From: a virus
Virus record (IMG/VR): IMGVR_UViG_3300043587_000032
Location: 1-61,315 of that record
DNA length: 61,315 nt
Direction: 5' to 3' (one strand)
This document shows, one piece after another, positions 1 through 61,315 of this stretch. Positions within the stretch are counted from its first letter, which is position 1. Each line of letters starts with the position of its first letter. The notes beneath the pieces were generated by a model that was not told the DNA's origin, searched no databases, and saw only the letters and a list, made by a program, of their open reading frames with translations. A program made the position numbers and the translations under genes.

Positions 1-127
1 CACCCACGCCGACCGCGACCATCCCGCCGTTGCGGCGGCCCGGCCCGTCAATCAGGTTCCAGTTCGTCTGCTGCGCACGGTCGGGGTCGAGGATCAACCC
101 GAGGTGGTCATCCTGGTTCCGGTGGAA
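1..127. repeat. Terminal direct repeat (circular-assembly overlap), left copy
   Basis: The first 127 bases are identical to the last 127 bases of the window (61189-61315). Both copies lie inside the same terminase gene and the reading frame continues across the junction. This is what a circular assembly graph cut at one point looks like, and 127 is a common maximum k-mer size. It is therefore probably not a biological terminal repeat. Confidence 0.95.
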
Positions 128-565
128 CCGGTCGCCCTTGTAGCCGCCGCCGTAGGTCTCGATCATCTGCCGGACAGCGAGACCGGACCGGGCGGCCACG
201 CCCTGCTCATAGGACGCCACGATGATCCGGCGCGTCGGGTCGCGCAGCAGCAGCCAAAGCGGGCCGACGGTGCCCATGCGCTGCGTCTTGCCTTCCTGCG
301 GCGGGGTGGAGATGATCCACCGGCGCTGAAAGCCCGTGTCCGCGGCGATGATCACGCGGTCGAGGGCGGCCATCATCTCGGTTTGCACGGTGTCCGGCTG
401 GACGAACTTGGCGAGATGGCCGGGACTCGGGAACTCGCGGAGCGCCCGCATCCGCCGCAGGGTGCGATCGAGCCTGATCTGTGCCAGGCGCCGTTCTGCT
501 GGGTTCAGCTTCTCGAGGTAGGCGCGGACCTGCTCCTCGGGTGTCGATTCCTTGACGGCCGTCAC
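1..565 (-). CDS. terL: Terminase large subunit, N-terminal part (gene split by window ends)
   Basis: This holds codons 1-188 of the DNA-packaging ATPase/nuclease. The rest is at 59966-61188, giving 595 aa in all. The start is a GTG whose GTGA overlaps the TGA of the small terminase gene. Residues about 88-94 read PPQEGKT, the terminase form of the Walker A motif, within an IISTPPQEGKT strand-loop. The motor would pump DNA into proheads through the portal. The N-terminal 60 residues are helical and charged, as expected for a linker contacting the small subunit. The truncation at base 1 is a linearisation artefact. Confidence 0.93.
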   Translation of the reverse strand, partial: MTAVKESTPEEQVRAYLEKLNPAERRLAQIRLDRTLRRMRALREFPSPGHLAKFVQPDTVQTEMMAALDRVIIAADTGFQRRWIISTPPQEGKTQRMGTVGPLWLLLRDPTRRIIVASYEQGVAARSGLAVRQMIETYGGGYKGDRFHRNQDDHLGLILDPDRAQQTNWNLIDGPGRRNGGMVAVGVG

Positions 566-1119
566 TCTCCGGCCGCTTCGGTGCGCGGGGGCTCTGCGTC
601 GGTGATCACGAAGATGTCCGTCTCGAGCAGCCGGGGCAGGTCGTCGGGACCGGCCTCGAGCATCTTGACGACCTCGCTGACGGTTTCGTCGATTCGCTGG
701 TTCGAGATCTGGATCTTGATTTCGGCGTCGAGCCCGAGCAGCTTGCCGCGCTTGTCCAGGCAGCCGAGCACGATGCGCGCGGACTTCTCGTCGCCGCGCA
801 AGGCCATCGGCATGTGCGCCTTCATGAGCAGTCGCACGGTCTCGAGGTCTTGTGTCACGAGCAGTTCGCGGCGCTCGTTGTTCTGTGCGAGATGGGCGGC
901 GAGCTGGTCATTGAGCAGCTTCGAGGCCCTCGAGGGGACCATCTTCAGCCTGTCTGCGGCCTCGCGCTCCGTCAGTCCTGATGCGATCAGTTCAACCAGT
1001 TGCTGTGACTGAAGCGCCGTCTTTACCTTGCGCTCGAGCGCAGTGGCCCTTGGCTTCGCCGGGGCCTTCTCCGTTGGGCCGACGGCCCGGAGAGGGGTCT
1101 TGCGTTGGCGAGGGGGCAT
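562..1119 (-). CDS. terS: Terminase small subunit (probable)
   Basis: A 185-aa protein directly upstream of and overlapping terL by GTGA. It has a very basic N-terminus (about residues 1-30), a helix-turn-helix-like segment (about 38-70, LIASGLTEREAADRLKM) and a helical middle, then a C-terminal region ending acidic. This is the usual architecture of small terminase subunits that bind pac or cos DNA and recruit TerL. The ATG start is preceded by AAGGAG at good spacing. The call rests on position and architecture, not on a diagnostic motif. Confidence 0.75.
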   Translation of the reverse strand: MPPRQRKTPLRAVGPTEKAPAKPRATALERKVKTALQSQQLVELIASGLTEREAADRLKMVPSRASKLLNDQLAAHLAQNNERRELLVTQDLETVRLLMKAHMPMALRGDEKSARIVLGCLDKRGKLLGLDAEIKIQISNQRIDETVSEVVKMLEAGPDDLPRLLETDIFVITDAEPPRTEAAGE

Positions 1120-1159
1120 CTGAGCGCTCCTTTTCGGTCGCGAGACAGGGGCTGGATTC

Positions 1160-1759
1160 TCACGAGACGGGCAGGAGCCCGGTGATGGTCCTCAGGATCT
1201 TTACGGCGTCGTCGGCCGGGAGGTGCACGGAGTAGGTGGCCAGCTGACCAGGCCAGGTGTTGACGCTGTTCGCGCACAGCACGAAGAACTTCCAGGCGCG
1301 AGTGCCCTGCCCCGCCACCCATGCCGGGTTCTGGTGTCCGCCGCGAGTCTCACGACGTTTCGCGGCGCCGTCGGCATCAGTCAGGTGGACCAGGGAGAGT
1401 CGGCCACCGGCCTCGAGCACGGCGGATGCGAAGCGCTTGTTCGCCAGGCGGGCGCCTTCGCCGATCACCAGGCCGGTGGCGTTGCCGGAGAGTAGCCACT
1501 TCTCCACGCCGACAATGGCGCTCATGCTCATGGCGTCGGTGCCGGGGAAGCCCTCCGGGTGCGGCCCGGCGCGGCGGCCTAGCTCGGTCGCAACGGGAGT
1601 CTCACCGGGTCCGTACAGGAACTCTCGGGCTGGTCCGCCGTCCGTTCGGTGCGCCACCACGGCCCGTTCATATCCGCGCGTGAGCTCGCCGACGACGGTC
1701 GATTTACCCACGCCGGGCTCGCCGATGACGTAGACCACGTGGAGCGTGCTATCACCCAT
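1160..1759 (-). CDS. P-loop NTPase of unknown substrate
   Basis: A 199-aa protein with an N-terminal Walker A (GEPGVGKST, about residues 12-20) after a hydrophobic strand, and a possible Walker B-like strand (TGLVIGEG) near residue 97. It looks like a small nucleotide or protein kinase-like NTPase; the substrate is not evident. It has its own operator-promoter (1766-1796) with the -10 six bases from the ATG, so its mRNA should be leaderless. It lies just upstream of terS in the transcription direction, about 40 bases away, so it could co-transcribe with the terminase genes. Confidence 0.7.
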   Translation of the reverse strand: MGDSTLHVVYVIGEPGVGKSTVVGELTRGYERAVVAHRTDGGPAREFLYGPGETPVATELGRRAGPHPEGFPGTDAMSMSAIVGVEKWLLSGNATGLVIGEGARLANKRFASAVLEAGGRLSLVHLTDADGAAKRRETRGGHQNPAWVAGQGTRAWKFFVLCANSVNTWPGQLATYSVHLPADDAVKILRTITGLLPVS

Positions 1760-1765
1760 ATGCGA

Positions 1766-1796
1766 AGAATACCCCCTAGCTAGGGGGTATGATCAA
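1766..1796 (-). promoter_or_regulatory. Operator-promoter with palindrome, drives P-loop gene
   Basis: A perfect 22-bp palindrome at 1769-1790 (C5 and G5 arms around TAGCTA) lies between a -35-like TTGATC and a -10-like TATTCT on the minus strand. The -10 ends six bases before the ATG at 1759, predicting a leaderless transcript. It is the most symmetrical member of the genome-wide operator family. Confidence 0.75.
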
Positions 1797-1839
1797 CCCT
1801 CACTGCGACGCGCCGTAGTCGGGTCGCAGGACGCCTGTC

Positions 1840-2103
1840 CTAGATCACGTCGAACCATCGAGCGAACCGCGCCGGAGGCATGTCGTTGTCGTGGTAGTCG
1901 AGCGTAACCACGACGTAGTGACCCGCTGTCACGATGCGCTCGAAGCCGCCATTAGGGAACGTGACGTGAAGGGCGCCTTCGGAGTCCACTGTGGCATCCA
2001 AACGCTCGGTTCCATTGATGGAGTCGATCAGATCGGCCACGGCCTCTAGGTTGGTTCCGGTCCACTGCTCGAACTCGATATTTTGGGTGGCGAAGTTAGG
2101 CAC
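1840..2103 (-). CDS. Hypothetical protein downstream of tail fibre genes
   Basis: An 87-aa acidic protein of alternating beta-strand character with no recognised motif. It is the last gene of the fibre/lysis block and begins 23 bases after the fibre gene, so it is probably co-transcribed. A chaperone or small tail-tip role is possible but unsupported. Confidence 0.65.
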   Translation of the reverse strand: MPNFATQNIEFEQWTGTNLEAVADLIDSINGTERLDATVDSEGALHVTFPNGGFERIVTAGHYVVVTLDYHDNDMPPARFARWFDVI

Positions 2104-2126
2104 AATCGCTCCTGAATTCGTAGGTT

Positions 2127-2684
2127 CTAGCCGACCTTGTAGACGTGGAATTCCGCGGGATCGAAGCTCCAGAGGCTACCTGTTGACGCGCCGTTGCTGT
2201 AGGCGTACGCGCAGATGGTGGCACCAGCCGCGAGCGGGTAGGCGCCGATGCTGGCCTCGGCCGACAAACCGGCTGACGTGAAGTTCCCGCTGATGTAATT
2301 CGAGCCGAGCGACGCCGCCGACGATCCAATGAAGACGTTCGAGGAGAAACCGCCCGTACCTGGCATGTAGTTACTCGCCGATAGGGCGTACAGGCCCGCT
2401 TGCGTCACGGTGAAGGTGTCGGTGCCATTCCAGGTGATCCCGGCGGCGGCCTGGATTGTCGAGCCGAACGTGAGCTTGTTGAGGCCGCCTGCAATCGTCT
2501 GCGATGCCGATGCCCGATAGGAGCCGCCATACACACCCTCGAGGGCGGTGACGCGCGCACCGAGAGCGGCATCGGCCGCATCCACGTAGGTCTTGTTCGT
2601 CAGGTCCGGGCCCGCGGTCGGCACGGCAGTGGTGGTGATCTTGTTGGCGCCCAGGTCTACCGCGCCCAGGAAGCGACGGCTCAT
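2127..2684 (-). CDS. Minor tail protein / tail fibre with jelly-roll-like C-terminus
   Basis: A 185-aa protein. The N-terminus (SRRFLGAVDLGANKI, then DLTNKTYVDA) is a common virion-anchoring motif of phage fibres. A short helical linker follows near residues 35-52. The C-terminal 130 residues are Gly/Ser/Ala-rich beta-strand with ITWNGTDTFTV, resembling C1q/TNF-like trimeric receptor-binding domains. The N-terminus resembles that of the upstream neighbour (TRKFLTAIDMTQNQI), suggesting both attach to the same site on the tail. Probably involved in host recognition. Confidence 0.75.
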   Translation of the reverse strand: MSRRFLGAVDLGANKITTTAVPTAGPDLTNKTYVDAADAALGARVTALEGVYGGSYRASASQTIAGGLNKLTFGSTIQAAAGITWNGTDTFTVTQAGLYALSASNYMPGTGGFSSNVFIGSSAASLGSNYISGNFTSAGLSAEASIGAYPLAAGATICAYAYSNGASTGSLWSFDPAEFHVYKVG

Positions 2685-2687
2685 GCG

Positions 2688-3824
2688 TCAGCCAACGATC
2701 ATCATCTGGTAGAAGTTCGTCACGAAGCCGGTCGTCGGAATCTGCACCACCAGGTTGTTGGCGTCAGTGCCGGACACCGGCTTGTTGTCGGCCTCGATCT
2801 GCTGCCCCGGGTCGGTGCCTGCCGAGCCGAATCGCAGCACGAACGCGGGGCACAGGTTGTTGAGACCGTGGTTGATAGTGACCGGCGTGTAGCCGCCGGA
2901 CGGTGCGCCGACCGTGAAGATCCCCGAGGTCGTGGTGGGGATCGCGAGCGGGCCGATCTTCCGGCCGACCACCAGCGGATCGATACCGGCAGTCGCACCG
3001 TCCGCGCCGACCGCCGCCATGCCGAGACCCGGGTTGAACCCGACCTTCGAGCCGACCACGGTGATGCCGTACCCGGCGGTGAGGTTCTGCGTGAACGGGT
3101 TCGTCCACACCTGCGGGTTCGTGTCGACAACGATCGCGCCGTTCGTGCCGGTGCCGGTCGCGGTCTGCATCCACAGGGTCCGCGCGGTGCCGTTGTAGCC
3201 CTCGACGACGGTCCCGGCGACGATCGCGCCGGTGTTGCCGGTCGGCGAGTCGGCGGGCCGGGTCATCGGGACCGCGGCGCCGTTCCACTGCCACAAGCCC
3301 ATCTGGCTGGTGGTGGTCTGTGCGGTGAGCAGGACACGGTCACCGGCGACCATGGTGCGGCCGTTGATCGCGGCGCCCGGCGCGGCAATCGACACATTGG
3401 CCAGGGCCACGATGTCGACGTGTTCCTTGAAGTCCATGCCGACCTGGATCCCGGCAATGGCTGTCTGGAACTGGGCGTACTCGACGGCTTGGCCGCCGGT
3501 GCTGGCCGCGGGGAGGTTCGAGAACTGCTGGCCGTTCATGTCCACCGAGGCGTTCGGCGGGAGCATGGACGCCCAGCGCAGGGCCTGCACGGCGGCGGTG
3601 AAGTCGGAGATCGTGCTCGCGGTCTGCGTGCCGGTGTGGGTCGCCCGGTTGCGCAGGTCGATCGCCACGCCGCCGATCTGGATCTTGACGGTGCCCGCGG
3701 TCGAGTCGAACCAGATGCGCCCGTCGGTGACGGTGCCGCCTGCGTTCCCGGCGATCGCCTCCAGGACCGCGTTGATGATCTGGTTCTGCGTCATGTCGAT
3801 CGCAGTGAGGAACTTGCGTGTCAT
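2688..3824 (-). CDS. Minor tail protein / tail fibre
   Basis: A 378-aa protein. The N-terminal anchor (TRKFLTAIDMTQNQI) is paralogous to that of the next gene. It is followed by a strand-rich region, repeated short Gly/Asn motifs and a conserved-looking C-terminal knob. Its start overlaps the stop of the upstream minor tail gene by ATGA and its stop is 3 bases from the next start, so the fibre genes are translationally coupled. Likely role: adsorption structure at the tail tip. Confidence 0.8.
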   Translation of the reverse strand: MTRKFLTAIDMTQNQIINAVLEAIAGNAGGTVTDGRIWFDSTAGTVKIQIGGVAIDLRNRATHTGTQTASTISDFTAAVQALRWASMLPPNASVDMNGQQFSNLPAASTGGQAVEYAQFQTAIAGIQVGMDFKEHVDIVALANVSIAAPGAAINGRTMVAGDRVLLTAQTTTSQMGLWQWNGAAVPMTRPADSPTGNTGAIVAGTVVEGYNGTARTLWMQTATGTGTNGAIVVDTNPQVWTNPFTQNLTAGYGITVVGSKVGFNPGLGMAAVGADGATAGIDPLVVGRKIGPLAIPTTTSGIFTVGAPSGGYTPVTINHGLNNLCPAFVLRFGSAGTDPGQQIEADNKPVSGTDANNLVVQIPTTGFVTNFYQMMIVG

Positions 3825-4387
3825 GAGCAGTACGCCCTTCCGGTCACGGGAGACGACCAGCGGAGGACGGTGGTCGAGAGATTCGGGTCGCTACGGGATC
3901 GCCATTCGATGCCGTTCGATTCGGCAGTGGGATCGAGCCCCTCGAGGGCTTCGATGACGGGGTGGAAACCCAGGTTGTGCGGGATGGTCCAGGTGTTGTC
4001 TGGCGCAGGCTGACTGAACTCGAACGTGCCGCCTGGCACGGTGGGACCCTCGGGATTCTCACCCGGTGGCAGTGAGACCAGCAGGTCACGGAGCTCGTAG
4101 GATCCGCCGTCGGGCATCCGGATCGCCCATTTGTGACCGCCGGGTGCGCAAGTCTCATCCACCAGGTAGTAGGTGTTGATCTGCTCGAACTCGGTGTTCG
4201 CGATCAGGGACGCGGTCCAGATGCCCGTGTGGTCGGTGTCAGCGGGGACGCGCTGGAGCACTTCGCCGACGCCGTTCAGGAGGAACGGATTGGCGGGGGC
4301 AATGAGGGCAATCCGCACTGTCACGTTCTGGAGGCCGCGGCCGTCGGCGGCTACCAGGGTGTTCGTCACCGTCCCGCGAACGACCAT
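3821..4387 (-). CDS. Minor tail protein
   Basis: A 188-aa beta-rich protein. Residues 1-80 resemble an Ig/transthyretin-like fold (RGTVTNTLVAADGRGLQNVTV). The C-terminal 60 residues carry the TWTIPHNLGFHP motif common in phage fibre domains. An excellent Shine-Dalgarno (GGAGGTGGAAG) precedes the ATG at 4387. The upstream RusA-like reading frame continues 149 bases into this gene. Confidence 0.75.
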   Translation of the reverse strand: MVVRGTVTNTLVAADGRGLQNVTVRIALIAPANPFLLNGVGEVLQRVPADTDHTGIWTASLIANTEFEQINTYYLVDETCAPGGHKWAIRMPDGGSYELRDLLVSLPPGENPEGPTVPGGTFEFSQPAPDNTWTIPHNLGFHPVIEALEGLDPTAESNGIEWRSRSDPNLSTTVLRWSSPVTGRAYCS

Positions 4388-4784
4388 CTTCCACCTCCGT
4401 GACTTTGAGGATCACGGTAGCGGTCGCCCGGTCGAGGGGGTCCTCGATGCGCGGCACGACTTGCGCGGAGGAGCGGCGGACGTAGCGCCAGTTGTCGTCT
4501 GGCCAGACACCGGCGGCGACCATGCCGTCGAGGATGGGCTTGATGGAGTCCGTTTGGTTGTCGCCGTCGGCGAGCCGGTTCGAGCCGGGGAACCAGAGGA
4601 GTTCGACATCTGCGCGCCCCAGCTCGAGAAAGCCGTGGGCTTGCTGCCAGTGCTTCGCAAGGTAGGTGATGTCCGACTTGACCGCTTTGTACTCGCGGTG
4701 CGCCGGTGACCAGTGCTTACGGCGGTTGGCGGACAGGGGCGGACGCAGGTACGGCAAGGTCAGTTCCCACGTCCGCCCCGTCAT
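4239..4784 (-). CDS. RusA-like Holliday junction resolvase
   Basis: A 181-aa reading frame. Residues 1-130 match the RusA layout: PPLSANRRKHW near the start, then ADVELLWFPGSN, then the acidic core DGDNQTDSIKPILDGM (about 75-90), and a VILKVTE strand. RusA enzymes cut branched DNA before packaging or during recombination. The family is usually about 120 aa; the last ~50 residues here are basic low-complexity sequence encoded out of frame inside the next gene. The start overlaps the holin stop by ATGA. A resolvase inside the lysis cassette is unusual. Confidence 0.72.
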   Translation of the reverse strand: MTGRTWELTLPYLRPPLSANRRKHWSPAHREYKAVKSDITYLAKHWQQAHGFLELGRADVELLWFPGSNRLADGDNQTDSIKPILDGMVAAGVWPDDNWRYVRRSSAQVVPRIEDPLDRATATVILKVTEVEDGRSRDGDEHPGSRRRPRPPERDSADCPHCPRQSVPPERRRRSAPARPR

Positions 4785-5146
4785 CAGAGCCGCCCGCTAC
4801 CGATGGTCTCGCCGCTGGCCGTCACCGGCGCCGTAACTTCCTTGCGGGTCGCAAGGGTGAGCACGGCGGCGATCGCGAGCATGGCCACAGACTGCTGCTC
4901 TGCGGTCCAGCCGAGCCCGAAGGCGATCCCGGCGGCGATGGCCGTCTTGAACACGACCACGATCGCGGCAACCCAGGTCCCGTCATGCAGCGCCGCAGCA
5001 CCGATGAACCCGAAGATGGCAACGGCCACCGCGGTGATGAGTCCCTGCTGCTCGATGCTCACGTGGATGAAGAACGCGCTGACGAACTGGATGAGGGCGG
5101 CAGCGGCGGCCGTCCACGCGAGCGGGTCGCGTCCAAGGATTTTCAT
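4784..5146 (-). CDS. Holin-like membrane protein
   Basis: A 120-aa protein with three to four hydrophobic segments (about residues 12-30, 37-55, 61-85, 93-108) and short polar ends, placed directly after the endolysin. Holins form membrane lesions that release or activate endolysin. I chose the ATG at 5146 (MKILGRDPLAW) because GAGAGG precedes it; a longer frame begins at 5215 but would overlap the endolysin end with polar sequence. The call rests on position and topology. Confidence 0.75.
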   Translation of the reverse strand: MKILGRDPLAWTAAAAALIQFVSAFFIHVSIEQQGLITAVAVAIFGFIGAAALHDGTWVAAIVVVFKTAIAAGIAFGLGWTAEQQSVAMLAIAAVLTLATRKEVTAPVTASGETIGSGRL

Positions 5147-5183
5147 GATCTTGCCTCTCGGTTGAGCAAACGTCGGATGTGGA

Positions 5184-6116
5184 TCATCCAACGATGTCGA
5201 TTTCCCACGCGTCATTGCAGGAGTACTCGAGGTCCGCCCACACCGCGCCGGGCAGCTCGTGGCGGTGGTGGCTGGTGATCTTCACGGCGTAGTTCGGATC
5301 CGTCTTCGGGTTGTGCCCAACGCCGACCTTGTCCGAGCCCCACGCGAAGATGTTGCCCAGCCAGACCGGGTTAGGCGCCTCGCCGCTCGCGTCGATCCGC
5401 GGCCGGATGATGATCGCCGCGTTCGCCGTGCCCGGCAGCCAAAGCCGGACGGCGACGGTGTCCGGGCTCTTCGGGATGGTCTTGCGCTCCATTAGCTCAA
5501 CCTCGCTTGTCTTGGTGCCGGGTGTCGGGGTCGGTGTCGGCAGCGGCTTGCCCGCGTTGACGGGCACCTCGCCCTTGTTCATGTCCACCGAGCCGCCTAC
5601 GCCCGGCACGCTGCCCGTGCTGGAGTACTGCCAGGTTCGGTAGCTGTTCTTCGGCGCAGCGCCGTAGCGGGCGATCCAGGGCCACACGGAGGGCACCGCA
5701 GCGCGGACGGCAGGGAGCAGGTAGCCCATCATCGAGTCGTTGGCGTAGAACACCGGCAAGTTCCCGAGCTCGACCGCCATGCGAAGCCAGCCGATCGCGA
5801 AGTCCGTAGCCGTCTTGCCCGGCACGAACGGGCTCTCCAGGTCGAGCGCGGGCCCGAGGTCCATCAGGCCGTTTGCCTTCGCCTCCCGCACGAGCAGGCC
5901 GTATTGCGCCCGCGGGTCGCCGAACTGCGCGTAGCCGTACGCGCCCATGGCCAGCCCGGCGCGCCGACCGGCCGCGCCGTAGCCGCCGGTGTCGCGCACG
6001 CTCAGACCGTCAGTCGCCTTGACGTAGACGAATCGGCGCCCCGCCGCGGCAACGCGCCCGAAGTCCACGCCGGGCTGGTACTTCGTGTACACGTCCAGAC
6101 CTTCGTTCACTGCCAC
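5184..6116 (-). CDS. Endolysin, GH25-type muramidase
   Basis: A 310-aa protein. Residues about 5-190 read as a glycoside hydrolase 25 barrel: GLDVYTKYQPGVDFGRV at the N-terminus, FVYVKATDG, AGLAMGAYGY, then the acidic pair in ALDLES near residue 93, and NLPVFYAN. It would cleave the N-acetylmuramic acid-N-acetylglucosamine linkage of peptidoglycan. A Pro/Thr linker (about 193-203) leads to a roughly 105-residue beta-rich C-terminal domain, probably for wall binding. There is no signal peptide, so release depends on the holin 38 bases downstream. The start overlaps the cysteine protease stop. Confidence 0.85.
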   Translation of the reverse strand: MAVNEGLDVYTKYQPGVDFGRVAAAGRRFVYVKATDGLSVRDTGGYGAAGRRAGLAMGAYGYAQFGDPRAQYGLLVREAKANGLMDLGPALDLESPFVPGKTATDFAIGWLRMAVELGNLPVFYANDSMMGYLLPAVRAAVPSVWPWIARYGAAPKNSYRTWQYSSTGSVPGVGGSVDMNKGEVPVNAGKPLPTPTPTPGTKTSEVELMERKTIPKSPDTVAVRLWLPGTANAAIIIRPRIDASGEAPNPVWLGNIFAWGSDKVGVGHNPKTDPNYAVKITSHHRHELPGAVWADLEYSCNDAWEIDIVG

Positions 6117-6895
6117 AACCCCCTCGCCGGGACGGGCACGACGGCGTCGCCGTGCCTAGCAAGCAGGTTCGTCAGGTCCCGGAAACCGAGCCAGGCGTAG
6201 CCGTCCTCACCCCACGACGTGCCCCACGAGTTGGCCAGCCGGACGGCCTCGCGTTCGTAGTCCACGCCGACGGCCACGATCTGGTGACCGCCAGCCAGGC
6301 CCGAACCGAAGTCGACCGCGAGCCACTCATCCGGCGACACCATTGCGTCATGCCGGTGGGTCTCGTTCATCGATTCGTACCAGGGGATCCCGAGGCTCAC
6401 CGGGGAGAGCTGGAGCAGCTTCAGCACCGTGTCCACGGAGAACGCGTGTCGGTAGCCCGTGATATACCCGGCCGCCTTCAGCGCCTTCATGGACCACAGG
6501 CCCGTCGAGCCCGTGTCCTGCTCGGGATACCGGCCGGGAATCTGCCGGTCGTCGAGGGCCGTCTCCTGCTCGTAGAGCCGCACCGCGTCGCCCTCGGTGA
6601 ACATCCAGTCGCCATAGAACGGTTCCGTCATCAGGAGCCCCAGCGCGGCGAACGCGGTGCACGCGCCGATCGGGCCCTGGTTCCAGATCGGCGCCCGGCG
6701 GGTGTGCAAGGTCGTGCGGGGCCGGGCGACGCTGCGCACGAAGGCCTCCGCGTCATATTGCCGCGACTGCTCATCGTGGAGTACGTGCCGACCGAGGCCC
6801 GGCCCCTGCTCGAGTCGGTGGAAGGTCGATCCCTCCACCGGCGGCACGCCCAGATCGAAGTCAAGGCCGCCGTTGGTGCTCACGTGGTCATGCAT
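6107..6895 (-). CDS. Papain-like (C1A) cysteine protease
   Basis: A 262-aa protein with all catalytic elements of the papain family in order: the oxyanion Gln and nucleophile Cys in NQGPIGACTAFA (about residues 72-83), the His in GGHQIVAVGVD (about 205), and the Asn in LANSWGTSWGEDGYAW (about 222-237). There is no signal peptide. It is transcribed first in the lysis cassette and overlaps the endolysin start. Plausible roles are cell-envelope or host-protein degradation during lysis, or a virion-associated function. Intact papain-like proteases are uncommon in phages. AGGTGATGGG is a ribosome site before the ATG. Confidence 0.82.
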   Translation of the reverse strand: MHDHVSTNGGLDFDLGVPPVEGSTFHRLEQGPGLGRHVLHDEQSRQYDAEAFVRSVARPRTTLHTRRAPIWNQGPIGACTAFAALGLLMTEPFYGDWMFTEGDAVRLYEQETALDDRQIPGRYPEQDTGSTGLWSMKALKAAGYITGYRHAFSVDTVLKLLQLSPVSLGIPWYESMNETHRHDAMVSPDEWLAVDFGSGLAGGHQIVAVGVDYEREAVRLANSWGTSWGEDGYAWLGFRDLTNLLARHGDAVVPVPARGLWQ

Positions 6896-6913
6896 CCCAT
6901 CACCTCGGGAAGG

Positions 6914-6946
6914 AGCCTACCGTCTGTCCCCCCAGGATGGGGTGGA
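6914..6946 (-). promoter_or_regulatory. Degenerate operator upstream of the lysis cassette
   Basis: The 51-base gap between the helicase stop and the protease start holds C6 (6928-6933) and G4 (6939-6942) arms with one interrupted half. A TAGGCT-like -10 lies nearer the gene. It is a weak member of the operator family, and the gene keeps a ribosome site. Confidence 0.4.
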
Positions 6947-8257
6947 TCACGCGGTGGTCGGGTCCCACTGGGAATCCGGCCGGTCCCAGTACTCCGCGTT
7001 CGGCCGCCACGGCAACATGCCGGAGTGCCCGCGTACGAGACCCTGCGGCCAGTCCCGCTCTTCGCGCTGCCCGCGCCAGCTGATTACGTCGGCCGAGTTC
7101 GGGTCCGCCGACGGGTCCGTTGCGCGCCGGAGGCCCATGCCGAACTCCGGCCAGCCGAGCAGGACCGCGGACCCGCGGGGGCGCATGTAGCGCTGCCCGT
7201 CGAGGTTCTTGCCCTGACCGGCGTGAGCTTCGGTGATGATTGCGCAGCCGTGGCGCTCGCGGATGCCGTCGATCACGCGCAGTACCTCCCCGGCCACCGT
7301 CTCATCGTTCATGTTCGCCCCGCCGGTGAGCTTGTAGAGCGGGCCAATGACCAGGATGTCCGGCGCGGTGTTGCCTACGTAGCGCTCGAGCCACGCCGCG
7401 TCCGTGCCCTTCAGCAAGTCCATGCCGCCGGTGCGGAACTCGACGAACATCCGCTTTCCCCAATCGACCGGCGGGAGCTGCGCAACGTCGCGCTGCGCGT
7501 CCACCACGCCGACCATGCGGCGGTAGCGGCGGCGGGACTGGCGCTGCGAGTTCTCACAGTCGACGATCGAGACGCGCATCTCCGAGTTTCCGTCAAGGAT
7601 CGGCTCGCCGCGGAACGGGTGGATCCCCGCCGCCGTGCAGCACGACACCTGCGCAATGAACTCGGACTTCCCGAGCCCCTCATCCCCCGTGAGCATCAGC
7701 CGGTCACCTCGCTCAATCAAGCCCGGCACGAGCCAGTCGTACTCCTCGAAGCTGGAGAGCAGGTCTACCAGGGTGTGCGGCTCGACGGTGCTGGCCGACG
7801 ACGCATAGGTGGTGAGCTCTTTCAGCGTGGCTTGGATCCGGCCGATGGCGTCCGCGGTCGGCGTCGGCTCGCCGGACTCCCACTCGCGATCGAGGGACTG
7901 AAGCTCGCGCTCGCAGGCCTCCGCGAGCCGACGACGGCCGTACAACTCGGTGACGCGGTCGGCGTACTGGTCGGCGTTCGGGACGTGGAAGAACGAGCCG
8001 TGCAAGTCGATCAGGTACGGGCCAGGGATCTTCGACAGCAGGCCGAGGTCTTCGACGGCGGCGAGCACGGTGATCGGATCCACCGGCATGTGCTTGATGA
8101 CCATGTCCCGGATGATCCCGGCGACGGCGCGTGCCTGCGGTGACCAGAAAGCCGCGGTCGGCACGGCAAGGAAGATCTGTTCAACATCCTTTGGCGCGGA
8201 AAGCATGGCCCCAAGGAGAGCCCGCTCGGTCTGCATGTCGTATGCGTTATGGGCCAT
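6947..8257 (-). CDS. DnaB-type replicative helicase / RepA-like ATPase
   Basis: A 436-aa protein. Residues 1-105 match the DnaB N-terminal helical domain (TERALLGAMLSAPKDVEQIF). The C-terminal RecA-like core has Walker A GDEGLGKSE (about 191-199), a Walker B-type strand PDILVIGPLYKL and a following TEAHAG sensor motif. It should unwind DNA at the phage fork, loaded by the initiator gene 3 bases upstream. No phage DNA polymerase was seen, so host polymerase is presumably recruited. It shares an exact 27-bp segment with the gene at 12599-13984. Confidence 0.83.
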   Translation of the reverse strand: MAHNAYDMQTERALLGAMLSAPKDVEQIFLAVPTAAFWSPQARAVAGIIRDMVIKHMPVDPITVLAAVEDLGLLSKIPGPYLIDLHGSFFHVPNADQYADRVTELYGRRRLAEACERELQSLDREWESGEPTPTADAIGRIQATLKELTTYASSASTVEPHTLVDLLSSFEEYDWLVPGLIERGDRLMLTGDEGLGKSEFIAQVSCCTAAGIHPFRGEPILDGNSEMRVSIVDCENSQRQSRRRYRRMVGVVDAQRDVAQLPPVDWGKRMFVEFRTGGMDLLKGTDAAWLERYVGNTAPDILVIGPLYKLTGGANMNDETVAGEVLRVIDGIRERHGCAIITEAHAGQGKNLDGQRYMRPRGSAVLLGWPEFGMGLRRATDPSADPNSADVISWRGQREERDWPQGLVRGHSGMLPWRPNAEYWDRPDSQWDPTTA

Positions 8258-8260
8258 GTG

Positions 8261-9076
8261 TCACATCTCCAAGCGGGTGCGGCCGGTGTAGACGGCCGGG
8301 CGGGGCTGAGCGGGGGCCGGGCGGGAGCTGGGGAGGCGCGCTCCTCCGCGGAGCTGATTCGCGAGGCGCTCCTCCGTAAGCGTCCAGTTGTGCTCGGCAA
8401 TGAAGGCGAGGACCTGGTTAACGTGGTCGTCCCTGTAACCATGGATCAAGGCCTTGCGGATGATCTTCATAAACGCGGGAACGTTGCCCATCTTGCCGAG
8501 CCGCTCGTAGTGCTCCTGAGCAAGGAGAGTGGCCCGCTTGTTCATCGAGACGTACTCGCCTGCCGTCGCTTCCTTGTCCGAAGCCCTCGCCGCGGCAGCG
8601 GCGGTGTTCTTCTCTTCAGTCTTCTTAAGATCAGTCTTCTCTTTTACCGACTGGATTCCCGTCGACGGAATCTCAGTTGGTGCAACGACCTGCGGATTCG
8701 TGGTGTTTTCCCTGGTCGGGACCATGCCCTGAGATTCAGGTGACGGTGATTCAGTGATCGGCCGGACAATCGGGTCATCCGTGATGGCCCACGTCCATAC
8801 CCACTGGCCACCCTGGGATGTTTTGGTGCGGGCGAGGTAGCCGGTCCGTTCCAACTCCTTCAGAGCGTTGGTGACGGCGTCGCGACCTTCGATGACGGAC
8901 GCGTCGAGCTGCGCCCGATTGACCTCCCAGCCATTCGGGAGGGAGATCATGTATCCAAGCAGGCACCGAGCCACGGCCTTCAGCGGCACCGGCAGCTGGC
9001 CGCGCTGGAAAGCGTTCGAGATGATCGTGAACTGGTCGGCCGGGAGTGGCGCGCGCGAGAGGGTGAAGTCGCTCAT
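8261..9076 (-). CDS. Replication initiator-like protein (winged helix)
   Basis: A 271-aa protein. Residues about 15-100 form a winged-helix domain (LPVPLKAVARCLLGYM, then VNRAQLDASVIEGRDAVTNALKELERTGYL). A charged, Thr/Glu/Lys-rich linker (about 110-165) follows, then a helical C-terminal domain. This matches phage initiators and helicase loaders of the DnaD/RepA-like type. It overlaps the upstream small gene by ATGA and lies 3 bases from the helicase, forming a replication operon. Confidence 0.75.
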   Translation of the reverse strand: MSDFTLSRAPLPADQFTIISNAFQRGQLPVPLKAVARCLLGYMISLPNGWEVNRAQLDASVIEGRDAVTNALKELERTGYLARTKTSQGGQWVWTWAITDDPIVRPITESPSPESQGMVPTRENTTNPQVVAPTEIPSTGIQSVKEKTDLKKTEEKNTAAAAARASDKEATAGEYVSMNKRATLLAQEHYERLGKMGNVPAFMKIIRKALIHGYRDDHVNQVLAFIAEHNWTLTEERLANQLRGGARLPSSRPAPAQPRPAVYTGRTRLEM

Positions 9077-9324
9077 TCCGCCGCACCGCCGTCGAGGGTG
9101 GCGTAGGCCATCTCGTGATCTATCATCGCCAACCGGATGTGTCCACGGAGGGCCAGCTCTTCCATTGCCGCGACAACCGCAGGCTCGAGGTCTGGGAGTG
9201 CGGCCAGGATCTCAGTGGTCTTGGCGTAGCGGCCGTTGCGTCGACCGAACTCGTCGAGCCAGGCCTTCAGGCCGCGCGCCCCCAAGGTGAGGGGACGGAT
9301 GTCGGGGCGCCTTGGTACACTCAT
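9073..9324 (-). CDS. Small winged-helix-like protein in replication operon
   Basis: An 83-aa protein. The region about 25-65 (TTEILAALPDLEPAVVAAMEELALRGHI) has the helix pattern of a small winged-helix domain. It is the first gene of the initiator-helicase operon and overlaps the initiator start. It may regulate or assist initiation; the function is unknown. Confidence 0.6.
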   Translation of the reverse strand: MSVPRRPDIRPLTLGARGLKAWLDEFGRRNGRYAKTTEILAALPDLEPAVVAAMEELALRGHIRLAMIDHEMAYATLDGGAAE

Positions 9325-9413
9325 GACGTTCCTTCTGCTAGGTCGAGTTAGCGCTAGTCCTTGCTGGGACGCGGGTGCGGGCGGTCGTAGGTCGTTTGGG
9401 CGACGAAGACCAC

Positions 9414-9549
9414 GAAGCGGCGGATACCTAAGGGTGTCCGCCGCTTCCGCGTACGTGGGGCGATAAAGTCATTGCGGCCGTTCACCTCCCGAGGTGTGTC
9501 GGGACGGTGAGAGGCAAGTGCGGCGGGATCCTGTGAGGGGTCCCGCCGC
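9414..9549. other. Intergenic region with two strong hairpins; candidate origin or attenuator
   Basis: A 273-base gap (9325-9597) upstream of the initiator operon holds two near-perfect inverted repeats: 9414-9447 (11-bp arms GAAGCGGCGGA/TCCGCCGCTTC) and 9520-9549 (9-bp arms GCGGCGGGA/TCCCGCCGC). A less GC-rich stretch, ATAAAGTCATT, lies between them. Neither hairpin has a U-tract. No gene or operator palindrome is seen. The position next to initiator and helicase makes an origin or a transcript attenuator plausible. Confidence 0.4.
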
Positions 9550-9597
9550 GCGCCAGCGGCCCGGGGTCACACGATCATAGACCCAAATCTCTCCCCC

Positions 9598-10134
9598 TCA
9601 AAACAGGGTGGTGATCGGCGCGGCAGACCCCGCCGGAGGCAGTCCGTCAAGGTCCAATATGAGGTCATGTCCGAGCTTTGTGAGGGTCCAAATCTGGAAT
9701 TCTCGGCCGCGGTGCTCACGAGTTAGCCGGGTTGCCGTGACGAAACCGGCGTCGACCAGCTCACCGCGGCGGGGGCGTTCCGACGATTCGGCGATGCCTA
9801 CGTTCTGCTGGAGCTCGTAGTCCGTCTGGTCGCCGCGCTGGAGCAGGGACCGGAGGATGTTGTGGCGCTGCGTGCCGGACTTCACGACCAGGCTCGCGGC
9901 CGCCCTGCTCGTCTCAGGTGCGTCTCCCCGCTCCTTCCCGGTCCGGTCGTCCGCGGCGGCCAGTCGCTGGGCGTCCAGGGCATCTGAGAGCGTGCGGATG
10001 ACGCAGGCCAATTCGTGCTGCACGCCGCCGGAGACCTGCGCGAGGTCGCCGGGCGATCGGACCTTGTCCAGGTCGCGGGCGAGGTCCATCGCTCGCTGCG
10101 CGCAGGCGATGGACTGCCGGAGGGATTCGATCAT
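9598..10134 (-). CDS. Winged-helix protein of unknown function
   Basis: A 178-aa protein with the start set at the ATG overlapping the upstream stop (ATGA). Residues 1-70 form a helical segment. Residues about 85-165 form a winged-helix domain (NILRSLLQRGDQTDYELQQNVG, then ELVDAGFVTATRLT) ending in a short Pro-rich tail. It could be a phage transcription regulator or a replication accessory protein. It belongs to a tight operon with the four upstream genes. Confidence 0.6.
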   Translation of the reverse strand: MIESLRQSIACAQRAMDLARDLDKVRSPGDLAQVSGGVQHELACVIRTLSDALDAQRLAAADDRTGKERGDAPETSRAAASLVVKSGTQRHNILRSLLQRGDQTDYELQQNVGIAESSERPRRGELVDAGFVTATRLTREHRGREFQIWTLTKLGHDLILDLDGLPPAGSAAPITTLF

Positions 10135-10418
10135 GGCTTGCCCTTCATGAGCTTCTCGTGTGGATCTTGAACGATGCCCCAATCGATCGCGGCGGCGTAG
10201 CCCTTGCCGGTGACGAAGATCCCGTAGATCAGGCCCGCGTGGGAGAGCTCGCGGTGGGCAGTGAGCAGGGACGGCGCTAGCACGTTCAGCGTGTCCCGGG
10301 TGAGCAGCCGGTGGGAAGGGTCGGTAATGAGCTCCTTCCGGACGGCCATGGCCAGGACCGCGTGCCGTTCATCGGTCTGGTCCATCTCGTAGTCGTCGCG
10401 CTTCGCCTTGCCCGTCAC
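10131..10418 (-). CDS. Hypothetical protein, replication block
   Basis: A 95-aa protein with a helical middle (LTRDTLNVLAPSLLTAHREL) and a Gly-containing C-terminal strand region. It is coupled by ATGA overlaps or tight spacing at both ends. No recognised family. Confidence 0.6.
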   Translation of the reverse strand: MTGKAKRDDYEMDQTDERHAVLAMAVRKELITDPSHRLLTRDTLNVLAPSLLTAHRELSHAGLIYGIFVTGKGYAAAIDWGIVQDPHEKLMKGKP

Positions 10419-11119
10419 GGCTTCGCCTTCGGCTGCTCACGCGTGACCTTCACGCCCTTGAAATCGGTCTTCTTCGTGGTGGCCTGCTTCAGGGCGGCTG
10501 CCACCGTCTCGCCGCCCTCCATGCGCGCCACCGTCGCCGCCGCCGCGCGGACCTTCGAGACCTGCGGAACGAACTTGCCGAGCGAGGTGTAGACCGCCAT
10601 GGCGTCGGCGAGCAGCTCGGACAGCAGGCGTACCGCTTCCTCGCCGTCGCCATGAAACTCGGACTGGAACATCTTCACCAGCTGCTCGTGCCGGTCCGTC
10701 ATGAACTGGAAGGCGGTGGCGTTGCGCAGAGCGGACTCATCGAAGCTGTAGGAGTTCGCGGCGTCGATCTCGATCTTCAGGTCGGTGCCGTCGATGTCCG
10801 GAACGGTGATGCCCTGGTTCGGCACGCCGTCCTGCTCGCCAACGGCGGTGGCCAGGGTTTCCAGTACAGCGCTCTTGCGCACGTCGCGGGCGAAGTCGGC
10901 AAAGGCTCGGCCGTAGTCCGCCGCAGTCTCCGCAATGGCCCCGTACCGGCGGAACGCGTGGTAGTAGTCCTCGGGCAGCGGGTCGCCCTTCGCGGCAAGT
11001 GCCGTCTCTTCCTCCGCAATAGCCGCATCCAGCCCGGCGCGCAAGGTCCGCCGGAGGTCGGTGGCGGCCGGAAGCTTGCGGCCGTCGTGAAGGATCAATT
11101 CCTGATCGGGCTCGGTCAT
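10415..11119 (-). CDS. Hypothetical helical protein, replication block
   Basis: A 234-aa, mostly helical acidic protein with two long helical regions and a basic C-terminal tail (KKTDFKGVKVTREQPKAKP). The start at 11119 overlaps the upstream stop (ATGA); a longer frame to 11629 is a shadow of the next genes. Its place in the replication/recombination operon suggests a DNA-metabolism accessory role, but no motif identifies it. Confidence 0.65.
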   Translation of the reverse strand: MTEPDQELILHDGRKLPAATDLRRTLRAGLDAAIAEEETALAAKGDPLPEDYYHAFRRYGAIAETAADYGRAFADFARDVRKSAVLETLATAVGEQDGVPNQGITVPDIDGTDLKIEIDAANSYSFDESALRNATAFQFMTDRHEQLVKMFQSEFHGDGEEAVRLLSELLADAMAVYTSLGKFVPQVSKVRAAAATVARMEGGETVAAALKQATTKKTDFKGVKVTREQPKAKP

Positions 11120-11418
11120 CGGCGGGCGCCTTTCTTGGTCTCGACGAACTTGATGCGACCCTCGTAGATGGCGATGAAGAAATCCGCAAAGCCGCGGGTC
11201 TTGGCGAAGTCCTGCGGCTGGAGGGCGTTTTTCGGGTGGGCGTACTTGCTCGGGTGGTCGAGTAGTCCAAGCTGGAGAAGTGCCATCTTCAGCGCGTGCT
11301 TCGCGAAGCTCGGGTACTCGCGGAGGAGCCGTTCGGCGGATGTCCGGCCGTCGGCGTAGGCGTCGGGGTAGGCGCGCGCGAGGGCCTCGGATTCGACGCG
11401 CTTCACGAGATCGGTCAT
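11116..11418 (-). CDS. Hypothetical protein
   Basis: A 100-aa protein with a helical N-terminal half and a C-terminal FIAIYEGRIKFVETKKG strand. It is 3 bases downstream of the Cys-rich gene and overlaps the next gene by ATGA. Function unknown. Confidence 0.6.
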   Translation of the reverse strand: MTDLVKRVESEALARAYPDAYADGRTSAERLLREYPSFAKHALKMALLQLGLLDHPSKYAHPKNALQPQDFAKTRGFADFFIAIYEGRIKFVETKKGARR

Positions 11419-11421
11419 GGG

Positions 11422-11718
11422 CTAGTCCTTCGCGGTTTCGATGATGACCGGCCGGTCGCAGTCGAGTCCCGCGGTGTCGCGGGGAAGCTGGAAGGCGCAC
11501 GGTTCGCAGCAGTTCACGAGCTGCGTGGCGTGGCAGGCGAGCGGCAGGTATAGGCCGACCTCGATGGTGCGGTCCTCGAGCTGACAGACGGGGCAGTCGT
11601 CGCCGTAGTTGTCGACCTGGTCGGTCCAAACGCGGCGAAGCTCGATGGTGAGCGTGTCGCAGCCGGTGAGGCTGGTCTTCCGGGTGGCGAGGCTGGCCTT
11701 CCGGGTGGTGTGCGGCAT
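11422..11718 (-). CDS. Cys-rich zinc-ribbon-like protein
   Basis: A 98-aa protein with CPVCQ and NCCEPC pairs about 28 residues apart, suggesting one zinc site. The N-terminus is basic with a repeated Thr-Arg-Lys-x-Ser-Leu motif. The start at 11718 is fixed by the promoter: the -10 TAAGAT ends seven bases before the ATG, giving a leaderless message. It is the first gene of the replication operon that runs to about 9598. Confidence 0.65.
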   Translation of the reverse strand: MPHTTRKASLATRKTSLTGCDTLTIELRRVWTDQVDNYGDDCPVCQLEDRTIEVGLYLPLACHATQLVNCCEPCAFQLPRDTAGLDCDRPVIIETAKD

Positions 11719-11725
11719 GACGTGG

Positions 11726-11754
11726 ATCTTACCCCCTAAGTTGGGGGGACGCAA
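11726..11754 (-). promoter_or_regulatory. Operator-promoter for replication block
   Basis: -35 TTGCGT, a 17-base spacer made of C6 and G5 arms, and -10 TAAGAT on the minus strand; the -10 is seven bases from the start codon. One of the clearest members of the family. It should control the genes from 11718 downwards. Confidence 0.8.
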
Positions 11755-11790
11755 GAGAGACCCCCGGGACTCGATCCCCAGGGGTCTCTC
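11755..11790. terminator. Hairpin terminator after ssb operon
   Basis: A 10-bp perfect stem (GAGAGACCCC/GGGGTCTCTC) with a loop containing a TCGA(G/A)TCCC motif. It separates the SSB operon from the next operator-promoter. It shares about 24 nearly identical bases with the terminator at 34612-34654. Confidence 0.65.
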
Positions 11791-11860
11791 GTTCGCGTTC
11801 ACCTCTGCACAAAGGCTCGCGCTCACCAGCTGTATTGGAATACAGCTAGGAGTTCATCGG

Positions 11861-12394
11861 TCAGAACGGCGGTTCGTCCGGGAAGGACTGCTGGCCACCC
11901 TGTTGACCGTACGGCGGCGGTGCCGAGCCCCAGGGGTCATCGCCGCCGCCCTGCTGGTACTGGCCACCCTGCTGGCGGTTTTGCGGCGCCTGACGCTGCT
12001 GCTGGCCGCCCTGCTGCTGCCCGCCGCCGCGCTGTGCACGTTGACTCATCGCCGTGGCGAACTTCAGGTCAGGGCCACAGGTGTCCATCTGCACCTCGAG
12101 CGACTGGCCTTCCTTGCCCTCGCTGGAGGACCACTTCCGCAGGGACACGCGGCCGGTGACGGCAACGCGGTCACCCTTGTTGATGGACTCCGCAATGTTC
12201 TCAGCCATCTGGCGCCACGCAGTGCAGCGGTACCAGGTGGCATCGCCGTCCACCCACTCGCCGGTGCCCTGGTCCTTATTGCGCGGCGTGACGCACACGC
12301 TGAGCTGGACAACTGCGGCGCCGGACGGGGTGAACCGGAGTTCCGGATCCTGTCCGACATTGCCGACCAGTTGAATCGTCGCTTCGTTAGCCAT
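11861..12394 (-). CDS. ssb: Single-stranded DNA-binding protein
   Basis: A 177-aa protein. Residues 1-110 are an SSB OB-fold (ATIQLVGNVGQDPELRFT, then WYRCTAWRQMAENIAESINKGDRVAVTGRV). The tail is Gly/Gln-rich (about 118-165), and the C-terminus ends in the acidic DEPPF tip that recruits partner proteins. It coats ssDNA in replication and in annealing with the ERF protein encoded nearby. It overlaps the upstream gene by 8 bases. Confidence 0.95.
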   Translation of the reverse strand: MANEATIQLVGNVGQDPELRFTPSGAAVVQLSVCVTPRNKDQGTGEWVDGDATWYRCTAWRQMAENIAESINKGDRVAVTGRVSLRKWSSSEGKEGQSLEVQMDTCGPDLKFATAMSQRAQRGGGQQQGGQQQRQAPQNRQQGGQYQQGGGDDPWGSAPPPYGQQGGQQSFPDEPPF

Positions 12395-12599
12395 TCGCGG
12401 GACTTCCTTCTTTCTCGTTTTCTTCGGTTTCCGGGTAGGTCGATTCGATCAGGCCCACCGCGAGCCGGGCGGCCCGGAGAGTGGTTGCGGCGATCTTGTC
12501 AGCGGTCAGCATGGACGGGATGTGCTCCGAACCAGCCTGCTTCGAGGCCACCTGCTTGCCGTCCACGTACACCAGCACCCATGCCTGGACGACAGTCAT
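12387..12599 (-). CDS. Small hypothetical protein between recombination genes
   Basis: A 70-aa protein. The N-terminal strand AWVLVYVDGKQVASKQ is followed by a helix (TADKIAATTLRAARLAVGL) and an acidic tail. The start overlaps the upstream stop by one base (TGATG). Possibly an SSB or recombinase partner; unproven. Confidence 0.6.
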   Translation of the reverse strand: MTVVQAWVLVYVDGKQVASKQAGSEHIPSMLTADKIAATTLRAARLAVGLIESTYPETEENEKEGSPANG

Positions 12600-13984
12600 C
12601 AGCGCCCGCCAGTCCAGCTGGAGCGGTCCGTGTTCGCCGTCGGACTGGTGAACGTCGTCTGCATCGAGCGGCTGATGGATTGGAAGCCGGACAGCTGCGC
12701 GCGGATCGTGTGGAGTAGGTCCCGCGTGCAGCGGACCAGCGTGGCGGACTCCGTCATCTCCCACGACTCGCGCTCGCACGAGATCGTGGCGTCGGCCTTG
12801 CGCTGGTCCGCCGACCTCGCGGTAGACAGCTTGATGGCCTTGGCGTACTTGATCGAATGCGCGTGCTCTGCGGCGTGGTTGCGGGCGAGTTGCTGCCGGA
12901 GGAAGAACTCGCCGTTTTCCAGCCGCTTGTTCAAGTTGACCATCTGCATTTCCACATCGAGCGGCGTGTAGATCTGCGTCGAGTCGAGCGCCGGGAGGTC
13001 CGAGATGATGGGATCGTTCGAGCCAGGCTCGGGCATGATCGGCGTGCCGGATCCAATCTCCGGCGTAGCCACCTCCCTAACCGGCGGGAGCTGCGCAACG
13101 TCGCGCCCGCCGCCGAACTCCTCGACGTAGCTCTCTTCCTGTCGGGCGGTAACCTCCCGGATCCCGTAGTGGTTGTGCATGGCACACCACCCGGAGTCCG
13201 GCATCGCGAGATCCTCGCAGCTCGTTGCCGCGTCGTCCTCATCGATCACCAGCGCGGTGCAGTAGCCAGCCTTCGGTTCGTCGTCGAACCGGCCGAACGG
13301 CTTCGAGGTCGTCTCGGACGGCACGACTTCGGTGCCCGCCGCGGGCTCGGGTTCCGGCTCGTAGCGGTAGGCGTGGGCGTTCGGATCCCACGTCGCGCCG
13401 TCGTCGAGGACCGCCGCCGGTTCGTCTCCACTGGCGGGGTGAACGGCCTGCGCTTCGTCACAGGTCTCGTCAGCCGTGACCACAAAGTCGTCGCCCTCGA
13501 CCGGCTTGCGCGCTGCCTGTACCAGCTCTTGAAACCTGGCGAGCGTCTCGGGCCGGATGACCGCATCCACTTCGGCCTGCGTCGGGAATTCGTCGCGCAC
13601 GATCTCGACGGGGCCGTAGTTACCCTCGATCACCTCGGGCTCCACAGTGGACTCGACAACGTCCGGAACCTCTTGCGGTGCCTCGGGGATGATTTCCGGA
13701 TAAGCCCCGAAGGCCCCCTTCCGCCCGCGAGCAGCTGCTACCGTCTCGGCTGCTTTCTGCCAGACGGCCTGTCCGGCTTCCGACTTCGGGCCGCGTTGGT
13801 CGGTGAGCTGGATAGGCGTCGGCTCGTAGCCGTCATCATCCGGCTCATCCTCGATCGGCCAGCCGAGCAGTTCCCCGCACGCGCAGACAATCCCGTCGTC
13901 TCCGATGTGCGGGTGCTTGCCCACATCCTTGTGTCCGGCGTGGTCCGGCCAAAACTCCGCAATGGTGACCTGTGCCGACGGCAT
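12599..13984 (-). CDS. Large acidic protein with a zinc-finger-like segment, recombination block
   Basis: A 461-aa protein. The N-terminus has a CACG motif. A long acidic low-complexity middle (about 60-250) precedes a Cys/His cluster (CTALVIDEDDAATSC, then WCAMHNH, about 255-295). The C-terminal 110 residues are helical, resembling the conserved helical protein often found beside phage SSB and annealase genes. The start was set 2 bases from the ERF stop. It shares RDVAQLPPV and 27 identical bases with the helicase gene. Confidence 0.6.
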   Translation of the reverse strand: MPSAQVTIAEFWPDHAGHKDVGKHPHIGDDGIVCACGELLGWPIEDEPDDDGYEPTPIQLTDQRGPKSEAGQAVWQKAAETVAAARGRKGAFGAYPEIIPEAPQEVPDVVESTVEPEVIEGNYGPVEIVRDEFPTQAEVDAVIRPETLARFQELVQAARKPVEGDDFVVTADETCDEAQAVHPASGDEPAAVLDDGATWDPNAHAYRYEPEPEPAAGTEVVPSETTSKPFGRFDDEPKAGYCTALVIDEDDAATSCEDLAMPDSGWCAMHNHYGIREVTARQEESYVEEFGGGRDVAQLPPVREVATPEIGSGTPIMPEPGSNDPIISDLPALDSTQIYTPLDVEMQMVNLNKRLENGEFFLRQQLARNHAAEHAHSIKYAKAIKLSTARSADQRKADATISCERESWEMTESATLVRCTRDLLHTIRAQLSGFQSISRSMQTTFTSPTANTDRSSWTGGR

Positions 13985-13985
13985 A

Positions 13986-14741
13986 TCAGTACCCGCCTTC
14001 CGGCGCTGCCTGCCCGAGGGTGGCACCGGCCGCGGCGAAGTGGACCTTCAGGGCTGCACCGTTGACCTGGTAGCCGAGCAGGCTTCGCTCCTTCGCTGTG
14101 CCGATCATCGAGTTCAGGCGCTCGAGGGTGATGTCCGGTGCCTGCATCTGCTGGATGTACCACTGGGCGGCGGCCTCGCGCTTCTCTGCGGCCTGGCCGT
14201 CCTGGTTCACCGGCGGTGCCGAATTGGCCGGACGCTGGTTCTGCGGCCGTTGCTGCTGGCGGGCCTGCTGGTTCTGCACGGGCTCGTCTCCGGGGCGCTC
14301 GGCATCCGGGTCCTTCTCGCCGGTGGGCAGCGCGAAGGCCTGCGTCAGGGCTGTCTTCATGGCCATCGTGTGGGCCTTGTTGGTGGCCTTGTCCGAGGTG
14401 TCGGCGCTCTCGCCCATTGCCTCGAAGACCAGCTCAGAGCCGTCGACCAGGCTGGTGAAGATGAAGCGAACTCGCAGCGTGACGACGGTCATGACGCCGC
14501 CGTTGCTGGTCTTCTTCGAGGTGAGGTCCATCGAGGTGTCGAGGATGGCCGACTGGACGAACACGCCGTGCTTACGGAACGAGTCCCCCAGCGCGACCAT
14601 CGTGTCGTCGAACGAACGGAACTTGTAGCGGGTGTTGCCCTGGGCATACTGGCCGGTCTTCGGGACGCTGGTCACGTCCTTCATGACCCCCCAGATGGCG
14701 GCGTAAATGGCGCGAGGGGACTGCTGGGCAGGCGAGGTCAT
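13986..14741 (-). CDS. erf: ERF-family single-strand annealing protein
   Basis: A 251-aa protein. Residues about 10-150 match the ERF superfamily: helical N-terminus, YKFRSFDDTMVALGDSFRKHG, a VTLRVRF strand, and the signature MGESADTSDKATNKAHTMA followed by KTALTQAFALPTG. A Gln/Pro-rich linker and a small helical C-terminal domain follow. It anneals complementary ssDNA in phage recombination, together with SSB. It lies 8 bases downstream of the candidate regulator gene. Confidence 0.85.
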   Translation of the reverse strand: MTSPAQQSPRAIYAAIWGVMKDVTSVPKTGQYAQGNTRYKFRSFDDTMVALGDSFRKHGVFVQSAILDTSMDLTSKKTSNGGVMTVVTLRVRFIFTSLVDGSELVFEAMGESADTSDKATNKAHTMAMKTALTQAFALPTGEKDPDAERPGDEPVQNQQARQQQRPQNQRPANSAPPVNQDGQAAEKREAAAQWYIQQMQAPDITLERLNSMIGTAKERSLLGYQVNGAALKVHFAAAGATLGQAAPEGGY

Positions 14742-14749
14742 TGCGTCTC

Positions 14750-23847: not shown

Positions 23848-24080
23848 AGCTTGGCCTTCGCTGCCTCGAGGTCGGCCGCCGACGGGATCCGGCCGCGGCG
23901 CCGCTTCACGGGGCGCTTGGTTGGGGCCGGTGTCTCTGCGGCGATCTCAGGGGCCGGTTCGGGGATCGGCTCGACGGGAGGCGTTACCGGCTCGAAGGGG
24001 ACGCCAGCCCCGCCGACCTCCGGCACTTCGTCGTCCACCACGTGCCCGCTGTAGGGGTCATGCTCGCGACTCAACGTCAT
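23844..24080 (-). CDS. Proline-rich small virion-region protein
   Basis: A 78-aa protein: an acidic N-terminus, then a Pro/Glu/Ala run (about 30-55), then a basic patch KRPVKRRRGRIPS and a short helix. The -10 TACGAT lies six bases before the ATG at 24080, so a leaderless start is likely. It overlaps the next connector gene. Function unknown. Confidence 0.6.
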   Translation of the reverse strand: MTLSREHDPYSGHVVDDEVPEVGGAGVPFEPVTPPVEPIPEPAPEIAAETPAPTKRPVKRRRGRIPSAADLEAAKAKL

Positions 24081-24086
24081 GGCGTG

Positions 24087-24120
24087 ATCGTAGCCCGTTC
24101 GGGCCCCCCAGGTCAGGGGG
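24087..24120 (-). promoter_or_regulatory. Variant operator-promoter within the connector genes
   Basis: -10 TACGAT six bases from the ATG, with C6/G5 arms (24104-24120) shifted so that they cover the -35 (CTGACC) rather than the spacer. It lies in the end of the upstream connector gene. The only family member inside the structural operon, and it departs from the usual geometry. Confidence 0.5.
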
Positions 24121-24940
24121 TGTACGTCTGCTCGGCCTGCGGAATGTCCGGTGACCACACCGAGCCCGACCGCGTCCGGCCCTTTGGGTTCACCGACACC
24201 AGCCACATATCCACCGCGGGCAGGCCGGTCCGGCGCTTGTCCAGGAAGCCCGACGGGTCGATCTGGATCGAGATGCCCTGGCGGGTCACTGAGGTGGCCG
24301 TGGCCGGGATCGCGCACGAGTCATCGCCGCACAGGAGCTTCGCCAGCTCCATGGCGAACAGCACGCAGGCCCGGACGCCGGACGAATCCGGCGCGAGGCC
24401 GTAGCTGTAGTCCACCTCGGTCGGGCCACCGGCGCCGCACACCGCGAAGCCGTCGCCGTCGATCCGCTCGAGCCAGCCCGAGCGGGACACCCGGTAGGCC
24501 GTCGGTGCCAGCACCACACCACCGGAACGGACCTCGACAATGGCGCGTGCGTCGGCCTCGAGCGGCACCGCGCGCGGGCGGGGGTGGTAGCCGCCGTACC
24601 CCGCGATCGGGCCCCACGATGACCAGTCGGTCCACTGGCTGTAGCCGTTGTATCCCCAGCACTCGCAGACACCGCAGGACGCGTGCGTCCAGTCGTTGGC
24701 GCCGATGGCCGCGGGCCGGGAGCGCAGGGTGGCTGTGGCCGTGCAGCCCTCGCCGCGCCACTGGTAACCGGAGAGCCGATACAGGATCTCCGAGGCCATC
24801 ATGAGCACCTGCTCCCACTGGCCGTCCGTGATGCCCACGCGAGCGGACTCGGGAATGTCGGACGGCGCAGCCCACGCCGCGCACAAGATCTGCGTGGCGT
24901 GGGCTGGCGGAACGTCCGGCAGCGGGATAGGGGTGGACAT
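24113..24940 (-). CDS. Head-to-tail connector (adaptor) protein
   Basis: A 275-aa protein following the major tail gene. The N-terminal helical region (QWEQVLMMASEILYRLSGYQ), a Cys/Gly/Tyr/Trp-rich insert (about 85-115), strand repeats (TAYRVSRSGWLERIDGDGF), then VDYSYGLAPDSSGVRACVLFAME are typical of actinophage head-tail adaptors. It joins portal and tail. Its start coincides with the stop of the upstream gene. Confidence 0.75.
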   Translation of the reverse strand: MSTPIPLPDVPPAHATQILCAAWAAPSDIPESARVGITDGQWEQVLMMASEILYRLSGYQWRGEGCTATATLRSRPAAIGANDWTHASCGVCECWGYNGYSQWTDWSSWGPIAGYGGYHPRPRAVPLEADARAIVEVRSGGVVLAPTAYRVSRSGWLERIDGDGFAVCGAGGPTEVDYSYGLAPDSSGVRACVLFAMELAKLLCGDDSCAIPATATSVTRQGISIQIDPSGFLDKRRTGLPAVDMWLVSVNPKGRTRSGSVWSPDIPQAEQTYTP

Positions 24941-25605
24941 CAGACCTGCGCGACCACCGGCACGAAACCGGCATCCATCGTCGGGAGCGCAGCTTCGCGC
25001 ACGTACTGCCAGACGCGGTCAGACGGGTAGGTGAAGTCGTCGTTCGGGCCGGTGCCCCACGCCGGGTTCTGGATCGAGTAGCCGTCAAACTCGGGCAGCA
25101 TCGCTTCGGTGCCGGAGATCGACCAGGATCCCGAGGGGATCAAGAACGCACGCGGGATCACCCAGTGGAAGTAGGGCAGGTTCTGTGCGATCGCCGAACC
25201 GATCAGGGCCCGGCTCCAGAACTCCAGGGACACGCCGTAGGGCGTCTCCTCGACGCCGGTGGCCGGTGCTCGGTAGCCGATCTCCGCGGGCGGGGTGCTG
25301 GCGTCAACGATGGTCTCGCCGCCGATGAGGAACTCGACCAAGTTCGGGTCCGGCTGGCAGATCTGGAGCCCGGCAATGGAGCCGCGCTTCAGGGTGTAGG
25401 GCGCCTGGTAGTTGACGCACGCCACGCCGGTGCCGTTCAGCTGGGTGACCTGCTTGGCGTCCTCGTACTCGAGGCCGATCTCGATCTTGACAAGCGAGTC
25501 CGACACGTACGCGTTCTTCAGGCCTACCGAGGGCAGGCCTGACGCGTCGAGCTTCGTGGCACGCATGCCGAGTGCGAACAGTGTGCCCGCGCCGTCATAG
25601 CTCAT
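24940..25605 (-). CDS. Major tail protein (probable)
   Basis: A 221-aa beta-rich protein downstream of capsid and decoration genes. SLVKIEIGLEYEDAKQVTQLNG and GLQICQPDPNLVEFLIGG resemble the tube-forming domain of siphovirus tail proteins. Position alone would also fit a connector-like protein; size and strand pattern favour the major tail subunit. Confidence 0.7.
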   Translation of the reverse strand: MSYDGAGTLFALGMRATKLDASGLPSVGLKNAYVSDSLVKIEIGLEYEDAKQVTQLNGTGVACVNYQAPYTLKRGSIAGLQICQPDPNLVEFLIGGETIVDASTPPAEIGYRAPATGVEETPYGVSLEFWSRALIGSAIAQNLPYFHWVIPRAFLIPSGSWSISGTEAMLPEFDGYSIQNPAWGTGPNDDFTYPSDRVWQYVREAALPTMDAGFVPVVAQV

Positions 25606-25614
25606 GATCTCTCC

Positions 25615-26766
25615 TTACGGGACGGGTACCTGAATGGCGAAGTGGACGCAGGGGTCGAACCCCACGCCGAACATGCGTTCCGCCCAGAGCTCGCGGATGT
25701 TGGTGCGGCGGTCCACCGTCTGCTTGGGCTGGTCGAGCACCGCAATCGGACCGAGCCGCGCCACGACGGGCCCCGTGCCGTACATCCACAGTCCGGCGAC
25801 CGGTGCCGGATCGACACCCGGCGTGCCGGTGGTGACGTTCACGGCGGGGGCGGTGCCGCCGGTCAGTCCCGCGCCGGACGCCGTCATTTGCGGCACGTTC
25901 TCCGGCGGGGAGAAGGTGACCGTGTACGGGCCACCGGCCGCCCCGGACACCGCGACATCGCCGGGGGCAAGGTTGGACAGTGCCTCGAGGGCGAGACGGA
26001 CGGTAGCGGCCGTGGCGTTGAATGCGATGCCCGCCGTGGTCTGGCCGGAGTACGTCAGGGTGAAGGTGCCGCCCGTCGGTACGCCGGTGATCGTGACCGT
26101 CTGGACCTCCGGCGTGCCGGTGCTCAGCGGGCCCGAGCCGTCGTAACCGGCGTCGGCCACCACGATCGCGTCCGTCGGCGTGCGCAGTTCGTTGCCGACC
26201 CGGCGAAGCTGCGCACCGAGCACGATCGCAAGGCGAAGCGGGATGTGCAGGAACACCGCCTGGCCTTTGGTCTGGCGGCGGGTCTCTTCCTCGAGCAGCC
26301 CGAGCGCGTCCAGCGCGCCGGTGAGGCCTGTGTTCGAGACCACGGTGGCATCGTTCGAGGCGAGGAACGGGTTGATCGTCGAGCCGTCTGGCGCCGCAGT
26401 GTGCGGGTTGGCACGTGTCCCTGCGCCGGTCCAGAGTTCGTTGGCGACCGCGAAAGACGCCGTCGCCTCGGACATCCGGCGGATGCGGTCCGAGTTCATC
26501 CCAACGGCGAGCGTCGAGCAGTCCTCACGAAGCCGGTAGCCCATCGGCTGCACGTATACCGGCGGCGAAGTGTCTTCGTCCGGGTATGCGGGCGAGCCGT
26601 CGCAGGGGTCGAACAGAGACAGGGCGGGGCACTGCTCGCCGCGGAACGAGAAGCCTTCCTGCCAGCGGTCATCCGTGGTCGCCGGGGAAAGCGCGGACGC
26701 GAGCAGGTTAACGGCGGTCGGCGCGGCGGCCTGGAAGGCATCGATCTCGGTGAACAGCACTGGCAC
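25615..26766 (-). CDS. Capsid decoration or auxiliary head protein with inserted Ig-like domain
   Basis: A 383-aa protein next to the major capsid gene. The flanks (1-205 and 305-383) form one capsid-associated fold (NELWTGAGTRANPHTAAPDG, then TNIRELWAERMFGVGFDPCV). Residues about 215-300 are an inserted repeat-type beta domain (EVQTVTITGVPTGGTFTLTY) that recurs in many unrelated phage virion proteins. The insert is probably surface exposed. Function as decoration is inferred from position. Confidence 0.65.
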   Translation of the reverse strand: MPVLFTEIDAFQAAAPTAVNLLASALSPATTDDRWQEGFSFRGEQCPALSLFDPCDGSPAYPDEDTSPPVYVQPMGYRLREDCSTLAVGMNSDRIRRMSEATASFAVANELWTGAGTRANPHTAAPDGSTINPFLASNDATVVSNTGLTGALDALGLLEEETRRQTKGQAVFLHIPLRLAIVLGAQLRRVGNELRTPTDAIVVADAGYDGSGPLSTGTPEVQTVTITGVPTGGTFTLTYSGQTTAGIAFNATAATVRLALEALSNLAPGDVAVSGAAGGPYTVTFSPPENVPQMTASGAGLTGGTAPAVNVTTGTPGVDPAPVAGLWMYGTGPVVARLGPIAVLDQPKQTVDRRTNIRELWAERMFGVGFDPCVHFAIQVPVP

Positions 26767-26833
26767 TCCCTTCGGGGCGATTGGGTGAGCGAGGTCCGGC
26801 GCGTCTGTCGGGGGACGCGCCGGACCTCACGAA

Positions 26834-28570
26834 TCACGCCGGGTTGACGACATCCCAATCGGCCGGGGCGGTGGTGCCGACCGAGGAGCCACGCGCCCGC
26901 AGAGGCATGTTGATCCGCAGGGACTCCTTGCCGTCGAACGCCACGCCCTCGAAGGTCTCCACGAAGGTCTGGTAGCGGTTCCGCTTGTTCAGGTCGGAAT
27001 CCCGCACCAAGCCCAGGTCCAGCGTGCCGCCGTCGAGGAACAGCCAGTCGCCCTCGACAAACAGCAGGGAGTCGACGGACAGCGGCCAGTTCGGCACGAC
27101 GCCACCGGCGACGGTGTCGGCGTAGGTCTGGTCGGCGACGACAACGCCGTTCACGGTGCCGCCGGTGAGCCCGTCGAGGTGCCAGGTGACGTTCACGCTG
27201 CGAGTCGCGAACCAAGCCTCGAGCTGGCTCTGAGCGATGGTGAACAGGTCGCCCGGGGAACCGTTGGTCATGCGCCGCGCGAGGTCCGTGCGGAGCATGC
27301 CGATCAACCACTGCGGCAGGATGGTCCGCAGCTGCACCGTCGAGTTCAGGCGGTGCCGGTAGCGGTACTGGCTGATGATCCGGTCGTAGGTCGCGAGGAT
27401 GTCCGCGATCGCGGACAGGACACCACCGAGGCCCTTGAGGATCTTCGAGCCCGCGGCGAGCCGCGACAGGAGCTGGTTCTCCGCGAACCGGGCCCACGCG
27501 ATTTGCGCAGCCTCGGTGGTCGCGGTGACCCACTCGGTGTCGAACCGCGCCGTCATGTTCGGGAACTCGAGGCACATGTACGTCGAGTAGATCGAGGCCT
27601 CGACGACACCCGGGCAGTTGACCGTCAAGCACGACTTGTAGACGTTCGTGTCCGGGTCCGCCGGGGGCTGCACGATGGCCTGGTCCATGGCCTGCGTCCA
27701 CACGCCCAAGCCGGTGGCCATGGTGAGCGCGTCGAACGGCTGGCGGTACTGGATACCGCCGCGGTCCACGCCGTAACGCACGAGCGTGTCACGGACGGGC
27801 CGGTCGGTGACGCCCAAGACCTTGATGTCGTAGCGCACCTCGAGCGGCAGGCACAGTCCACCGGCGGCGGTGAGCGCCTCAGGGGACTTCGCCGCGGCGA
27901 TGCGCTCAGTGTTGGCGACGGCGTCCGAGCCAAGCATCCGCTCGGGCGGGTAGTTGAACTCGACGCGGGCCACGTCCATGCGGCCGATGCCACCGGCGGC
28001 CTGCGCACGCTCACGTACGGCCTGCGCGAAGGTCTGGTCATTGAGCTGGGTGCCGACCTCCATGCCGGGCACGCCGCCACGGACCCGGGTGATGGTCTGG
28101 ATCGCCCCGGCGTTGCGGCCTTCCGGCGAGGTGTCGCCGTTCAGCTTGCCGAGACCGGCCGCGGTGCGGGACTTCGGCGCGGCCTTTTTCGTGGGGGCCT
28201 TGCCCTTGTCCGTGTCGTCGCCTTCGTCGGCCGCTTCGGCGCCGGGGTCCGGCACGTCCGTCACGTCGCCCGGCTCGGGCGGTGCGACGTTGTCGCGGGA
28301 CGCGTCGTGCACGCCGTCCAGTTCGGCCAGTGCGGCCGCGCGCTGCTCGCCAAGGCTGACCTTGCTGGCGCGCTCGGTGAGCTCGCTCGAGATCTTCTGG
28401 GCGTTGGCAACGGCTTCGCGGAGGGCGCTGACGCTCTCTTCGGTGGCCGGTGCGGTGTCGGTGGCCAGCTCGGTGCCCTGGGTGCGGATGGCAGCGAGAG
28501 CCGTCCGAAGGTCCTCATCGCTGGCGTTCGCGAGATCCGCGAGGATCTCGGAGATGCGCTTCGGGTCCAC
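26834..28570 (-). CDS. Major capsid protein with fused N-terminal scaffold domain
   Basis: A 578-aa protein. Residues 1-160 are acidic, helical and Ala-rich with a Lys/Ala stretch (scaffold-like delta domain, removed by the prohead protease). Residues about 180-578 are HK97-type capsid: SPEALTAAGGLCLPLEVRYD, TDRPVRDTLVRYGVDRGG, a YRYRHRLNSTVQLRTILPQW helix region and a C-terminal ESLRINMPLRARG. The GTG start is after GGAAGGGGCC. A terminator and an accessory gene lie upstream. Confidence 0.85.
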   Translation of the reverse strand: MDPKRISEILADLANASDEDLRTALAAIRTQGTELATDTAPATEESVSALREAVANAQKISSELTERASKVSLGEQRAAALAELDGVHDASRDNVAPPEPGDVTDVPDPGAEAADEGDDTDKGKAPTKKAAPKSRTAAGLGKLNGDTSPEGRNAGAIQTITRVRGGVPGMEVGTQLNDQTFAQAVRERAQAAGGIGRMDVARVEFNYPPERMLGSDAVANTERIAAAKSPEALTAAGGLCLPLEVRYDIKVLGVTDRPVRDTLVRYGVDRGGIQYRQPFDALTMATGLGVWTQAMDQAIVQPPADPDTNVYKSCLTVNCPGVVEASIYSTYMCLEFPNMTARFDTEWVTATTEAAQIAWARFAENQLLSRLAAGSKILKGLGGVLSAIADILATYDRIISQYRYRHRLNSTVQLRTILPQWLIGMLRTDLARRMTNGSPGDLFTIAQSQLEAWFATRSVNVTWHLDGLTGGTVNGVVVADQTYADTVAGGVVPNWPLSVDSLLFVEGDWLFLDGGTLDLGLVRDSDLNKRNRYQTFVETFEGVAFDGKESLRINMPLRARGSSVGTTAPADWDVVNPA

Positions 28571-28659
28571 GGTCGGCCCCTTCCGTCATAGTCGGTGCGA
28601 CGGGGGCCGGTCGGTGCTTAGAGCTCCAGTTTGCCCGGGCTTAGAGCCCAGACGCGCAA

Positions 28660-28694
28660 GTGCCCCGTCTGCTGTGAAGCTAGCAGCGGGGCAC
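28660..28694. terminator. Hairpin upstream of the capsid gene
   Basis: An 8-bp perfect stem (GTGCCCCG/CGGGGCAC) extended by CTGCT/AGCAG, ending the accessory cassette at 28718 before the capsid operon. No U-run is seen. Confidence 0.6.
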
Positions 28695-28717
28695 GTGCGG
28701 TGATCTCGATACGCGTA

Positions 28718-28936
28718 TCAGGTGACTTTGGTGCGTCGCAGGCGTCGGTGGTCGAGTGCGCCGGTGATCGCGTAGACGGTGGCGAGGGACAGGAGTCCGA
28801 AGGGGACGAAGCCGATCAGAAGCAGGAAGATCATCAGCTTCAGCATCCACAGGATCATCACCCCGAAGCCCATCACCATGTAGGCGAGGCCGCGGACCAA
28901 GGCCCTGACGAACAGATACACGAAGTAGAAGATCAT
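28718..28936 (-). CDS. Small membrane protein (two to three TM segments)
   Basis: A 72-aa, strongly hydrophobic protein (FYFVYLFVRALV, MVMGFGVMILWML, LMIFLLLIGFVPFGLL) with a basic C-terminus (DHRRLRRTKVT). It is led by an operator-promoter with TAAGAT six bases from the ATG, so the message is leaderless. It may act as an exclusion or membrane-modifying protein; the function is unknown. Confidence 0.65.
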   Translation of the reverse strand: MIFYFVYLFVRALVRGLAYMVMGFGVMILWMLKLMIFLLLIGFVPFGLLSLATVYAITGALDHRRLRRTKVT

Positions 28937-28942
28937 GAGCAG

Positions 28943-28971
28943 ATCTTACCCCCCAAGTTAGGGGGTGTCAA
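28943..28971 (-). promoter_or_regulatory. Operator-promoter, membrane gene 28718-28936
   Basis: -35 TTGACA (consensus), a 17-base spacer of C6 and G5 arms, -10 TAAGAT, six bases to ATG. It overlaps the stop region of the next upstream gene. Confidence 0.85.
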
Positions 28972-29228
28972 ACGTCAGCGGCGTTGATGCCTTCGCCCAC
29001 ATCCGCAGCCGGACGGTAGACGTAGACCCGCACACCCTGGCAAGCCCGGCACACCTCGAGCACCGGAACGGACCCGTCCGGTGAGCCAAGCATTTTCCGG
29101 GATAGCGCACTGTTGGTTTTCCGTGTCATGACGGTCTGCACCGGCATCCACGCGTGCGGGACTTCCTCATCAGCGTTGTAGCGCGGACAGACGCCCGCGT
29201 ACTCCTGCATCGTCGGCAATTCAGCCAC
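28968..29228 (-). CDS. Small protein with a CxxC motif
   Basis: An 86-aa protein with CP near the N-terminus and CRACQG near residue 70, suggesting one zinc site. It starts at a GTG overlapping the upstream stop by 8 bases. Function unknown. Confidence 0.55.
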   Translation of the reverse strand: MAELPTMQEYAGVCPRYNADEEVPHAWMPVQTVMTRKTNSALSRKMLGSPDGSVPVLEVCRACQGVRVYVYRPAADVGEGINAADV

Positions 29229-29640
29229 GGGGGTACTCCTCTTTGATCCAGGCCCGAACGTGCTCGTCAACAAGCTCGAGCAGCCAGGCAGGCCAGTCGT
29301 AACGTCTCAGCTGGGTCTCCGCGCCATCGGATCCGTTGGCCATCACGCCGGTGCCATGCGCGGTCGAGTCCGTGCTCCACCACCTGGTCTCCCATTCGCC
29401 GCCGCCGGTGGCGACAGTAACCACTCGGACCTGCTGAATGCGGTGACGCCGGTTGCTGCGTCGTCTGGGATGCATGTCTTCGATCGGGGCGTCCAACACG
29501 GCGGCAATGACGGTCAGTTCCTCTGTGAGGTGGACATCTTCCACCTTCAGGATTGCGATGCCATCCGGCTTGTGCTCGTAATTGGATTGAGTGCGCTCGA
29601 GGCGCTCGAGGCGGTGCCCGATGATGTTCAAGCTCGGCAT
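29221..29640 (-). CDS. Hypothetical protein
   Basis: A 139-aa protein: a basic Arg-rich N-terminal helix (HRLERLERTQ), an alternating strand/helix body and an acidic C-terminal region (WLLELVDEHVRAWIKEEYPRG). AAAGGA precedes the ATG. No recognised family. Confidence 0.6.
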   Translation of the reverse strand: MPSLNIIGHRLERLERTQSNYEHKPDGIAILKVEDVHLTEELTVIAAVLDAPIEDMHPRRRSNRRHRIQQVRVVTVATGGGEWETRWWSTDSTAHGTGVMANGSDGAETQLRRYDWPAWLLELVDEHVRAWIKEEYPRG

Positions 29641-29670
29641 GACGGTCCTTTCGCGGGGTAGTGGTGCGGG

Positions 29671-29707
29671 CCCTGCCGCCCGGCCGGTGTGCATCCGGGC
29701 GGCAGGG
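29671..29707. terminator. Hairpin terminator
   Basis: A 13-bp perfect stem (CCCTGCCGCCCGG/CCGGGCGGCAGGG) downstream of the gene at 29727-29936, without a U-run. Confidence 0.65.
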
Positions 29708-29726
29708 ACCTCGCGGTGTGTGCGGT

Positions 29727-29936
29727 CTAGAGCTCGACGACCGTGGGGCCGTAGGTGTTGATCCGGTTCATCGTGGCATCCTTGTGGGCCCGGCAGGCGA
29801 AGTCGGTCATCTCGCCGTAGTGGCCGAAGGTGTACGTCATCTTGGTGACGGCCCGCTCCCCGCACATCCAGGCGTTCTCGGTGATCGAGCCGGAGTCGTA
29901 GGTGCAGGTGACGGGGGCGGTGCGGGTCTCGGTCAT
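29727..29936 (-). CDS. Small Cys-containing protein, leaderless
   Basis: A 69-aa protein beginning MTETRTAP with Cys at about 11, 25 and 47, possibly metal-binding. Its promoter and first codons are part of a 62-bp exact duplication shared with 31919-31980. The -10 lies six bases from the ATG. Confidence 0.65.
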   Translation of the reverse strand: MTETRTAPVTCTYDSGSITENAWMCGERAVTKMTYTFGHYGEMTDFACRAHKDATMNRINTYGPTVVEL

Positions 29937-29942
29937 AGGGTC

Positions 29943-29972
29943 AATCTATCCCCCCAAAGTGGGGGGTGTCAA
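29943..29972 (-). promoter_or_regulatory. Operator-promoter (consensus form)
   Basis: -35 TTGACA, an 18-base spacer with C6/AAAGT/G6 arms, -10 TAGATT, six bases to ATG 29936. Identical to the site at 31946-31975. Confidence 0.88.
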
Positions 29973-30187
29973 GGGCCCCTTGTAAGAGAAGCCACCGCCT
30001 TTGCCCGAGCGGCCGCCTTCGCCGCAAGGTGCCGGATGTTCAGCCGGTCAGACAGCTCGAAGGCGAAGCCCTCCATGTCCGGCGCGAACTTGGCCAGCAC
30101 TCGGCACGCCTGCCTGTCCACCACCATGTGCCATACGGTGCCGTCCGACTTGGGATCCTCCGGCAGAACCATGTAGCGGCCGTCCAT
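29969..30187 (-). CDS. Hypothetical protein
   Basis: A 72-aa protein (DGRYMVLPEDPKSDGTVWHM onward) with an N-terminal strand-rich half and a C-terminal helix rich in Ala/Lys. The start overlaps the upstream stop (TGATG). Unknown function. Confidence 0.6.
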   Translation of the reverse strand: MDGRYMVLPEDPKSDGTVWHMVVDRQACRVLAKFAPDMEGFAFELSDRLNIRHLAAKAAARAKAVASLTRGP

Positions 30188-30375
30188 CACATTCTCCCTG
30201 CGGTACGGCACAGGTCCATCAGGAACTGCGCGGACTCGTGAAGCTCCAGCAGATCGTTCAGCGTGAGGCCCTCGAAGGCTCGATCGATGGCCAGGCCGTC
30301 ACCGGCGAGCACCGCGCGGAGCACCTCCGGCCCGGCGTCCTGCACGGCTGGTGAGGCCGCTTCCGGGTACGCCAT
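30187..30375 (-). CDS. Hypothetical small helical protein
   Basis: A 62-aa, helical acidic protein (EVLRAVLAGDGLAIDRAFEG). The start is coupled to the upstream stop by TGATG and the end to the next gene. Function unknown. Confidence 0.58.
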   Translation of the reverse strand: MAYPEAASPAVQDAGPEVLRAVLAGDGLAIDRAFEGLTLNDLLELHESAQFLMDLCRTAGRM

Positions 30376-30566
30376 CAGCTGACCTCGATTCCGCGCATGG
30401 CCGCGATCTGGCGAAGTGCCCAGGTCGTATCCGGCGTGCCGGTGGCGATCCATACGCGACCGCCGCCGAACGCAGTGGGAACGGCGTGATCAGTTCCAGC
30501 AGCAGTGATCAGGGCTGCATGCTCGGACTCGGTGATGTAAACGCGGGGCGGGCCGGACAGGCTCAT
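30375..30566 (-). CDS. Hypothetical small protein
   Basis: A 63-aa protein, strand-helix pattern (RVYITESEHAALITAAGTDH, then WIATGTPDTTWALRQIAAMR). ATGA-coupled to the secreted-protein gene. Function unknown. Confidence 0.58.
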   Translation of the reverse strand: MSLSGPPRVYITESEHAALITAAGTDHAVPTAFGGGRVWIATGTPDTTWALRQIAAMRGIEVS

Positions 30567-31108
30567 CGTCCACCGCCAAACAGTCCACTGATCGGGTTGC
30601 GGAGGCCGCCCGTGGCGTCGAGGCACTGGCTTGCGGTACCGGAACACGGGTTGTCCGGGTTGGGCGGTTGCGGGGCAGGCTGGCCGTCCGGGCGGCTCGA
30701 GCATGAGCCGTCGGCGTGCAGGTAGCCGTTCGAGCACCAGACCGTGTAGCCGCCGCTAAGCTCCTGCTCGGTGTAGGCGGGCGGTGACTGCTGCTTGGCG
30801 ACACGCGGCGCCGTCTTCGGGGCGGCCTTGGCCGCGGGCTTCGGGACCACCTTGGCGGGTGCCTGCGGCGCCACGGCAGGCTTGGCCACCGGCGCCGGGG
30901 TGACGACGGCGGGAACCTGCGTCGGCGCGGGGGCGACGGCCACGGGCTCGGGCACGGCCGGGACGGCACCGCGGGTCTCCGGCACGGTGATCGAGGTGGC
31001 CGGGGCGTTATCGGCGGCGAAGGCAAAGACGGTCGCGGTGCCGAGTCCGGCGAGCGCGAGCGCCGCGAAGGCGTAGGCGGTGCGGACGCCGTAGGGGTGT
31101 CGGGACAT
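30563..31108 (-). CDS. Secreted or membrane-anchored Ala/Pro-rich protein
   Basis: A 181-aa protein with an N-terminal signal or anchor (YAFAALALAGLGTATVFAFA, about residues 9-29). A long Ala/Pro/Val/Lys region (about 35-115) resembles wall-spanning linkers. A C-terminal Cys-containing domain has four Cys (about 133-171). It lies directly downstream of a lipoprotein gene. Both would act outside the membrane, possibly altering the surface of an infected cell. Confidence 0.7.
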   Translation of the reverse strand: MSRHPYGVRTAYAFAALALAGLGTATVFAFAADNAPATSITVPETRGAVPAVPEPVAVAPAPTQVPAVVTPAPVAKPAVAPQAPAKVVPKPAAKAAPKTAPRVAKQQSPPAYTEQELSGGYTVWCSNGYLHADGSCSSRPDGQPAPQPPNPDNPCSGTASQCLDATGGLRNPISGLFGGGR

Positions 31109-31148
31109 CAGGTGCTCTCTTTCGGTGTGGCGTGCGGGATGGACAGGT

Positions 31149-31463
31149 TCAGCAGGTCGCGGTGATCGCGGACCAGTAGGCGTCAACCAGGCGCGTCATC
31201 TGCTCGGGCGTGTCGTCCTTACCGGACCGGGCGAAGCGCGCCAGCTGCTCCGCGGAGCCCTGGACGGTCGGGTCCGTCTTCGCGCTCACGCACAGGGCCA
31301 TGCCCATGGTGTAGGCGTTGTCACCGACTTCCCAGCCCGCGTCGCGAAGCTGCGCGTCGAACTCCGCATGCGAGAGCTTGTGGTCCGATGGGGCGTCGCT
31401 GCCACTGGAGCAGGCGGTGAGTGCGAGTGCGGAGATGGCGAGTGCGGCGACGATCTTCTTCAC
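31149..31463 (-). CDS. Lipoprotein of DUF732 type
   Basis: A 104-aa protein starting at a GTG (KKIVAALAISALALTAC). The lipobox LTAC puts the lipidated Cys at residue 18. The mature part (FDAQLRDAGWEVGDNAYTMG, ALCVSAKTD, ending TATC) follows the DUF732 pattern of small actinobacterial secreted proteins with two Cys. Phage lipoproteins often mediate superinfection exclusion; that role is an inference here. Confidence 0.72.
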   Translation of the reverse strand: MKKIVAALAISALALTACSSGSDAPSDHKLSHAEFDAQLRDAGWEVGDNAYTMGMALCVSAKTDPTVQGSAEQLARFARSGKDDTPEQMTRLVDAYWSAITATC

Positions 31464-31503
31464 GGGATGCTCTCTTTCGGTGTGGATGCAGCCGAGGGCG
31501 AGT

Positions 31504-31519
31504 GCCCCCGGCCGGGGGC
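31504..31519. terminator. GC palindrome after gene 31520-31939
   Basis: A perfect 16-bp palindrome (GCCCCCGGCCGGGGGC) abutting the stop codon. It may act as a terminator or an extra binding site, since its C5/G5 arms resemble the operator without the spacer. Confidence 0.45.
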
Positions 31520-31939
31520 TCAGCGGTTGAGCCAGTCCGCATACGCCTTGGCGGGGTCCGCTGCCTGGTCGCGTACGGCGATGATGGCGGCCCATGCTGG
31601 GTAGGCGTCAGTAGCGACGGCCGAGGCCTTCAGGGTGCGCACGTTGACGAACCCGGCGGCCTCCAGGGCGGCGATCGCGGTCTCGTTGCGATCGCCGAAC
31701 GCAGCGTTCCGGGCGGCGGCGCCAGCCTTGCGCTTCGCCTCGCGGCGCTTCGCGGCGGACTCGCGGCGCTTAACGACGGCCACGGGTACCCAGTGGCCAC
31801 CGGCCGGGATGCCGCTGGCGTCGGTGCAGGCGAAGCACTTGCCGCCGACGACGCTGACCGGGCCGTGTGCGCCGGTGCCGGAACAGCGAGTGCAGGGAAC
31901 CCAGGTGAGGTCGTTGGCGGCGGTGCGGGTCTCGGTCAT
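31520..31939 (-). CDS. DnaJ-like zinc-finger protein, leaderless
   Basis: A 139-aa protein. Residues about 16-40 hold a CTRCSGTG ... GKCFAC cluster, a four-Cys zinc site like DnaJ repeats. A basic Arg/Lys/Ala helix (about 55-78) and a C-terminal helical domain follow. The promoter and first codons are copied from or to the gene at 29727-29936. Function unknown. Confidence 0.65.
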   Translation of the reverse strand: MTETRTAANDLTWVPCTRCSGTGAHGPVSVVGGKCFACTDASGIPAGGHWVPVAVVKRRESAAKRREAKRKAGAAARNAAFGDRNETAIAALEAAGFVNVRTLKASAVATDAYPAWAAIIAVRDQAADPAKAYADWLNR

Positions 31940-31945
31940 AGGGTC

Positions 31946-31975
31946 AATCTATCCCCCCAAAGTGGGGGGTGTCAA
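31946..31975 (-). promoter_or_regulatory. Operator-promoter (consensus form)
   Basis: TTGACA, an 18-base spacer with C6/AAAGT/G6, TAGATT, six bases to ATG 31939; identical to 29943-29972. Confidence 0.88.
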
Positions 31976-31989
31976 GGGCCAATTGGAAA

Positions 31990-32018
31990 CGGCCCCGGCG
32001 TGGCGCGCACCGGGGCCG
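31990..32018. terminator. Hairpin terminator
   Basis: An 8-bp stem (CGGCCCCG/CGGGGCCG) with a 13-base loop, about 27 bases beyond the stop of the SLOG-like gene. Confidence 0.6.
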
Positions 32019-32044
32019 AACTGAAGATCACCAGTCGCGGTTGC

Positions 32045-32494
32045 TCATAGACCCTCCCTTGGATAGACATGGACGCTCAGCCCCGCCGCGCGCGCCTGGC
32101 GTACCGCATCAGCCGTACCGCGCGAGTTGCCCAGGTGGAACGCCAATACCAAGTCCGGCATGTGCGCAACCATGATTCCGTTGCGCGCCGGGCCACCGGC
32201 CTTGCCGAGCTCCTTGACGTACGGGAAGCCGGTAATCGGACCCAAGCCGTACAGGCTCCAGATGGCTACGGCCATGCGGTCCGCGCCCACTGCGTCGCCG
32301 TGAATGAGCTGGACTGTGCCGGTCTGGTCTAGCCGGTGCTCCAGGACGGCATCCAGCATGATTGCCCGGTGCCGGTGGACGACGGGGCAGGTAGACGCCG
32401 CCGCCGTTCCGTCTTCGCCCGCGTGCGGCGGCTCATGCGGGCACACGCCCCACGTGCGCGAGCCGGTCACCATCACTTTCGATGCGGTGTTCAC
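32045..32494 (-). CDS. SLOG / DUF2493-like nucleotide-binding protein
   Basis: A 149-aa protein. KVMVTGSRTWG (about residues 6-16), LIHGDAVGADRMAVAIW (about 66-83), GFPYVKELGKAGGPARN and DLVLAFHLGNSRGTADAVRQ form a Rossmann-like SLOG domain that binds a nucleotide or derivative. SLOG proteins act as nucleotide sensors or glycosyl-bond enzymes, including in phage-defence systems. The GTG start overlaps the upstream gene (GTGA). Confidence 0.72.
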   Translation of the reverse strand: MNTASKVMVTGSRTWGVCPHEPPHAGEDGTAAASTCPVVHRHRAIMLDAVLEHRLDQTGTVQLIHGDAVGADRMAVAIWSLYGLGPITGFPYVKELGKAGGPARNGIMVAHMPDLVLAFHLGNSRGTADAVRQARAAGLSVHVYPREGL

Positions 32495-32838
32495 GACCAG
32501 CGACCGCGGTCCACGTCGACAGCGAAGGTCTCGAGCTTGGCCGCCTGCTCGATGAGGGCAGCCGCTTCCCGCCGCAGGACAGCCGCCCGGCGCACGATGG
32601 TCGCGTGCTGGAAGGCGGACGGCTGCACCGAGCTGGCCTGGATGGTCGGGTCGGGCGCGACGTACATTTCGGAATCGCCCTTGGGGTTGACGACCTGAAT
32701 GAGCCACGCCGGGTCCGCGTGGTCGGGGTCGAGCACCGGGTTTCCGATGACCAGGTACCAGTAGCCGCGGCGGTGCAGGTACTGCCCGCGCTTCACGTCC
32801 TGCGTGGGGATCTCTTCGAGGTTCAGAGGCTTCGTCAT
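32491..32838 (-). CDS. Hypothetical protein
   Basis: A 115-aa protein with GQYLHRRGYWYLVIGNPVLD, DPAWLIQVVNPKG and a C-terminal helical region (VRRAAVLRREAAALIEQAAK). GGAGCACC precedes the ATG. It lies upstream of and is coupled to the SLOG gene. No family recognised. Confidence 0.6.
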   Translation of the reverse strand: MTKPLNLEEIPTQDVKRGQYLHRRGYWYLVIGNPVLDPDHADPAWLIQVVNPKGDSEMYVAPDPTIQASSVQPSAFQHATIVRRAAVLRREAAALIEQAAKLETFAVDVDRGRWS

Positions 32839-32941
32839 GGTGCTCCAATCGCGGGGAAGCCCTCCGTCCGAGGCTTGAACTCGGTCAGGTCCTCCGGGTG
32901 CGGCCCGGCGGGTGCACGCCCACTGCGTGCGCACGGAGGTT

Positions 32942-32966
32942 GGCGGGGCCCGTGGTGGGCCCCGCC
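32942..32966. terminator. Hairpin terminator
   Basis: A 10-bp perfect stem (GGCGGGGCCC/GGGCCCCGCC) with a 5-base loop, just after the gene at 32973-33170, in a 134-base gap with no other signal. Confidence 0.7.
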
Positions 32967-32972
32967 GGTAGA

Positions 32973-33170
32973 TCACATGAGCTTCAGGCAGGCCTTGCAG
33001 GTGACGACTGCGGTGGGGCTGTAGACACCGCGGAGGACCTGCGCCCGGCCGTTGACGCGGGTCCCGCCGCAGAGGATGGCCTTGTGGTCGTAGCGGGCGT
33101 CCCGGAGGTGGATGGCCTTGCCGCCGCCGACGGTGAGGAGCTGGAGGGCGGTGGTTTCGTTGTTGTTCAT
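32973..33170 (-). CDS. Small Cys protein, leaderless
   Basis: A 65-aa protein with one Cys near residue 34 and CKAC near the C-terminus, probably zinc-binding. The -10 TAGATT is six bases from the ATG. Single-gene transcript ended by a hairpin. Function unknown. Confidence 0.62.
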   Translation of the reverse strand: MNNNETTALQLLTVGGGKAIHLRDARYDHKAILCGGTRVNGRAQVLRGVYSPTAVVTCKACLKLM

Positions 33171-33176
33171 ACGAGT

Positions 33177-33206
33177 AATCTATCCCCCCAAAGTGGGGGG
33201 TGTCAA
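33177..33206 (-). promoter_or_regulatory. Operator-promoter (consensus form)
   Basis: TTGACA, an 18-base spacer with C6/AAAGT/G6, TAGATT; six bases to ATG 33170. It overlaps the stop of the upstream gene. Confidence 0.88.
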
Positions 33207-33478
33207 GAGGAACGGCGGAAAACCTGCATGAGGTGGTTCAGCTCGCCGCCGATGACCACGCCAGCCGCGTTGTCCTTCTCGGTCAGGGTCTTCCGGTTCG
33301 CCTCCGGAATGAGGGTCACGCCCTGGAGCCGGTCCACGGCGCGAAAGGCCTTGTCCATGTCTTCGCGGGATACGTCGTCACCGACCATCTCGCGGATGGA
33401 GCCCAGGTCAACCCACTCGTTCGGCTCCTCCGCAAGGAGTTCGTACGTCGTCAGGATCCGATCTTCGATGCTCACCAT
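33203..33478 (-). CDS. Winged-helix-like protein, leaderless
   Basis: A 91-aa protein. IEDRILTTYELLAEEPNEWV, DLGSIREMVGDDVSREDMDK and a following strand pair suggest a small winged-helix domain, possibly a regulator. The start (VSIEDRI) was chosen because the -10 TAACAT lies six to seven bases upstream of that ATG; another ATG nine bases further upstream is within the -10. Confidence 0.62.
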   Translation of the reverse strand: MVSIEDRILTTYELLAEEPNEWVDLGSIREMVGDDVSREDMDKAFRAVDRLQGVTLIPEANRKTLTEKDNAAGVVIGGELNHLMQVFRRSS

Positions 33479-33485
33479 GGATCCC

Positions 33486-33514
33486 ATGTTACCCCCCAAG
33501 GCAGGGGGACACAA
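33486..33514 (-). promoter_or_regulatory. Operator-promoter
   Basis: -35 TTGTGT, a 17-base spacer of C6/G5 arms, -10 TAACAT; ATG 33478 is at the expected transcription start. Confidence 0.78.
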
Positions 33515-33547
33515 TGGTCAAGGACTGGTCAGAAAGTGGACAAAAGA

Positions 33548-33583
33548 GAAGCGGGCCCGCACCACCAGGCACGGACCCGCTTC
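33548..33583. terminator. Hairpin after whiB-like gene
   Basis: An 8-bp stem (GAAGCGGG/CCCGCTTC) with further partial pairing inside, overlapping the stop of the WhiB-like gene. Confidence 0.65.
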
Positions 33584-33809
33584 ACACCGAGACCCGCAGC
33601 GTCCGGCGTTCACCAGCCGAGAGGCCACCGAACACGCCGAACTCCTGCATCCCCAGCTCGGCCCGGCAGGACGCGGACACCGGGCACCGCGCGCACACCG
33701 CCTTGGCCTGCGCCACCTGCCGAGCACCGGGGCCGACCTCGGAGGCCGGGAAAAACAGCTCAGGGTCCACACCGCGGCACGCGGCCTCGACCCGCCAGTC
33801 CTGCACCAT
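33582..33809 (-). CDS. WhiB-family iron-sulfur transcription regulator 1
   Basis: A 75-aa protein with the four-Cys WhiB pattern: AACRG near residue 10, then CARCPVSASC (about 39-48) and the GVFGGLSAGERR turn (about 57-68), followed by a basic tail. WhiB proteins bind a 4Fe-4S cluster and act with host sigma factor; the mycobacteriophage TM4 homologue represses a host whiB gene and blocks superinfection. A second WhiB lies at 50875-51261. No operator palindrome is close upstream; a hairpin separates it from the gene at 33850. Confidence 0.88.
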   Translation of the reverse strand: MVQDWRVEAACRGVDPELFFPASEVGPGARQVAQAKAVCARCPVSASCRAELGMQEFGVFGGLSAGERRTLRVSV

Positions 33810-33829
33810 TGCGCACCTCCCGTGATTGC

Positions 33830-33850
33830 GGGGCGCGCAATGAGCGCCCC
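33830..33850. terminator. Short hairpin between whiB-like gene and upstream gene
   Basis: A 7-bp stem (GGGGCGC/GCGCCCC) touching the stop of the gene at 33850-34296; it may attenuate transcription into the whiB-like gene. Confidence 0.5.
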
Positions 33851-34296
33851 TAGCTGAACTCGGCCTGCCAGCCGCCCGTTTTGGCAGCGAAGGTGACCTT
33901 GTGGTGGTCGTAGCCGTGCGAGGCCGCGTACAGCTCGGCCCACCGGCGCGCCTTCTCGTCTTGCCTCGCGAAGTTGTTCAGGCCGACAGTGACCAGGGTC
34001 GGAACCCAGCACCGCTCAATTCGGGAGGACAGCGGCGAGGCAACAATCGAAGCCTCCAGCTCAACTACCCGCTCCAGCAGGGCGGACGCCTTGATCGCCG
34101 CGGTGGCCTGATTGCGTGCCGTGCGCCGGGTGAAGGCGCTCACCGAGTCCTCCCATCGACGGTCGAACTCCGCATCAGTGGCCCACGCCATGCCGTTGTT
34201 GGGCTCCTCGTTCTGGAGCTTGGCGCGGTAGATGGCCTTGGCGGTGCGCTCGACCAGGTCGGTGTCGAGCGTGTAATCGGTGGTGAGGTGCTGCAT
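33850..34296 (-). CDS. Hypothetical protein
   Basis: A 148-aa, helical, Trp/Arg-containing protein (RRWEDSVSAFTRRTARNQAT) with a C-terminal YAASHGYDHHKVTFAAKTGG. GAGAGGCCCGGCC precedes the ATG. It follows the leaderless gene at 34308 by 11 bases and is probably in its transcript. Confidence 0.6.
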   Translation of the reverse strand: MQHLTTDYTLDTDLVERTAKAIYRAKLQNEEPNNGMAWATDAEFDRRWEDSVSAFTRRTARNQATAAIKASALLERVVELEASIVASPLSSRIERCWVPTLVTVGLNNFARQDEKARRWAELYAASHGYDHHKVTFAAKTGGWQAEFS

Positions 34297-34307
34297 GGCC
34301 GGGCCTC

Positions 34308-34559
34308 TCAGTTCTCGGGAAGGGGGAGCGTGGCGCCGAAGAACGTTTCGTACTCGTTCGGCTGGTCGCAGGTCCAGCCTGCGGCGGTCAGGCGGTCTAC
34401 GGCCTGCTGGCGGGTCTCGCCGCGGCCCATCCAGACGACCGAGTGGAACACCATGCCGTTGACCAGGGAGCGGGTGGTGACTTGGGCGTCGCGCCCGAGC
34501 AGCTTCTTCACTGCCCGGGTAACGGCGGCGTTGCTTCGGTACTTCAGCGTCTCGGTCAT
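34308..34559 (-). CDS. Hypothetical small protein, leaderless
   Basis: An 83-aa protein that begins MTET like two other operator-driven genes. The body is a basic helix (AAVTRAVKKLLGRDAQ), then strands, then TRQQAVDRLTAAGWTCDQPN. The -10 TAGATT is six bases from the ATG. Function unknown. Confidence 0.63.
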   Translation of the reverse strand: MTETLKYRSNAAVTRAVKKLLGRDAQVTTRSLVNGMVFHSVVWMGRGETRQQAVDRLTAAGWTCDQPNEYETFFGATLPLPEN

Positions 34560-34565
34560 GGCTCC

Positions 34566-34595
34566 AATCTATCCCCCCAAACTAGGGGGTGTCAA
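34566..34595 (-). promoter_or_regulatory. Operator-promoter
   Basis: TTGACA, an 18-base spacer of C6/G5 arms, TAGATT, six bases to ATG 34559. Confidence 0.87.
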
Positions 34596-34611
34596 GAGGT
34601 ATTTCGGACCG

Positions 34612-34654
34612 AAAAAGGCGGAGACCCCTGGGGATCGAATCCCGGGGCCTCCGC
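34612..34654 (-). terminator. Rho-independent terminator with T5 tract
   Basis: A stem GCGGAG/CTCCGC at 34618-34654 with inner G/C pairing and a GGGGATCGAATCCC core, followed on the minus strand by CTTTTT. It ends the operon starting near 37186. It is nearly identical over about 24 bases to 11755-11790. Confidence 0.75.
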
Positions 34655-34663
34655 ACGTCGAAC

Positions 34664-34831
34664 CTACCGGCCGCTGACCGTATTCGCGATGCACAGGAAC
34701 AGCACCGAGCCGAATCCCACCGTCACGCCCGCGATCAGGAGCCACGTCATCCCGGCCACCGCACCGAACACGGCTGCCATCAGGCCGACGCACTCGACGC
34801 CGACCGTGACGACGAACCCACGCGTCCTCAC
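34664..34831 (-). CDS. Small membrane protein (two TM segments)
   Basis: A 55-aa protein starting at a GTG overlapping the upstream stop (GTGA). Two hydrophobic helices (VECVGLMAAVFGAVAGM and WLLIAGVTVGFGSVLFLCIA). Last gene of a long operon; function unknown. Confidence 0.6.
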   Translation of the reverse strand: MRTRGFVVTVGVECVGLMAAVFGAVAGMTWLLIAGVTVGFGSVLFLCIANTVSGR

Positions 34832-35049
34832 GACGCCACCGGCAGCGGTACCCGCTTGAACCCGCGGGTTCCCTCGACGCGCCACGCCTCGGGGTCCCTC
34901 TCCAGCGCGGCTAGGGCTTCCTGCGCCGCGCCGATCTGGTTGCGCAGGTACTCCTTCGCCTCCGTAATTGCGGCCTCTCGCGTGAGTAGGCCCCACATGC
35001 CGACGATCGGGTACGTCCCGAAGTAGATCTCCGTCACTGCGTCGGCCAT
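34828..35049 (-). CDS. Hypothetical protein
   Basis: A 73-aa protein with a strand-rich start and a long helix (REAAITEAKEYLRNQIGAAQ). TGATG-coupled to the HExGH gene upstream. Function unknown. Confidence 0.58.
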   Translation of the reverse strand: MADAVTEIYFGTYPIVGMWGLLTREAAITEAKEYLRNQIGAAQEALAALERDPEAWRVEGTRGFKRVPLPVAS

Positions 35050-35492
35050 CAGCGGATCATCCTGCCGGTCAGGGTGCCCAGCGCAGCGAGGTCGTGCGCG
35101 CAGCGATAGATCACATCCCACTCGTTGATCACGATCTGCATTGCGTCCGAGCGGGCTTCAGCTTCCGACAGGCCGTACGTGTCGGCGGCGGCCGCGAAGT
35201 CGGCGTAGTCCTGCCTGGACTCGTACGGGTCCGCTTCGCCCGCACCCTTGCCGTACTGCGTCTGGCGCCAGTATGTGGCGGCTTCGTGGCCCGCCATGAG
35301 CCCGACCAGGAAGCCCCGCTCCTGAGCGGCAGTGCCGTAGTCCTCACGGATAGTGCACTCGCCGTCGCCGCCGATCTTCAGCCGGACACGCTCGACGTGC
35401 AGCCCTGCGTGCATCATCGCCACGGCGTGCCCGATCTCGTGAGCGGAGATCTGAAGCTCCATCGGGCTCGGGCCCTGGTGTGCCTCGGTCAT
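35049..35492 (-). CDS. HExGH metalloprotease-like protein, copy A
   Basis: A 147-aa protein with SAHEIGHAVAMMHAGLHVER (about residues 19-38), the HExxH zinc motif in the M41/FtsH-like form HEIGHA. A helical C-terminal part (SEAEARSDAMQIVINEWDVI) follows and could supply the third ligand. It is about 40-45% identical by eye to the next upstream gene, a tandem duplication. There is no AAA domain, so it is a free-standing protease domain or a derived binding protein. Confidence 0.72.
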   Translation of the reverse strand: MTEAHQGPSPMELQISAHEIGHAVAMMHAGLHVERVRLKIGGDGECTIREDYGTAAQERGFLVGLMAGHEAATYWRQTQYGKGAGEADPYESRQDYADFAAAADTYGLSEAEARSDAMQIVINEWDVIYRCAHDLAALGTLTGRMIR

Positions 35493-35935
35493 CAGCGGAT
35501 CATCTCCCCGGACAGGCGCCCCATGCGGGCAAGGTCGTAGGCGCAACGCGTGATCACGTCCCACTCGCTGACGACGATCTGCATTGCATCGGAGCGGGCT
35601 TCGGCCTCGGACAGGCTGATGATGTCGGCGTAGCGCTCGAAGACGGCGTAGTCGGGGGCCGAATTGGCGGCGTCAGCACCGGCGCTCGGACCGAACTGCG
35701 TCTTGATCCAGTAGTCCTCGGCTTCGAAGCCCGCCAGCATCCCCGTCAGCCAGCCGCGAAGCCGCTCGTCGGGGATCTCCAGCCCCTTCTCCTTGATCGC
35801 GCACACGCCGCCGTCGCCGAACCTATCCAGCTTCACGTAGTCGACATGGAACCCGGCGGCCATCTGCGCGACGGCGTGGCCGACTTCGTGCGCGGCAATC
35901 TGGAGGTCCAGCTCGCCCAGTTCCGGCATGGTCAC
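35492..35935 (-). CDS. HExGH metalloprotease-like protein, copy B
   Basis: A 147-aa paralogue of the next gene, with AAHEVGHAVAQMAAGFHVDY near residues 14-33 and the shared C-terminal SLSEAEARSDAMQIVVSEWD. HEVGH keeps the zinc-binding pattern. The GTG start overlaps the upstream stop (GTGA); an ATG lies two codons later. The pair may cleave different host or phage targets. Confidence 0.72.
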   Translation of the reverse strand: MTMPELGELDLQIAAHEVGHAVAQMAAGFHVDYVKLDRFGDGGVCAIKEKGLEIPDERLRGWLTGMLAGFEAEDYWIKTQFGPSAGADAANSAPDYAVFERYADIISLSEAEARSDAMQIVVSEWDVITRCAYDLARMGRLSGEMIR

Positions 35936-36435
35936 TTCGATCCCCTCTGCTTGGCGATGAACTCGCCCTTCGGCCAGTCCTGGACACGGGTGCAGGTCTT
36001 CACGTGCTTCTGGTAGGTGCTACCGCCGGAGGCGCGGAACCCGGCTGCCTGGCCGCGCTTCATCTCGCCGCACGTCGGCCGACCGGTGCCGTTCAGGTGC
36101 AGCACCCACGTGGACATCGGATACGGCTTGGCGTCGAACGGGATGAGCTTCGTCTCCCGACGCTTCTCCGGCGTGCGCCCGGCCGGGTTCGGCAGGGTTT
36201 CTGCCCAGATGATCCGGGCCTTGCAGAACTTGCAGGGGCTGGAGTGCTTCCGCTGCTGCTCGGTCAGCCCGTCGTCTCCAGGCAGCCCGGGGAACTGTGT
36301 GGCGACTCGCGTACAGGTGCCGCACATCAACGGGCCACCGCACCGTGCCCGCGGTGGCTGCCCCTCGCCGGGCTCGTTGGCGGGGTCGCCGATCCAGTAG
36401 CCGTGACTGTTCCATCCTTCGCGGGGGCTGGTCAC
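35932..36435 (-). CDS. Cys-rich zinc-binding protein
   Basis: A 167-aa protein with CGGPLMCGTC near residue 32, CKFC near 68, and isolated Cys/His in the C-terminal third (CGEMKRG, HVKTCTR), enough for two zinc sites. The middle PYPMSTWVLHLNGTGRPTCG resembles small phage zinc-ribbon proteins. GTGA-coupled at both ends. Function unknown. Confidence 0.62.
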   Translation of the reverse strand: MTSPREGWNSHGYWIGDPANEPGEGQPPRARCGGPLMCGTCTRVATQFPGLPGDDGLTEQQRKHSSPCKFCKARIIWAETLPNPAGRTPEKRRETKLIPFDAKPYPMSTWVLHLNGTGRPTCGEMKRGQAAGFRASGGSTYQKHVKTCTRVQDWPKGEFIAKQRGSK

Positions 36436-36674
36436 GGGATGCGCTCCTTCCCGATCTGGTCGATCTTCGGGTACTCCTTCAGGAAGTTGAGGAGCTCGAA
36501 CTCGGTGTCAAACTGTGCGATGAGCCGCCCGTGGTCAGTGATTCCCTCGAATCGGTAGGGCTTCCCGGCGATGGCCTTGCTGCGCTCGGTGGCGGCACTG
36601 TAGGCGAGCGCGAGGAGCACGATAAAGAGCACGGCCGCGCCGATGCTGGCGAAGATCCAGCCTGCGATGCTCAT
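36432..36674 (-). CDS. Small single-pass membrane protein
   Basis: An 80-aa protein with one TM helix (IFASIGAAVLFIVLLALAYS, about residues 7-26) and a cytoplasmic C-terminal domain. Coupled to neighbours on both sides. Function unknown. Confidence 0.6.
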   Translation of the reverse strand: MSIAGWIFASIGAAVLFIVLLALAYSAATERSKAIAGKPYRFEGITDHGRLIAQFDTEFELLNFLKEYPKIDQIGKERIP

Positions 36675-37186
36675 ACGTCGGCCTGCGCAGCGGCACTGTC
36701 CCGGTCGAACCGCTCGATGCGCTCGATGAGGGCTTTCTCGCCGCGGGCGTCGAGCTGGTCGGCGGCACCGAAGTCGGTGCACCGCAGCATGCCAACGGCG
36801 CTGAAGACGTTGATCGGCGTGTCGAACTGCTCCGCGGTGCCGTTGACGACGCGCCTCACGGTGGTCTGGTCGGCGCCCATGCGGTCCACCAGGGCAATGG
36901 TGGCGCCGGTGTGGTCGATCTTCCAGGGCTCCAGCGTCTGTTCGGTAGCGGTGATGGCGGGGCCGAAGGAGAGCTCCCCGTAGATCACGTGGACGTGGGC
37001 TCGCGGGTCGCCATCGGTCCAGATGGGCGCGGACGGCAAGTCGGTGTCGAACGGCAGTGCAGCGCCGTCGAGCGCCCAGTAGGCGGCCTCTGCGGTCTCG
37101 AAGTGGGCAAGCGGGTGCCCGGCGGCGATACGCTCGGCAACGGGCGTGCAGGCCTCCGTGAGGCCGATGGTGATGATGGGCAGCAA
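36671..37186 (-). CDS. Hypothetical protein, first gene of operon
   Basis: A 171-aa protein starting at a TTG (LPIITIGLTEACTPV) with a GAGGAG ribosome site; no ATG or GTG fits better. The protein has an alpha/beta pattern and a central region with DHTGATIALVDRMGADQTTV. It is led by the promoter at 37224-37252, with about 31 bases of leader. No family recognised. Confidence 0.6.
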   Translation of the reverse strand: MLPIITIGLTEACTPVAERIAAGHPLAHFETAEAAYWALDGAALPFDTDLPSAPIWTDGDPRAHVHVIYGELSFGPAITATEQTLEPWKIDHTGATIALVDRMGADQTTVRRVVNGTAEQFDTPINVFSAVGMLRCTDFGAADQLDARGEKALIERIERFDRDSAAAQADV

Positions 37187-37223
37187 GAGTGCTCCTCTAT
37201 CAGGGGCTGGACAGGTACCGTGG

Positions 37224-37252
37224 ATCGTACCCCCCATCGAGGGGGGATACAA
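37224..37252 (-). promoter_or_regulatory. Operator-promoter between divergent genes
   Basis: -35 TTGTAT, a 17-base spacer of C6/G6 arms, -10 TACGAT on the minus strand. The plus-strand gene at 37269 starts 17 bases away, so the operator could act on both sides. Confidence 0.78.
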
Positions 37253-37268
37253 GCGAAGGGACTTCGGC

Positions 37269-37583
37269 ATGTCGAACCGTTTCTCCAGCGTCAACGCGGA
37301 AAAGGGCACCGCACTGGCCGACGTGAAAAGCCTGCTTGATCAGGTCGCCGATCGGCTCGAGGCCACGGACGTGGACGCCAGCGACTCCCGCGTGCGTGCG
37401 GGGCTCCAGGGCATCGGCCTGGCACTGAACGTGCTTTCCACGGTGCCAAGCCTGAACGAGCGGCCGGGCGCCGGTGTCGCGCCAACCGAGCCGGACGGCG
37501 AGCCGGTCAAGGCGCCCCGCAAAAAGACCGCCCTCCAGCGTGCCGCGGACCCTGAGCCCGGCGATGTAATCGAGCAGGACTGA
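37269..37583 (+). CDS. Hypothetical protein (plus strand)
   Basis: A 104-aa protein: a helical N-terminal two thirds (LADVKSLLDQVADRLEATDV) and a Pro/Glu/Lys tail. GAAGGGA precedes the ATG. It sits alone on the plus strand between an operator and a strong bidirectional terminator. Function unknown. Confidence 0.62.
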   Translation: MSNRFSSVNAEKGTALADVKSLLDQVADRLEATDVDASDSRVRAGLQGIGLALNVLSTVPSLNERPGAGVAPTEPDGEPVKAPRKKTALQRAADPEPGDVIEQD

Positions 37584-37623
37584 GCATGTAGTCTCGCTCC
37601 CGTGTGGTCGGGATGCCGCGCGA

Positions 37624-37655
37624 GAAGGCCCCCTGGTTGTGACCGGGGGGCCTTC
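37624..37655. terminator. Bidirectional hairpin terminator
   Basis: A 10-bp stem (GAAGGCCCCC/GGGGGCCTTC) between convergent genes ending at 37583 and 37657, followed by TCGTC without a long U-run. Confidence 0.78.
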
Positions 37656-37656
37656 G

Positions 37657-37899
37657 TCATGCCGGGATGAGGATCCGCCAGCACGGCGGCATGGCGTCCG
37701 TGTCGTGACCCACCCAGATTTCGAACTCGGGCCCGCCAATCATCGGCAGCGCCCACACCACGCGGTCCGGATCAAGGAGAAGGCGCTCGATCGATACGAC
37801 CGTGGCCATATAGCCGTGCTCGTTGACGATCTGGATGCCGATGAGTGCGTCTGTGCAGATGTCGACGATCAGGGCGAGGTCGTCCACCGGCGCGCTCAT
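37657..37899 (-). CDS. Hypothetical protein
   Basis: An 80-aa acidic, strand-rich protein (LIVDICTDALIGIQIVNEHG, then RVVWALPMIGGPEFEIWVGH). ATGA-coupled to the leaderless gene upstream. No family recognised. Confidence 0.6.
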   Translation of the reverse strand: MSAPVDDLALIVDICTDALIGIQIVNEHGYMATVVSIERLLLDPDRVVWALPMIGGPEFEIWVGHDTDAMPPCWRILIPA

Positions 37900-38159
37900 G
37901 CGTCGCCGTCCAGGCGCAGCTTCTCGCGCAGCTGCATGGAGACGGGGCGGCCGTCGAGCTCGTCGTCCTCGCCCAGTACGGGGATGAGCTTCCGTGCGAG
38001 ATCCTGATCGGTGATGTTCTCTGCGCGCCGGAGAAGCTCATCCGCGATGGCCTGGCCGTTGATGTGGGTGAAGCCTTCGCCCCACGCGACTTTCAGCGCC
38101 TCCAGGGGGAGCTTGCTCACCGGCTTGGTCGAGTTCATGTTCTGCGGCTCTTTGCTCAT
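37896..38159 (-). CDS. Hypothetical protein, leaderless
   Basis: An 87-aa helical protein (KLPLEALKVAWGEGFTHING). The -10 TAGATT is six bases from the ATG. It is divergent from the plus-strand trio. Function unknown. Confidence 0.62.
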   Translation of the reverse strand: MSKEPQNMNSTKPVSKLPLEALKVAWGEGFTHINGQAIADELLRRAENITDQDLARKLIPVLGEDDELDGRPVSMQLREKLRLDGDA

Positions 38160-38165
38160 GGGATC

Positions 38166-38194
38166 AATCTATCCCCCTATTCAGGGGTGGTCAA
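38166..38194 (-). promoter_or_regulatory. Operator-promoter, leftward half of a back-to-back pair
   Basis: -35 TTGACC, C5/G4 arms in the spacer, -10 TAGATT, six bases to ATG 38159. It lies 3 bases from a second, rightward operator-promoter. Confidence 0.82.
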
Positions 38195-38197
38195 GGG

Positions 38198-38226
38198 TTG
38201 TGTCCCCCTCGTTTGGGGGGTATGTT
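38198..38226 (+). promoter_or_regulatory. Operator-promoter, rightward half of a back-to-back pair
   Basis: -35 TTGTGT, a 17-base spacer of C5/G6 arms, -10 TATGTT; six bases to ATG 38233. It shows that the same architecture serves plus-strand genes. Confidence 0.82.
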
Positions 38227-38232
38227 GTGGGT

Positions 38233-38439
38233 ATGGACGAAACGACGCGCATCCTCCGCACCGCAATTGCCGACGGCCGAATTCACCTTCACGGGGCCAC
38301 CTGGATGATCCGCCCGGCCGCGAACATCGCAGGCCTCACCGTGCTCGACGAAGATGCCGAACTGATCCTCGACGAATGGTTCGAGACCGGCAAGATCGTC
38401 ACCGGCACCCACTCCGGCACCGCAAGCTGGGTCTCATGA
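38233..38439 (+). CDS. Small tandem paralogue 1 of 3
   Basis: A 68-aa protein (TRILRTAIADGRIHLHGATW, then LDEDAELILDEWFETGKIVT). It shares with the next two genes the order helix, charged LDE-type helix, short basic loop and a C-terminal TG-x2-W strand. Leaderless start. The set forms a plus-strand operon of its own. Function unknown. Confidence 0.68.
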   Translation: MDETTRILRTAIADGRIHLHGATWMIRPAANIAGLTVLDEDAELILDEWFETGKIVTGTHSGTASWVS

Positions 38440-38642
38440 CGCCCCGCGAGGATGTCCTCTACGACGCCGTAATCGACCACCGCGTCGAGCTGCACGGCAC
38501 CGAGTGGTGGATTCGCACCGAACTCACCCGCGAAGCCGCCCCTGCCGATGCCGATGACGCGTTCCTGCTCGATGAGTGGATCAAGGATCGGCTGTGCGTC
38601 GTCTCAACCGGCAACGTGTACTGGCAGGGCCCCACCCCATGA
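38436..38642 (+). CDS. Small tandem paralogue 2 of 3
   Basis: A 68-aa protein with VELHGTEWWIRTELTREAAP and LLDEWIKDRLCVVSTGNVYW, matching both neighbours. The start overlaps the previous stop by ATGA. Confidence 0.68.
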   Translation: MTPREDVLYDAVIDHRVELHGTEWWIRTELTREAAPADADDAFLLDEWIKDRLCVVSTGNVYWQGPTP

Positions 38643-38836
38643 GGCCTGAGCGGCTGGCCATGCTCATCAGGTTGGCGTGCGTGCGGCAACAGAACGGGAA
38701 GTGGGAAGTAGCCCTGACTGGCGTGTGGCGCGAAGCTGCACCCGAGGATGCCGCCCGGCTCGATGAGGCGATGACGAAGGGGCGGATCGGCCTGATGTTC
38801 CTGTCCGGCAAGGCCGTCTGGCTAGTGGAGCCCTAG
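38639..38836 (+). CDS. Small tandem paralogue 3 of 3
   Basis: A 65-aa protein with KWEVALTGVWREAAPEDAAR and LDEAMTKGRIGLMFLSGKAV, the most diverged copy. ATGA-coupled; the stop overlaps the stop of the convergent collagen-like gene by 4 bases, with no terminator between. Confidence 0.66.
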   Translation: MRPERLAMLIRLACVRQQNGKWEVALTGVWREAAPEDAARLDEAMTKGRIGLMFLSGKAVWLVEP

Positions 38837-39591
38837 CCGCCCTCGACCGGCGCCGCATCCTTCACGCAGACGCGCACCGTCTTCGGGGGGATGTCGGCGC
38901 TGGTCGCGTCCTCGACGTGGTAACCGGCCTCGCAGGCAGGCCCCGCCGGTCCAGCCGGGCCCTCGGGACCTTCCGGACCCCGGCACGGCTGATTGGCCCC
39001 CTGGCAGAACTCCTGCACCTGAGCAAGCAACTGAGCATCCGTCGCCGGTGGCGCATCCTTGCCGTTCTCGCCGTTCTGCCCCGCCGGGCCCACACACCGA
39101 TCGTTCGCGCACACCGCCTGCACCGCGGCCAAGATCTGATCCTGCGTCGGCAGCGGCGCGTCCTTGCCGGGCTTCCCATCGGCGGGCCGGTTCGCGTTGT
39201 AGACCTGCGTCACCAGCGCCAGCACCTGATCGGACGTGACGACCTTCCCGGCGATCTGCGACTGCACGATCGCGATCACGTCCGAGCGCGCAAGCCCGTC
39301 GGCCACGGCCGGTTGCGGCTGCCCGTCGACGGCCGACTTCGCCTTATCGATCTTCTCCCCGCACGCCCCCAACGCCGCAAGGTCTTTCGCCAGCTGGTCA
39401 GTGCGCTTGCACAGCACGTCGAGCGTCAGCACCGCGGGCGCCGTGTCGGACGCGATCGTGTTTGCGCGGTTCTCCTGCCCCTGCCCGGACACCAGGATGG
39501 CCACCCCGAGCCCGGCGACCACCAGCAGGGCCACGACGGCGAGGCCGATCAGGAGCGGCGATGCGGCCCGGGACTTCGTGGCGGCAGTCAT
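38833..39591 (-). CDS. Membrane-anchored protein with collagen-like repeats
   Basis: A 252-aa protein. An N-terminal TM helix (LLIGLAVVALLVVAGLGVAI, about 13-32), a helical region with paired Cys, then Gly-x-y runs (GKPGKDAP, CVGPAGQNGENGKDAP, GPEGPEGPAGPAGPA) and a Cys-containing C-terminal knob. The layout is that of an extracellular trimeric stalk. It follows the protease and holin-like genes in the head operon, so it may be a surface or virion-associated fibre. Confidence 0.68.
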   Translation of the reverse strand: MTAATKSRAASPLLIGLAVVALLVVAGLGVAILVSGQGQENRANTIASDTAPAVLTLDVLCKRTDQLAKDLAALGACGEKIDKAKSAVDGQPQPAVADGLARSDVIAIVQSQIAGKVVTSDQVLALVTQVYNANRPADGKPGKDAPLPTQDQILAAVQAVCANDRCVGPAGQNGENGKDAPPATDAQLLAQVQEFCQGANQPCRGPEGPEGPAGPAGPACEAGYHVEDATSADIPPKTVRVCVKDAAPVEGG

Positions 39592-39929
39592 TTCGTCTTG
39601 CCCTTCAGGTCGTCGGCGAGCCCTTTCACGAGCTCCCCGAGTTGCTGCATCTCCGGGTTGTTCGTCGCGTCGGCGCGCCCGAGCAGGTAATCCGCCGTGG
39701 CCTTCGGGGGCAGGGGAGGCCACAAGGGGTGCTGGTCCCACCCTTCGGATGCAGCCAACGTACGCACACGATAGCCCCATCCCATGAGCTCGACGTTGAT
39801 GTCCCGGACGGCGACCAGGTCTGTGACCTGGCGATCCTTGCGCTTCGCCCGGAGGCCGATGAGCCCGATGATGAAGGTGAGGAAGGTGAGCGCGGCGCCA
39901 CCGAGGGCGCCCAGTGCGGTGAGGTTCAT
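39588..39929 (-). CDS. Single-pass membrane protein
   Basis: A 113-aa protein: an N-terminal TM helix (LGALGGAALTFLTFIIGLIG), a basic stop-transfer KRKDR, and a soluble helical C-terminus. It sits with the other membrane proteins after the protease. Possibly a spanin- or holin-like accessory; unproven. Confidence 0.62.
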   Translation of the reverse strand: MNLTALGALGGAALTFLTFIIGLIGLRAKRKDRQVTDLVAVRDINVELMGWGYRVRTLAASEGWDQHPLWPPLPPKATADYLLGRADATNNPEMQQLGELVKGLADDLKGKTK

Positions 39930-40327
39930 CTGACGGCCTCGCGCATGTCGGCGTTGTACGAGAACGCGAGGATGCCGTGGACCGCGGCGAGGGCGATGGT
40001 GCAGACCGGCAGCAGGTGTGTGCCGTGGGCAGCGATGGCGCCGACCTCGAGGGCGAAGGCGTAGGCCAGCCAGCTGGAGCCGGTGAGTAGATGTGCCACA
40101 TGCAGCAACCTATGCGTACGCAGCGCGACTACCAGGCAGATACCCGTGGCACCGAACCACGTGATCCACACCGGCCCGAGAGCGTTAATGGCCACCACCA
40201 CAGACGTGGTCGTCGGCACCGCAGGGTAGACCAGCCGAGGAAAGACGTGCAGCAAAGCCACCGCGAGGTGCACGATCACGAGCGTGACCGAGGTTGCCCA
40301 CCGGCCGGGGATGCGTGGGTGTGGCAC
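39926..40327 (-). CDS. Four-TM membrane protein
   Basis: A 133-aa protein with hydrophobic segments at about 13-30, 42-66, 78-96 and 100-122. GTGA- or ATGA-type coupling with the next gene. A second holin is one option, but the lysis genes are 35 kb away, so the role is unclear. Confidence 0.62.
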   Translation of the reverse strand: MPHPRIPGRWATSVTLVIVHLAVALLHVFPRLVYPAVPTTTSVVVAINALGPVWITWFGATGICLVVALRTHRLLHVAHLLTGSSWLAYAFALEVGAIAAHGTHLLPVCTIALAAVHGILAFSYNADMREAVR

Positions 40328-40342
40328 GCGTCCTCCCTTCGG

Positions 40343-40573
40343 TCAGTCCTTGCCCTTGTGGCCCTTGTCAAACAGGGCGCGTCCGGCTGGCGTGGCACGC
40401 ATGATGTTCGTCGCGAGCCCGGCCGCCATCTTCACCGGCACGCCTTCCTTGACCAGCGCCGCGCGCAACGTCGTCCACGGGTGCGCCGCTCCCATATACC
40501 GGGCCGACCCCTTGGGGCCGATCCAGTACTTCCAGAGCGCCGACCCGCGGCCGTACGGCAGCTTGCTGGCTAG
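40343..40573 (-). CDS. Small conserved head-region protein with unclear start
   Basis: About 75 codons (ASKLPYGRGSALWKYWIGPK, then HPWTTLRAALVKEGVPVKM) of the kind often found directly after the capsid protease in actinophages. No ATG, GTG or TTG occurs in frame near the protease stop: the nearest are a GTG at 40693 inside the protease gene and an ATG near 40498. It may start at a CTG, be reached by frameshifting from the protease gene, or start at 40498. Confidence 0.5.
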   Translation of the reverse strand, partial: LASKLPYGRGSALWKYWIGPKGSARYMGAAHPWTTLRAALVKEGVPVKMAAGLATNIMRATPAGRALFDKGHKGKD

Positions 40574-42735
40574 CTCCTCACCGGGAAAGGGCGCATCAGC
40601 TCTTCCAAGGCAATGCCTCGCTCCAGCTCCAGCGCGAGTGACGACTTCTCCGTGCCGAGCTTGTCCGGCGCGGCCTCCGGCGAGCGGCCCCACTGCCCAA
40701 GCAGGTCACCGAGCTTCGCCGCCACACGGGTAGCGAGCTCGTCGTAGTCGATCCCGCCGGGCCCGAACGCGATCGCCGGACGGGTCGCACCGGCCGCGGT
40801 CATCGCCATCGGGACACCCGACGCTACGCGCGCCCTGGTAACCGGGTAGCCCGGGGTGTTGACCGAGAGCACCGCCACCATCTCGAGGTGCCCGCCGTAG
40901 TTGCGCCAGTCGCCGGACGGCGCCGCGGCCAGCAGGCGCGCACGGTCACGCTCAGACAGCTCGGGGTCGATCGCCCCGGCGATCCAGATGCCGAAGGTGT
41001 CCTCCCCTGCCGCCACGTCGGCCGCGTTGGTGCCGGTGTTGTCGTAGTGCGCGACGGTGTCGGCGGCGTTGGCGGACAGTTCGGCGTGCCCGGTGTCCAT
41101 CGTGAGGTGGCCGACGGCGACCGTGCGGCGTGCACCTTCGTCGTCGAGGGCGAAGCGGGCGCCGGTCATGAAGTAGGCGTAGTCGGTGCCCGAGCGCGGC
41201 GGCGGCGTGCACTGGCGTGAGATGCCGATGTGGCAGGTGCCCCACGTTGCGATGTGCCCGAAGATCTGGCCGGTGTCCGGGTCGATCTGGAGCGGCGTCG
41301 GGCCGTCGAGCTTCGGGTCCTCGAACCAGGCGACCGGCGGCAGTTCGGCGAGCTTCTTCTTCAGGAAGTCCGGCTTGCCCTTGGCCTTCGTCTTGGTCTT
41401 CGGGTCATCTTCGTCGTCAGCCTTCTTCGCCTTGGCGTTCTTCAGGAACTGCGGCGGGATCTTGCCGAACTCCTCGACCGCACACGAGAGGCAGTCGTCT
41501 CCGAGCTCGCTCGCGGAGAACGCGGCCGCGGTGATGGTCGCGACGCCCTTGGACTCGAGCAGGGCGCGCAGCTTCTCGAGCGTGTCGGCGGCGGCCAGCT
41601 CCTCCGCGGGCATGCCGGGGCGCGAGCCGTCGATCTCGACGTACGCGTCGGGGAATGCCGGGATGGCGCACAGGGTGGTGGCAGCGATGACGCCCTTGGA
41701 CACGGCCGTCTGGGTGGTCTCTTCGCCGTCCTCGCCGTAGGTCACGTCCTCGACCCAATCGAGCTCCGAGAGATCCACCGAGTTGCCGGTGAGGTAGCCC
41801 TTCGCGGCGAGCTTGCCGCCGACGGACTCGGGGTCGGCGGTGCCGCGTCCCTGCCAGACGAAGGTGCCTTCCGGGAGTGGCTCACCGGTCTGCTTCGAGA
41901 TGAACTCGGGGCCGGGAATCTTCCAGGCTTCGTCGAGCTTGCCCATGATCTCGGCTTTGGCGTGTCCGCCGTCGCTGCCCGGGTTGACGGTCTGCGCGAG
42001 GATGCTGATGGGCAGTGCCCTGGTGGTGAGCGCGCCGGGGTGGATGAACCGGCCGTCAGCGGTGGCCTTGCCCTCGACGGCGAGGCAGGGGAAGAAAAGC
42101 TGGAGCTCGCCGTCCTTCTCGGTGACGACCGGCGTCGCGGTCTCCGTGCTGGTCATCTCCATCACTCCGTTTCCTGCGTACCTCGAGGGCGGCGTCATGT
42201 CGCCCGCCTGGTCGTCGCCCCACCCGGTCAGCGGGAAGTCGTGATCCTTGCCTGCCAGTGCCAGCCGGACCGTGGAGAAGCGCGCCGTGCCCTTCGCCTT
42301 GGGGAGGGTGGTCTCCGGCAGTTCGTACCCGGCGCAGATGTGCGGCGCCCACGGCTCGAACTGCTTCGGGTAGCGGCCGGTGCCGAGCACCGACACTCCA
42401 ATATCACGGGCGTACTGGTTCGCGTCCTGCATGGCGAAGGTCGGCGTCAGCGTGGTGTTCGTCGAGGGCTTGTGCTTGCCGTCCGGCCCGCCGTCGCGAT
42501 TCCAGATCGCCGGGCCCATGATCTGCGCCTCGATCGGCCCCAAGTTGGTGGCCATCCGGGCGACGCGCTCGATGAGCTCCTCGCGGGTGGCATCGTCGAG
42601 GTCGGTCACGTCGTCACCGAGGAACACCAGGGTGCAGTGGATGACGCCGGTGGGATCCCCTCCGGGCACGGTGAACTGGCCAGGCGAGTCCGGGATAAGG
42701 GCGATCATGCCGCCGGTCTGCACGTCGTCAGCCAC
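40570..42735 (-). CDS. Capsid maturation protease fused to a 2H phosphoesterase-like domain
   Basis: A 721-aa protein. Residues 1-185 look like a 2H (LigT/2-prime-5-prime ligase) domain: HCTLVFLGD with His 33 and Thr 35, and PHICAGYELP with His 132 and Cys 134 where Ser/Thr is usual. Residues about 205-400 are prohead protease-like (FFPCLAVEGKATADGRFIHP, GGHAKAEIMGKLDEAW). The rest (about 470-690) is a second structural region with EDPKLDGPTPLQIDPDTGQI and GHIATWGTCH. It should process the capsid scaffold. Confidence 0.75.
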   Translation of the reverse strand: MADDVQTGGMIALIPDSPGQFTVPGGDPTGVIHCTLVFLGDDVTDLDDATREELIERVARMATNLGPIEAQIMGPAIWNRDGGPDGKHKPSTNTTLTPTFAMQDANQYARDIGVSVLGTGRYPKQFEPWAPHICAGYELPETTLPKAKGTARFSTVRLALAGKDHDFPLTGWGDDQAGDMTPPSRYAGNGVMEMTSTETATPVVTEKDGELQLFFPCLAVEGKATADGRFIHPGALTTRALPISILAQTVNPGSDGGHAKAEIMGKLDEAWKIPGPEFISKQTGEPLPEGTFVWQGRGTADPESVGGKLAAKGYLTGNSVDLSELDWVEDVTYGEDGEETTQTAVSKGVIAATTLCAIPAFPDAYVEIDGSRPGMPAEELAAADTLEKLRALLESKGVATITAAAFSASELGDDCLSCAVEEFGKIPPQFLKNAKAKKADDEDDPKTKTKAKGKPDFLKKKLAELPPVAWFEDPKLDGPTPLQIDPDTGQIFGHIATWGTCHIGISRQCTPPPRSGTDYAYFMTGARFALDDEGARRTVAVGHLTMDTGHAELSANAADTVAHYDNTGTNAADVAAGEDTFGIWIAGAIDPELSERDRARLLAAAPSGDWRNYGGHLEMVAVLSVNTPGYPVTRARVASGVPMAMTAAGATRPAIAFGPGGIDYDELATRVAAKLGDLLGQWGRSPEAAPDKLGTEKSSLALELERGIALEELMRPFPVRS

Positions 42736-43036
42736 GGTCTTCCTCCGGAACGCTCGGGCACTCGGTCAGGTGATGCCAGGACCCGCCTACGGGATCGGCA
42801 CCGGGCAGGACGCCTTCGTGATTGTCTGCGGCCGGGTACTGGAGATCGTTCATGAAGATCCCCTTCGGGTTGAACACGGTGAGCCCCACCGCCAGGCGGT
42901 CTTCGCCGAAGTTCGTGTCGCCGACCTCGGTAACGATGGCGGCCCGGCACTGCGCCGTGTACGCCTGCGTCCCGTCCGCCAGCACCGGAGTGCCGTGGCT
43001 GACGTAGTGGACGATCTGACCTACGTAGGGGCTCAT
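42728..43036 (-). CDS. Hypothetical protein in head operon
   Basis: A 102-aa protein (GQIVHYVSHGTPVLADGTQA onward, then VGLTVFNPKGIFMNDLQYPA). It resembles small phage proteins with a beta-barrel-like core. The start overlaps the upstream stop (TGATG). Function unknown. Confidence 0.62.
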   Translation of the reverse strand: MSPYVGQIVHYVSHGTPVLADGTQAYTAQCRAAIVTEVGDTNFGEDRLAVGLTVFNPKGIFMNDLQYPAADNHEGVLPGADPVGGSWHHLTECPSVPEEDRG

Positions 43037-43356
43037 CAGGCCTCGATCCATTTGCCGTTTCGGATGAAGCCGTGGGACTTGCAGGAGCACAGCAAAGACG
43101 GCTCGACGGTCAGCGGATCAAGCGACACCAGTTGCCACCTCGGGCCGGGCCGGTCAGCGTTCTCCGGCAGGTCGAACGTGATGCTGCCCGCGCACGGCTC
43201 CCCTACCGGGGTGTGGTCGCCTCCGGCGGCGGGGTGCACGTGGAAGAGACCGGCGGCCAGGCAATCGTGGTGCGAGGTGATCCGGGCATAGTGGCCGTTG
43301 CCCAGGTCGATCGCGCCTTCGCCTAGGAGGTCGAGCAGGTAATCCGAGTCGGCCAT
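43036..43356 (-). CDS. Small zinc-binding-like protein (CSCKSHGF motif)
   Basis: A 106-aa protein with ITFDLPENADRPGPRWQL, LLCSCKSHGFIRNGKW near the C-terminus and scattered His residues. The CSC-x-SHG-x-I-x-x-G-x-W ending is common in phage genes near the head module. Start at ATG 43356, or at a GTG two codons upstream that overlaps the portal stop. Function unknown. Confidence 0.62.
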   Translation of the reverse strand: MADSDYLLDLLGEGAIDLGNGHYARITSHHDCLAAGLFHVHPAAGGDHTPVGEPCAGSITFDLPENADRPGPRWQLVSLDPLTVEPSLLCSCKSHGFIRNGKWIEA

Positions 43357-43358
43357 GG

Positions 43359-45899
43359 TCACTCCCTGTCCAGCCACTTTTGCTGCACTGCGACCATACG
43401 ATCGCGCTGGTCCCGGGTGCGCTGACTGTGCGTGCCGGTGCGCCCGGCGGCGTCGTCGAGCTCGGCAAGGTGCCGCTCGCCGCGCATGGCGCCGGACTCT
43501 TCGTCGATGACGGACTGAGCGATGTCGTCGGCCTCGACCAGCGCCCACGATGGGACGTAGTCGCACATGCAGCCGGAGTGGTCGCCGGGCTTGTAGTGCG
43601 AGCCGATCCAGGCGTACTTCGGCTCGGGGATCAAGGCGGGATCGTCGTATCCCTCGAAGCGGCGCCCCGCGATAGCGAAGTGCGGCTCAAAGTGCCTCGA
43701 CCGGGGTGTCACCCCGTAGCGCCACGTGAAGCCCACACGGGGGCCCTGAGCGTCCAGTGTGCGCAGGATGTCGCCACCGAGCGCGATACCGCCGTCAGTG
43801 GTCGAGCCCCCGCCGATCTCCGAGAGCGCGTCCCGCACGTCGCCGGGCAGCACGATGGTGTCCGGCACTTCGCCGCGCAGTTCGTCACCGGCCCGGCCGT
43901 ACAGCTTCGCCATCGCCCGGTCCTTCAGGCTGCCCTCGAGCCGCTTCCAGGCGGCCGGGATCCGCGCCGTCATGGCCTGCGTCAGCGCTGCCAGCGTCGA
44001 GAGCGGCAGGTACGTCATCTCGGCTACGGCCTTCACGGACTGCGTGATGGCGTAGGTGGACCACTGGGTGAACTTGACCGCGAGGTAGGCGAAGGCGGCG
44101 GCGAGCAGGATGTCTTCGGTCAGCCCGAGCTCCTCGAGCCGGTCCCGGCCGACCATGGCGCACACGTCGACCGGGTCGGCACCCTTGACCTGGAGCGCCA
44201 ACGCGGCATCCTTGCCCTGCACCTTCGCCTTGACCTTGTTGCCCGCCTTCTCGAGCGCGCGAATCAGCGCGTCGTCGGCGGCCTGCATAATCCGGTCGCG
44301 TAGCGCGGCGTCGATCTCCGCGAGCCTGTCCCCCGACCTGACCTTGATGGCCGGTCCGCTCGAGGCCACCCGCACGCCGGAAGGTGCCGTGTCCGGCGCG
44401 GTGCTCGGGGTTCGCGGTGGGTCGCCGGGCCCACGGGGCATCTCCTCGATCTGGGCGGGCTGGCGCACCTGCCCCTGGATGATCTGCGGCGTCTGCTGGC
44501 GCTGCGTGCCGAGCATCTCCGCGGCCAGCTGGCTGAGCGTGTCCGGCGGCGTGGTGCCCTTGAACATCGCCAGCTGCTTCAGGTCTTCTTCGTCGGGCGC
44601 GTCGTCCTCGTTGAATCCCTTGGCCTTGCGGTACGCGACGTAGGACAGGCCGCCGCGATCCATGGCGGCGTCGGCATCGGCGGACCGGTTGGCGTTCTCG
44701 GTGATGTTCCCGGCGTCATACCAGATCTGAACGGAGAGGGCTTCGTCCTTCGTCAGGCCGTAGCCGTTGTCGGACTCGGGCAGCATCAGCAGGCGCCGGA
44801 AGTAGGACTCCGTGAGGGAGTCGACGATCAGGCGGCAGGACGGCTCGATGTGCTCCTTGAACTTGGCGGCGTCCATCATGGCGCCTGACCAGTGGTTCAT
44901 CTCGCCGACGCGCATGGCGTCGGACGGCAGGTCGAGGCCGTCGGCGATGCGGTTCAACGCGGCCTGCATCTTGCCGAGCAGGTCATCGGAGGTCTCGCGT
45001 TCGAAGCGGACGTGCCGAACTTCCTTCAGGTCTTCTGCTTCGCCGCGGACCAGGATGGGCGCGACGGATCCGGCGTCGCCCTCGTTCATGATCGGCGCGG
45101 TGATGGCGGCCGTGAAGTTGGCGCTGAAGCGGTCGTTCTCCGGGTCGAGCGTGGCACCCGAGCGCGCCATCAGCGTCAGCTCGTTGGGGATGAGGATGAT
45201 GCCGTTCGCGGCGATGCGGGACTTCGAGGCTGCCCGGATCTCGCGACCGGCCAAGATCACGTCTTCGCACACGTCGAGCATGGTGCGCAGCGGGGAATCG
45301 GCCAGGCCGGACCACTGGGGGTGTGGGACCCAGAGCCTGATCAGGGTCTCGGTCTTGGCGTTGATGGGGCGTGCGGCCCGGCCGGGGATGTCGATGATGC
45401 CGAGTCCGCCGTTGCCGGGGATGACTTCGCTGGTGGACCTGATCATCCACTGCTCGTCGCCGTACTGGTCGGGGAAGCCGTGTAGCCAGCATTCGCCGGG
45501 GATGTCGAACGACTGACTGATCATGCCCTGGAAGCGGTAGCCGGATCCGAACGGGAGCCGGGACAGGCAGTCGCGGGCGGCTTCCGCTACTCGCCTGTCC
45601 ACGGGGAGATCTTCGTCTGGCGTGGGGTTCCCGTCGCCGTCCTCGAGCACGATGATGTTCGGTTCGTCGTCTCCGCCGCTGACGGCGGCGATGGTGAACT
45701 GGACCTTGGAGATGATGTTCGCCTTGTTGCGCAGCGCGGACCCGAGCTCGGGGATGAGGTCCCGGTAGTTCCAGGCGATGGCTTGCCAGGCCATCTTGGT
45801 CTTGCCGAGATCGGTGATGCTGTTGCGGTCGCGGAGGTCGATGACCTGTCCGGATGCGGTGCTGGCGTTCCTGCGCTTCGTCGACCAGGGGAGGGGCAT
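43359..45899 (-). CDS. Portal protein fused to MuF-like minor head protein
   Basis: An 846-aa protein. Residues 1-470 are a siphovirus portal (WNYRDLIPELGSALRNKANI, then FQGMISQSFDIPGECWLHG, the long helical LNRIADGLDLPSDAMRVGEM). Residues about 560-846 are MuF/SPP1 gp7-like, with GVTPRSRHFEPHFAIAGRRF and a metal-like HSGCMCDYVPSW motif. Portal-MuF fusions occur in some actinophages. The portal ring is the DNA channel; MuF domains are often injected or carry toxins in other phages. Confidence 0.87.
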   Translation of the reverse strand: MPLPWSTKRRNASTASGQVIDLRDRNSITDLGKTKMAWQAIAWNYRDLIPELGSALRNKANIISKVQFTIAAVSGGDDEPNIIVLEDGDGNPTPDEDLPVDRRVAEAARDCLSRLPFGSGYRFQGMISQSFDIPGECWLHGFPDQYGDEQWMIRSTSEVIPGNGGLGIIDIPGRAARPINAKTETLIRLWVPHPQWSGLADSPLRTMLDVCEDVILAGREIRAASKSRIAANGIILIPNELTLMARSGATLDPENDRFSANFTAAITAPIMNEGDAGSVAPILVRGEAEDLKEVRHVRFERETSDDLLGKMQAALNRIADGLDLPSDAMRVGEMNHWSGAMMDAAKFKEHIEPSCRLIVDSLTESYFRRLLMLPESDNGYGLTKDEALSVQIWYDAGNITENANRSADADAAMDRGGLSYVAYRKAKGFNEDDAPDEEDLKQLAMFKGTTPPDTLSQLAAEMLGTQRQQTPQIIQGQVRQPAQIEEMPRGPGDPPRTPSTAPDTAPSGVRVASSGPAIKVRSGDRLAEIDAALRDRIMQAADDALIRALEKAGNKVKAKVQGKDAALALQVKGADPVDVCAMVGRDRLEELGLTEDILLAAAFAYLAVKFTQWSTYAITQSVKAVAEMTYLPLSTLAALTQAMTARIPAAWKRLEGSLKDRAMAKLYGRAGDELRGEVPDTIVLPGDVRDALSEIGGGSTTDGGIALGGDILRTLDAQGPRVGFTWRYGVTPRSRHFEPHFAIAGRRFEGYDDPALIPEPKYAWIGSHYKPGDHSGCMCDYVPSWALVEADDIAQSVIDEESGAMRGERHLAELDDAAGRTGTHSQRTRDQRDRMVAVQQKWLDRE

Positions 45900-45906
45900 T
45901 AACGGT

Positions 45907-46242
45907 TCACTCCCTCGGTTCGCTCGCCTCGATCCAGTCGAGGAGTTCCGTGATCACGCCGGTTGTTGCTGAGAATGCCAGCACGCGGGCGGCGATGCTC
46001 CAGATACGCGGGGAGAGAGCGCGGGCGATGGTGACTCCGAGGGCGACGTACGGGGAGAGGCACCATGGGCAGGAGAGGAGCTCGTTGATCTTGTGGTGGT
46101 CGTGTTTGAGGAGCCAGGTGGCGACGCTGTCTCGGGCGGGTTCGGTGATGGAATCGACTTGAATGAGCCTGACCAGCCGATACGTCGCAGCTACGTCAAT
46201 CAGGGTTGACTGTGCGCCCGGGGATCCCGGCAACCGCTTCAC
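45907..46242 (-). CDS. DUF1360-like membrane protein
   Basis: A 111-aa protein: YRLVRLIQVDSITEPARDSV, then SCPWCLSPYVALGVTIARAL with CPWC, and a TM helix at the C-terminal half. This matches DUF1360, a small membrane family of unknown role often found in phages near the portal. The GTG start overlaps the upstream stop (GTGA). Confidence 0.72.
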   Translation of the reverse strand: MKRLPGSPGAQSTLIDVAATYRLVRLIQVDSITEPARDSVATWLLKHDHHKINELLSCPWCLSPYVALGVTIARALSPRIWSIAARVLAFSATTGVITELLDWIEASEPRE

Positions 46243-46433
46243 CACTTGGCACGCTCCTCGGGGGTCTCTTTGAGCTCGCGAGCCAGGTCGGACAGGGCGG
46301 CTGCGCAGGCTTCCGACATCCACTCGATCTCGTTGTCCCCTCGGGCGGCTGCCTGCTTGACCAGGAAGTACATGGTCTCGGCCATGGCTTCCACCTGCTT
46401 GCGTGTCTCGGGCAGGTCGTCGAGATTGATCAT
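46239..46433 (-). CDS. Hypothetical small helical protein
   Basis: A 64-aa, fully helical acidic protein (RKQVEAMAETMYFLVKQAAA). ATGA-coupled upstream, GTGA downstream. Function unknown. Confidence 0.6.
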   Translation of the reverse strand: MINLDDLPETRKQVEAMAETMYFLVKQAAARGDNEIEWMSEACAAALSDLARELKETPEERAKW

Positions 46434-46711
46434 GAGTCGTCGCCGTCCTTCGCGTCCTCGGTGCACAGCGGCGGCGGATGGGCGCACCCGGTGGCGTAGC
46501 AGTCCTCACAGGGGTGGCCGATCGGGCGCGCATGGCCGGTGCCCTCGCAGGCCGTGCAGCATCCGCGCGGCGTGGGGTGCGGGTCCGGCGGGAGCTGGAG
46601 GTAGGGCGTAACGCGCAGGCCGGTGGCGTAGCCGATCTGCTTGCCCTCGAACTCGATCTTCACCGGGCCGTTGATGTGGCGCGACACGCCGGGCGCGTAG
46701 TACTCGGCCAT
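46430..46711 (-). CDS. Zinc-finger protein with DnaJ-like Cys clusters
   Basis: A 93-aa protein with a strand-rich N-terminus (HINGPVKIEFEGKQIGYATG) and CTACEGTGHARPIGHPCEDC near residues 56-75, a four-Cys DnaJ-type site, followed by further Cys. Coupled at both ends. Function unknown. Confidence 0.62.
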   Translation of the reverse strand: MAEYYAPGVSRHINGPVKIEFEGKQIGYATGLRVTPYLQLPPDPHPTPRGCCTACEGTGHARPIGHPCEDCYATGCAHPPPLCTEDAKDGDDS

Positions 46712-46872
46712 CAGACGACCTCCGTCCATCCGCACCCCTGGCAGTGGCGGACCTTGCGGCGCCCGAGGTCTCGCAGGTGCCACGGTCCCCAGTTGCTGTA
46801 GCAGTGGCAGGACTCGCCGGTCTTCAGGCGGAAGACCAGGCGGCCCCATCGGTTGAGCAAGGCGAGGATCAT
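46711..46872 (-). CDS. Very small zinc-ribbon protein
   Basis: A 53-aa protein (ILALLNRWGRLVFRLKTGES, CHCYSNWGPWHLRD, then RHCQGCGWTEV) with two CxC/CxxC pairs typical of a zinc ribbon. The ATG overlaps the upstream stop (ATGA) and the stop overlaps the next start (TGATG). It is below usual ORF-length cut-offs, but context and codon phase support it. Confidence 0.62.
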   Translation of the reverse strand: MILALLNRWGRLVFRLKTGESCHCYSNWGPWHLRDLGRRKVRHCQGCGWTEVV

Positions 46873-47066
46873 TGGTCGGCTTCTCTCGTGGTCACTATCG
46901 CGGTGTGGGTCATGGTGTAGCCGATCGGCGTGAACGCGCCGACGCAGTACGGCCCGCCCAGCTGCTCGAACGGGACGTGCTTACGGTGGTTGACCTGCTC
47001 GGTGCGCCCGCAGAACGGGCACCAGTACAGCGTCACTGACGGCGGCGGGAGCGGTACGGCGGTCAT
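46869..47066 (-). CDS. Small zinc-ribbon-like protein
   Basis: A 65-aa protein with YWCPFCGRTEQVNHRKHVPF and a further Cys at about 41. ATGA-coupled at both ends. Function unknown. Confidence 0.6.
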   Translation of the reverse strand: MTAVPLPPPSVTLYWCPFCGRTEQVNHRKHVPFEQLGGPYCVGAFTPIGYTMTHTAIVTTREADQ

Positions 47067-47542
47067 GAGTCGAGGTGGATGGTCGTCGGCCAAAGTGAGC
47101 AAGACGGCCAGATCGGTTCGCCGTCAAGCACGACCTCGGTGAGTCGCCAATCCCCGCCCAAGACGTACCCGTCCTCACCCTGCTCGCCCTCGGTCACCGC
47201 GAAGGTGACAGGCACACCGTCCGAGCGTCCGTCAGCGCGGCCGGTGAGCTGGACCATCACCGACGGGGATGCGGCCTCCAGTTTCGCCACGTCCAAGACG
47301 CCGGTGCCGATCAGTCGCGGCCATCGGCCATAGGTCAGCATTCTCGTGCCCCGCCGGTCGGCGATCATGAGCGTGTCGAGCCTTCCAACCGCCGTCATCG
47401 TTCCGATTCCGTCATCTGGGCGCACCATCACCGGTACCGGCAGGTTCGCCCGCGGTTTGCCCGCCGGGCGCTTCAGCTCGCGGCCGTCGCTGGACTTGCG
47501 ATCCAGCCAGCCGAGAAGTACCTCGAACTCCAGGTAGCTCAT
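47063..47542 (-). CDS. Hypothetical protein
   Basis: A 159-aa strand-rich protein with a basic segment near 20-38 (GRELKRPAGKPRANLPVPVM) and long strands (VMVQLTGRADG, VPVTFAVTEGEQGEDGYVLG). ATGA-coupled at both ends. No family recognised. Confidence 0.6.
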   Translation of the reverse strand: MSYLEFEVLLGWLDRKSSDGRELKRPAGKPRANLPVPVMVRPDDGIGTMTAVGRLDTLMIADRRGTRMLTYGRWPRLIGTGVLDVAKLEAASPSVMVQLTGRADGRSDGVPVTFAVTEGEQGEDGYVLGGDWRLTEVVLDGEPIWPSCSLWPTTIHLDS

Positions 47543-48303
47543 GAGTGCTGGCTCCTGATCATCTCGACGTACGCGACCACCGAATTGGCCCGGCCGATGG
47601 CCTCGCTGTTGACCGCTTCGCCGCCGCCATGCGTCGCGCCGAACAGGATCTCTGCGTGGGTTCGGATGGCGCTGATTCGGAACTGCGCCTCCACCGGCCC
47701 GACCGGCTCGGTGAGGATGTGTGTCTCCGGCTCGCCCGGAGTCATCTCGACGACAGTGTCCGGCGCAGGATCTCCCATGACGGCGCGCGCGGTCGGCTCG
47801 GAAACCGACCGCCACTTGATCGGGGTGTCCCGGATCTCGCGAAGCTTCTCCTTGAAGGCCTCGTTCGACTTCGTCCACTCGGGCATGGCGCCATCGAAGT
47901 GTTCCGGACGCGTGAGGGCTGGCAATTCGTCGTGATACTGCTTCGGTACGCGGATGCCCCTGTATGACTTGGCGAACTCCATCAGTTGCTCATCTGTCTC
48001 AGGCGCGGGCACCCAGTCCTGTGCCGTCACCGGCCGCGGGTCGCTCAGGGCATCCTGAAGGTTGGCAATGTCTTCCGCGGCGTCGACCTTCTCGCCCGGC
48101 ATGCGCAGCGGCTCGCGAGGGCCGTAGATCTTCTCGAACTCCTCGCGCTCGACCCACTGTCGTCCGCCGGACCAGTCTTCGGCGACATACCAGATCGTCT
48201 CGCAGTCCGGGCACTGCCACCGGCGAGCAGCGCGCTTGAACCAGAACATCGGCATGCGGCACTCGTGCTCGACCGGGGCGGGCTCCTTCAGCCAGGGGCT
48301 CAC
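47539..48303 (-). CDS. Hypothetical protein with N-terminal zinc-ribbon-like segment
   Basis: A 254-aa protein: HECRMPMFWFKRAARRWQCP near residue 13, then CETIWYVAEDW, giving three Cys and a His for a possible zinc site. A long charged helical body and a C-terminal strand/helix part (QFRISAIRTHAEILFGATHG) follow. The GTG start overlaps the upstream stop. Function unknown. Confidence 0.6.
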   Translation of the reverse strand: MSPWLKEPAPVEHECRMPMFWFKRAARRWQCPDCETIWYVAEDWSGGRQWVEREEFEKIYGPREPLRMPGEKVDAAEDIANLQDALSDPRPVTAQDWVPAPETDEQLMEFAKSYRGIRVPKQYHDELPALTRPEHFDGAMPEWTKSNEAFKEKLREIRDTPIKWRSVSEPTARAVMGDPAPDTVVEMTPGEPETHILTEPVGPVEAQFRISAIRTHAEILFGATHGGGEAVNSEAIGRANSVVAYVEMIRSQHS

Positions 48304-48566
48304 GGGTTGTCGATCCGCTCGTGCGAGCCGTCCAACTCGGTCGGCAATGTGGCCTTCCAGGCGTGGTAGCGGTCCATGATCTGGTCGGCTCGCCAGGTGG
48401 CCAGGATCCCGGCGAGCATGACGGCCATAATCAGCCAGCCGCCCGCTACGTCGCTGATGGTCAGGCGCGCGGCGAGCATGACGCTCCAGGCGGTTGCCCA
48501 GACCGGCCAGACGTAGCGGACGGCGTCGCGCATCGCCTTGAGGATGGATTTCGTTTTGTCCTGCAT
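48300..48566 (-). CDS. Membrane protein (two TM segments)
   Basis: An 88-aa protein with TM helices at about 18-34 and 39-58 (WPVWATAWSVMLAARLTISD, WLIMAVMLAGILATW) and polar ends. GTGA-coupled to the next gene. Function unknown. Confidence 0.62.
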   Translation of the reverse strand: MQDKTKSILKAMRDAVRYVWPVWATAWSVMLAARLTISDVAGGWLIMAVMLAGILATWRADQIMDRYHAWKATLPTELDGSHERIDNP

Positions 48567-48591
48567 GATCGTTTCCTTCGCGGGTTGATGA

Positions 48592-48951
48592 TCAACTGAC
48601 GGGTGTTGCCGTGGGCCACGCGGCGGCCCGATTCGCCCACCGCGGCACCCAGCGCTTCAGGGTGGAGCCGCAACCGCATCCGCCGGTAGGCGTGATGACC
48701 ACTGTTCCGGCCTCCGTGTGGATGTCCACGCCGATCTGGTTCGCGGTCCAGTTCGGCTCGCCGGTCTCCGCGTGCCTGGCCATATCGAGCGGCGATTCCC
48801 AATCGGGACTGTCGCCGGACTCCGGCTTGGTGCGGAAGACCCGAAGGCCTGCGCTGGTGACGTAGACGCGGCACCGGTGCCAGACCTGGCCGGTGTCAAC
48901 GACCAGGACGGCGGCCGGGTACCACTGGCCGTAAGTCAGGATGTCGCTCAT
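48592..48951 (-). CDS. Hypothetical protein
   Basis: A 119-aa beta-rich protein with a GGCGCGSTLKRWVPRW motif near 88. The operator-promoter ends 11 bases before the ATG and a short upstream ATG-TAG lies between, so the leader is short. The promoter serves an operon running to about 46.2 kb or further. Function unknown. Confidence 0.62.
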   Translation of the reverse strand: MSDILTYGQWYPAAVLVVDTGQVWHRCRVYVTSAGLRVFRTKPESGDSPDWESPLDMARHAETGEPNWTANQIGVDIHTEAGTVVITPTGGCGCGSTLKRWVPRWANRAAAWPTATPVS

Positions 48952-48962
48952 CTAGTCATCGT

Positions 48963-48992
48963 AATCTATCCCCCTTCGAAAGGGGGCTGACA
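48963..48992 (-). promoter_or_regulatory. Operator-promoter
   Basis: -10 TAGATT, an 18-base spacer of C5/TTCGAA-type/G5 arms and a weak -35 (TGTCAG). The palindrome is perfect through its centre. Confidence 0.75.
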
Positions 48993-48998
48993 CGCAGA

Positions 48999-49034
48999 AA
49001 TCCCCGACTCATCTCAGAGAGCGAGCCGGGGATT
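48999..49034. terminator. Hairpin terminator
   Basis: An 8-bp stem (AATCCCCG/CGGGGATT) plus CTC/GAG, just upstream of an operator-promoter; on the minus strand it is followed by TCTGCG without a clear U-run. Confidence 0.6.
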
Positions 49035-49182
49035 CCACGTCTACGGCTTGGGAGACTTGACCCCCTCCGATCACGGGCCTGTCCGCTGCGAGCTGCCCTG
49101 TCCTGATCGAGGGACTGGCGAACTTAGCGCGCTACGAGCCTGTTCCGGAGAGGTGGGGACTCTGAACCGTTGAACAAGGATG
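48999..49182 (-). ncRNA. Candidate operator-controlled small RNA
   Basis: A 205-base gene-free stretch (48993-49197) holds a partial operator-promoter at 49193-49209 pointing into it and a terminator hairpin at its far end. A transcript of about 180 nt would form without any convincing ORF. It contains two T-arm-like pieces (GGTTCAGAGTCC and GGGGTCAAGTCTCC) but no complete tRNA cloverleaf. The RNA is hypothetical and based on layout. Confidence 0.35.
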
Positions 49183-49192
49183 ACCCTAGCAT

Positions 49193-49214
49193 CCCCCCTA
49201 ACTGGGGGGCAACT
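49193..49214 (-). promoter_or_regulatory. Operator palindrome with weak promoter elements
   Basis: C6/AGTTA/G6 arms identical in layout to the family, flanked by GAGTTG (-35 position) and TGCTAG or TAGGGT (-10 position). It overlaps the stop of gene 49198-49725. Confidence 0.55.
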
Positions 49215-49725
49215 CCTCCGATCGGATGAGTGCGCGCACCGTGTCGGCACGCATCTCCGTTTCGGCCCGCAGCTCCTCTACCGTGTCGCCGTCCACGTCG
49301 TGATCCTCACCAAGGCTGGCATACCGATTCGCCGCGTCGGCGAGGAGTGCGGCCTGCTCAATGAACGGGCCGAACGCAGCCGCCAGCCCATTGGCCGCGG
49401 CTGTCACCTGCTCGATGAGGCCACCGAGCCGGGCCTGAAGGTCCATGGCCAGGGCTGGCAGTCCCTCGACCTCGAGGCGTGGCCACGACGGCGAAGCGGC
49501 ACCGGATGCGCGCATTGACTGGAGATGCAGTTCGCGCAGGGTGTCGTGGTCGCCGGACCGCTTCGCCTGCTCGATGAGCTCGGATCGCGCCTGCATTGTC
49601 GCGGCGTCCCGCTCGGCCTGCGTCGCTTCGGACATCGAGCGAGGGAACGCCGGATGCTTGGTCGACTGCGCCTGATCGAACAAATTCGCTGCCCTCGCTT
49701 TGATCTTGCTGTGGATGTCACTCAT
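49198..49725 (-). CDS. Hypothetical helical protein
   Basis: A 175-aa, Ala/Glu-rich, fully helical protein (ERDAATMQARSELIEQAKRS). The start overlaps the upstream stop by 8 bases. No recognised family; could be a structural or anti-host protein. Confidence 0.58.
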   Translation of the reverse strand: MSDIHSKIKARAANLFDQAQSTKHPAFPRSMSEATQAERDAATMQARSELIEQAKRSGDHDTLRELHLQSMRASGAASPSWPRLEVEGLPALAMDLQARLGGLIEQVTAAANGLAAAFGPFIEQAALLADAANRYASLGEDHDVDGDTVEELRAETEMRADTVRALIRSEELPPS

Positions 49726-49888
49726 CGTTTGTCGCTCCTGTTCCGTCGAGCACATTGGCCGGGTTGCACACGCAGATTTCGTCCTGGCACTCACACCCTT
49801 CCGTGGCGTCCGGCTCACTGTGATCGCACTCCGGGCAACGGAACGCTTCGGCCAGTCGGCCATGCATCCACTGGGCGAGGGTCTTCAT
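49718..49888 (-). CDS. Small zinc-finger protein
   Basis: A 56-aa protein with RCPECDHSE and GCECQDEICVCNPAN, six Cys in two clusters. The start overlaps the upstream stop (ATGA). Function unknown. Confidence 0.58.
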   Translation of the reverse strand: MKTLAQWMHGRLAEAFRCPECDHSEPDATEGCECQDEICVCNPANVLDGTGATNDE

Positions 49889-50121
49889 CGGTAACTCCCT
49901 GATCGATTGCCACCCCTGCCCGCTTTCCAGGGCTTGGTGGACTTGCTGGACAGGTGGTAGTGGTTGCCGTCGCCCTTCGGGCATTTGTAGTACCCGGCCG
50001 GGGTGTAGAGCCGCTCGGGAAGTTCACCGGCCGCGAGCCTGCGCCAGATCGTCTCGAGCGCCGTGCGGGCTTCCCCGCCGGTGCGCCACGTTCCCGACTT
50101 CGGGATCCGGCAGGCCTTCAC
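49885..50121 (-). CDS. Small basic protein with CPKGDGNHYH motif
   Basis: A 78-aa protein with a Cys near the start, a helical middle (ARTALETIWRRLAAGELPER) and YKCPKGDGNHYHLSSK. Cys/His residues could form one zinc site. The GTG start overlaps the upstream stop (GTGA). Function unknown. Confidence 0.58.
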   Translation of the reverse strand: MKACRIPKSGTWRTGGEARTALETIWRRLAAGELPERLYTPAGYYKCPKGDGNHYHLSSKSTKPWKAGRGGNRSGSYR

Positions 50122-50447
50122 GACGGGCCGGGCCGGTCTTCCAGCTCGCGCAGGCGGCATAGGACGGCGTTGAGGTCCGACGGCGTGATCGCCGCGGGCA
50201 GGCCGCCGGTGTCGAGGAGTGCGATCGGGTCATCCGAGTACGCGTGCTTCCGGCGCCACTCACTGAGAAAGAGGCGCAGGCGGGTGGCGGGCGCGGCGAG
50301 GTTGACGGCGACGGTCAAGATCAGTGCGAGCTCGTCGGCATGCAGGGTGATTTCGTCGTTGCCGGTCGTGGTCCGTCCGGCGTGCAGCCGCTCAACGCCG
50401 TCGGCGATTGCGTCGGCGGCTTCCTGCGTCCAGTTGAACATGATCAT
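50118..50447 (-). CDS. Hypothetical helical protein
   Basis: A 109-aa protein (NWTQEAADAIADGVERLHAG, then DELALILTVAVNLAAPATRL). ATG ATC ATG start; coupled to the next gene. Function unknown. Confidence 0.6.
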   Translation of the reverse strand: MIMFNWTQEAADAIADGVERLHAGRTTTGNDEITLHADELALILTVAVNLAAPATRLRLFLSEWRRKHAYSDDPIALLDTGGLPAAITPSDLNAVLCRLRELEDRPGPS

Positions 50448-50469
50448 GGGCGTGTCCTCCGGGGATAGG

Positions 50470-50495
50470 GCCGGGCGGGAGGGTTCCCGCCCGGC
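50470..50495. terminator. Hairpin terminator
   Basis: An 11-bp perfect stem (GCCGGGCGGGA/TCCCGCCCGGC) with a 4-base loop after the tiny gene 50503-50667. Confidence 0.7.
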
Positions 50496-50502
50496 TGGCT
50501 AG

Positions 50503-50667
50503 TCAGTCGAGGTCGAGCGCGCGGAGCATGGCCGCGTTCGCGTCTTTGATCTTCCCGGCTTCCTTGACGCGCTTCTCGGTGTCCTGGACCGCCTTGCCCT
50601 CTCGAGCGTCCCTCGGGGAGGTGGAGCGTCCGGCCTTGTCTTCGCTGCCCTTGCCGTTGCGAGTCAT
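50503..50667 (-). CDS. Very small charged protein
   Basis: A 54-aa helical protein (TRNGKGSEDKAGRSTSPRDA, then EKRVKEAGKIKDANAAMLRA). ATGA-coupled to the upstream membrane gene and followed by a terminator. Short, but position and phase support it. Function unknown. Confidence 0.55.
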   Translation of the reverse strand: MTRNGKGSEDKAGRSTSPRDAREGKAVQDTEKRVKEAGKIKDANAAMLRALDLD

Positions 50668-50909
50668 CGGAGGTCCTCAATCTGTGTGGTGTCGAGCGAG
50701 ACGCAGGCGTTGAACATCTCGCTAGGGGATGCCGTGCAGTTCGCGGCGATCGCGGTGCCGGTGACGACGTTGGTATAGGTGGCCATGTCGTGCACGAGCT
50801 CGATGCCGCCGATGAGCGCCATGATGAGCATGGCCGGGCCGACCAGCCAGATAACCAGGTCTTTGAGGATCGAGTTATGCGGCTTGGCGGTGCGGGCCGT
50901 GGTGCTCAT
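50664..50909 (-). CDS. Single-pass membrane protein with paired cysteines
   Basis: An 81-aa protein: a basic N-terminus, a TM helix (LVIWLVGPAMLIMALIGGIE, about 18-37), and an outer part with CTASPSEMFNACVS. The outer Cys pair could form a disulphide. Led by the operator-promoter at 50949 with a leader of about 30 bases. Candidate surface-exclusion protein, unproven. Confidence 0.62.
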   Translation of the reverse strand: MSTTARTAKPHNSILKDLVIWLVGPAMLIMALIGGIELVHDMATYTNVVTGTAIAANCTASPSEMFNACVSLDTTQIEDLR

Positions 50910-51261
50910 CTGGAGTTCCGTTCGTCGCGGGACTTGCTGTCTCCAGTGATGTTACCCCCCAAAGTGGGGGGAGACAAGGGCCCTCGACCGGCGATCGGAA
51001 CAATTCTCGTAACGCCGTCTGGGTGTGGCCGCCCCACGTGCCGAACTCCTCGCGACGCTCCACCGCGCCCTGGAGGCACGCCAGCCTGATCGGGCAGTCC
51101 GTGCACATCGCCAAGGCGCGCTTGTTGTCCGCCGTGTAGGAGGAATCCGGGAACCAGGCATCCGGGTCGGCCTGCGCGCACACTGCACCCTGGTAGTCCT
51201 CCAGGGTGTGACCGATCTCGAAGTCCCACTTCAGGCGCTCTTCGTACGCGCCGATGCGCAT
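50875..51261 (-). CDS. WhiB-family iron-sulfur transcription regulator 2
   Basis: A 128-aa protein. AVCAQADPDAWFPDS, CTDCPIRLAC (about 53-62) and EFGTWGGHTQTALREL (about 72-87) give the four Cys and the G-x-WGG turn of WhiB. The last ~40 residues (after SPVEG) are non-homologous and are read through the operator-promoter at 50949-50977 into the next gene, an odd overlap. The start is ATG 51261 or the GTG one codon before. Confidence 0.86.
   Translation of the reverse strand: MRIGAYEERLKWDFEIGHTLEDYQGAVCAQADPDAWFPDSSYTADNKRALAMCTDCPIRLACLQGAVERREEFGTWGGHTQTALRELFRSPVEGPCLPPLWGVTSLETASPATNGTPDEHHGPHRQAA
50949..50977 (-). promoter_or_regulatory. Operator-promoter inside the 3-prime end of the second whiB-like gene
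   Basis: -35 TTGTCT, a 17-base spacer with C6/AAAGT/G6, -10 TAACAT. Transcript start lies about 30 bases before the ATG of the membrane gene, so it is not leaderless. The palindrome is part of the WhiB reading frame. Confidence 0.78.
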
Positions 51262-51539
51262 CACGATCGCCCATCAGGATCGGCGTCGAGCGCCTCGGTG
51301 AGCATGTCGCGCAACTCGCGCATGCTGGTCATGTCCAGCAGCGCAGGCATCGTGAGCGTGATCGGGGTGTCGCTGTTGAGGTGGCCGTGCAGGTAGAGCA
51401 CGCAGATCTTGTCTTCGGCGTGCCGCTCGACGCCGTCGTTGTCGATCGTGGCGGACACGCCCACGGCGGCGGTGACGGAATGAACGCACAGAGCGTTGAC
51501 GGGGATGTCCATGACGGAAGGACCGGGCAGGGGAGGCAT
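51261..51539 (-). CDS. Hypothetical protein
   Basis: A 92-aa protein: a strand-rich start (PVNALCVHSVTAAVGVSATI) and a helical end (TSMRELRDMLTEALDADPDG). AAGGAGCCCG precedes the ATG. The stop overlaps the whiB-like start. Function unknown. Confidence 0.62.
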   Translation of the reverse strand: MPPLPGPSVMDIPVNALCVHSVTAAVGVSATIDNDGVERHAEDKICVLYLHGHLNSDTPITLTMPALLDMTSMRELRDMLTEALDADPDGRS

Positions 51540-51547
51540 CGGGCTCC

Positions 51548-51931
51548 TTAGGTGCGGCGTGCCGCGTGGGCGGCGTCGTTGTTGGGCGTGACCGAAGTCA
51601 GGTCGAGCGTGTCGGCATAGGTGCCGTACAGGAAGGTGATCTCCGCGCGGGCGATCTTCTCGAGGTCGCCGCGCTCATCCGGCCACAGTTCGAAGGTGAT
51701 CTTCGTGCCCTGGAAGTCGGCGAGGTACTCCTCCTTCTCGTCGGCGGTGAGCACCTGCCGCCACTGCGTGCCCTCGGGCTGCATCTCGGGCACCGGGGTC
51801 CAGACCTCGGTGGACGCGCGCCGTACCTCCTTCTCGCCAAACATCTCGTTGATGCGCCGGGCGATCTTGCGGGAGCCGGTACGGACCTTGCGCTTGAATC
51901 CGCGGTTCTTTGTTGCCTGCTTGCGGGTCAC
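51548..51931 (-). CDS. Basic N-terminal hypothetical protein
   Basis: A 127-aa protein starting at a GTG (TRKQATKNRGFKRKVRTGSR), very basic in the first 30 residues, acidic afterwards. GAGGAAGGGC is a good ribosome site for this start, and the operator-promoter at 51963 gives a leader of about 25-30 bases. DNA- or RNA-binding is possible. Function unknown. Confidence 0.58.
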   Translation of the reverse strand: MTRKQATKNRGFKRKVRTGSRKIARRINEMFGEKEVRRASTEVWTPVPEMQPEGTQWRQVLTADEKEEYLADFQGTKITFELWPDERGDLEKIARAEITFLYGTYADTLDLTSVTPNNDAAHAARRT

Positions 51932-51962
51932 GGGATGCCCTTCCTCGGTCGGGTGTGGCTCG

Positions 51963-51990
51963 ATCTTACCCCCGGAATGGGGGGAAGGAA
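51963..51990 (-). promoter_or_regulatory. Operator-promoter, diverged -35
   Basis: -10 TAAGAT, C5/G6 arms, -35 TTCCTT. It drives the operon from 51931 through the second whiB-like gene. Confidence 0.68.
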
Positions 51991-51994
51991 AGAA

Positions 51995-52031
51995 CCAGGC
52001 CCGCCCTCGGGGGAGGCGAGGGCGGGCCTGG
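51995..52031. terminator. Strong hairpin terminator
   Basis: A 15-bp perfect stem (CCAGGCCCGCCCTCG/CGAGGGCGGGCCTGG) with a 7-base loop between the gene at 52035-52499 and the next promoter. Confidence 0.78.
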
Positions 52032-52034
52032 AGA

Positions 52035-52499
52035 TCAGAAGTCGAGAACGTCGAGCGTCGCGGCCAGGCGTCCCGCGAAGTACTCACGGGTGAGCTCCAG
52101 CGCCTCGACGGTGCTGACGTACCACGCGGGCTGCGTGCGGTTCGCCCACTCGGCAACCAATCGCGCATTGGCCTCGGTGATGGCCACCTTCGCCAAAGCG
52201 GTGGTGGCTTCGTAGCCTTCCGCGCGGCGGGTGTCGATCACGCGCCAGTTCTCGCCGGTCTCGCGCTGCCAGAACGGGAGCTCCTGAACGCTGTAGCCGG
52301 TGGCGAGCGAGTGGCAGTGATCGGTGTTGCGGGCGTCGCACTCGCGCTGCGCGGCGGCCCGGTCGAAGTGAACGGCTACCCGCTGGTTGGTGACGTTGTC
52401 GAGAACCCGGTACTCGGTGCGGCCGGTCTGCGCGTTGGTCATCCACTCGACCGTGAAGCACTGGTTGCGGTCCTGAGCGGTGATGGTGGTGTTCGACAT
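52035..52499 (-). CDS. Hypothetical protein
   Basis: A 154-aa protein with an alternating strand/helix pattern (FTVEWMTNAQTGRTEYRVLD onward) and ECDARNTDHCHSLATGYSVQ in the middle. GGAGGCC precedes the ATG; the promoter gives a leader of about 30 bases. Single-gene transcript. Function unknown. Confidence 0.62.
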   Translation of the reverse strand: MSNTTITAQDRNQCFTVEWMTNAQTGRTEYRVLDNVTNQRVAVHFDRAAAQRECDARNTDHCHSLATGYSVQELPFWQRETGENWRVIDTRRAEGYEATTALAKVAITEANARLVAEWANRTQPAWYVSTVEALELTREYFAGRLAATLDVLDF

Positions 52500-52537
52500 C
52501 GGGGGCCTCCGTGGTTCCGGTCCGGGTTGGTGAAGCC

Positions 52538-52567
52538 AATCTATCCCCCCAAAGTGGGGGGTGTCAA
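52538..52567 (-). promoter_or_regulatory. Operator-promoter (consensus form)
   Basis: TTGACA, an 18-base spacer with C6/AAAGT/G6, TAGATT. Here the start codon is about 37 bases from the -10, so the mRNA has a normal leader with a ribosome site. Confidence 0.87.
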
Positions 52568-52623
52568 GGAAAACCTTCGCGGCAGGGGTATGAATCTGCG
52601 GCGTGTCTCCCCCTCGGCTCTAT

Positions 52624-52649
52624 CCCCCCAGGTTGGGGGGCCCTATCCT
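52624..52649 (+). promoter_or_regulatory. Operator and rightward promoter of the translocase module
   Basis: C6/G6 arms at 52624-52640, then TATCCT as -10; six bases later the ATG at 52656 begins, so the message is leaderless. The -35 is poor. It lies about 55 bases from the leftward operator at 52538-52567, and both probably respond to the same factor. Confidence 0.65.
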
Positions 52650-52655
52650 GAGCGC

Positions 52656-52865
52656 ATGAAGATACGAACCGCAATCGCAATTGCAGGGCTCACCCTGCTG
52701 GCGATCAACCTCATCGCGGGAGTCTCGATGCTCGCGGTCTGGATCATCGCCACCTACGCCGCGCACCTCCCCGTTCGGGACTACGTCGGCCGCCGGACCG
52801 GATTCGCCCGAGTCGATCTCATCGAGCCCACTGAGACCGTCGAGACCGCTGAGATCGGAGACTGA
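52656..52865 (+). CDS. Small membrane protein, first gene of the translocase module
   Basis: A 69-aa protein. One long or two short hydrophobic segments (IAIAGLTLLAINLIAGVSML, AVWIIATYAAHLPV) followed by a charged C-terminal tail. The start is fixed by the leaderless promoter. Three bases separate it from the DUF2637 gene. Small membrane proteins (Spd type) accompany TraB in actinomycete plasmids. Confidence 0.65.
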   Translation: MKIRTAIAIAGLTLLAINLIAGVSMLAVWIIATYAAHLPVRDYVGRRTGFARVDLIEPTETVETAEIGD

Positions 52866-52868
52866 CCA

Positions 52869-53690
52869 ATGCGCCTGCCCACGCTCCCCGTAACCCGCCT
52901 TCGGCTGTTCGCCACCCTGCCGGTTGCGTCCGCCGCCATCATCTCGTTCGACTCGGTCCGCCACCTTGCGGAGTCCGCCGGGTTCGGACCGCTCGCGTGG
53001 CTCTTCCCGCTCACCATGGACGCCGCCGTGGCGTTCGGTACGGACCTGTGGATTCGGCGAAAGCAGTCCGCCGCGATGAGCAAGGCGCGCGCACTCGCGC
53101 TCACCGTCATGGCCGGGTCGCTGGTCGCGAACACCGTGGACCACTACATGACCGGATCGATCCTGGGCGGTCTGCTGGGGGCGGTCCCGCCGACCGTGCT
53201 CGCCTGGATGTTGCTGGTCCTGCATCAGCACGGTCTAGGCGAAGCGGACCAGGATGCACCGGACCAGACAGACCGCTTCTCTGGTCCCGGACCGGTCGCC
53301 ATCTCCTACACGGTCCCGCGGTTCCTTGCGGTCCCGCGGTCCACGGTCCACGTCGAATCGGACCGCGCCATGGACGCGACGGTCCGAGAACTGGTCCAGA
53401 TCGTCCGGACCGACGGCGAGCCCGGTCCGGTCCCGAACTGGGAGAAGCCGGACCGGACCGGGCCACTGCCGCAGCCGCGTAAGCGGACCAGCGCCGCCCG
53501 GACCCCCGCCACCACGGTCCGGCGGTCCGCCACCGCGAAGGCGCCCGAGGACCGCGAGATCGTCGCGTGGATCTCGGACCAGCCGACGGCGCCGACCAAG
53601 CAGCAGATCATGGACCGCTACCCGATCGGGTCCGGGCGCGCCTTGCGCCTGCGGACCGCCGCCACCGCGAAGGAGTCGACCGATGAGTAA
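52869..53690 (+). CDS. DUF2637 (SpdB-like) membrane protein with C-terminal DNA-binding-like tail
   Basis: A 273-aa protein. Residues about 10-120 match DUF2637: ASAAIISFDSVRHLAESAGF, GPLAWLFPLTMDAAVAFGTD, and further TM helices (VMAGSLVANTVDHY, VPPTVLAWMLLVLHQHGLGE). Residues 125-230 are low complexity and the last 45 (KQQIMDRYPIGSGRALRLRT) form a helix-turn-helix-like end. Such proteins sit beside TraB in conjugative actinomycete elements and form or regulate the transfer pore. The gene is rich in GGWCC words after 53216. Confidence 0.77.
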   Translation: MRLPTLPVTRLRLFATLPVASAAIISFDSVRHLAESAGFGPLAWLFPLTMDAAVAFGTDLWIRRKQSAAMSKARALALTVMAGSLVANTVDHYMTGSILGGLLGAVPPTVLAWMLLVLHQHGLGEADQDAPDQTDRFSGPGPVAISYTVPRFLAVPRSTVHVESDRAMDATVRELVQIVRTDGEPGPVPNWEKPDRTGPLPQPRKRTSAARTPATTVRRSATAKAPEDREIVAWISDQPTAPTKQQIMDRYPIGSGRALRLRTAATAKESTDE

Positions 53691-54430
53691 GGGCAAGCAG
53701 CAAGGCGGTGCGCTCGATATCGCCGCCGGTGCGCTGATGGCGAAGTTCTCCATCTGGGCACTGGGCAAGCTCGGCAAGGGCACCCGCCGCCTGGTCTTCC
53801 GGTGGCGGCGGGCCATCTCGCCGGTCCTGTTCGCCGGTCTCGTGTTCCTGCTCGCCGTGGTCCTGCGCGAGACGGTCCCGTGGCTTTGGTGGACCGCCGC
53901 GGTGCTGCCGGTCTGCGGCGGTCTGCTCGCCTACTTCGGACCGGTCCTGTCCGAGAGGTGGTCCGGTCTGGTTACGCGGCTGGTCCCGGCTGGCTTGGAC
54001 CGCGGCCGTGACGGCGTGCTGGACCGCCCGGTCGAGCGGATCTATCTCGCCGCGATGCTCACCACCATCGGGACCTACCTCGCGGTCCGGTGGGGTTTCG
54101 GTCCGAGCGAGTTCACCGGGTGGACCTGGAAGATCGGTCTGCTCGTGTTCGGCGGGTCCTGGTGGTACCACCGCCGCATCCGGACCGCCGGTCGCGCGGA
54201 CCGCGTTGCGAAGCGCTGGACCAAGTTCACGCGGTCCGACACGTGCCCGGCGAACCTGAAGCCGCTCGTCGGGTCCAAGGTCCTGAGTGCGACCGGCGAG
54301 GGTCGCAACTCGGTGCTGAAGGTCCGGGTTGCCGACGCCGGGACCGCCGCGAACGTCGAGCGTCTTGGCAACCCGCTCGCGGCGTATTTCAAGATGCGGC
54401 CGGGCTCGGTCCACATCAAGGGCGACATGG
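53216..54430. repeat. GGWCC-rich segment
   Basis: About 50 GGTCC/GGACC pentamers were counted by eye in about 1.2 kb, versus roughly five expected at this G+C and only two or three in the remaining 1.1 kb of the translocase gene. They fall in more than one codon phase and spread over two genes. Candidate DNA-recognition or transfer signal. Confidence 0.7.
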
Positions 54431-55596
54431 TGGACGCCGGGGTGGCCTGGTTCACCTTCATGCCGAAGGACCCGTGGTCGGGCAAGATCCCGCACCCGAT
54501 GCCCGAGCCGGGCTCGATCTCGCTGAAGTCGACCCGCGGCCGGTTCAAGATGGGGGAGCTCGCGAACGGCGACGACCTGATCTATCAGCTCCAGCACACC
54601 TTGGCCGTCGGCATGAACGGGTCCGGCAAGTCGATCTGGCTGCACGCGCTCATGGCCTGGCTGGTCGCCTGCTCGGACTGTCTGGTGGTCGCCATCGATA
54701 TGGCCGGTGGCGCGACTCTCACCGTGTGGCGTAAGGCGTTGAGTCTGCCCCTTGCGACTGACCTGGATTCGGCGATGGTGGTGCTGAACTCGGTGTTTGC
54801 GGTGATCGCGGATCGCGAGCGCCAGCTTGGCGTGGCTTCCGAACTCGATGATGACGCGGCCGACTCCTTCGAGCCGACGCGGGAAACGCCGTGGATGGTG
54901 TTGATCATCGATGAGTTCCCTGACCTGCTCGCGGAAGCGAAGACGGCCGGGGTCGAGAAGCAGGTGATCACCCTGCTCGGCCGGATCGCGAAGAAAGCCC
55001 GCAAGTGCGGAATCCGGCTGTTCTTCGCCAGCCAGAACGGCACCAAGGTCGACCTGGGCTCGAAGGAGCTTCAGGCGCAGCTCAGGGCCATTGTCGGACT
55101 CCAGCTCGACGTGCAGCAGAGTAAAAACCTGTGGGGCGAGCAGATGCGCATGGGGTGGAACTCGACGATCCTCCAGTCCGGACAGTTCCTGCTGAAGGAC
55201 GACGAACACACCATGCCCGCGATCGCGAAGGGTCTCTTCGTCGAGATGAAGGAGCGCCGCGAGCAGGCCAATAAGGCCTCTGAGCTGCACAAACAACTGG
55301 AGCCGTCAGCCAATGCCGCCTTGATCGGCATGGCGGGTTCATACCTGCCGCCGGAGATCGTGGTGCCCGCCGAGCCCGGCGATCCGATCCTGGAGTACCT
55401 GGCCACCGTCGATGGCACCGGCGCGCGGGCGGCCGACATCGTGGACCTAGTGCCCGGCGTGGGCTCGAAGGCCACCGTCTTCCGGCGGCTCGGGCGGCTG
55501 AAGGAGGAAGGGCTTGCGCACTCGCGCGGCGGCGTGTGGCACGCGGGGCCGGACACGCGTAACCCGCAGGACCGCGCGGACGAGTCCGCGGCGTAG
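53683..55596 (+). CDS. FtsK/SpoIIIE/TraB-like DNA translocase
   Basis: A 637-aa protein. Two pairs of TM helices (about 43-85 and 113-160) precede a RecA-like motor with Walker A GMNGSGKS (about 311-318), Walker B WMVLIIDEFPDLL (about 405-417) and a following FFASQNGTKVDLGSKELQ. A C-terminal winged helix (about 575-625, ARAADIVDLVPGVGSKATVF) is like the DNA-reading domains of FtsK and TraB. The layout fits plasmid TraB, which moves double-stranded DNA between mycelial cells. It overlaps the DUF2637 gene by 8 bases. Confidence 0.85.
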   Translation: MSKGKQQGGALDIAAGALMAKFSIWALGKLGKGTRRLVFRWRRAISPVLFAGLVFLLAVVLRETVPWLWWTAAVLPVCGGLLAYFGPVLSERWSGLVTRLVPAGLDRGRDGVLDRPVERIYLAAMLTTIGTYLAVRWGFGPSEFTGWTWKIGLLVFGGSWWYHRRIRTAGRADRVAKRWTKFTRSDTCPANLKPLVGSKVLSATGEGRNSVLKVRVADAGTAANVERLGNPLAAYFKMRPGSVHIKGDMVDAGVAWFTFMPKDPWSGKIPHPMPEPGSISLKSTRGRFKMGELANGDDLIYQLQHTLAVGMNGSGKSIWLHALMAWLVACSDCLVVAIDMAGGATLTVWRKALSLPLATDLDSAMVVLNSVFAVIADRERQLGVASELDDDAADSFEPTRETPWMVLIIDEFPDLLAEAKTAGVEKQVITLLGRIAKKARKCGIRLFFASQNGTKVDLGSKELQAQLRAIVGLQLDVQQSKNLWGEQMRMGWNSTILQSGQFLLKDDEHTMPAIAKGLFVEMKERREQANKASELHKQLEPSANAALIGMAGSYLPPEIVVPAEPGDPILEYLATVDGTGARAADIVDLVPGVGSKATVFRRLGRLKEEGLAHSRGGVWHAGPDTRNPQDRADESAA

Positions 55597-55606
55597 TCGC
55601 AGAATC

Positions 55607-55650
55607 GCAGTCTCGCGCCACACCCGTAATGTGGGCAGACGTGAGACTGC
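55607..55650. terminator. Inverted repeat after the translocase gene
   Basis: 8-bp arms (GCAGTCTC/GAGACTGC) around a nested CACCC/GTGGG pair, 10 bases after the stop. Terminator or binding site. Confidence 0.55.
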
Positions 55651-55670
55651 GTGATTTTGAGATCAACATG

Positions 55671-55686
55671 CCCCCGGACCAGGGGG
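55671..55686. promoter_or_regulatory. Degenerate operator palindrome
   Basis: C5/GGACCA/G5 arms in the 167-base gap after the translocase gene, between two hairpins. TAGATC follows on the plus side, so a short rightward transcript ending at 55756 is possible. No gene is led by it. Confidence 0.45.
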
Positions 55687-55711
55687 TTAGATCTGGAATC
55701 AGCGGTACAGA

Positions 55712-55756
55712 AAGGCCCTCCTTACCCCGGGAAATCTCAGGGAAGGAGGGCCTTTT
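55712..55756. terminator. Bidirectional terminator between convergent operons
   Basis: A 12-bp stem (AAGGCCCTCCTT/AAGGAGGGCCTT) followed by TTTT on the plus strand and TTT on the minus strand. Confidence 0.85.
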
Positions 55757-55763
55757 CGCAGCT

Positions 55764-56087
55764 TCAGGCGCCTTTGGGCGACGCTCCCCAGGGTCCGAAG
55801 GACTTCCAGACCTGCCGCGACACCACCACGGAGTGCGGATGCGCGCGCTGCCGCTTGATGGCCTGCGTCTTGTCCAGGGCCTTCCAGGTGGCCTCCGGGT
55901 CCTCGATGTCCTCGGTGGTGCCCCACTCCGTCACGGCCTCGATGCGGCCGGGGAACTGCACGGTGTCGAGCTCCTGCCACGGCATCGGCAGGCCCATGGC
56001 GTGGACCCGCGCCCAGTACTGGGCGCGGTCTTCGTCCGGGTCATAGCTCGGGTACTTGAACACGAAGGCGTGGCGGACCTGCGTCAT
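55764..56087 (-). CDS. Hypothetical protein
   Basis: A 107-aa protein: HAFVFKYPSYDPDEDRAQYW, a helical middle and a C-terminal VSRQVWKSFGPWGASPKG. ATGA-coupled to the membrane gene upstream. No family recognised. Confidence 0.6.
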   Translation of the reverse strand: MTQVRHAFVFKYPSYDPDEDRAQYWARVHAMGLPMPWQELDTVQFPGRIEAVTEWGTTEDIEDPEATWKALDKTQAIKRQRAHPHSVVVSRQVWKSFGPWGASPKGA

Positions 56088-56272
56088 GGCGCTTTCCTCT
56101 CGATGTCGGCGGCGAGGATGGCAATTGCGGTGGCGGCGTTTACCAGCAGAATCAGGGCCACGCCGATGACGTACGGCGACGCAGCGGACTCGTGATCGAT
56201 GGACGTGCAGAACCAGAAGAACGCGGTGCAGGTGGCGACCATCGCAAGCCTGGCGCGGATCACTTCGTCCAC
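56084..56272 (-). CDS. Small membrane protein (two TM segments)
   Basis: A 62-aa protein with hydrophobic helices at about 9-24 and 32-54 (YVIGVALILLVNAATAIAIL). The GTG start lies inside the end of the HNH gene (overlap 13 bases). Function unknown. Confidence 0.6.
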   Translation of the reverse strand: MDEVIRARLAMVATCTAFFWFCTSIDHESAASPYVIGVALILLVNAATAIAILAADIERKAP

Positions 56273-56778
56273 CTGGCGAGCAGCTCGGCACCGACGACGG
56301 TGATGGCGCCGCGGACGCCGACGGCCTTGGCGTCGATCAGGGACTGGATTGCCCGGCGAGCCTGCGCACCCTCGAGGACGACCTCGGTGCCGGACACCAC
56401 GCGAACGCTCATGCGCTGAAGAACGGGATCAATGTGCAGGGTGCCCGCGTCGGCGTGCCGCAGCGCACCGAGCCGAAGGGGGGACTTGCGGGGCATGGCG
56501 CCCATGGCCTTGGCTCGCTTTCGCTCGTTGCCGAGATGGCTGCCGGTCTCCGAATTGCACGGGGTGCAGGCGGGACGGATGTTGCCGCGGACGTACCGGC
56601 CGCCCTCGACGCCGGGAGTGATGCGGTCCACCGAGATGGTCTCGTCGGTGACGAAGGTGCCACACCGGAAGCAGGGGGCCTTCGTGCCGTCGCCGAACTG
56701 CTGGAGCAGCCAGGCGCGGCGAATGCGGCGGGTTTGACTGGAGCCGCGGGAGTTGGTGTTCGAGGTACCTCGGGTCAT
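56260..56778 (-). CDS. HNH endonuclease with C-terminal extension
   Basis: A 172-aa protein. PCFRCGTFVTDETISVDRIT, YVRGNIRPACTPCNSETG (about 36-85) form a zinc-bound HNH nuclease core. The last 90 residues form a separate strand/helix domain (SVRVVSGTEVVLEGAQARRA). Free-standing nuclease, or one involved in packaging or degradation of competing DNA. Coupled to the gene at 56775 by overlap. Confidence 0.78.
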   Translation of the reverse strand: MTRGTSNTNSRGSSQTRRIRRAWLLQQFGDGTKAPCFRCGTFVTDETISVDRITPGVEGGRYVRGNIRPACTPCNSETGSHLGNERKRAKAMGAMPRKSPLRLGALRHADAGTLHIDPVLQRMSVRVVSGTEVVLEGAQARRAIQSLIDAKAVGVRGAITVVGAELLARWTK

Positions 56779-57080
56779 TCCGGCCGCCGAATGGACTTGG
56801 CTCGGGCGACCTCAACCAGCGCACCGGAGGGCGTGCGCTCCTCGTAGATCACGATGGTCTCGCTCGCGCCCTGAGCTTTGCGCAGCGCGTAGGCCTCACC
56901 TTCGGCGCGCAGCTGGAGCGCGTCCCGGCGGTGGAGCTCGGTGCGCAGGATCTCGACCTCCGCGAGGATGGGATCCCGCTCAACGCGGGCGGGGTGAAGC
57001 GAGTAGGCCTTTTTCGTTTCGTAGAAGCGGGCCAATTGATCGTTTCGAAGGTCGCGCACGCTGTCTTTGGTGAGGTTCAT
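56775..57080 (-). CDS. Hypothetical protein, leaderless
   Basis: A 101-aa helical protein (SVRDLRNDQLARFYETKKAY, then ILAEVEILRTELHRRDALQL) with a strand-rich end. The -10 TAGCAT is seven bases from the ATG at 57080. A longer frame starting 36 bases upstream would read through the promoter. Function unknown. Confidence 0.63.
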   Translation of the reverse strand: MNLTKDSVRDLRNDQLARFYETKKAYSLHPARVERDPILAEVEILRTELHRRDALQLRAEGEAYALRKAQGASETIVIYEERTPSGALVEVARAKSIRRPE

Positions 57081-57087
57081 GACGGGA

Positions 57088-57116
57088 ATGCTACCCCCCA
57101 TTTTGGGGGGTGACAA
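57088..57116 (-). promoter_or_regulatory. Operator-promoter
   Basis: -35 TTGTCA, a 17-base spacer of C6/AAAAT/G6, -10 TAGCAT; seven bases to ATG 57080. Drives the HNH operon down to 55764. Confidence 0.83.
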
Positions 57117-57119
57117 GCC

Positions 57120-57824
57120 CTACTTCCCGGCGAGCTGAGCGAACGCATCCAGGCCATTGCTCACGCCCGTCCACCACGGCCCGCCAGCCGCCGCCACCGT
57201 CACCACGGCCAGGACACCAGCCGCGGCAGTCAGGATCCACGTCGCAATCACCTCACCCTTGACGATCGTGCCCGGCAATCCCCCCGCACGGAACCGCAGC
57301 ACCGACGGGTAGCCGACAGTGAACCAGCGCTTGCCCTGCCGTTTGACCAGTGGCCACGCCGGGTGCGGCACGCCGGAGAGCGTGCAGGCGTCGCCGATGA
57401 ACCAGACGTGCGTCAGGCAGCCAACGGTCACCGAGGAGCCCAGGAAGATGCCCCACGCCGCGTAGGGCGTGAACTGGAGCGCCGCGTACAGGCCGCCGCC
57501 GTGGATGAGCGCAAAGGCGGTGGTGTGCGTGAACGTGCGGTGACAGCCGGTCGGCCGATCCTTCTCGGTGCGCGTGGCCTGGTAAATCACCTCGGACAGC
57601 CACCGGTAGAACCAGCAGATCGCGGGCGAGAGCAACGGGATCATCTTCGAGGCGACGGCTGGCTTGTGATCGATGTCCGGCATGAGTGCACACAGGGCCA
57701 CCAGGATGGCGTAGACGGCATAGATCCCAAGGTGGCGCGCTGCCCCCTCCAGGTCGGGCGTGGGCACGAGCGGGGCAACGAGCAGGCCGGACACCACGCC
57801 GGAGACGAAGTGTCCCTTACTCAT
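57120..57824 (-). CDS. YdjM-like (DUF457) membrane metal-dependent hydrolase
   Basis: A 234-aa protein with CALMPDIDHKPA near residue 48 (metal ligands), CHRTFTHTTAFALIHGG (about 95-111) and CLTHVWFIGDACT (about 136-148), plus four to five TM helices. This is the YdjM/LexA-regulated membrane hydrolase family, possibly acting on lipids. The ATG at 57824 was chosen, as GGAGGT sits about 11 bases upstream; a GTG four codons earlier is too close to it. Confidence 0.77.
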   Translation of the reverse strand: MSKGHFVSGVVSGLLVAPLVPTPDLEGAARHLGIYAVYAILVALCALMPDIDHKPAVASKMIPLLSPAICWFYRWLSEVIYQATRTEKDRPTGCHRTFTHTTAFALIHGGGLYAALQFTPYAAWGIFLGSSVTVGCLTHVWFIGDACTLSGVPHPAWPLVKRQGKRWFTVGYPSVLRFRAGGLPGTIVKGEVIATWILTAAAGVLAVVTVAAAGGPWWTGVSNGLDAFAQLAGK

Positions 57825-57862
57825 TATGTCGTCCACCTCCCCACGGTGTGTACAGTTCCATC

Positions 57863-58357
57863 ATGACCAGGACCCGCAAGCCCACGCTCACAATTGCCGA
57901 CCATGTCCACCTGGCGCGGAGCGCTGCCGTCGGCGATTGCTGGCCGTGGCAAGGGAACATCGGCGATCAGGGTTACGGCCGTCGAACGGTCGCACCTGGA
58001 GTCCAAGTGAAGGCGCACCGCCTGATCTATGAGACCTACGTCGGACCAATACCTGAAGACCACACGCTCGACCACCTGTGCCACACGCGGGACGAAACGT
58101 GTCGCAGTGGTCCGAAGTGTCCACATCGAAGGTGCATCAACCCGACTCATCTGGAGCCGGTCCCCCAGCTGGAAAACTGGGAGCGTGGCCGATCGAAGTC
58201 GCGCGAGAACCGCGACAAGCGCGTGTGCTCGAACGGTCACGCGCTTACACCGAGCAACACCTACCGGCATCGGGGTCGCGGGGGAAAGCTGTACCGCCGC
58301 TGCAAGACGTGCATTCAGGCTCAAAACCGAGCCAGCGTCCTGCGGAACATTGGCTAG
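57863..58357 (+). CDS. HNH endonuclease (plus strand)
   Basis: A 164-aa protein. CWPWQGNIGDQGYGRRTVAP, VKAHRLIYETYVGPIPEDHT and LDHLCHTRDETCRSGPKCPH, then CINPTHLEPV, give an HNH_3-type core (about 30-105). The C-terminal part has CSNGHALTPSNTYRHRGRGG and a final CKTC pair, likely a zinc-binding DNA-recognition segment. TACAGT lies six bases before the ATG, so it too may be leaderless. Homing-type nucleases look like this. Confidence 0.82.
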   Translation: MTRTRKPTLTIADHVHLARSAAVGDCWPWQGNIGDQGYGRRTVAPGVQVKAHRLIYETYVGPIPEDHTLDHLCHTRDETCRSGPKCPHRRCINPTHLEPVPQLENWERGRSKSRENRDKRVCSNGHALTPSNTYRHRGRGGKLYRRCKTCIQAQNRASVLRNIG

Positions 58358-58374
58358 CTGGGCAGGCGCAGTCA

Positions 58375-58623
58375 TCAGTCTTCGCATCCTTCGTGGACGT
58401 AGCGGGTGTCGTCGTCTTCGGTCACGCCGACAATGGAATCCCCCGGCGTGATGCGCTCTCCACACTCCGGGCAGCGGCTGAAGTAGTTCGCGGAGAAGAC
58501 ATCGCCGACCTGAACTTTGCGGCCCGCGGTCGAGCGCATCGGATCGATGTTGCTGGCGGGGCGGCAGTGGGCGCAGTCGGACTTGAACAGGTACGTCCGC
58601 TCGCAGCGCTCGAGCTTGGTCAT
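58375..58623 (-). CDS. Zinc-finger protein (PARP-type-like)
   Basis: An 82-aa protein with CAHC near residue 17, RCPECGERITPGDSIVGVTE and a C-terminal HEGCED. This looks like a small zinc finger. The stop of the next upstream gene overlaps its start. Function unknown. Confidence 0.62.
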   Translation of the reverse strand: MTKLERCERTYLFKSDCAHCRPASNIDPMRSTAGRKVQVGDVFSANYFSRCPECGERITPGDSIVGVTEDDDTRYVHEGCED

Positions 58624-58817
58624 CAGGTCCTCCGGAGTGAGGGCGGCGCATCGGCAAGCGGGTCATCGGGGACGGCGAGCCGGTTCTTCCAGCCGTCGGC
58701 CGGTACGGACCAGACCTGCGGCCATCCGCTGGTGATGTCGATATGCACCGGGAAGCCGGGGTGCTCGACCAGGAAGCACACCCGGTCCTTCGTCTCGACG
58801 GCGCAGCGTTCAGCCAC
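58623..58817 (-). CDS. Hypothetical small protein
   Basis: A 64-aa, strand-rich protein (DRVCFLVEHPGFPVHIDITS). The GTG start overlaps the upstream stop by 8 bases. Function unknown. Confidence 0.57.
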   Translation of the reverse strand: MAERCAVETKDRVCFLVEHPGFPVHIDITSGWPQVWSVPADGWKNRLAVPDDPLADAPPSLRRT

Positions 58818-58959
58818 CGGTCACCAGCCCTCGGATCCTGCGGGTCTCACCGTCGATCTCATCGAGAATCGCCAGCATGGCGCCGGATTCCATGTCATCG
58901 TCGGCGGCGTTCTCGAGGTCAGCGAGGAGCTGTGAGAGCGCGCATAGGGCCTGGTCCAT
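58810..58959 (-). CDS. Very small helical protein
   Basis: A 49-aa acidic protein (ALCALSQLLADLENAADDDM). TGATG-coupled upstream. Function unknown. Confidence 0.55.
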   Translation of the reverse strand: MDQALCALSQLLADLENAADDDMESGAMLAILDEIDGETRRIRGLVTGG

Positions 58960-59207
58960 CAGTGCTCCAGTCCGGCGCGGTAGTGAAGCGCGAGCGGAGT
59001 GATAGCGAACTCCGGGCAAAGGTAGCCGTCCGGGTCGCCGACGCGGTAGCCGTCGGCAGCGTAGGCCTGCCACATGACGTTCCCTTGGCGGGCGATGGTG
59101 CCGACGGGTTCGCCGGTGCGAGAGTTCGTCACGTCGTGCCGGTTGGCGATGTGCTCAACGTGCAGGTGATCGAGTTTGGATGCGGGGCCGTTCAGAACTG
59201 CGGTCAT
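58959..59207 (-). CDS. Hypothetical protein
   Basis: An 82-aa protein with LDHLHVEHIANRHDVTNSRT and DGYRVGDPDGYLCPEFAITP. ATGA-coupled upstream. Function unknown. Confidence 0.6.
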   Translation of the reverse strand: MTAVLNGPASKLDHLHVEHIANRHDVTNSRTGEPVGTIARQGNVMWQAYAADGYRVGDPDGYLCPEFAITPLALHYRAGLEH

Positions 59208-59413
59208 GGTGTGGTGACCTCTTTCCAGATGGGGGCGCACACCTGGGGCCGGAAGGGCTGCGCGCCCTGCTTGTTCCAGTGTTGCGCGTCACGCTTGTTG
59301 AGGTGCCGAATACCCGTACGGGCCGACTTCGGATTCAGGAAAACGTGGTCGCTCGGGTAACCGCTTTTGTCGCACGGCATGTCGTTCGCGTCCACGATCC
59401 GGTACAAGTCCAT
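59204..59413 (-). CDS. Hypothetical small protein, leaderless
   Basis: A 69-aa basic protein (DLYRIVDANDMPCDKSGYPS, then SARTGIRHLNKRDAQHWNKQ). The start is fixed by the operator-promoter at 59419, with the -10 five bases from the ATG. First gene of the block that runs to 58375. Confidence 0.6.
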   Translation of the reverse strand: MDLYRIVDANDMPCDKSGYPSDHVFLNPKSARTGIRHLNKRDAQHWNKQGAQPFRPQVCAPIWKEVTTP

Positions 59414-59418
59414 GGGTC

Positions 59419-59448
59419 GATCTTCCCCCCCAAATTGGGGGGTGTCAA
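59419..59448 (-). promoter_or_regulatory. Operator-promoter
   Basis: -35 TTGACA, C7/G6 arms, -10 AAGATC. It overlaps the stop of the gene after terL, dividing packaging from accessory genes. Confidence 0.8.
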
Positions 59449-59969
59449 CCCGCTTCGCCCAGCATCCTCCGTTTGCGCAAAACCCGCTGCACCGTGTCGC
59501 ACTCCTCGCGGTACAACCGCCCGCCCGGTGACCTCCAGCGACCATCCGACATCTTCGCCCACTCGCCCGGGTGATGGATGTCGGTGCGCTCCGTCCGGCC
59601 GTGACTGTGCCGACCGTGGCGGCTCGTGCGCCGCGTCGTCGCCAACGGGTCCGAGTTGTCCACCTCGGTCAGTTCGTCGAGCTCGTAAGGCTCGCCCTTC
59701 CAAGTCGCGTAGCTGGCGAGCTGCGCCTCCGTGAAGGCGGCCTGGAGCGCATCGAGGAGCTGGCGCGGCCCGGATGCCACGACGGCCCATCCGCGGGCCT
59801 GGTGAGTCGACACGCGTACCCGGCCGGGTGAGAGCACGTCGATGCGCACCTCGATCGACTTGACCTGGTGAAGCACCGGCGGCGGCCCGACATGCTCAGG
59901 CAGGCCGGGACCGACCGTGCCGTGAGGTCCGGGGCGGTGGGTCTCCCCCTGCCGCCGGATGTCGTTCAC
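59445..59969 (-). CDS. Hypothetical protein downstream of large terminase
   Basis: A 174-aa protein: an alpha/beta core (VKSIEVRIDVLSPGRVRVST, then LLDALQAAFTEAQLASYATW) and a basic, His/Arg-rich C-terminal half. The GTG start overlaps the terL stop (GTGA). Possibly a packaging accessory; unknown. Confidence 0.6.
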   Translation of the reverse strand: MNDIRRQGETHRPGPHGTVGPGLPEHVGPPPVLHQVKSIEVRIDVLSPGRVRVSTHQARGWAVVASGPRQLLDALQAAFTEAQLASYATWKGEPYELDELTEVDNSDPLATTRRTSRHGRHSHGRTERTDIHHPGEWAKMSDGRWRSPGGRLYREECDTVQRVLRKRRMLGEAG

Positions 59970-61315
59970 GTTCTCCTCATCATCGAACCGAGCCGCTCGA
60001 GGTTCACCGACTCCTGACTTTGCCGCGTCGGCAACGTGCCCTGTGCCGGGTTCAAACTGGGCTCGCCCTGGTTTGCCGAGAGTTGATCGATGGCGTGCAC
60101 CGCGGCGTCCATCCGGTCCGGCGAATCCTGCGACTCCTGCCACGCCACCATCTGATGCACGAGCTCCATGAAGAACCCCACGTGGTGCACCTTGCCGGTC
60201 TCGTGCAGCGGCGCCACCATCTGCGCGCGGAACGACTTGGAGCCGCGGGCGGTGAACCCCCTGATCGGGATTCCGGCCTCGGTCAGGCGCATCACCTTCG
60301 GGACGTGTGGCCATAGCTCTTTGAGGCCCCTCTCCATCGCCAGCACGTCTTCGGCTTCGGCGTCATCACGGCACAGTGCTTGGGTGGCTTGCTGGAGCAG
60401 GACTCCGTCAGGCAGCTTCGGCCAGGCCTTTAGGTTGCCTTGCAGCTGGTAGAGCTTCAGGGCTTCGCGACGCACGTCCTTCCAGGCCTGCTTCGCCGAT
60501 CGCCGCAGGCCGGACAGGGAACGCTCGTAGCGGATCGCGGTGGCGTCGTACTCGAACGCGGCGATGTGCGCAGCGCGGAACCAGGACGCCACGGACATGT
60601 GGCCGGACTCGTCGGCGAGGATGTAGTAGTGGCTGTCGATACCGCGGCCAGCCACGATGATGCCCGCTTCGTCGCCGTCGCCTTCGTTGTCGGCCGGGTC
60701 CACGAAGACCTCGGTTTTGAGGAGCTCGGGCGCTGCCTTGACGCGGTGGTTGTTGATCCACGCGAGCTTGAACACGCCACCGGCGGGCGGGTGCGGATCG
60801 GCCTGGTAGAGCGCCGACCAGAACCGCTCACCTACGCGGCGCTCAATGTCCTTCCAGTCCTCCGGCGTGCGGCGGCGGGTCGAGTTCAGGTACTCGCCGG
60901 GCTCCCGCCCGAGGGCGTCGTTCTTCTTTGCCTGCGCCGGGATGATCAGGTGGTGGAAGTCAGGCGTCAGGGCGAGGCCGTCTTGCCGCATGAGGTAGCC
61001 CATGAGGTCGTCTTCGTGCCATCGGGTGCCGATGATGATCACGATCGCGCCGGGGGACAGGCGGGTGGTGGCCACGGCCTGGTACCAGTCGAGGATGTGC
61101 TTACGCTGTTCCGCGCTGTCCGCCTGCTTCGAGTTCTTCACCGAGTCGTCGATGATCATCACGTCAGCGGATCGACCGGTGAGCGCGCCACCCACGCCGA
61201 CCGCGACCATCCCGCCGTTGCGGCGGCCCGGCCCGTCAATCAGGTTCCAGTTCGTCTGCTGCGCACGGTCGGGGTCGAGGATCAACCCGAGGTGGTCATC
61301 CTGGTTCCGGTGGAA
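59966..61315 (-). CDS. terL: Terminase large subunit, C-terminal part (gene split by window ends)
   Basis: This continues the gene at 1-565 (circle joined at 61188/1). It holds the Walker B ADVMIIDD (about residues 197-203 of 595), the coupling motif IVIIIGTRWHEDDLMGYLMR and the RNase H-like nuclease domain starting at VFVDPADNEGDGDEAGIIV (about 330), with further acidic residues in the C-terminal third. All parts of a working packaging motor and headful or cos nuclease are present. Confidence 0.93.
   Translation of the reverse strand, partial: FHRNQDDHLGLILDPDRAQQTNWNLIDGPGRRNGGMVAVGVGGALTGRSADVMIIDDSVKNSKQADSAEQRKHILDWYQAVATTRLSPGAIVIIIGTRWHEDDLMGYLMRQDGLALTPDFHHLIIPAQAKKNDALGREPGEYLNSTRRRTPEDWKDIERRVGERFWSALYQADPHPPAGGVFKLAWINNHRVKAAPELLKTEVFVDPADNEGDGDEAGIIVAGRGIDSHYYILADESGHMSVASWFRAAHIAAFEYDATAIRYERSLSGLRRSAKQAWKDVRREALKLYQLQGNLKAWPKLPDGVLLQQATQALCRDDAEAEDVLAMERGLKELWPHVPKVMRLTEAGIPIRGFTARGSKSFRAQMVAPLHETGKVHHVGFFMELVHQMVAWQESQDSPDRMDAAVHAIDQLSANQGEPSLNPAQGTLPTRQSQESVNLERLGSMMRRT
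61189..61315. repeat. Terminal direct repeat, right copy
   Basis: Identical to bases 1-127; see the left copy. The reading frame of the terminase runs unbroken through the joined circle. Confidence 0.95.

What the first reader, a model, noticed from the sequence alone, without database searches (positions are those of the whole stretch)
1769..59448. A genome-wide palindromic operator built into leaderless promoters (23 sites)
Sites at about 1769, 6928 (weak), 11732, 15276, 24104, 28949, 29950, 31953, 33184, 33492, 34573, 37230, 38173, 38204, 48970, 49193, 50955, 51969, 52545, 52624, 55671 (weak), 57094 and 59425 share C5-7, 4-7 bases, G5-6. In most the palindrome fills the 17-18-base spacer between a TTGACA-like -35 and a TAGATT/TAAGAT/TACGAT-like -10. 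In about 14 the -10 ends 5-7 bases before the start codon, which predicts leaderless mRNA. The 13-mer GGGGGGTGTCAAG resembles the L5 stoperator GGTGGMTGTCAAG, but here the core is symmetrical. One factor could hold nearly all accessory genes silent, as in a lysogen or a plasmid state.
Basis: partly seen in the sequence, partly recalled or inferred. Interest (0 to 1): 0.9.

Follow-up and report, generated by a model that had tools for sequence, protein, structure and literature searches.

The report
Genome-wide phage operator and likely repressor
Uncultured phages, apparently of actinobacteria, carry one 17-letter mirror-image DNA switch inside many of their promoters (about twenty in this one), and a small gene that itself sits behind such a switch encodes a protein predicted to look like known DNA-binding repressors, so one phage protein probably turns many phage genes off together.

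Summary
Confirmed. The window, a circular phage contig, has 23 sites of one 17-bp palindrome, CCCCCYNNNNNRGGGGG (21 strict, about 0.3 expected; 2 weak). In 18 of 23 it lies in the promoter spacer. A matrix trained on relatives only recovers all 23. Over 14 contigs the -10-to-start distance is bimodal: 5-8 nt (leaderless) or 25-45 nt. I propose g22 (14750-15262, minus), of an undescribed family with two fused ribbon-helix-helix units, the fold of TraY and AvtR. Of 71 gene families in at least 4 of 14 contigs, four always have an operator upstream; of these only g22 and its divergent HNH neighbour (12 of 12 each) also occur in the distant contigs G004 and G006. Of ten further contigs with 3 or more sites, found by operator pattern alone, five encode g22 relatives, including all four over 40 kb; five of 22-32 kb do not. 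Best reading: a self-regulating phage repressor of many early and accessory promoters. Lysogeny is not supported: no integrase, serine recombinase or ParA in 11 contigs. Binding is untested, and g22 could be merely a conserved target.

The parts
14750..15262 (-). g22: candidate operator-binding protein, 170 aa, two fused ribbon-helix-helix units, leaderless, own operator 13 bp upstream
   Evidence: AF2 strand-helix-helix twice; operator upstream of the close homologues
15312..15743 (+). g23: HNH endonuclease, divergent from g22 across the same operator
   Evidence: PHROG 740 HNH, E 1.4e-19; 12/12 contigs; also beside the distant homologues
15276..15292 (-). operator in the g22 promoter (TTGTGT-17-TACGAT), shared with g23
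1769..1790 (-). operator, perfect 22-bp palindrome, before g02
6928..6942 (-). weak operator before g09, other register
   Evidence: score 13.8 with relatives-only matrix
11732..11748 (-). operator-promoter of g17, leaderless
24104..24120 (.). operator before g31, not in the standard spacer register
28949..28965 (-). operator-promoter of g36, upstream of the structural block, leaderless
29950..29966 (-). operator-promoter of g39, leaderless
31953..31969 (-). operator-promoter of g45, leaderless
33184..33200 (-). operator-promoter of g48, leaderless
33492..33508 (-). operator-promoter of g49, leaderless
34573..34589 (-). operator-promoter of g52, leaderless
37230..37246 (-). operator between divergent g59 (leadered) and g60
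38173..38187 (-). operator-promoter of g62 (one arm weak), leaderless
38204..38220 (+). operator-promoter of g63, leaderless, back to back with 38173
48970..48986 (-). operator-promoter of g82
49193..49209 (-). operator at the 3' end of g83, other register
50955..50971 (-). operator-promoter of g88, leadered, inside the called 3' part of g89
51969..51984 (-). operator-promoter of g91, leadered
52545..52561 (-). operator-promoter of g92, leadered
52624..52640 (+). operator before g93-g95, other register
55671..55686 (.). weak operator between the ends of g95 and g96
   Evidence: score 8.4
57094..57110 (-). operator-promoter of g99, leaderless
59425..59442 (-). operator before g106, start codon 11 bp downstream, -10 not canonical

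Best explanation
The palindrome is the operator of a phage-encoded, self-regulating repressor, g22 and its family. Each g22 chain folds two unequal ribbon-helix-helix units into one pseudo-dimer. Its two-stranded sheet would enter the major groove of one C5/G5 arm, and two chains would occupy the two arms (centres 12 bp apart). Because the operator lies between -35 and -10, binding would block RNA polymerase at host-type promoters and so switch off some twenty mostly leaderless or short-leader units together, g22 included. Without a recognised integrase or partition gene, the likeliest use is shut-off of early and accessory genes once g22 builds up in infection (Cro- or Arc-like logic, recalled), not lysogeny. 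Shown by sequence: motif, register, bimodal start distances, conservation, co-occurrence with g22, upstream operator. Predicted: fold. Inferred: binding, repression, timing.
For: (1) All 12 loci of the viral scan with a g22 homologue, and those of G004 and G006, have the operator-promoter just upstream. (2) Of 71 gene families in at least 4 of 14 contigs, four always have an operator within 150 bp upstream: g22 12/12, HNH g23 12/12, g59 7/7, g60 7/7; of these only g22 and g23 occur in G004/G006. (3) Converse: of 10 contigs with 3 or more sites that were fetched by operator pattern, the four over 40 kb (G032, G033, G040, G041) and G031 encode g22 relatives. (4) AF2: strand-helix-helix twice; blocks of 83-93 pLDDT in the window protein (71-73 where the strands begin) and 93-97 in the G004 homologue. 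Best structural neighbours: chains of F-relaxosome entries, taken to be TraY, Z 9.3 and 9.4, and AvtR, Z 7.0 and 7.3; PMC12117103 says F TraY is one chain with the fold of an RHH dimer. (5) Over 14 distant members, Arg-Phe of strand 2 is invariant and a Glu in strand 1 is at least 90% conserved, which would suit G and C contacts. (6) Spacers of mostly 17-18 bp around the operator.
Against: No binding or expression data. g22 could be only a conserved member of the regulon; HNH g23 has the same 12/12 record. The 12 contigs fall into about five lineages, several nearly identical, and my gene caller favours starts behind an operator. In the four distant contigs the palindrome before the g22 relative is imperfect or only 15-16 bp. 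Contigs with operators but no g22 found: G009, G014 (23-30 kb, 7 and 10 sites), G027, G030, G037 (23-32 kb, 4-9 matches) and G035, G036 (22-26 kb, 3 and 5), all short; G035 and G036 were tested with the narrower profile only. Structural matches have weak Foldseek E-values (best 0.03) and VIA-align Z under 10, in the range the tool warns about. No RHH family in Pfam and no PDB sequence match.
Confidence: 0.66

Rival explanations
1. Same factor, other use: g22 keeps a lysogen, pseudolysogen or extrachromosomal (plasmid-like) prophage silent.
For: Many accessory promoters share the operator; DUF2637 and FtsK/SpoIIIE-like genes at 52869-55596, the latter with weak relatives on 39 plasmid records, 31 of Streptomyces.
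Against: Tyrosine integrase, serine recombinase and ParA-type families in 0 of 11 contigs; no g22 relative in the genome-collection scan (pattern-based, limited to fairly close relatives).
Confidence: 0.2
2. g22 is an activator or dual regulator (AvtR-like), or the factor is another protein (HNH g23, the WhiB protein g50, a host regulator) and g22 is only a conserved target.
For: AvtR both activates and represses by concentration (PMC5569661). g23 shares the 12/12 operator record. g50 is a WhiB protein. Many -35 hexamers are imperfect (TTGTGT, TTGCGT), which could need help.
Against: Many promoters have TTGACA with 17-18-bp spacing and should need no activator. g50 relatives were found in 3 of the 13 sequences compared. 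PF02583 (CsoR type) is absent from the phage; a host regulator was not tested.
Confidence: 0.2
3. The palindrome acts as a nucleic-acid hairpin (insulator or terminator of read-through), not as a protein site.
For: C5-6 / G5-6 arms with a 5-7-nt loop could form a strong hairpin when transcribed from upstream (sequence; not folded here).
Against: It lies upstream of the inferred start, is followed by TAnnnT rather than a T run and has a fixed register inside most promoters; the consensus CCCCCCAnnnTGGGGGG in three lineages extends into the loop.
Confidence: 0.05

Closest known systems
AvtR of Acidianus filamentous virus 6 (PMC5569661, passages seen)
   Same: Virus-coded regulator of two tandem RHH motifs in one chain; represses its own gene; several sites in its genome; predicted fold similar (Z 7.0 and 7.3)
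   Different: Archaeal host; other operator (ATnnTnnTAnnACnTT); eight potential sites; no sequence relation seen
F-plasmid TraY (PMC12117103, passage seen)
   Same: Single chain carrying the whole RHH dimer fold; closest structural match (Z 9.3 and 9.4)
   Different: Relaxosome part at oriT, not a phage-wide repressor; 8-12% identity in those alignments
Cluster A mycobacteriophage (L5) stoperator system (PMC6550527, passages seen; PMC9283540, search listing only)
   Same: One repressor and up to about 30 sites over an actinophage genome; some sites inside promoters
   Different: L5-type sites are asymmetric, mostly not promoter-associated and mostly in one orientation; here a symmetrical site, mostly in promoters
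Phage phiC31 repressor with conserved inverted repeats; P1 c1 operators (recalled; paper searches returned nothing)
   Same: One repressor, many scattered operators near early promoters (recalled)
   Different: Not compared here

Membership tests
Ribbon-helix-helix proteins, fused (TraY/AvtR-like) | strand-helix-helix unit twice in one chain | tested here: met
   AF2 models: E16-24 H25-37 H42-56 and E117-125 H126-138 H143-157; E22-30 H31-43 H48-60 and E82-90 H91-103 H108-120. A prediction, not a solved structure
Ribbon-helix-helix proteins, fused (TraY/AvtR-like) | sequence relation to a described RHH family | tested here: inconclusive
   no RHH family in Pfam for 12 members at E up to 10, no PDB sequence match; RHH families are short and divergent
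Ribbon-helix-helix proteins, fused (TraY/AvtR-like) | strands bind DNA in the major groove | not testable with these tools
   needs binding assay or co-structure
L5-type stoperator system | asymmetric site, mostly outside promoters | tested here: not met
   paired C5/G5 arms far above chance; inside the arms, pairs 6 and 7 also match in 11 of 18 sites (the arms themselves match by choice of pattern); 18 of 23 sites in a promoter spacer
L5-type stoperator system | L5-type repressor gene | tested here: inconclusive
   no immunity-repressor family among 30 of 108 window proteins scanned in PHROGs; the L5 record was not held under the two accessions tried
CsoR/RcnR/FrmR-type repressors | PF02583 protein in the phage | tested here: not met
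   0 of 1; control genomes rang in 8 of 14
Temperate phage with integrase, or partitioned phage-plasmid | PF00589, PF00239 or PF13614 protein | tested here: not met
   0 of 11 contigs each
MerR-type spacer activators | promoter spacer lengthened to 19-20 bp (recalled) | tested here: not met
   most spacers fitted are 17 or 18 bp

The most novel reading that the evidence does not exclude
A previously undescribed family of fused ribbon-helix-helix proteins, whose two unequal strands let one chain read a one-base-run half site (C5/G5), is the single master switch of phages without recognised lysogeny genes: it silences, in one step and including itself, most early or accessory promoters through an operator that is an obligatory part of a mostly leaderless promoter.
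Probability: 0.45. Interest if true: 0.8.

Novelty: new variant of a known kind. Interest (0 to 1): 0.66.

Why it matters
It gives a group of uncultured phages a testable regulatory circuit (one gene, one operator, about 20 promoters), names an undescribed candidate repressor family, helps predict start codons of leaderless genes in these phages, and offers a case where operator and repressor can be followed across distant lineages.

Tried and rejected
CsoR family as phage-coded binder: PF02583 absent. L5 stoperator likeness: explained by the -35 hexamer. Near-DNA search of the first 25 kb in phages and plasmids: no match; the rest of the window was not searched so. A 35-nt operator-promoter as blastn query in phages: one Bacillus phage match at E about 1, ignored. 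g22 relatives by tblastn in 50,697 phage records with three members: none. Genome-collection scan: 126 pattern matches, none a relative. Weak profile hits in G026 and G034 (45 positions, E about 1e-5, one strict site each) I set aside as probably spurious after a look at the frames but did not test; if real they are g22-like proteins without the regulon. A 58-aa hit in G009 (E 0.02) was not counted. G033's hit to the first profile was weak (2.8e-4, C-terminal half); the widened profile gave 2e-7. Of the stretches found (19 and 56) I examined 21 new contigs of 21 kb or more; shorter ones were left.

Dropped before counts: repeated identical promoters and, in the distance counts, sites with promoter score under 5. 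Site 59425 is missing from the listing because it has no canonical -10. My gene caller rewards ribosome-binding sites and, starts behind an operator; one search repeats the distance test with the first in-frame start only. Paper searches: phiC31 repeats (none), stoperators, RHH phage repressors, AvtR, TraY, actinobacteriophage RHH, leaderless phage operators, C-rich palindrome; no listing title or abstract start that I saw describes this system.
Full report
Setting. The window is a virus record of 61,315 bases with a 127-base direct terminal repeat, so a circle of about 61.2 kb. Its terminase large subunit matches 1,192 phage records, all under 60% identity, mostly of Mycobacterium (469), Microbacterium (273) and Gordonia (190). 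It encodes a DnaB-like helicase, an ERF annealing protein, HNH nucleases and a WhiB protein. I called 108 genes with a simple codon-usage script; gene numbers are mine.

The motif. CCCCCN{3,9}GGGGG has 38 overlapping matches against 1.49 expected, and 21 strict sites against 0.30. The unit is mostly 17 bp, C5-Y-N5-R-G5. In the 18 sites of 17 bp the arms pair by choice of pattern; pairs 6 and 7 inside them also match in 11 of 18. Of the six flanking pairs tested, five match in 4 or fewer of 18 and one in 14 of 18. 19 of 21 strict sites are intergenic in a window that is 7.6% intergenic. A matrix trained only on related phages scores all 23 listed sites at 8 or more, with one further place at that level.

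The promoter. In 18 of 23 sites a -35-like hexamer (TTGACA, TTGTGT, TTGCGT, TTGTCT and others) lies on one side and a -10-like hexamer on the other, with mostly 17-18 bp between. Five sites (6928, 24104, 49193, 52624, 55671) are not in this register. Over the 14 contigs analysed, 106 distinct promoter-operator sites have a downstream gene. With the first in-frame start after the -10, the distance is 5-8 nt in 56, 9-24 in 4, 25-45 in 33 and other in 13. With the called starts, 4 of 58 short-distance genes have a ribosome-binding-site-like sequence and all 58 start with ATG, while 36 of 36 long-distance genes have one (the caller rewards such sites, so this second count is partly circular). The picture is leaderless promoters plus a second class with a normal leader, all with the same operator.

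Relatives. The portal protein brought in 8 IMG/VR contigs without use of the motif. C4-N7-G4 occurs in 6 of the 8; the 2 without are 4 kb long. Together with contigs fetched by operator pattern or by g22, 13 related contigs were read through; they hold 5 to 19 sites each. Seven named phages with related terminases have 0, 1, 0, 0, 0, 0 and 1.

The binding protein. g22 (14750-15262) has relatives in G007, G012 and G003 at 43-44% identity. A profile of three finds G004 and G006 at E about 1e-8, and the viral scan gives 12 loci. All of these have an operator-promoter directly upstream, with the start codon 12-13 bp beyond it, or a longer leader in G004/G006. Of 71 gene families in at least 4 of 14 contigs, 13 have any upstream operator. 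Four always do: g22 (12/12), the divergent HNH gene g23 (12/12), and the divergent pair g59/g60 (7/7 each; not seen in G004/G006). The 12 contigs are about five lineages, so this is strong but not twelve-fold evidence, and it cannot by itself separate g22 from g23.

The converse test. A scan for TTGACACCCCCN7GGGGG gave 56 stretches. I checked 21 new contigs from it and for the g22 profile and for site number (counts include a few overlapping matches). Ten have 3 or more sites. Five of these encode a relative: G031 (E 9e-55), G041 (8e-22) and G032 (4.5e-15) with the first profile, G040 (7e-13) and G033 (2e-7) with a profile widened by G041 and G032. They include all four over 40 kb. Five of 22-32 kb have none: G027, G030 and G037 by both profiles, G035 and G036 by the first only. 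Eleven have one or two sites: nine have no g22 by the first profile, and two (G026, G034) have weak hits that I set aside. In G041, G040, G033 and G032 the divergent HNH gene is also present, and the palindrome before the g22 relative is imperfect or 15-16 bp. This weakens the rule, but would be expected if the repressor's own promoter is the last to be shut (inference).

The fold. AlphaFold2 gives strand-helix-helix twice in the window protein (mean pLDDT 73; RHH blocks mostly 83-93) and in the shorter G004 homologue (mean 84.9; RHH blocks 93-97). The best VIA-align matches are chains of F-plasmid relaxosome entries (Z 9.3, 102 residues, 3.2 A; Z 9.4, 99 residues, 3.3 A), which I take to be TraY from the paper's description, not from a chain label. 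Then come AvtR (Z 7.0 and 7.3), DndE (6.7 and 6.5) and, for the second model, single-chain Arc (Z 5.1). Foldseek E-values are weak (best 0.03-0.05), and the tool warns that such Z values can reflect a common arrangement. F TraY is described as one chain with the whole RHH dimer fold (PMC12117103, passage). [quoted passage not shown] In 14 distant g22 members Arg-Phe in strand 2 is invariant and a Glu in strand 1 is at least 90% conserved. That these point to DNA and read G and C is inference.

How it works. The best-supported reading is steric repression: the protein covers the spacer of host-type promoters. A C5 arm is not self-complementary, so a chain with two unequal strands is a natural reader of it (inference). 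With no integrase, serine recombinase or ParA in 11 contigs and no relative found in the genome-collection scan, shut-off during infection is likelier than lysogeny, but isolates are needed.

Known or new. Many-operator phage regulons and fused RHH proteins are both known. Their combination here, the protein family and the G/C-run operator inside leaderless promoters were not found in Pfam, the PDB sequences or the listings of my paper searches. I therefore call it a new variant of a known kind.

Noticed in passing
33582-33809 (-) and 50906-51274 (-): A WhiB gene (Pfam E 3.7e-19) and a second small protein with WhiB-like cysteines (by eye) that Pfam and PHROGs do not recognise.
   Followed up: partly
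52869-55596 (+): DUF2637 protein followed by an FtsK/SpoIIIE-like ATPase, on the strand opposite to most genes; weak relatives on Streptomyces plasmids and phages.
   Followed up: partly
15312-15743 (+): An HNH endonuclease is divergent from the candidate repressor in the 12 contigs and in four distant ones; its promoter is unclear and the operator lies just before its likely ribosome-binding site.
   Followed up: partly
49193-49209: Operator at the 3' end of g83 in another register; a TAGGGT follows with a TTG a few bases later, perhaps an uncalled small leaderless gene.
   Followed up: no
35049-35929 (-): Two adjacent similar proteins (g55, g56); g55 is weakly like M50B peptidases, below the Pfam cut-off.
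   Followed up: no
L171 4313-4858 (-), L173 14775-15188 (-): In two distant phages the promoter of the g22 relative has one degraded operator arm while other sites are intact, suggesting a weaker operator for the repressor's own gene.
   Followed up: partly
window 6928, 24104, 52624 and similar sites in L036 and L041: A minority of operators sit further upstream of the -10, over the -35 region, a possible second register.
   Followed up: no

What the first reader, a model, noticed from the sequence alone, without database searches (positions are those of the whole stretch)
52656..55596. A conjugation-type TraB/DUF2637 DNA-transfer module inside a tailed phage
A small membrane protein, a DUF2637 (SpdB-like) membrane protein and a four-TM FtsK/TraB-like motor with a C-terminal winged helix form a plus-strand operon. 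This is the core of double-stranded DNA transfer in actinomycete plasmids and integrative elements. Here it lies in a genome with a full virion gene set and is under the phage operator. The element may spread both as a virion and by cell-to-cell transfer, or use the pump for segregation or superinfection control.
Basis: partly seen in the sequence, partly recalled or inferred. Interest (0 to 1): 0.85.

Follow-up and report, generated by a model that had tools for sequence, protein, structure and literature searches.

The report
Phage DNA-pump genes with hidden site array
A complete soil-phage genome carries a plasmid-style DNA-pump module (a membrane DNA-binding protein plus an FtsK/TraB-type motor), and about 46 copies of the short palindrome GGWCC lie inside these two genes; related phages keep the array or replace it with another palindrome, so it looks like the cis-acting site at which the phage DNA is grasped at the membrane.

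Summary
Window 52656-55596 (+) encodes a small membrane protein, a DUF2637 protein and a 637-aa FtsK/TraB-like motor with a C-terminal winged helix, in a complete tailed-phage genome (61,188-bp circle), behind the phage's own operator. The module occurs in about 20 other IMG/VR contigs, many of them ~60-kb phages. Profiles place the motor nearer plasmid TraB than FtsK or EccC, but far below TraB's curated cut-off.

A phage with a conjugation-type motor is not new (plasmid-phage pZL12). It exceeds codon-shuffle and genome-background expectation, recurs at the same place in 11 relatives despite 45-60% protein identity, and its sites are preferentially kept. In four others the word is GGTAC or GGCAC; two lack it. 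The word follows the recognition helix of an HTH ending the DUF2637 protein; a locus found later fitted.

Best reading: the DUF2637 protein is a membrane anchor that binds its own intragenic array and presents phage DNA to the motor, for spread between cells or compartments, or for segregation. Transfer itself is untested.

The parts
52545..52561 (.). phage operator palindrome CCCCCCAAAGTGGGGGG, upstream of the divergent minus-strand gene 52035-52499
   Evidence: sequence; one of about 22 copies genome-wide
52624..52640 (.). phage operator palindrome CCCCCCAGGTTGGGGGG just upstream of the module
   Evidence: similar palindromes upstream of the module in G001, G002, G005
52656..52865 (+). small membrane protein, 69 aa
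   Evidence: ORF; similar short membrane ORFs at this place in most relatives; no family hit
52869..53690 (+). DUF2637 membrane protein, 273 aa: four predicted membrane helices, a long disordered linker, a C-terminal three-helix HTH
   Evidence: PF10935 E 7e-9; AlphaFold helices 8-36, 40-63, 69-95, 98-127, then 228-237, 244-250, 255-272, with pLDDT above 90 in most of the HTH
53544..53687 (+). coding stretch of the C-terminal HTH, recognition-helix region GSGRALRL (residues 254-261)
   Evidence: alignment of 18 relatives; conserved in L030 although its membrane domain differs
53216..54341 (.). intragenic array of GGWCC palindromes (46 in 53230-54310), over the 3' part of the DUF2637 gene and the 5' third of the motor gene
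   Evidence: 46 observed, 3.8 expected from the rest of the window; codon shuffle 19.7, z 8.9; strongest 5-mer cluster of the genome, LLR 67.5, next unrelated word 13.7
53683..55596 (+). TraB-like FtsK/SpoIIIE-type DNA translocase, 637 aa, N-terminal membrane helices, Walker A GMNGSGKS, Walker B VLIIDE, C-terminal winged helix

Best explanation
The module is a membrane DNA-translocation station of the kind used by actinomycete conjugative plasmids, carried by a tailed phage. The DUF2637 protein is the anchor: its four membrane helices hold it at the membrane and its C-terminal HTH, on a flexible linker, binds the GGWCC palindromes that lie within its own gene and the next. This collects the phage genome at the membrane and hands it to the TraB-like hexamer, which pumps double-stranded phage DNA through the septum or cell junction. 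That lets the circular phage genome spread between compartments or cells, or reach daughter cells, without lysis. Shown by sequence: gene content, motor and membrane domains, the HTH, the conserved array, site retention, and the word-helix association. Inferred: that the HTH reads the array, that the array loads the motor, and that DNA is moved in an extrachromosomal state. Confidence in the anatomy and in the array being a selected DNA element is about 0.9; in the whole mechanism 0.45.
For: Motor nearest plasmid TraB. Operon conserved in about 20 phage contigs, and a plasmid shows the order small ORF, DUF2637, large ORF, FtsK. GGWCC array above codon shuffle in window, L029, L030, L031, L037, L038, L039, L042, L044, L053, L055, L056. 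Sites turn over but are kept more than control 5-mers: 24/29 vs 0.64, 30/34 vs 0.61, 16/25 vs 0.33, 16/34 vs 0.22. The word tracks the DUF2637 HTH: GS(G/N/D)RALxL/I with GGWCC, GTxRAGxI with GGTAC, GSSRATKI with GGCAC, GAPRW with none; Mantel r 0.59, partial r given the TraB helix 0.46, P 0.004. Found afterwards, L070 has helix GTGRATTI and 45 GGTAC sites in 2 kb. L030 has a different membrane domain but the same HTH and the same word. Literature: SpdB2 of pSVH1 is a membrane protein that binds DNA non-specifically and interacts with TraB; SpdA2 of pIJ101 binds palindromes within its own gene and affects stability (PMC4170104).
Against: No binding or transfer data. The word-helix link is partly confounded by clade: TraB's own helix also correlates (r 0.47, partial 0.24, P 0.02). 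L035 and L036 have the gene pair without any array, so the array is not essential to the module. GGWCC is non-polar, unlike the direct-repeat TRS of pSVH1 or FtsK's polar KOPS (the latter from general knowledge). Host and lifestyle are unknown; no ParA and no integrase was found. The motor is at 49 bits against TraB's 800-bit cut-off.
Confidence: 0.45

Rival explanations
1. Partition, not transfer: the array is a centromere-like site bound by the membrane-anchored DUF2637 protein, and the motor clears or sorts an extrachromosomal prophage at the division septum.
For: SpdA2 and its palindromes affect segregational stability but not transfer in pIJ101 (PMC4170104). No ParA and no integrase in the genome, so a plasmid prophage would need some stabiliser. 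A dense site array resembles other centromeres.
Against: A TraB-type motor is not needed for ordinary partition; no plasmid state has been shown.
Confidence: 0.25
2. Infection-phase function: the membrane proteins and motor act during DNA entry, genome positioning for replication or packaging, or superinfection exclusion.
For: The module shares the operator of many phage genes. Distant FtsK-like motors are common in Streptomyces phages of about 130 kb. A DUF2637-like protein alone sits beside the integrase in A4 mycobacteriophages.
Against: Neither observation explains a site array inside the genes; profile scores put the motor with plasmid TraB, while those phage motors match it only over the motor domain.
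Confidence: 0.15
3. The array is a selected DNA site but is read by something else, for example the TraB winged helix (a clt of TRS repeats), the terminase (a pac site) or a host factor.
For: The TraB helix also correlates with the word. A Streptomyces clt can overlap traA (PMC3583192). TerL lies about 4-5 kb away.
Against: L053 (GGWCC) and L054 (GGTAC) have near-identical TraB helices, while L070 has a different TraB helix but GGTAC. The terS-like gene is at 1160-1759, some 8 kb away round the circle.
Confidence: 0.12
4. The island is only compositional: inherited codon bias or low complexity in the linker.
For: The highest density is in the disordered linker (54.5 per kb).
Against: Above within-gene codon shuffle; also in the TraB membrane region; absent in the motor part; sites kept above control; different palindromes in other clades; other coding blocks reach z 4.9 at most.
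Confidence: 0.03

Closest known systems
Streptomyces plasmid-phage pZL12 (NC_013420)
   Same: Virion gene set plus a conjugation-type FtsK protein (gp071) near a membrane protein; [quoted passage not shown]
   Different: 90 kb with ParA, ParB and integrase; gp071 only remotely similar (HHalign E 4e-9); gp073 is not DUF2637; no comparable site array
TraB of actinomycete conjugative plasmids (pSVH1; NCBIfam NF041214)
   Same: Best NCBIfam hit, E 2.7e-13; membrane N-terminus, FtsK motor, C-terminal winged helix
   Different: 49 bits against cut-off 800; no clt or TRS direct repeats recognised; known clt are short, mostly intergenic repeats
SpdA2 and sps of pIJ101
   Same: DNA-binding protein whose palindromic sites lie in its own coding sequence; sps also has a variant with a central base inserted (PMC4170104)
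   Different: SpdA2 is not described there as a membrane protein; 2-3 sites of 12 bp rather than some 46 sites of 5 bp; here the array also covers the motor gene
FtsK-like translocases of ~130-kb Streptomyces phages (Tomas, Samisti12)
   Same: FtsK-family motor in a tailed phage
   Different: 27-31% identity over the motor only; no DUF2637 gene annotated beside it; no array
DUF2637-like gp35 of mycobacteriophage LHTSCC
   Same: Membrane part 37% identical to L037's DUF2637 protein
   Different: 138 aa, no FtsK gene beside it, next to the integrase, annotated excisionase

Membership tests
TraB-type actinomycete DNA translocase | FtsK/SpoIIIE motor with Walker A and B | tested here: met
   PF01580 E 1.5e-9; GMNGSGKS and VLIIDE; Foldseek to FtsK E 2.5e-18
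TraB-type actinomycete DNA translocase | N-terminal membrane helices | tested here: met
   long hydrophobic helices within 11-64, 66-88, 116-139, 143-182 in the model, low to moderate confidence
TraB-type actinomycete DNA translocase | C-terminal winged helix | tested here: met
   H-H-H-E-E at 568-621, pLDDT about 80; HTH profile hits in L043
TraB-type actinomycete DNA translocase | curated equivalog score of NF041214 | tested here: not met
   49.3 bits against 800: TraB-like, not filed as TraB
TraB-type actinomycete DNA translocase | binds a cis-acting clt and moves double-stranded DNA between cells | not testable with these tools
   needs EMSA and mating
Chromosomal FtsK | FtsK_4TM, FtsK_alpha and FtsK_gamma domains | tested here: not met
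   no Pfam hit to them at E up to 1; NCBIfam FtsK 26 bits, below TraB
DUF2637 (PF10935) | Pfam gathering score | tested here: met
   36.2 against 22.8 bits
Tailed phage | terminase, portal, capsid, tape measure | tested here: met
   portal also in 7 related records
Plasmid-phage of the pZL12 kind | ParA-type partition ATPase | tested here: not met
   PF13614 absent in 11 records
Plasmid-phage of the pZL12 kind | plasmid state and conjugal transfer | not testable with these tools
   no cultured member
SpdA/sps | palindromic binding sites inside the gene of the DNA-binding protein | tested here: inconclusive
   palindrome array inside the gene shown; binding not shown

The most novel reading that the evidence does not exclude
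A new class of self-linked cis-acting DNA site: a membrane-anchored HTH protein and a dense palindrome array written into its own and its motor's coding sequences co-evolve, switching word (GGWCC, GGTAC, GGCAC) between phage lineages, and serve to spread tailed-phage genomes from cell to cell without lysis.
Probability: 0.3. Interest if true: 0.88.

Novelty: new variant of a known kind. Interest (0 to 1): 0.66.

Why it matters
The array gives a concrete handle on two open points: what DUF2637/Spd-type membrane proteins do, and whether phages can move by plasmid-style pumping. It yields sharp predictions (which HTH binds which palindrome) that one binding experiment can test. It also shows that a cis-acting site can be hidden inside conserved coding sequence and found only by codon-controlled word counting, a scan that can be run on other mobile elements.

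Tried and rejected
Searching genome contigs with the window protein and with A1 gave no relative, so the host could not be inferred and no prophage copy was found. DNA-level search of cultured phages: no match. DUF2637 against cultured phages with the window protein: none; with L037's: A4-type mycobacteriophages only. KOPS-like polarity: rejected, GGACC 22 and GGTCC 24 in the island. Helical phasing of sites: none found. Array as a general feature of conjugative loci: not found in pZL12, in plasmid loci L048, L049 and L063, or in phage Tomas. Integrase, serine recombinase and ParA: none in 11 records. Defence system: only generic ATPase (HerA-type and similar) hits. A joint profile of all DUF2637 proteins was too variable to search with. 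A tree with host FtsK could not be built because no host chromosome was reachable; profile scores were used instead.

Full report
What is there. The window is an IMG/VR record of 61,315 bp. Its first and last 127 bp are identical and the TerL reading frame runs across the join, so it is a complete circular or circularly permuted genome of 61,188 bp. It carries major capsid, portal, a portal/protease-type protein, tape measure, TerL, endolysin, DnaB, Erf-like annealing protein and SSB genes, so it is a tailed phage. The nearest cultured capsids and terminases are only 35-38% identical and belong to actinobacterial phages.

The module. On the plus strand, against minus-strand neighbours, lie a 69-aa membrane protein, a DUF2637 protein (PF10935 36.2 bits, cut-off 22.8) and a 637-aa FtsK/SpoIIIE-type protein. 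An operator-like palindrome TATCCCCCCAGGTTGGGGGG stands just upstream; about 22 copies of this type stand at gene starts around the genome and three relatives have it before the module too.

Identity of the motor. NCBIfam ranks it plasmid TraB (49 bits), then EccC (32), then FtsK (26); Pfam's FtsK-specific domains give no hit. The predicted structure has N-terminal membrane helices, a confident FtsK motor and a C-terminal winged helix, and matches FtsK motor crystals and the conjugation protein TcpA. It is TraB-like; at 49 of 800 bits it is not filed as TraB.

Distribution. The same pair is found in about 20 IMG/VR contigs, mostly 44-60% identical in the motor, including seven others of 58-63 kb that also hold a portal gene. 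No integrase, serine recombinase or ParA was found in eleven records. A linear Streptomyces plasmid has the order small ORF, DUF2637, large ORF, FtsK.

The hidden array. Counting all 5-mers in all 1-kb windows, the strongest cluster in the genome is GGACC/GGTCC at 53.25 kb (LLR 67.5; the next unrelated word 13.7). There are 46 GGWCC sites in 53230-54310, against 3.8 expected from the rest of the window. Shuffling synonymous codons within each gene gives 19.7, z 8.9, and phage-wide codon use gives about 13. Other 1.09-kb coding blocks of the window reach z 4.9 at most for any word. The array covers the linker and HTH part of the DUF2637 gene and the membrane part of the motor gene and stops before the motor domain (5.5 per kb there, as expected by codon shuffle). 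It is not polar.

It is conserved as DNA. Eleven relatives have a GGWCC array at the same place, above codon shuffle. Between diverged genomes only about a third to two thirds of site positions are shared, yet sites are kept clearly more often than control 5-mers of the same composition.

The word changes. L043, L054 and L070 have GGTAC instead, L057 has GGCAC with some GGTAC, L040 a weak mixture, L035 and L036 nothing. Several GGWCC arrays also hold extra GGTAC. The DUF2637 protein ends in a three-helix HTH predicted with pLDDT mostly above 90. Its recognition-helix region follows the word: GSGRALRL, GSNRALKI or GSDRALRI with GGWCC; GTNRAGNI or GTARAGRI with GGTAC; GSSRATKI with GGCAC; GAPRWTKI with none. 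The Mantel correlation is 0.59, and 0.46 after removing the TraB helix (P 0.004); the TraB helix has 0.47 and 0.24 (P 0.02). L070 was fetched after this rule was noted: its helix GTGRATTI points to GGTAC, and it has 45 GGTAC sites in 2 kb and about six in the other 10 kb, with a quite different TraB helix. L030 has a replaced membrane domain but the same HTH and the same word. The independent clades are few, so this is strong but not conclusive.

Mechanism. The simplest account is that the DUF2637 protein tethers phage DNA at the membrane through its own intragenic array and passes it to the TraB-like motor. Two published cases are close in logic: SpdB2 of pSVH1, a membrane protein that binds DNA and interacts with TraB, and SpdA2 of pIJ101, which binds palindromes inside its own gene and affects plasmid stability (PMC4170104). 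Whether the outcome is spread, transfer or partition cannot be told from sequence.

Novelty. A phage that also carries a conjugation-type motor is known (pZL12; cited in PMC3583192). pZL12, three plasmid loci and phage Tomas show no such array. I found no description of an intragenic palindrome array of this size, or of its word switching, in the papers searched; the library lacks most subscription papers.

Noticed in passing
window 1-127 and 61189-61315: Exact 127-bp terminal overlap: the record is a complete circular assembly of 61,188 bp although classed as linear; TerL spans the join.
   Followed up: yes
window, about 22 sites, e.g. 29951, 31954, 33185, 52546, 52625, 57095, 59427: Operator-like palindrome (T)ATCCCCCC-spacer-GGGGGG just upstream of many genes, also in relatives: a genome-wide phage regulon whose repressor is not identified.
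   Followed up: partly
L031 5349-6419: An HNH-endonuclease-like domain appears to be inserted in the linker of the DUF2637 protein in this relative.
   Followed up: no
L030 4089-4520 and the same place in L029: Two relatives have an extra ~144-aa gene (phrog_17260) between the small membrane gene and the DUF2637 gene.
   Followed up: partly
L064 3947-4363, L065 3920-4363: Mycobacteriophages such as LHTSCC and Eagle carry a stand-alone DUF2637-like membrane protein beside the integrase, annotated excisionase (PHROG 733); the name looks doubtful.
   Followed up: partly
L035, L036 (49 kb and 155 kb contigs): Carry the DUF2637/TraB pair without the array; no hit to the TerL or portal families of the ~60-kb phages.
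   Followed up: partly
window 40570-42735: Portal/protease-type protein with an N-terminal stretch similar to phrog_2659 (RNA ligase).
   Followed up: no
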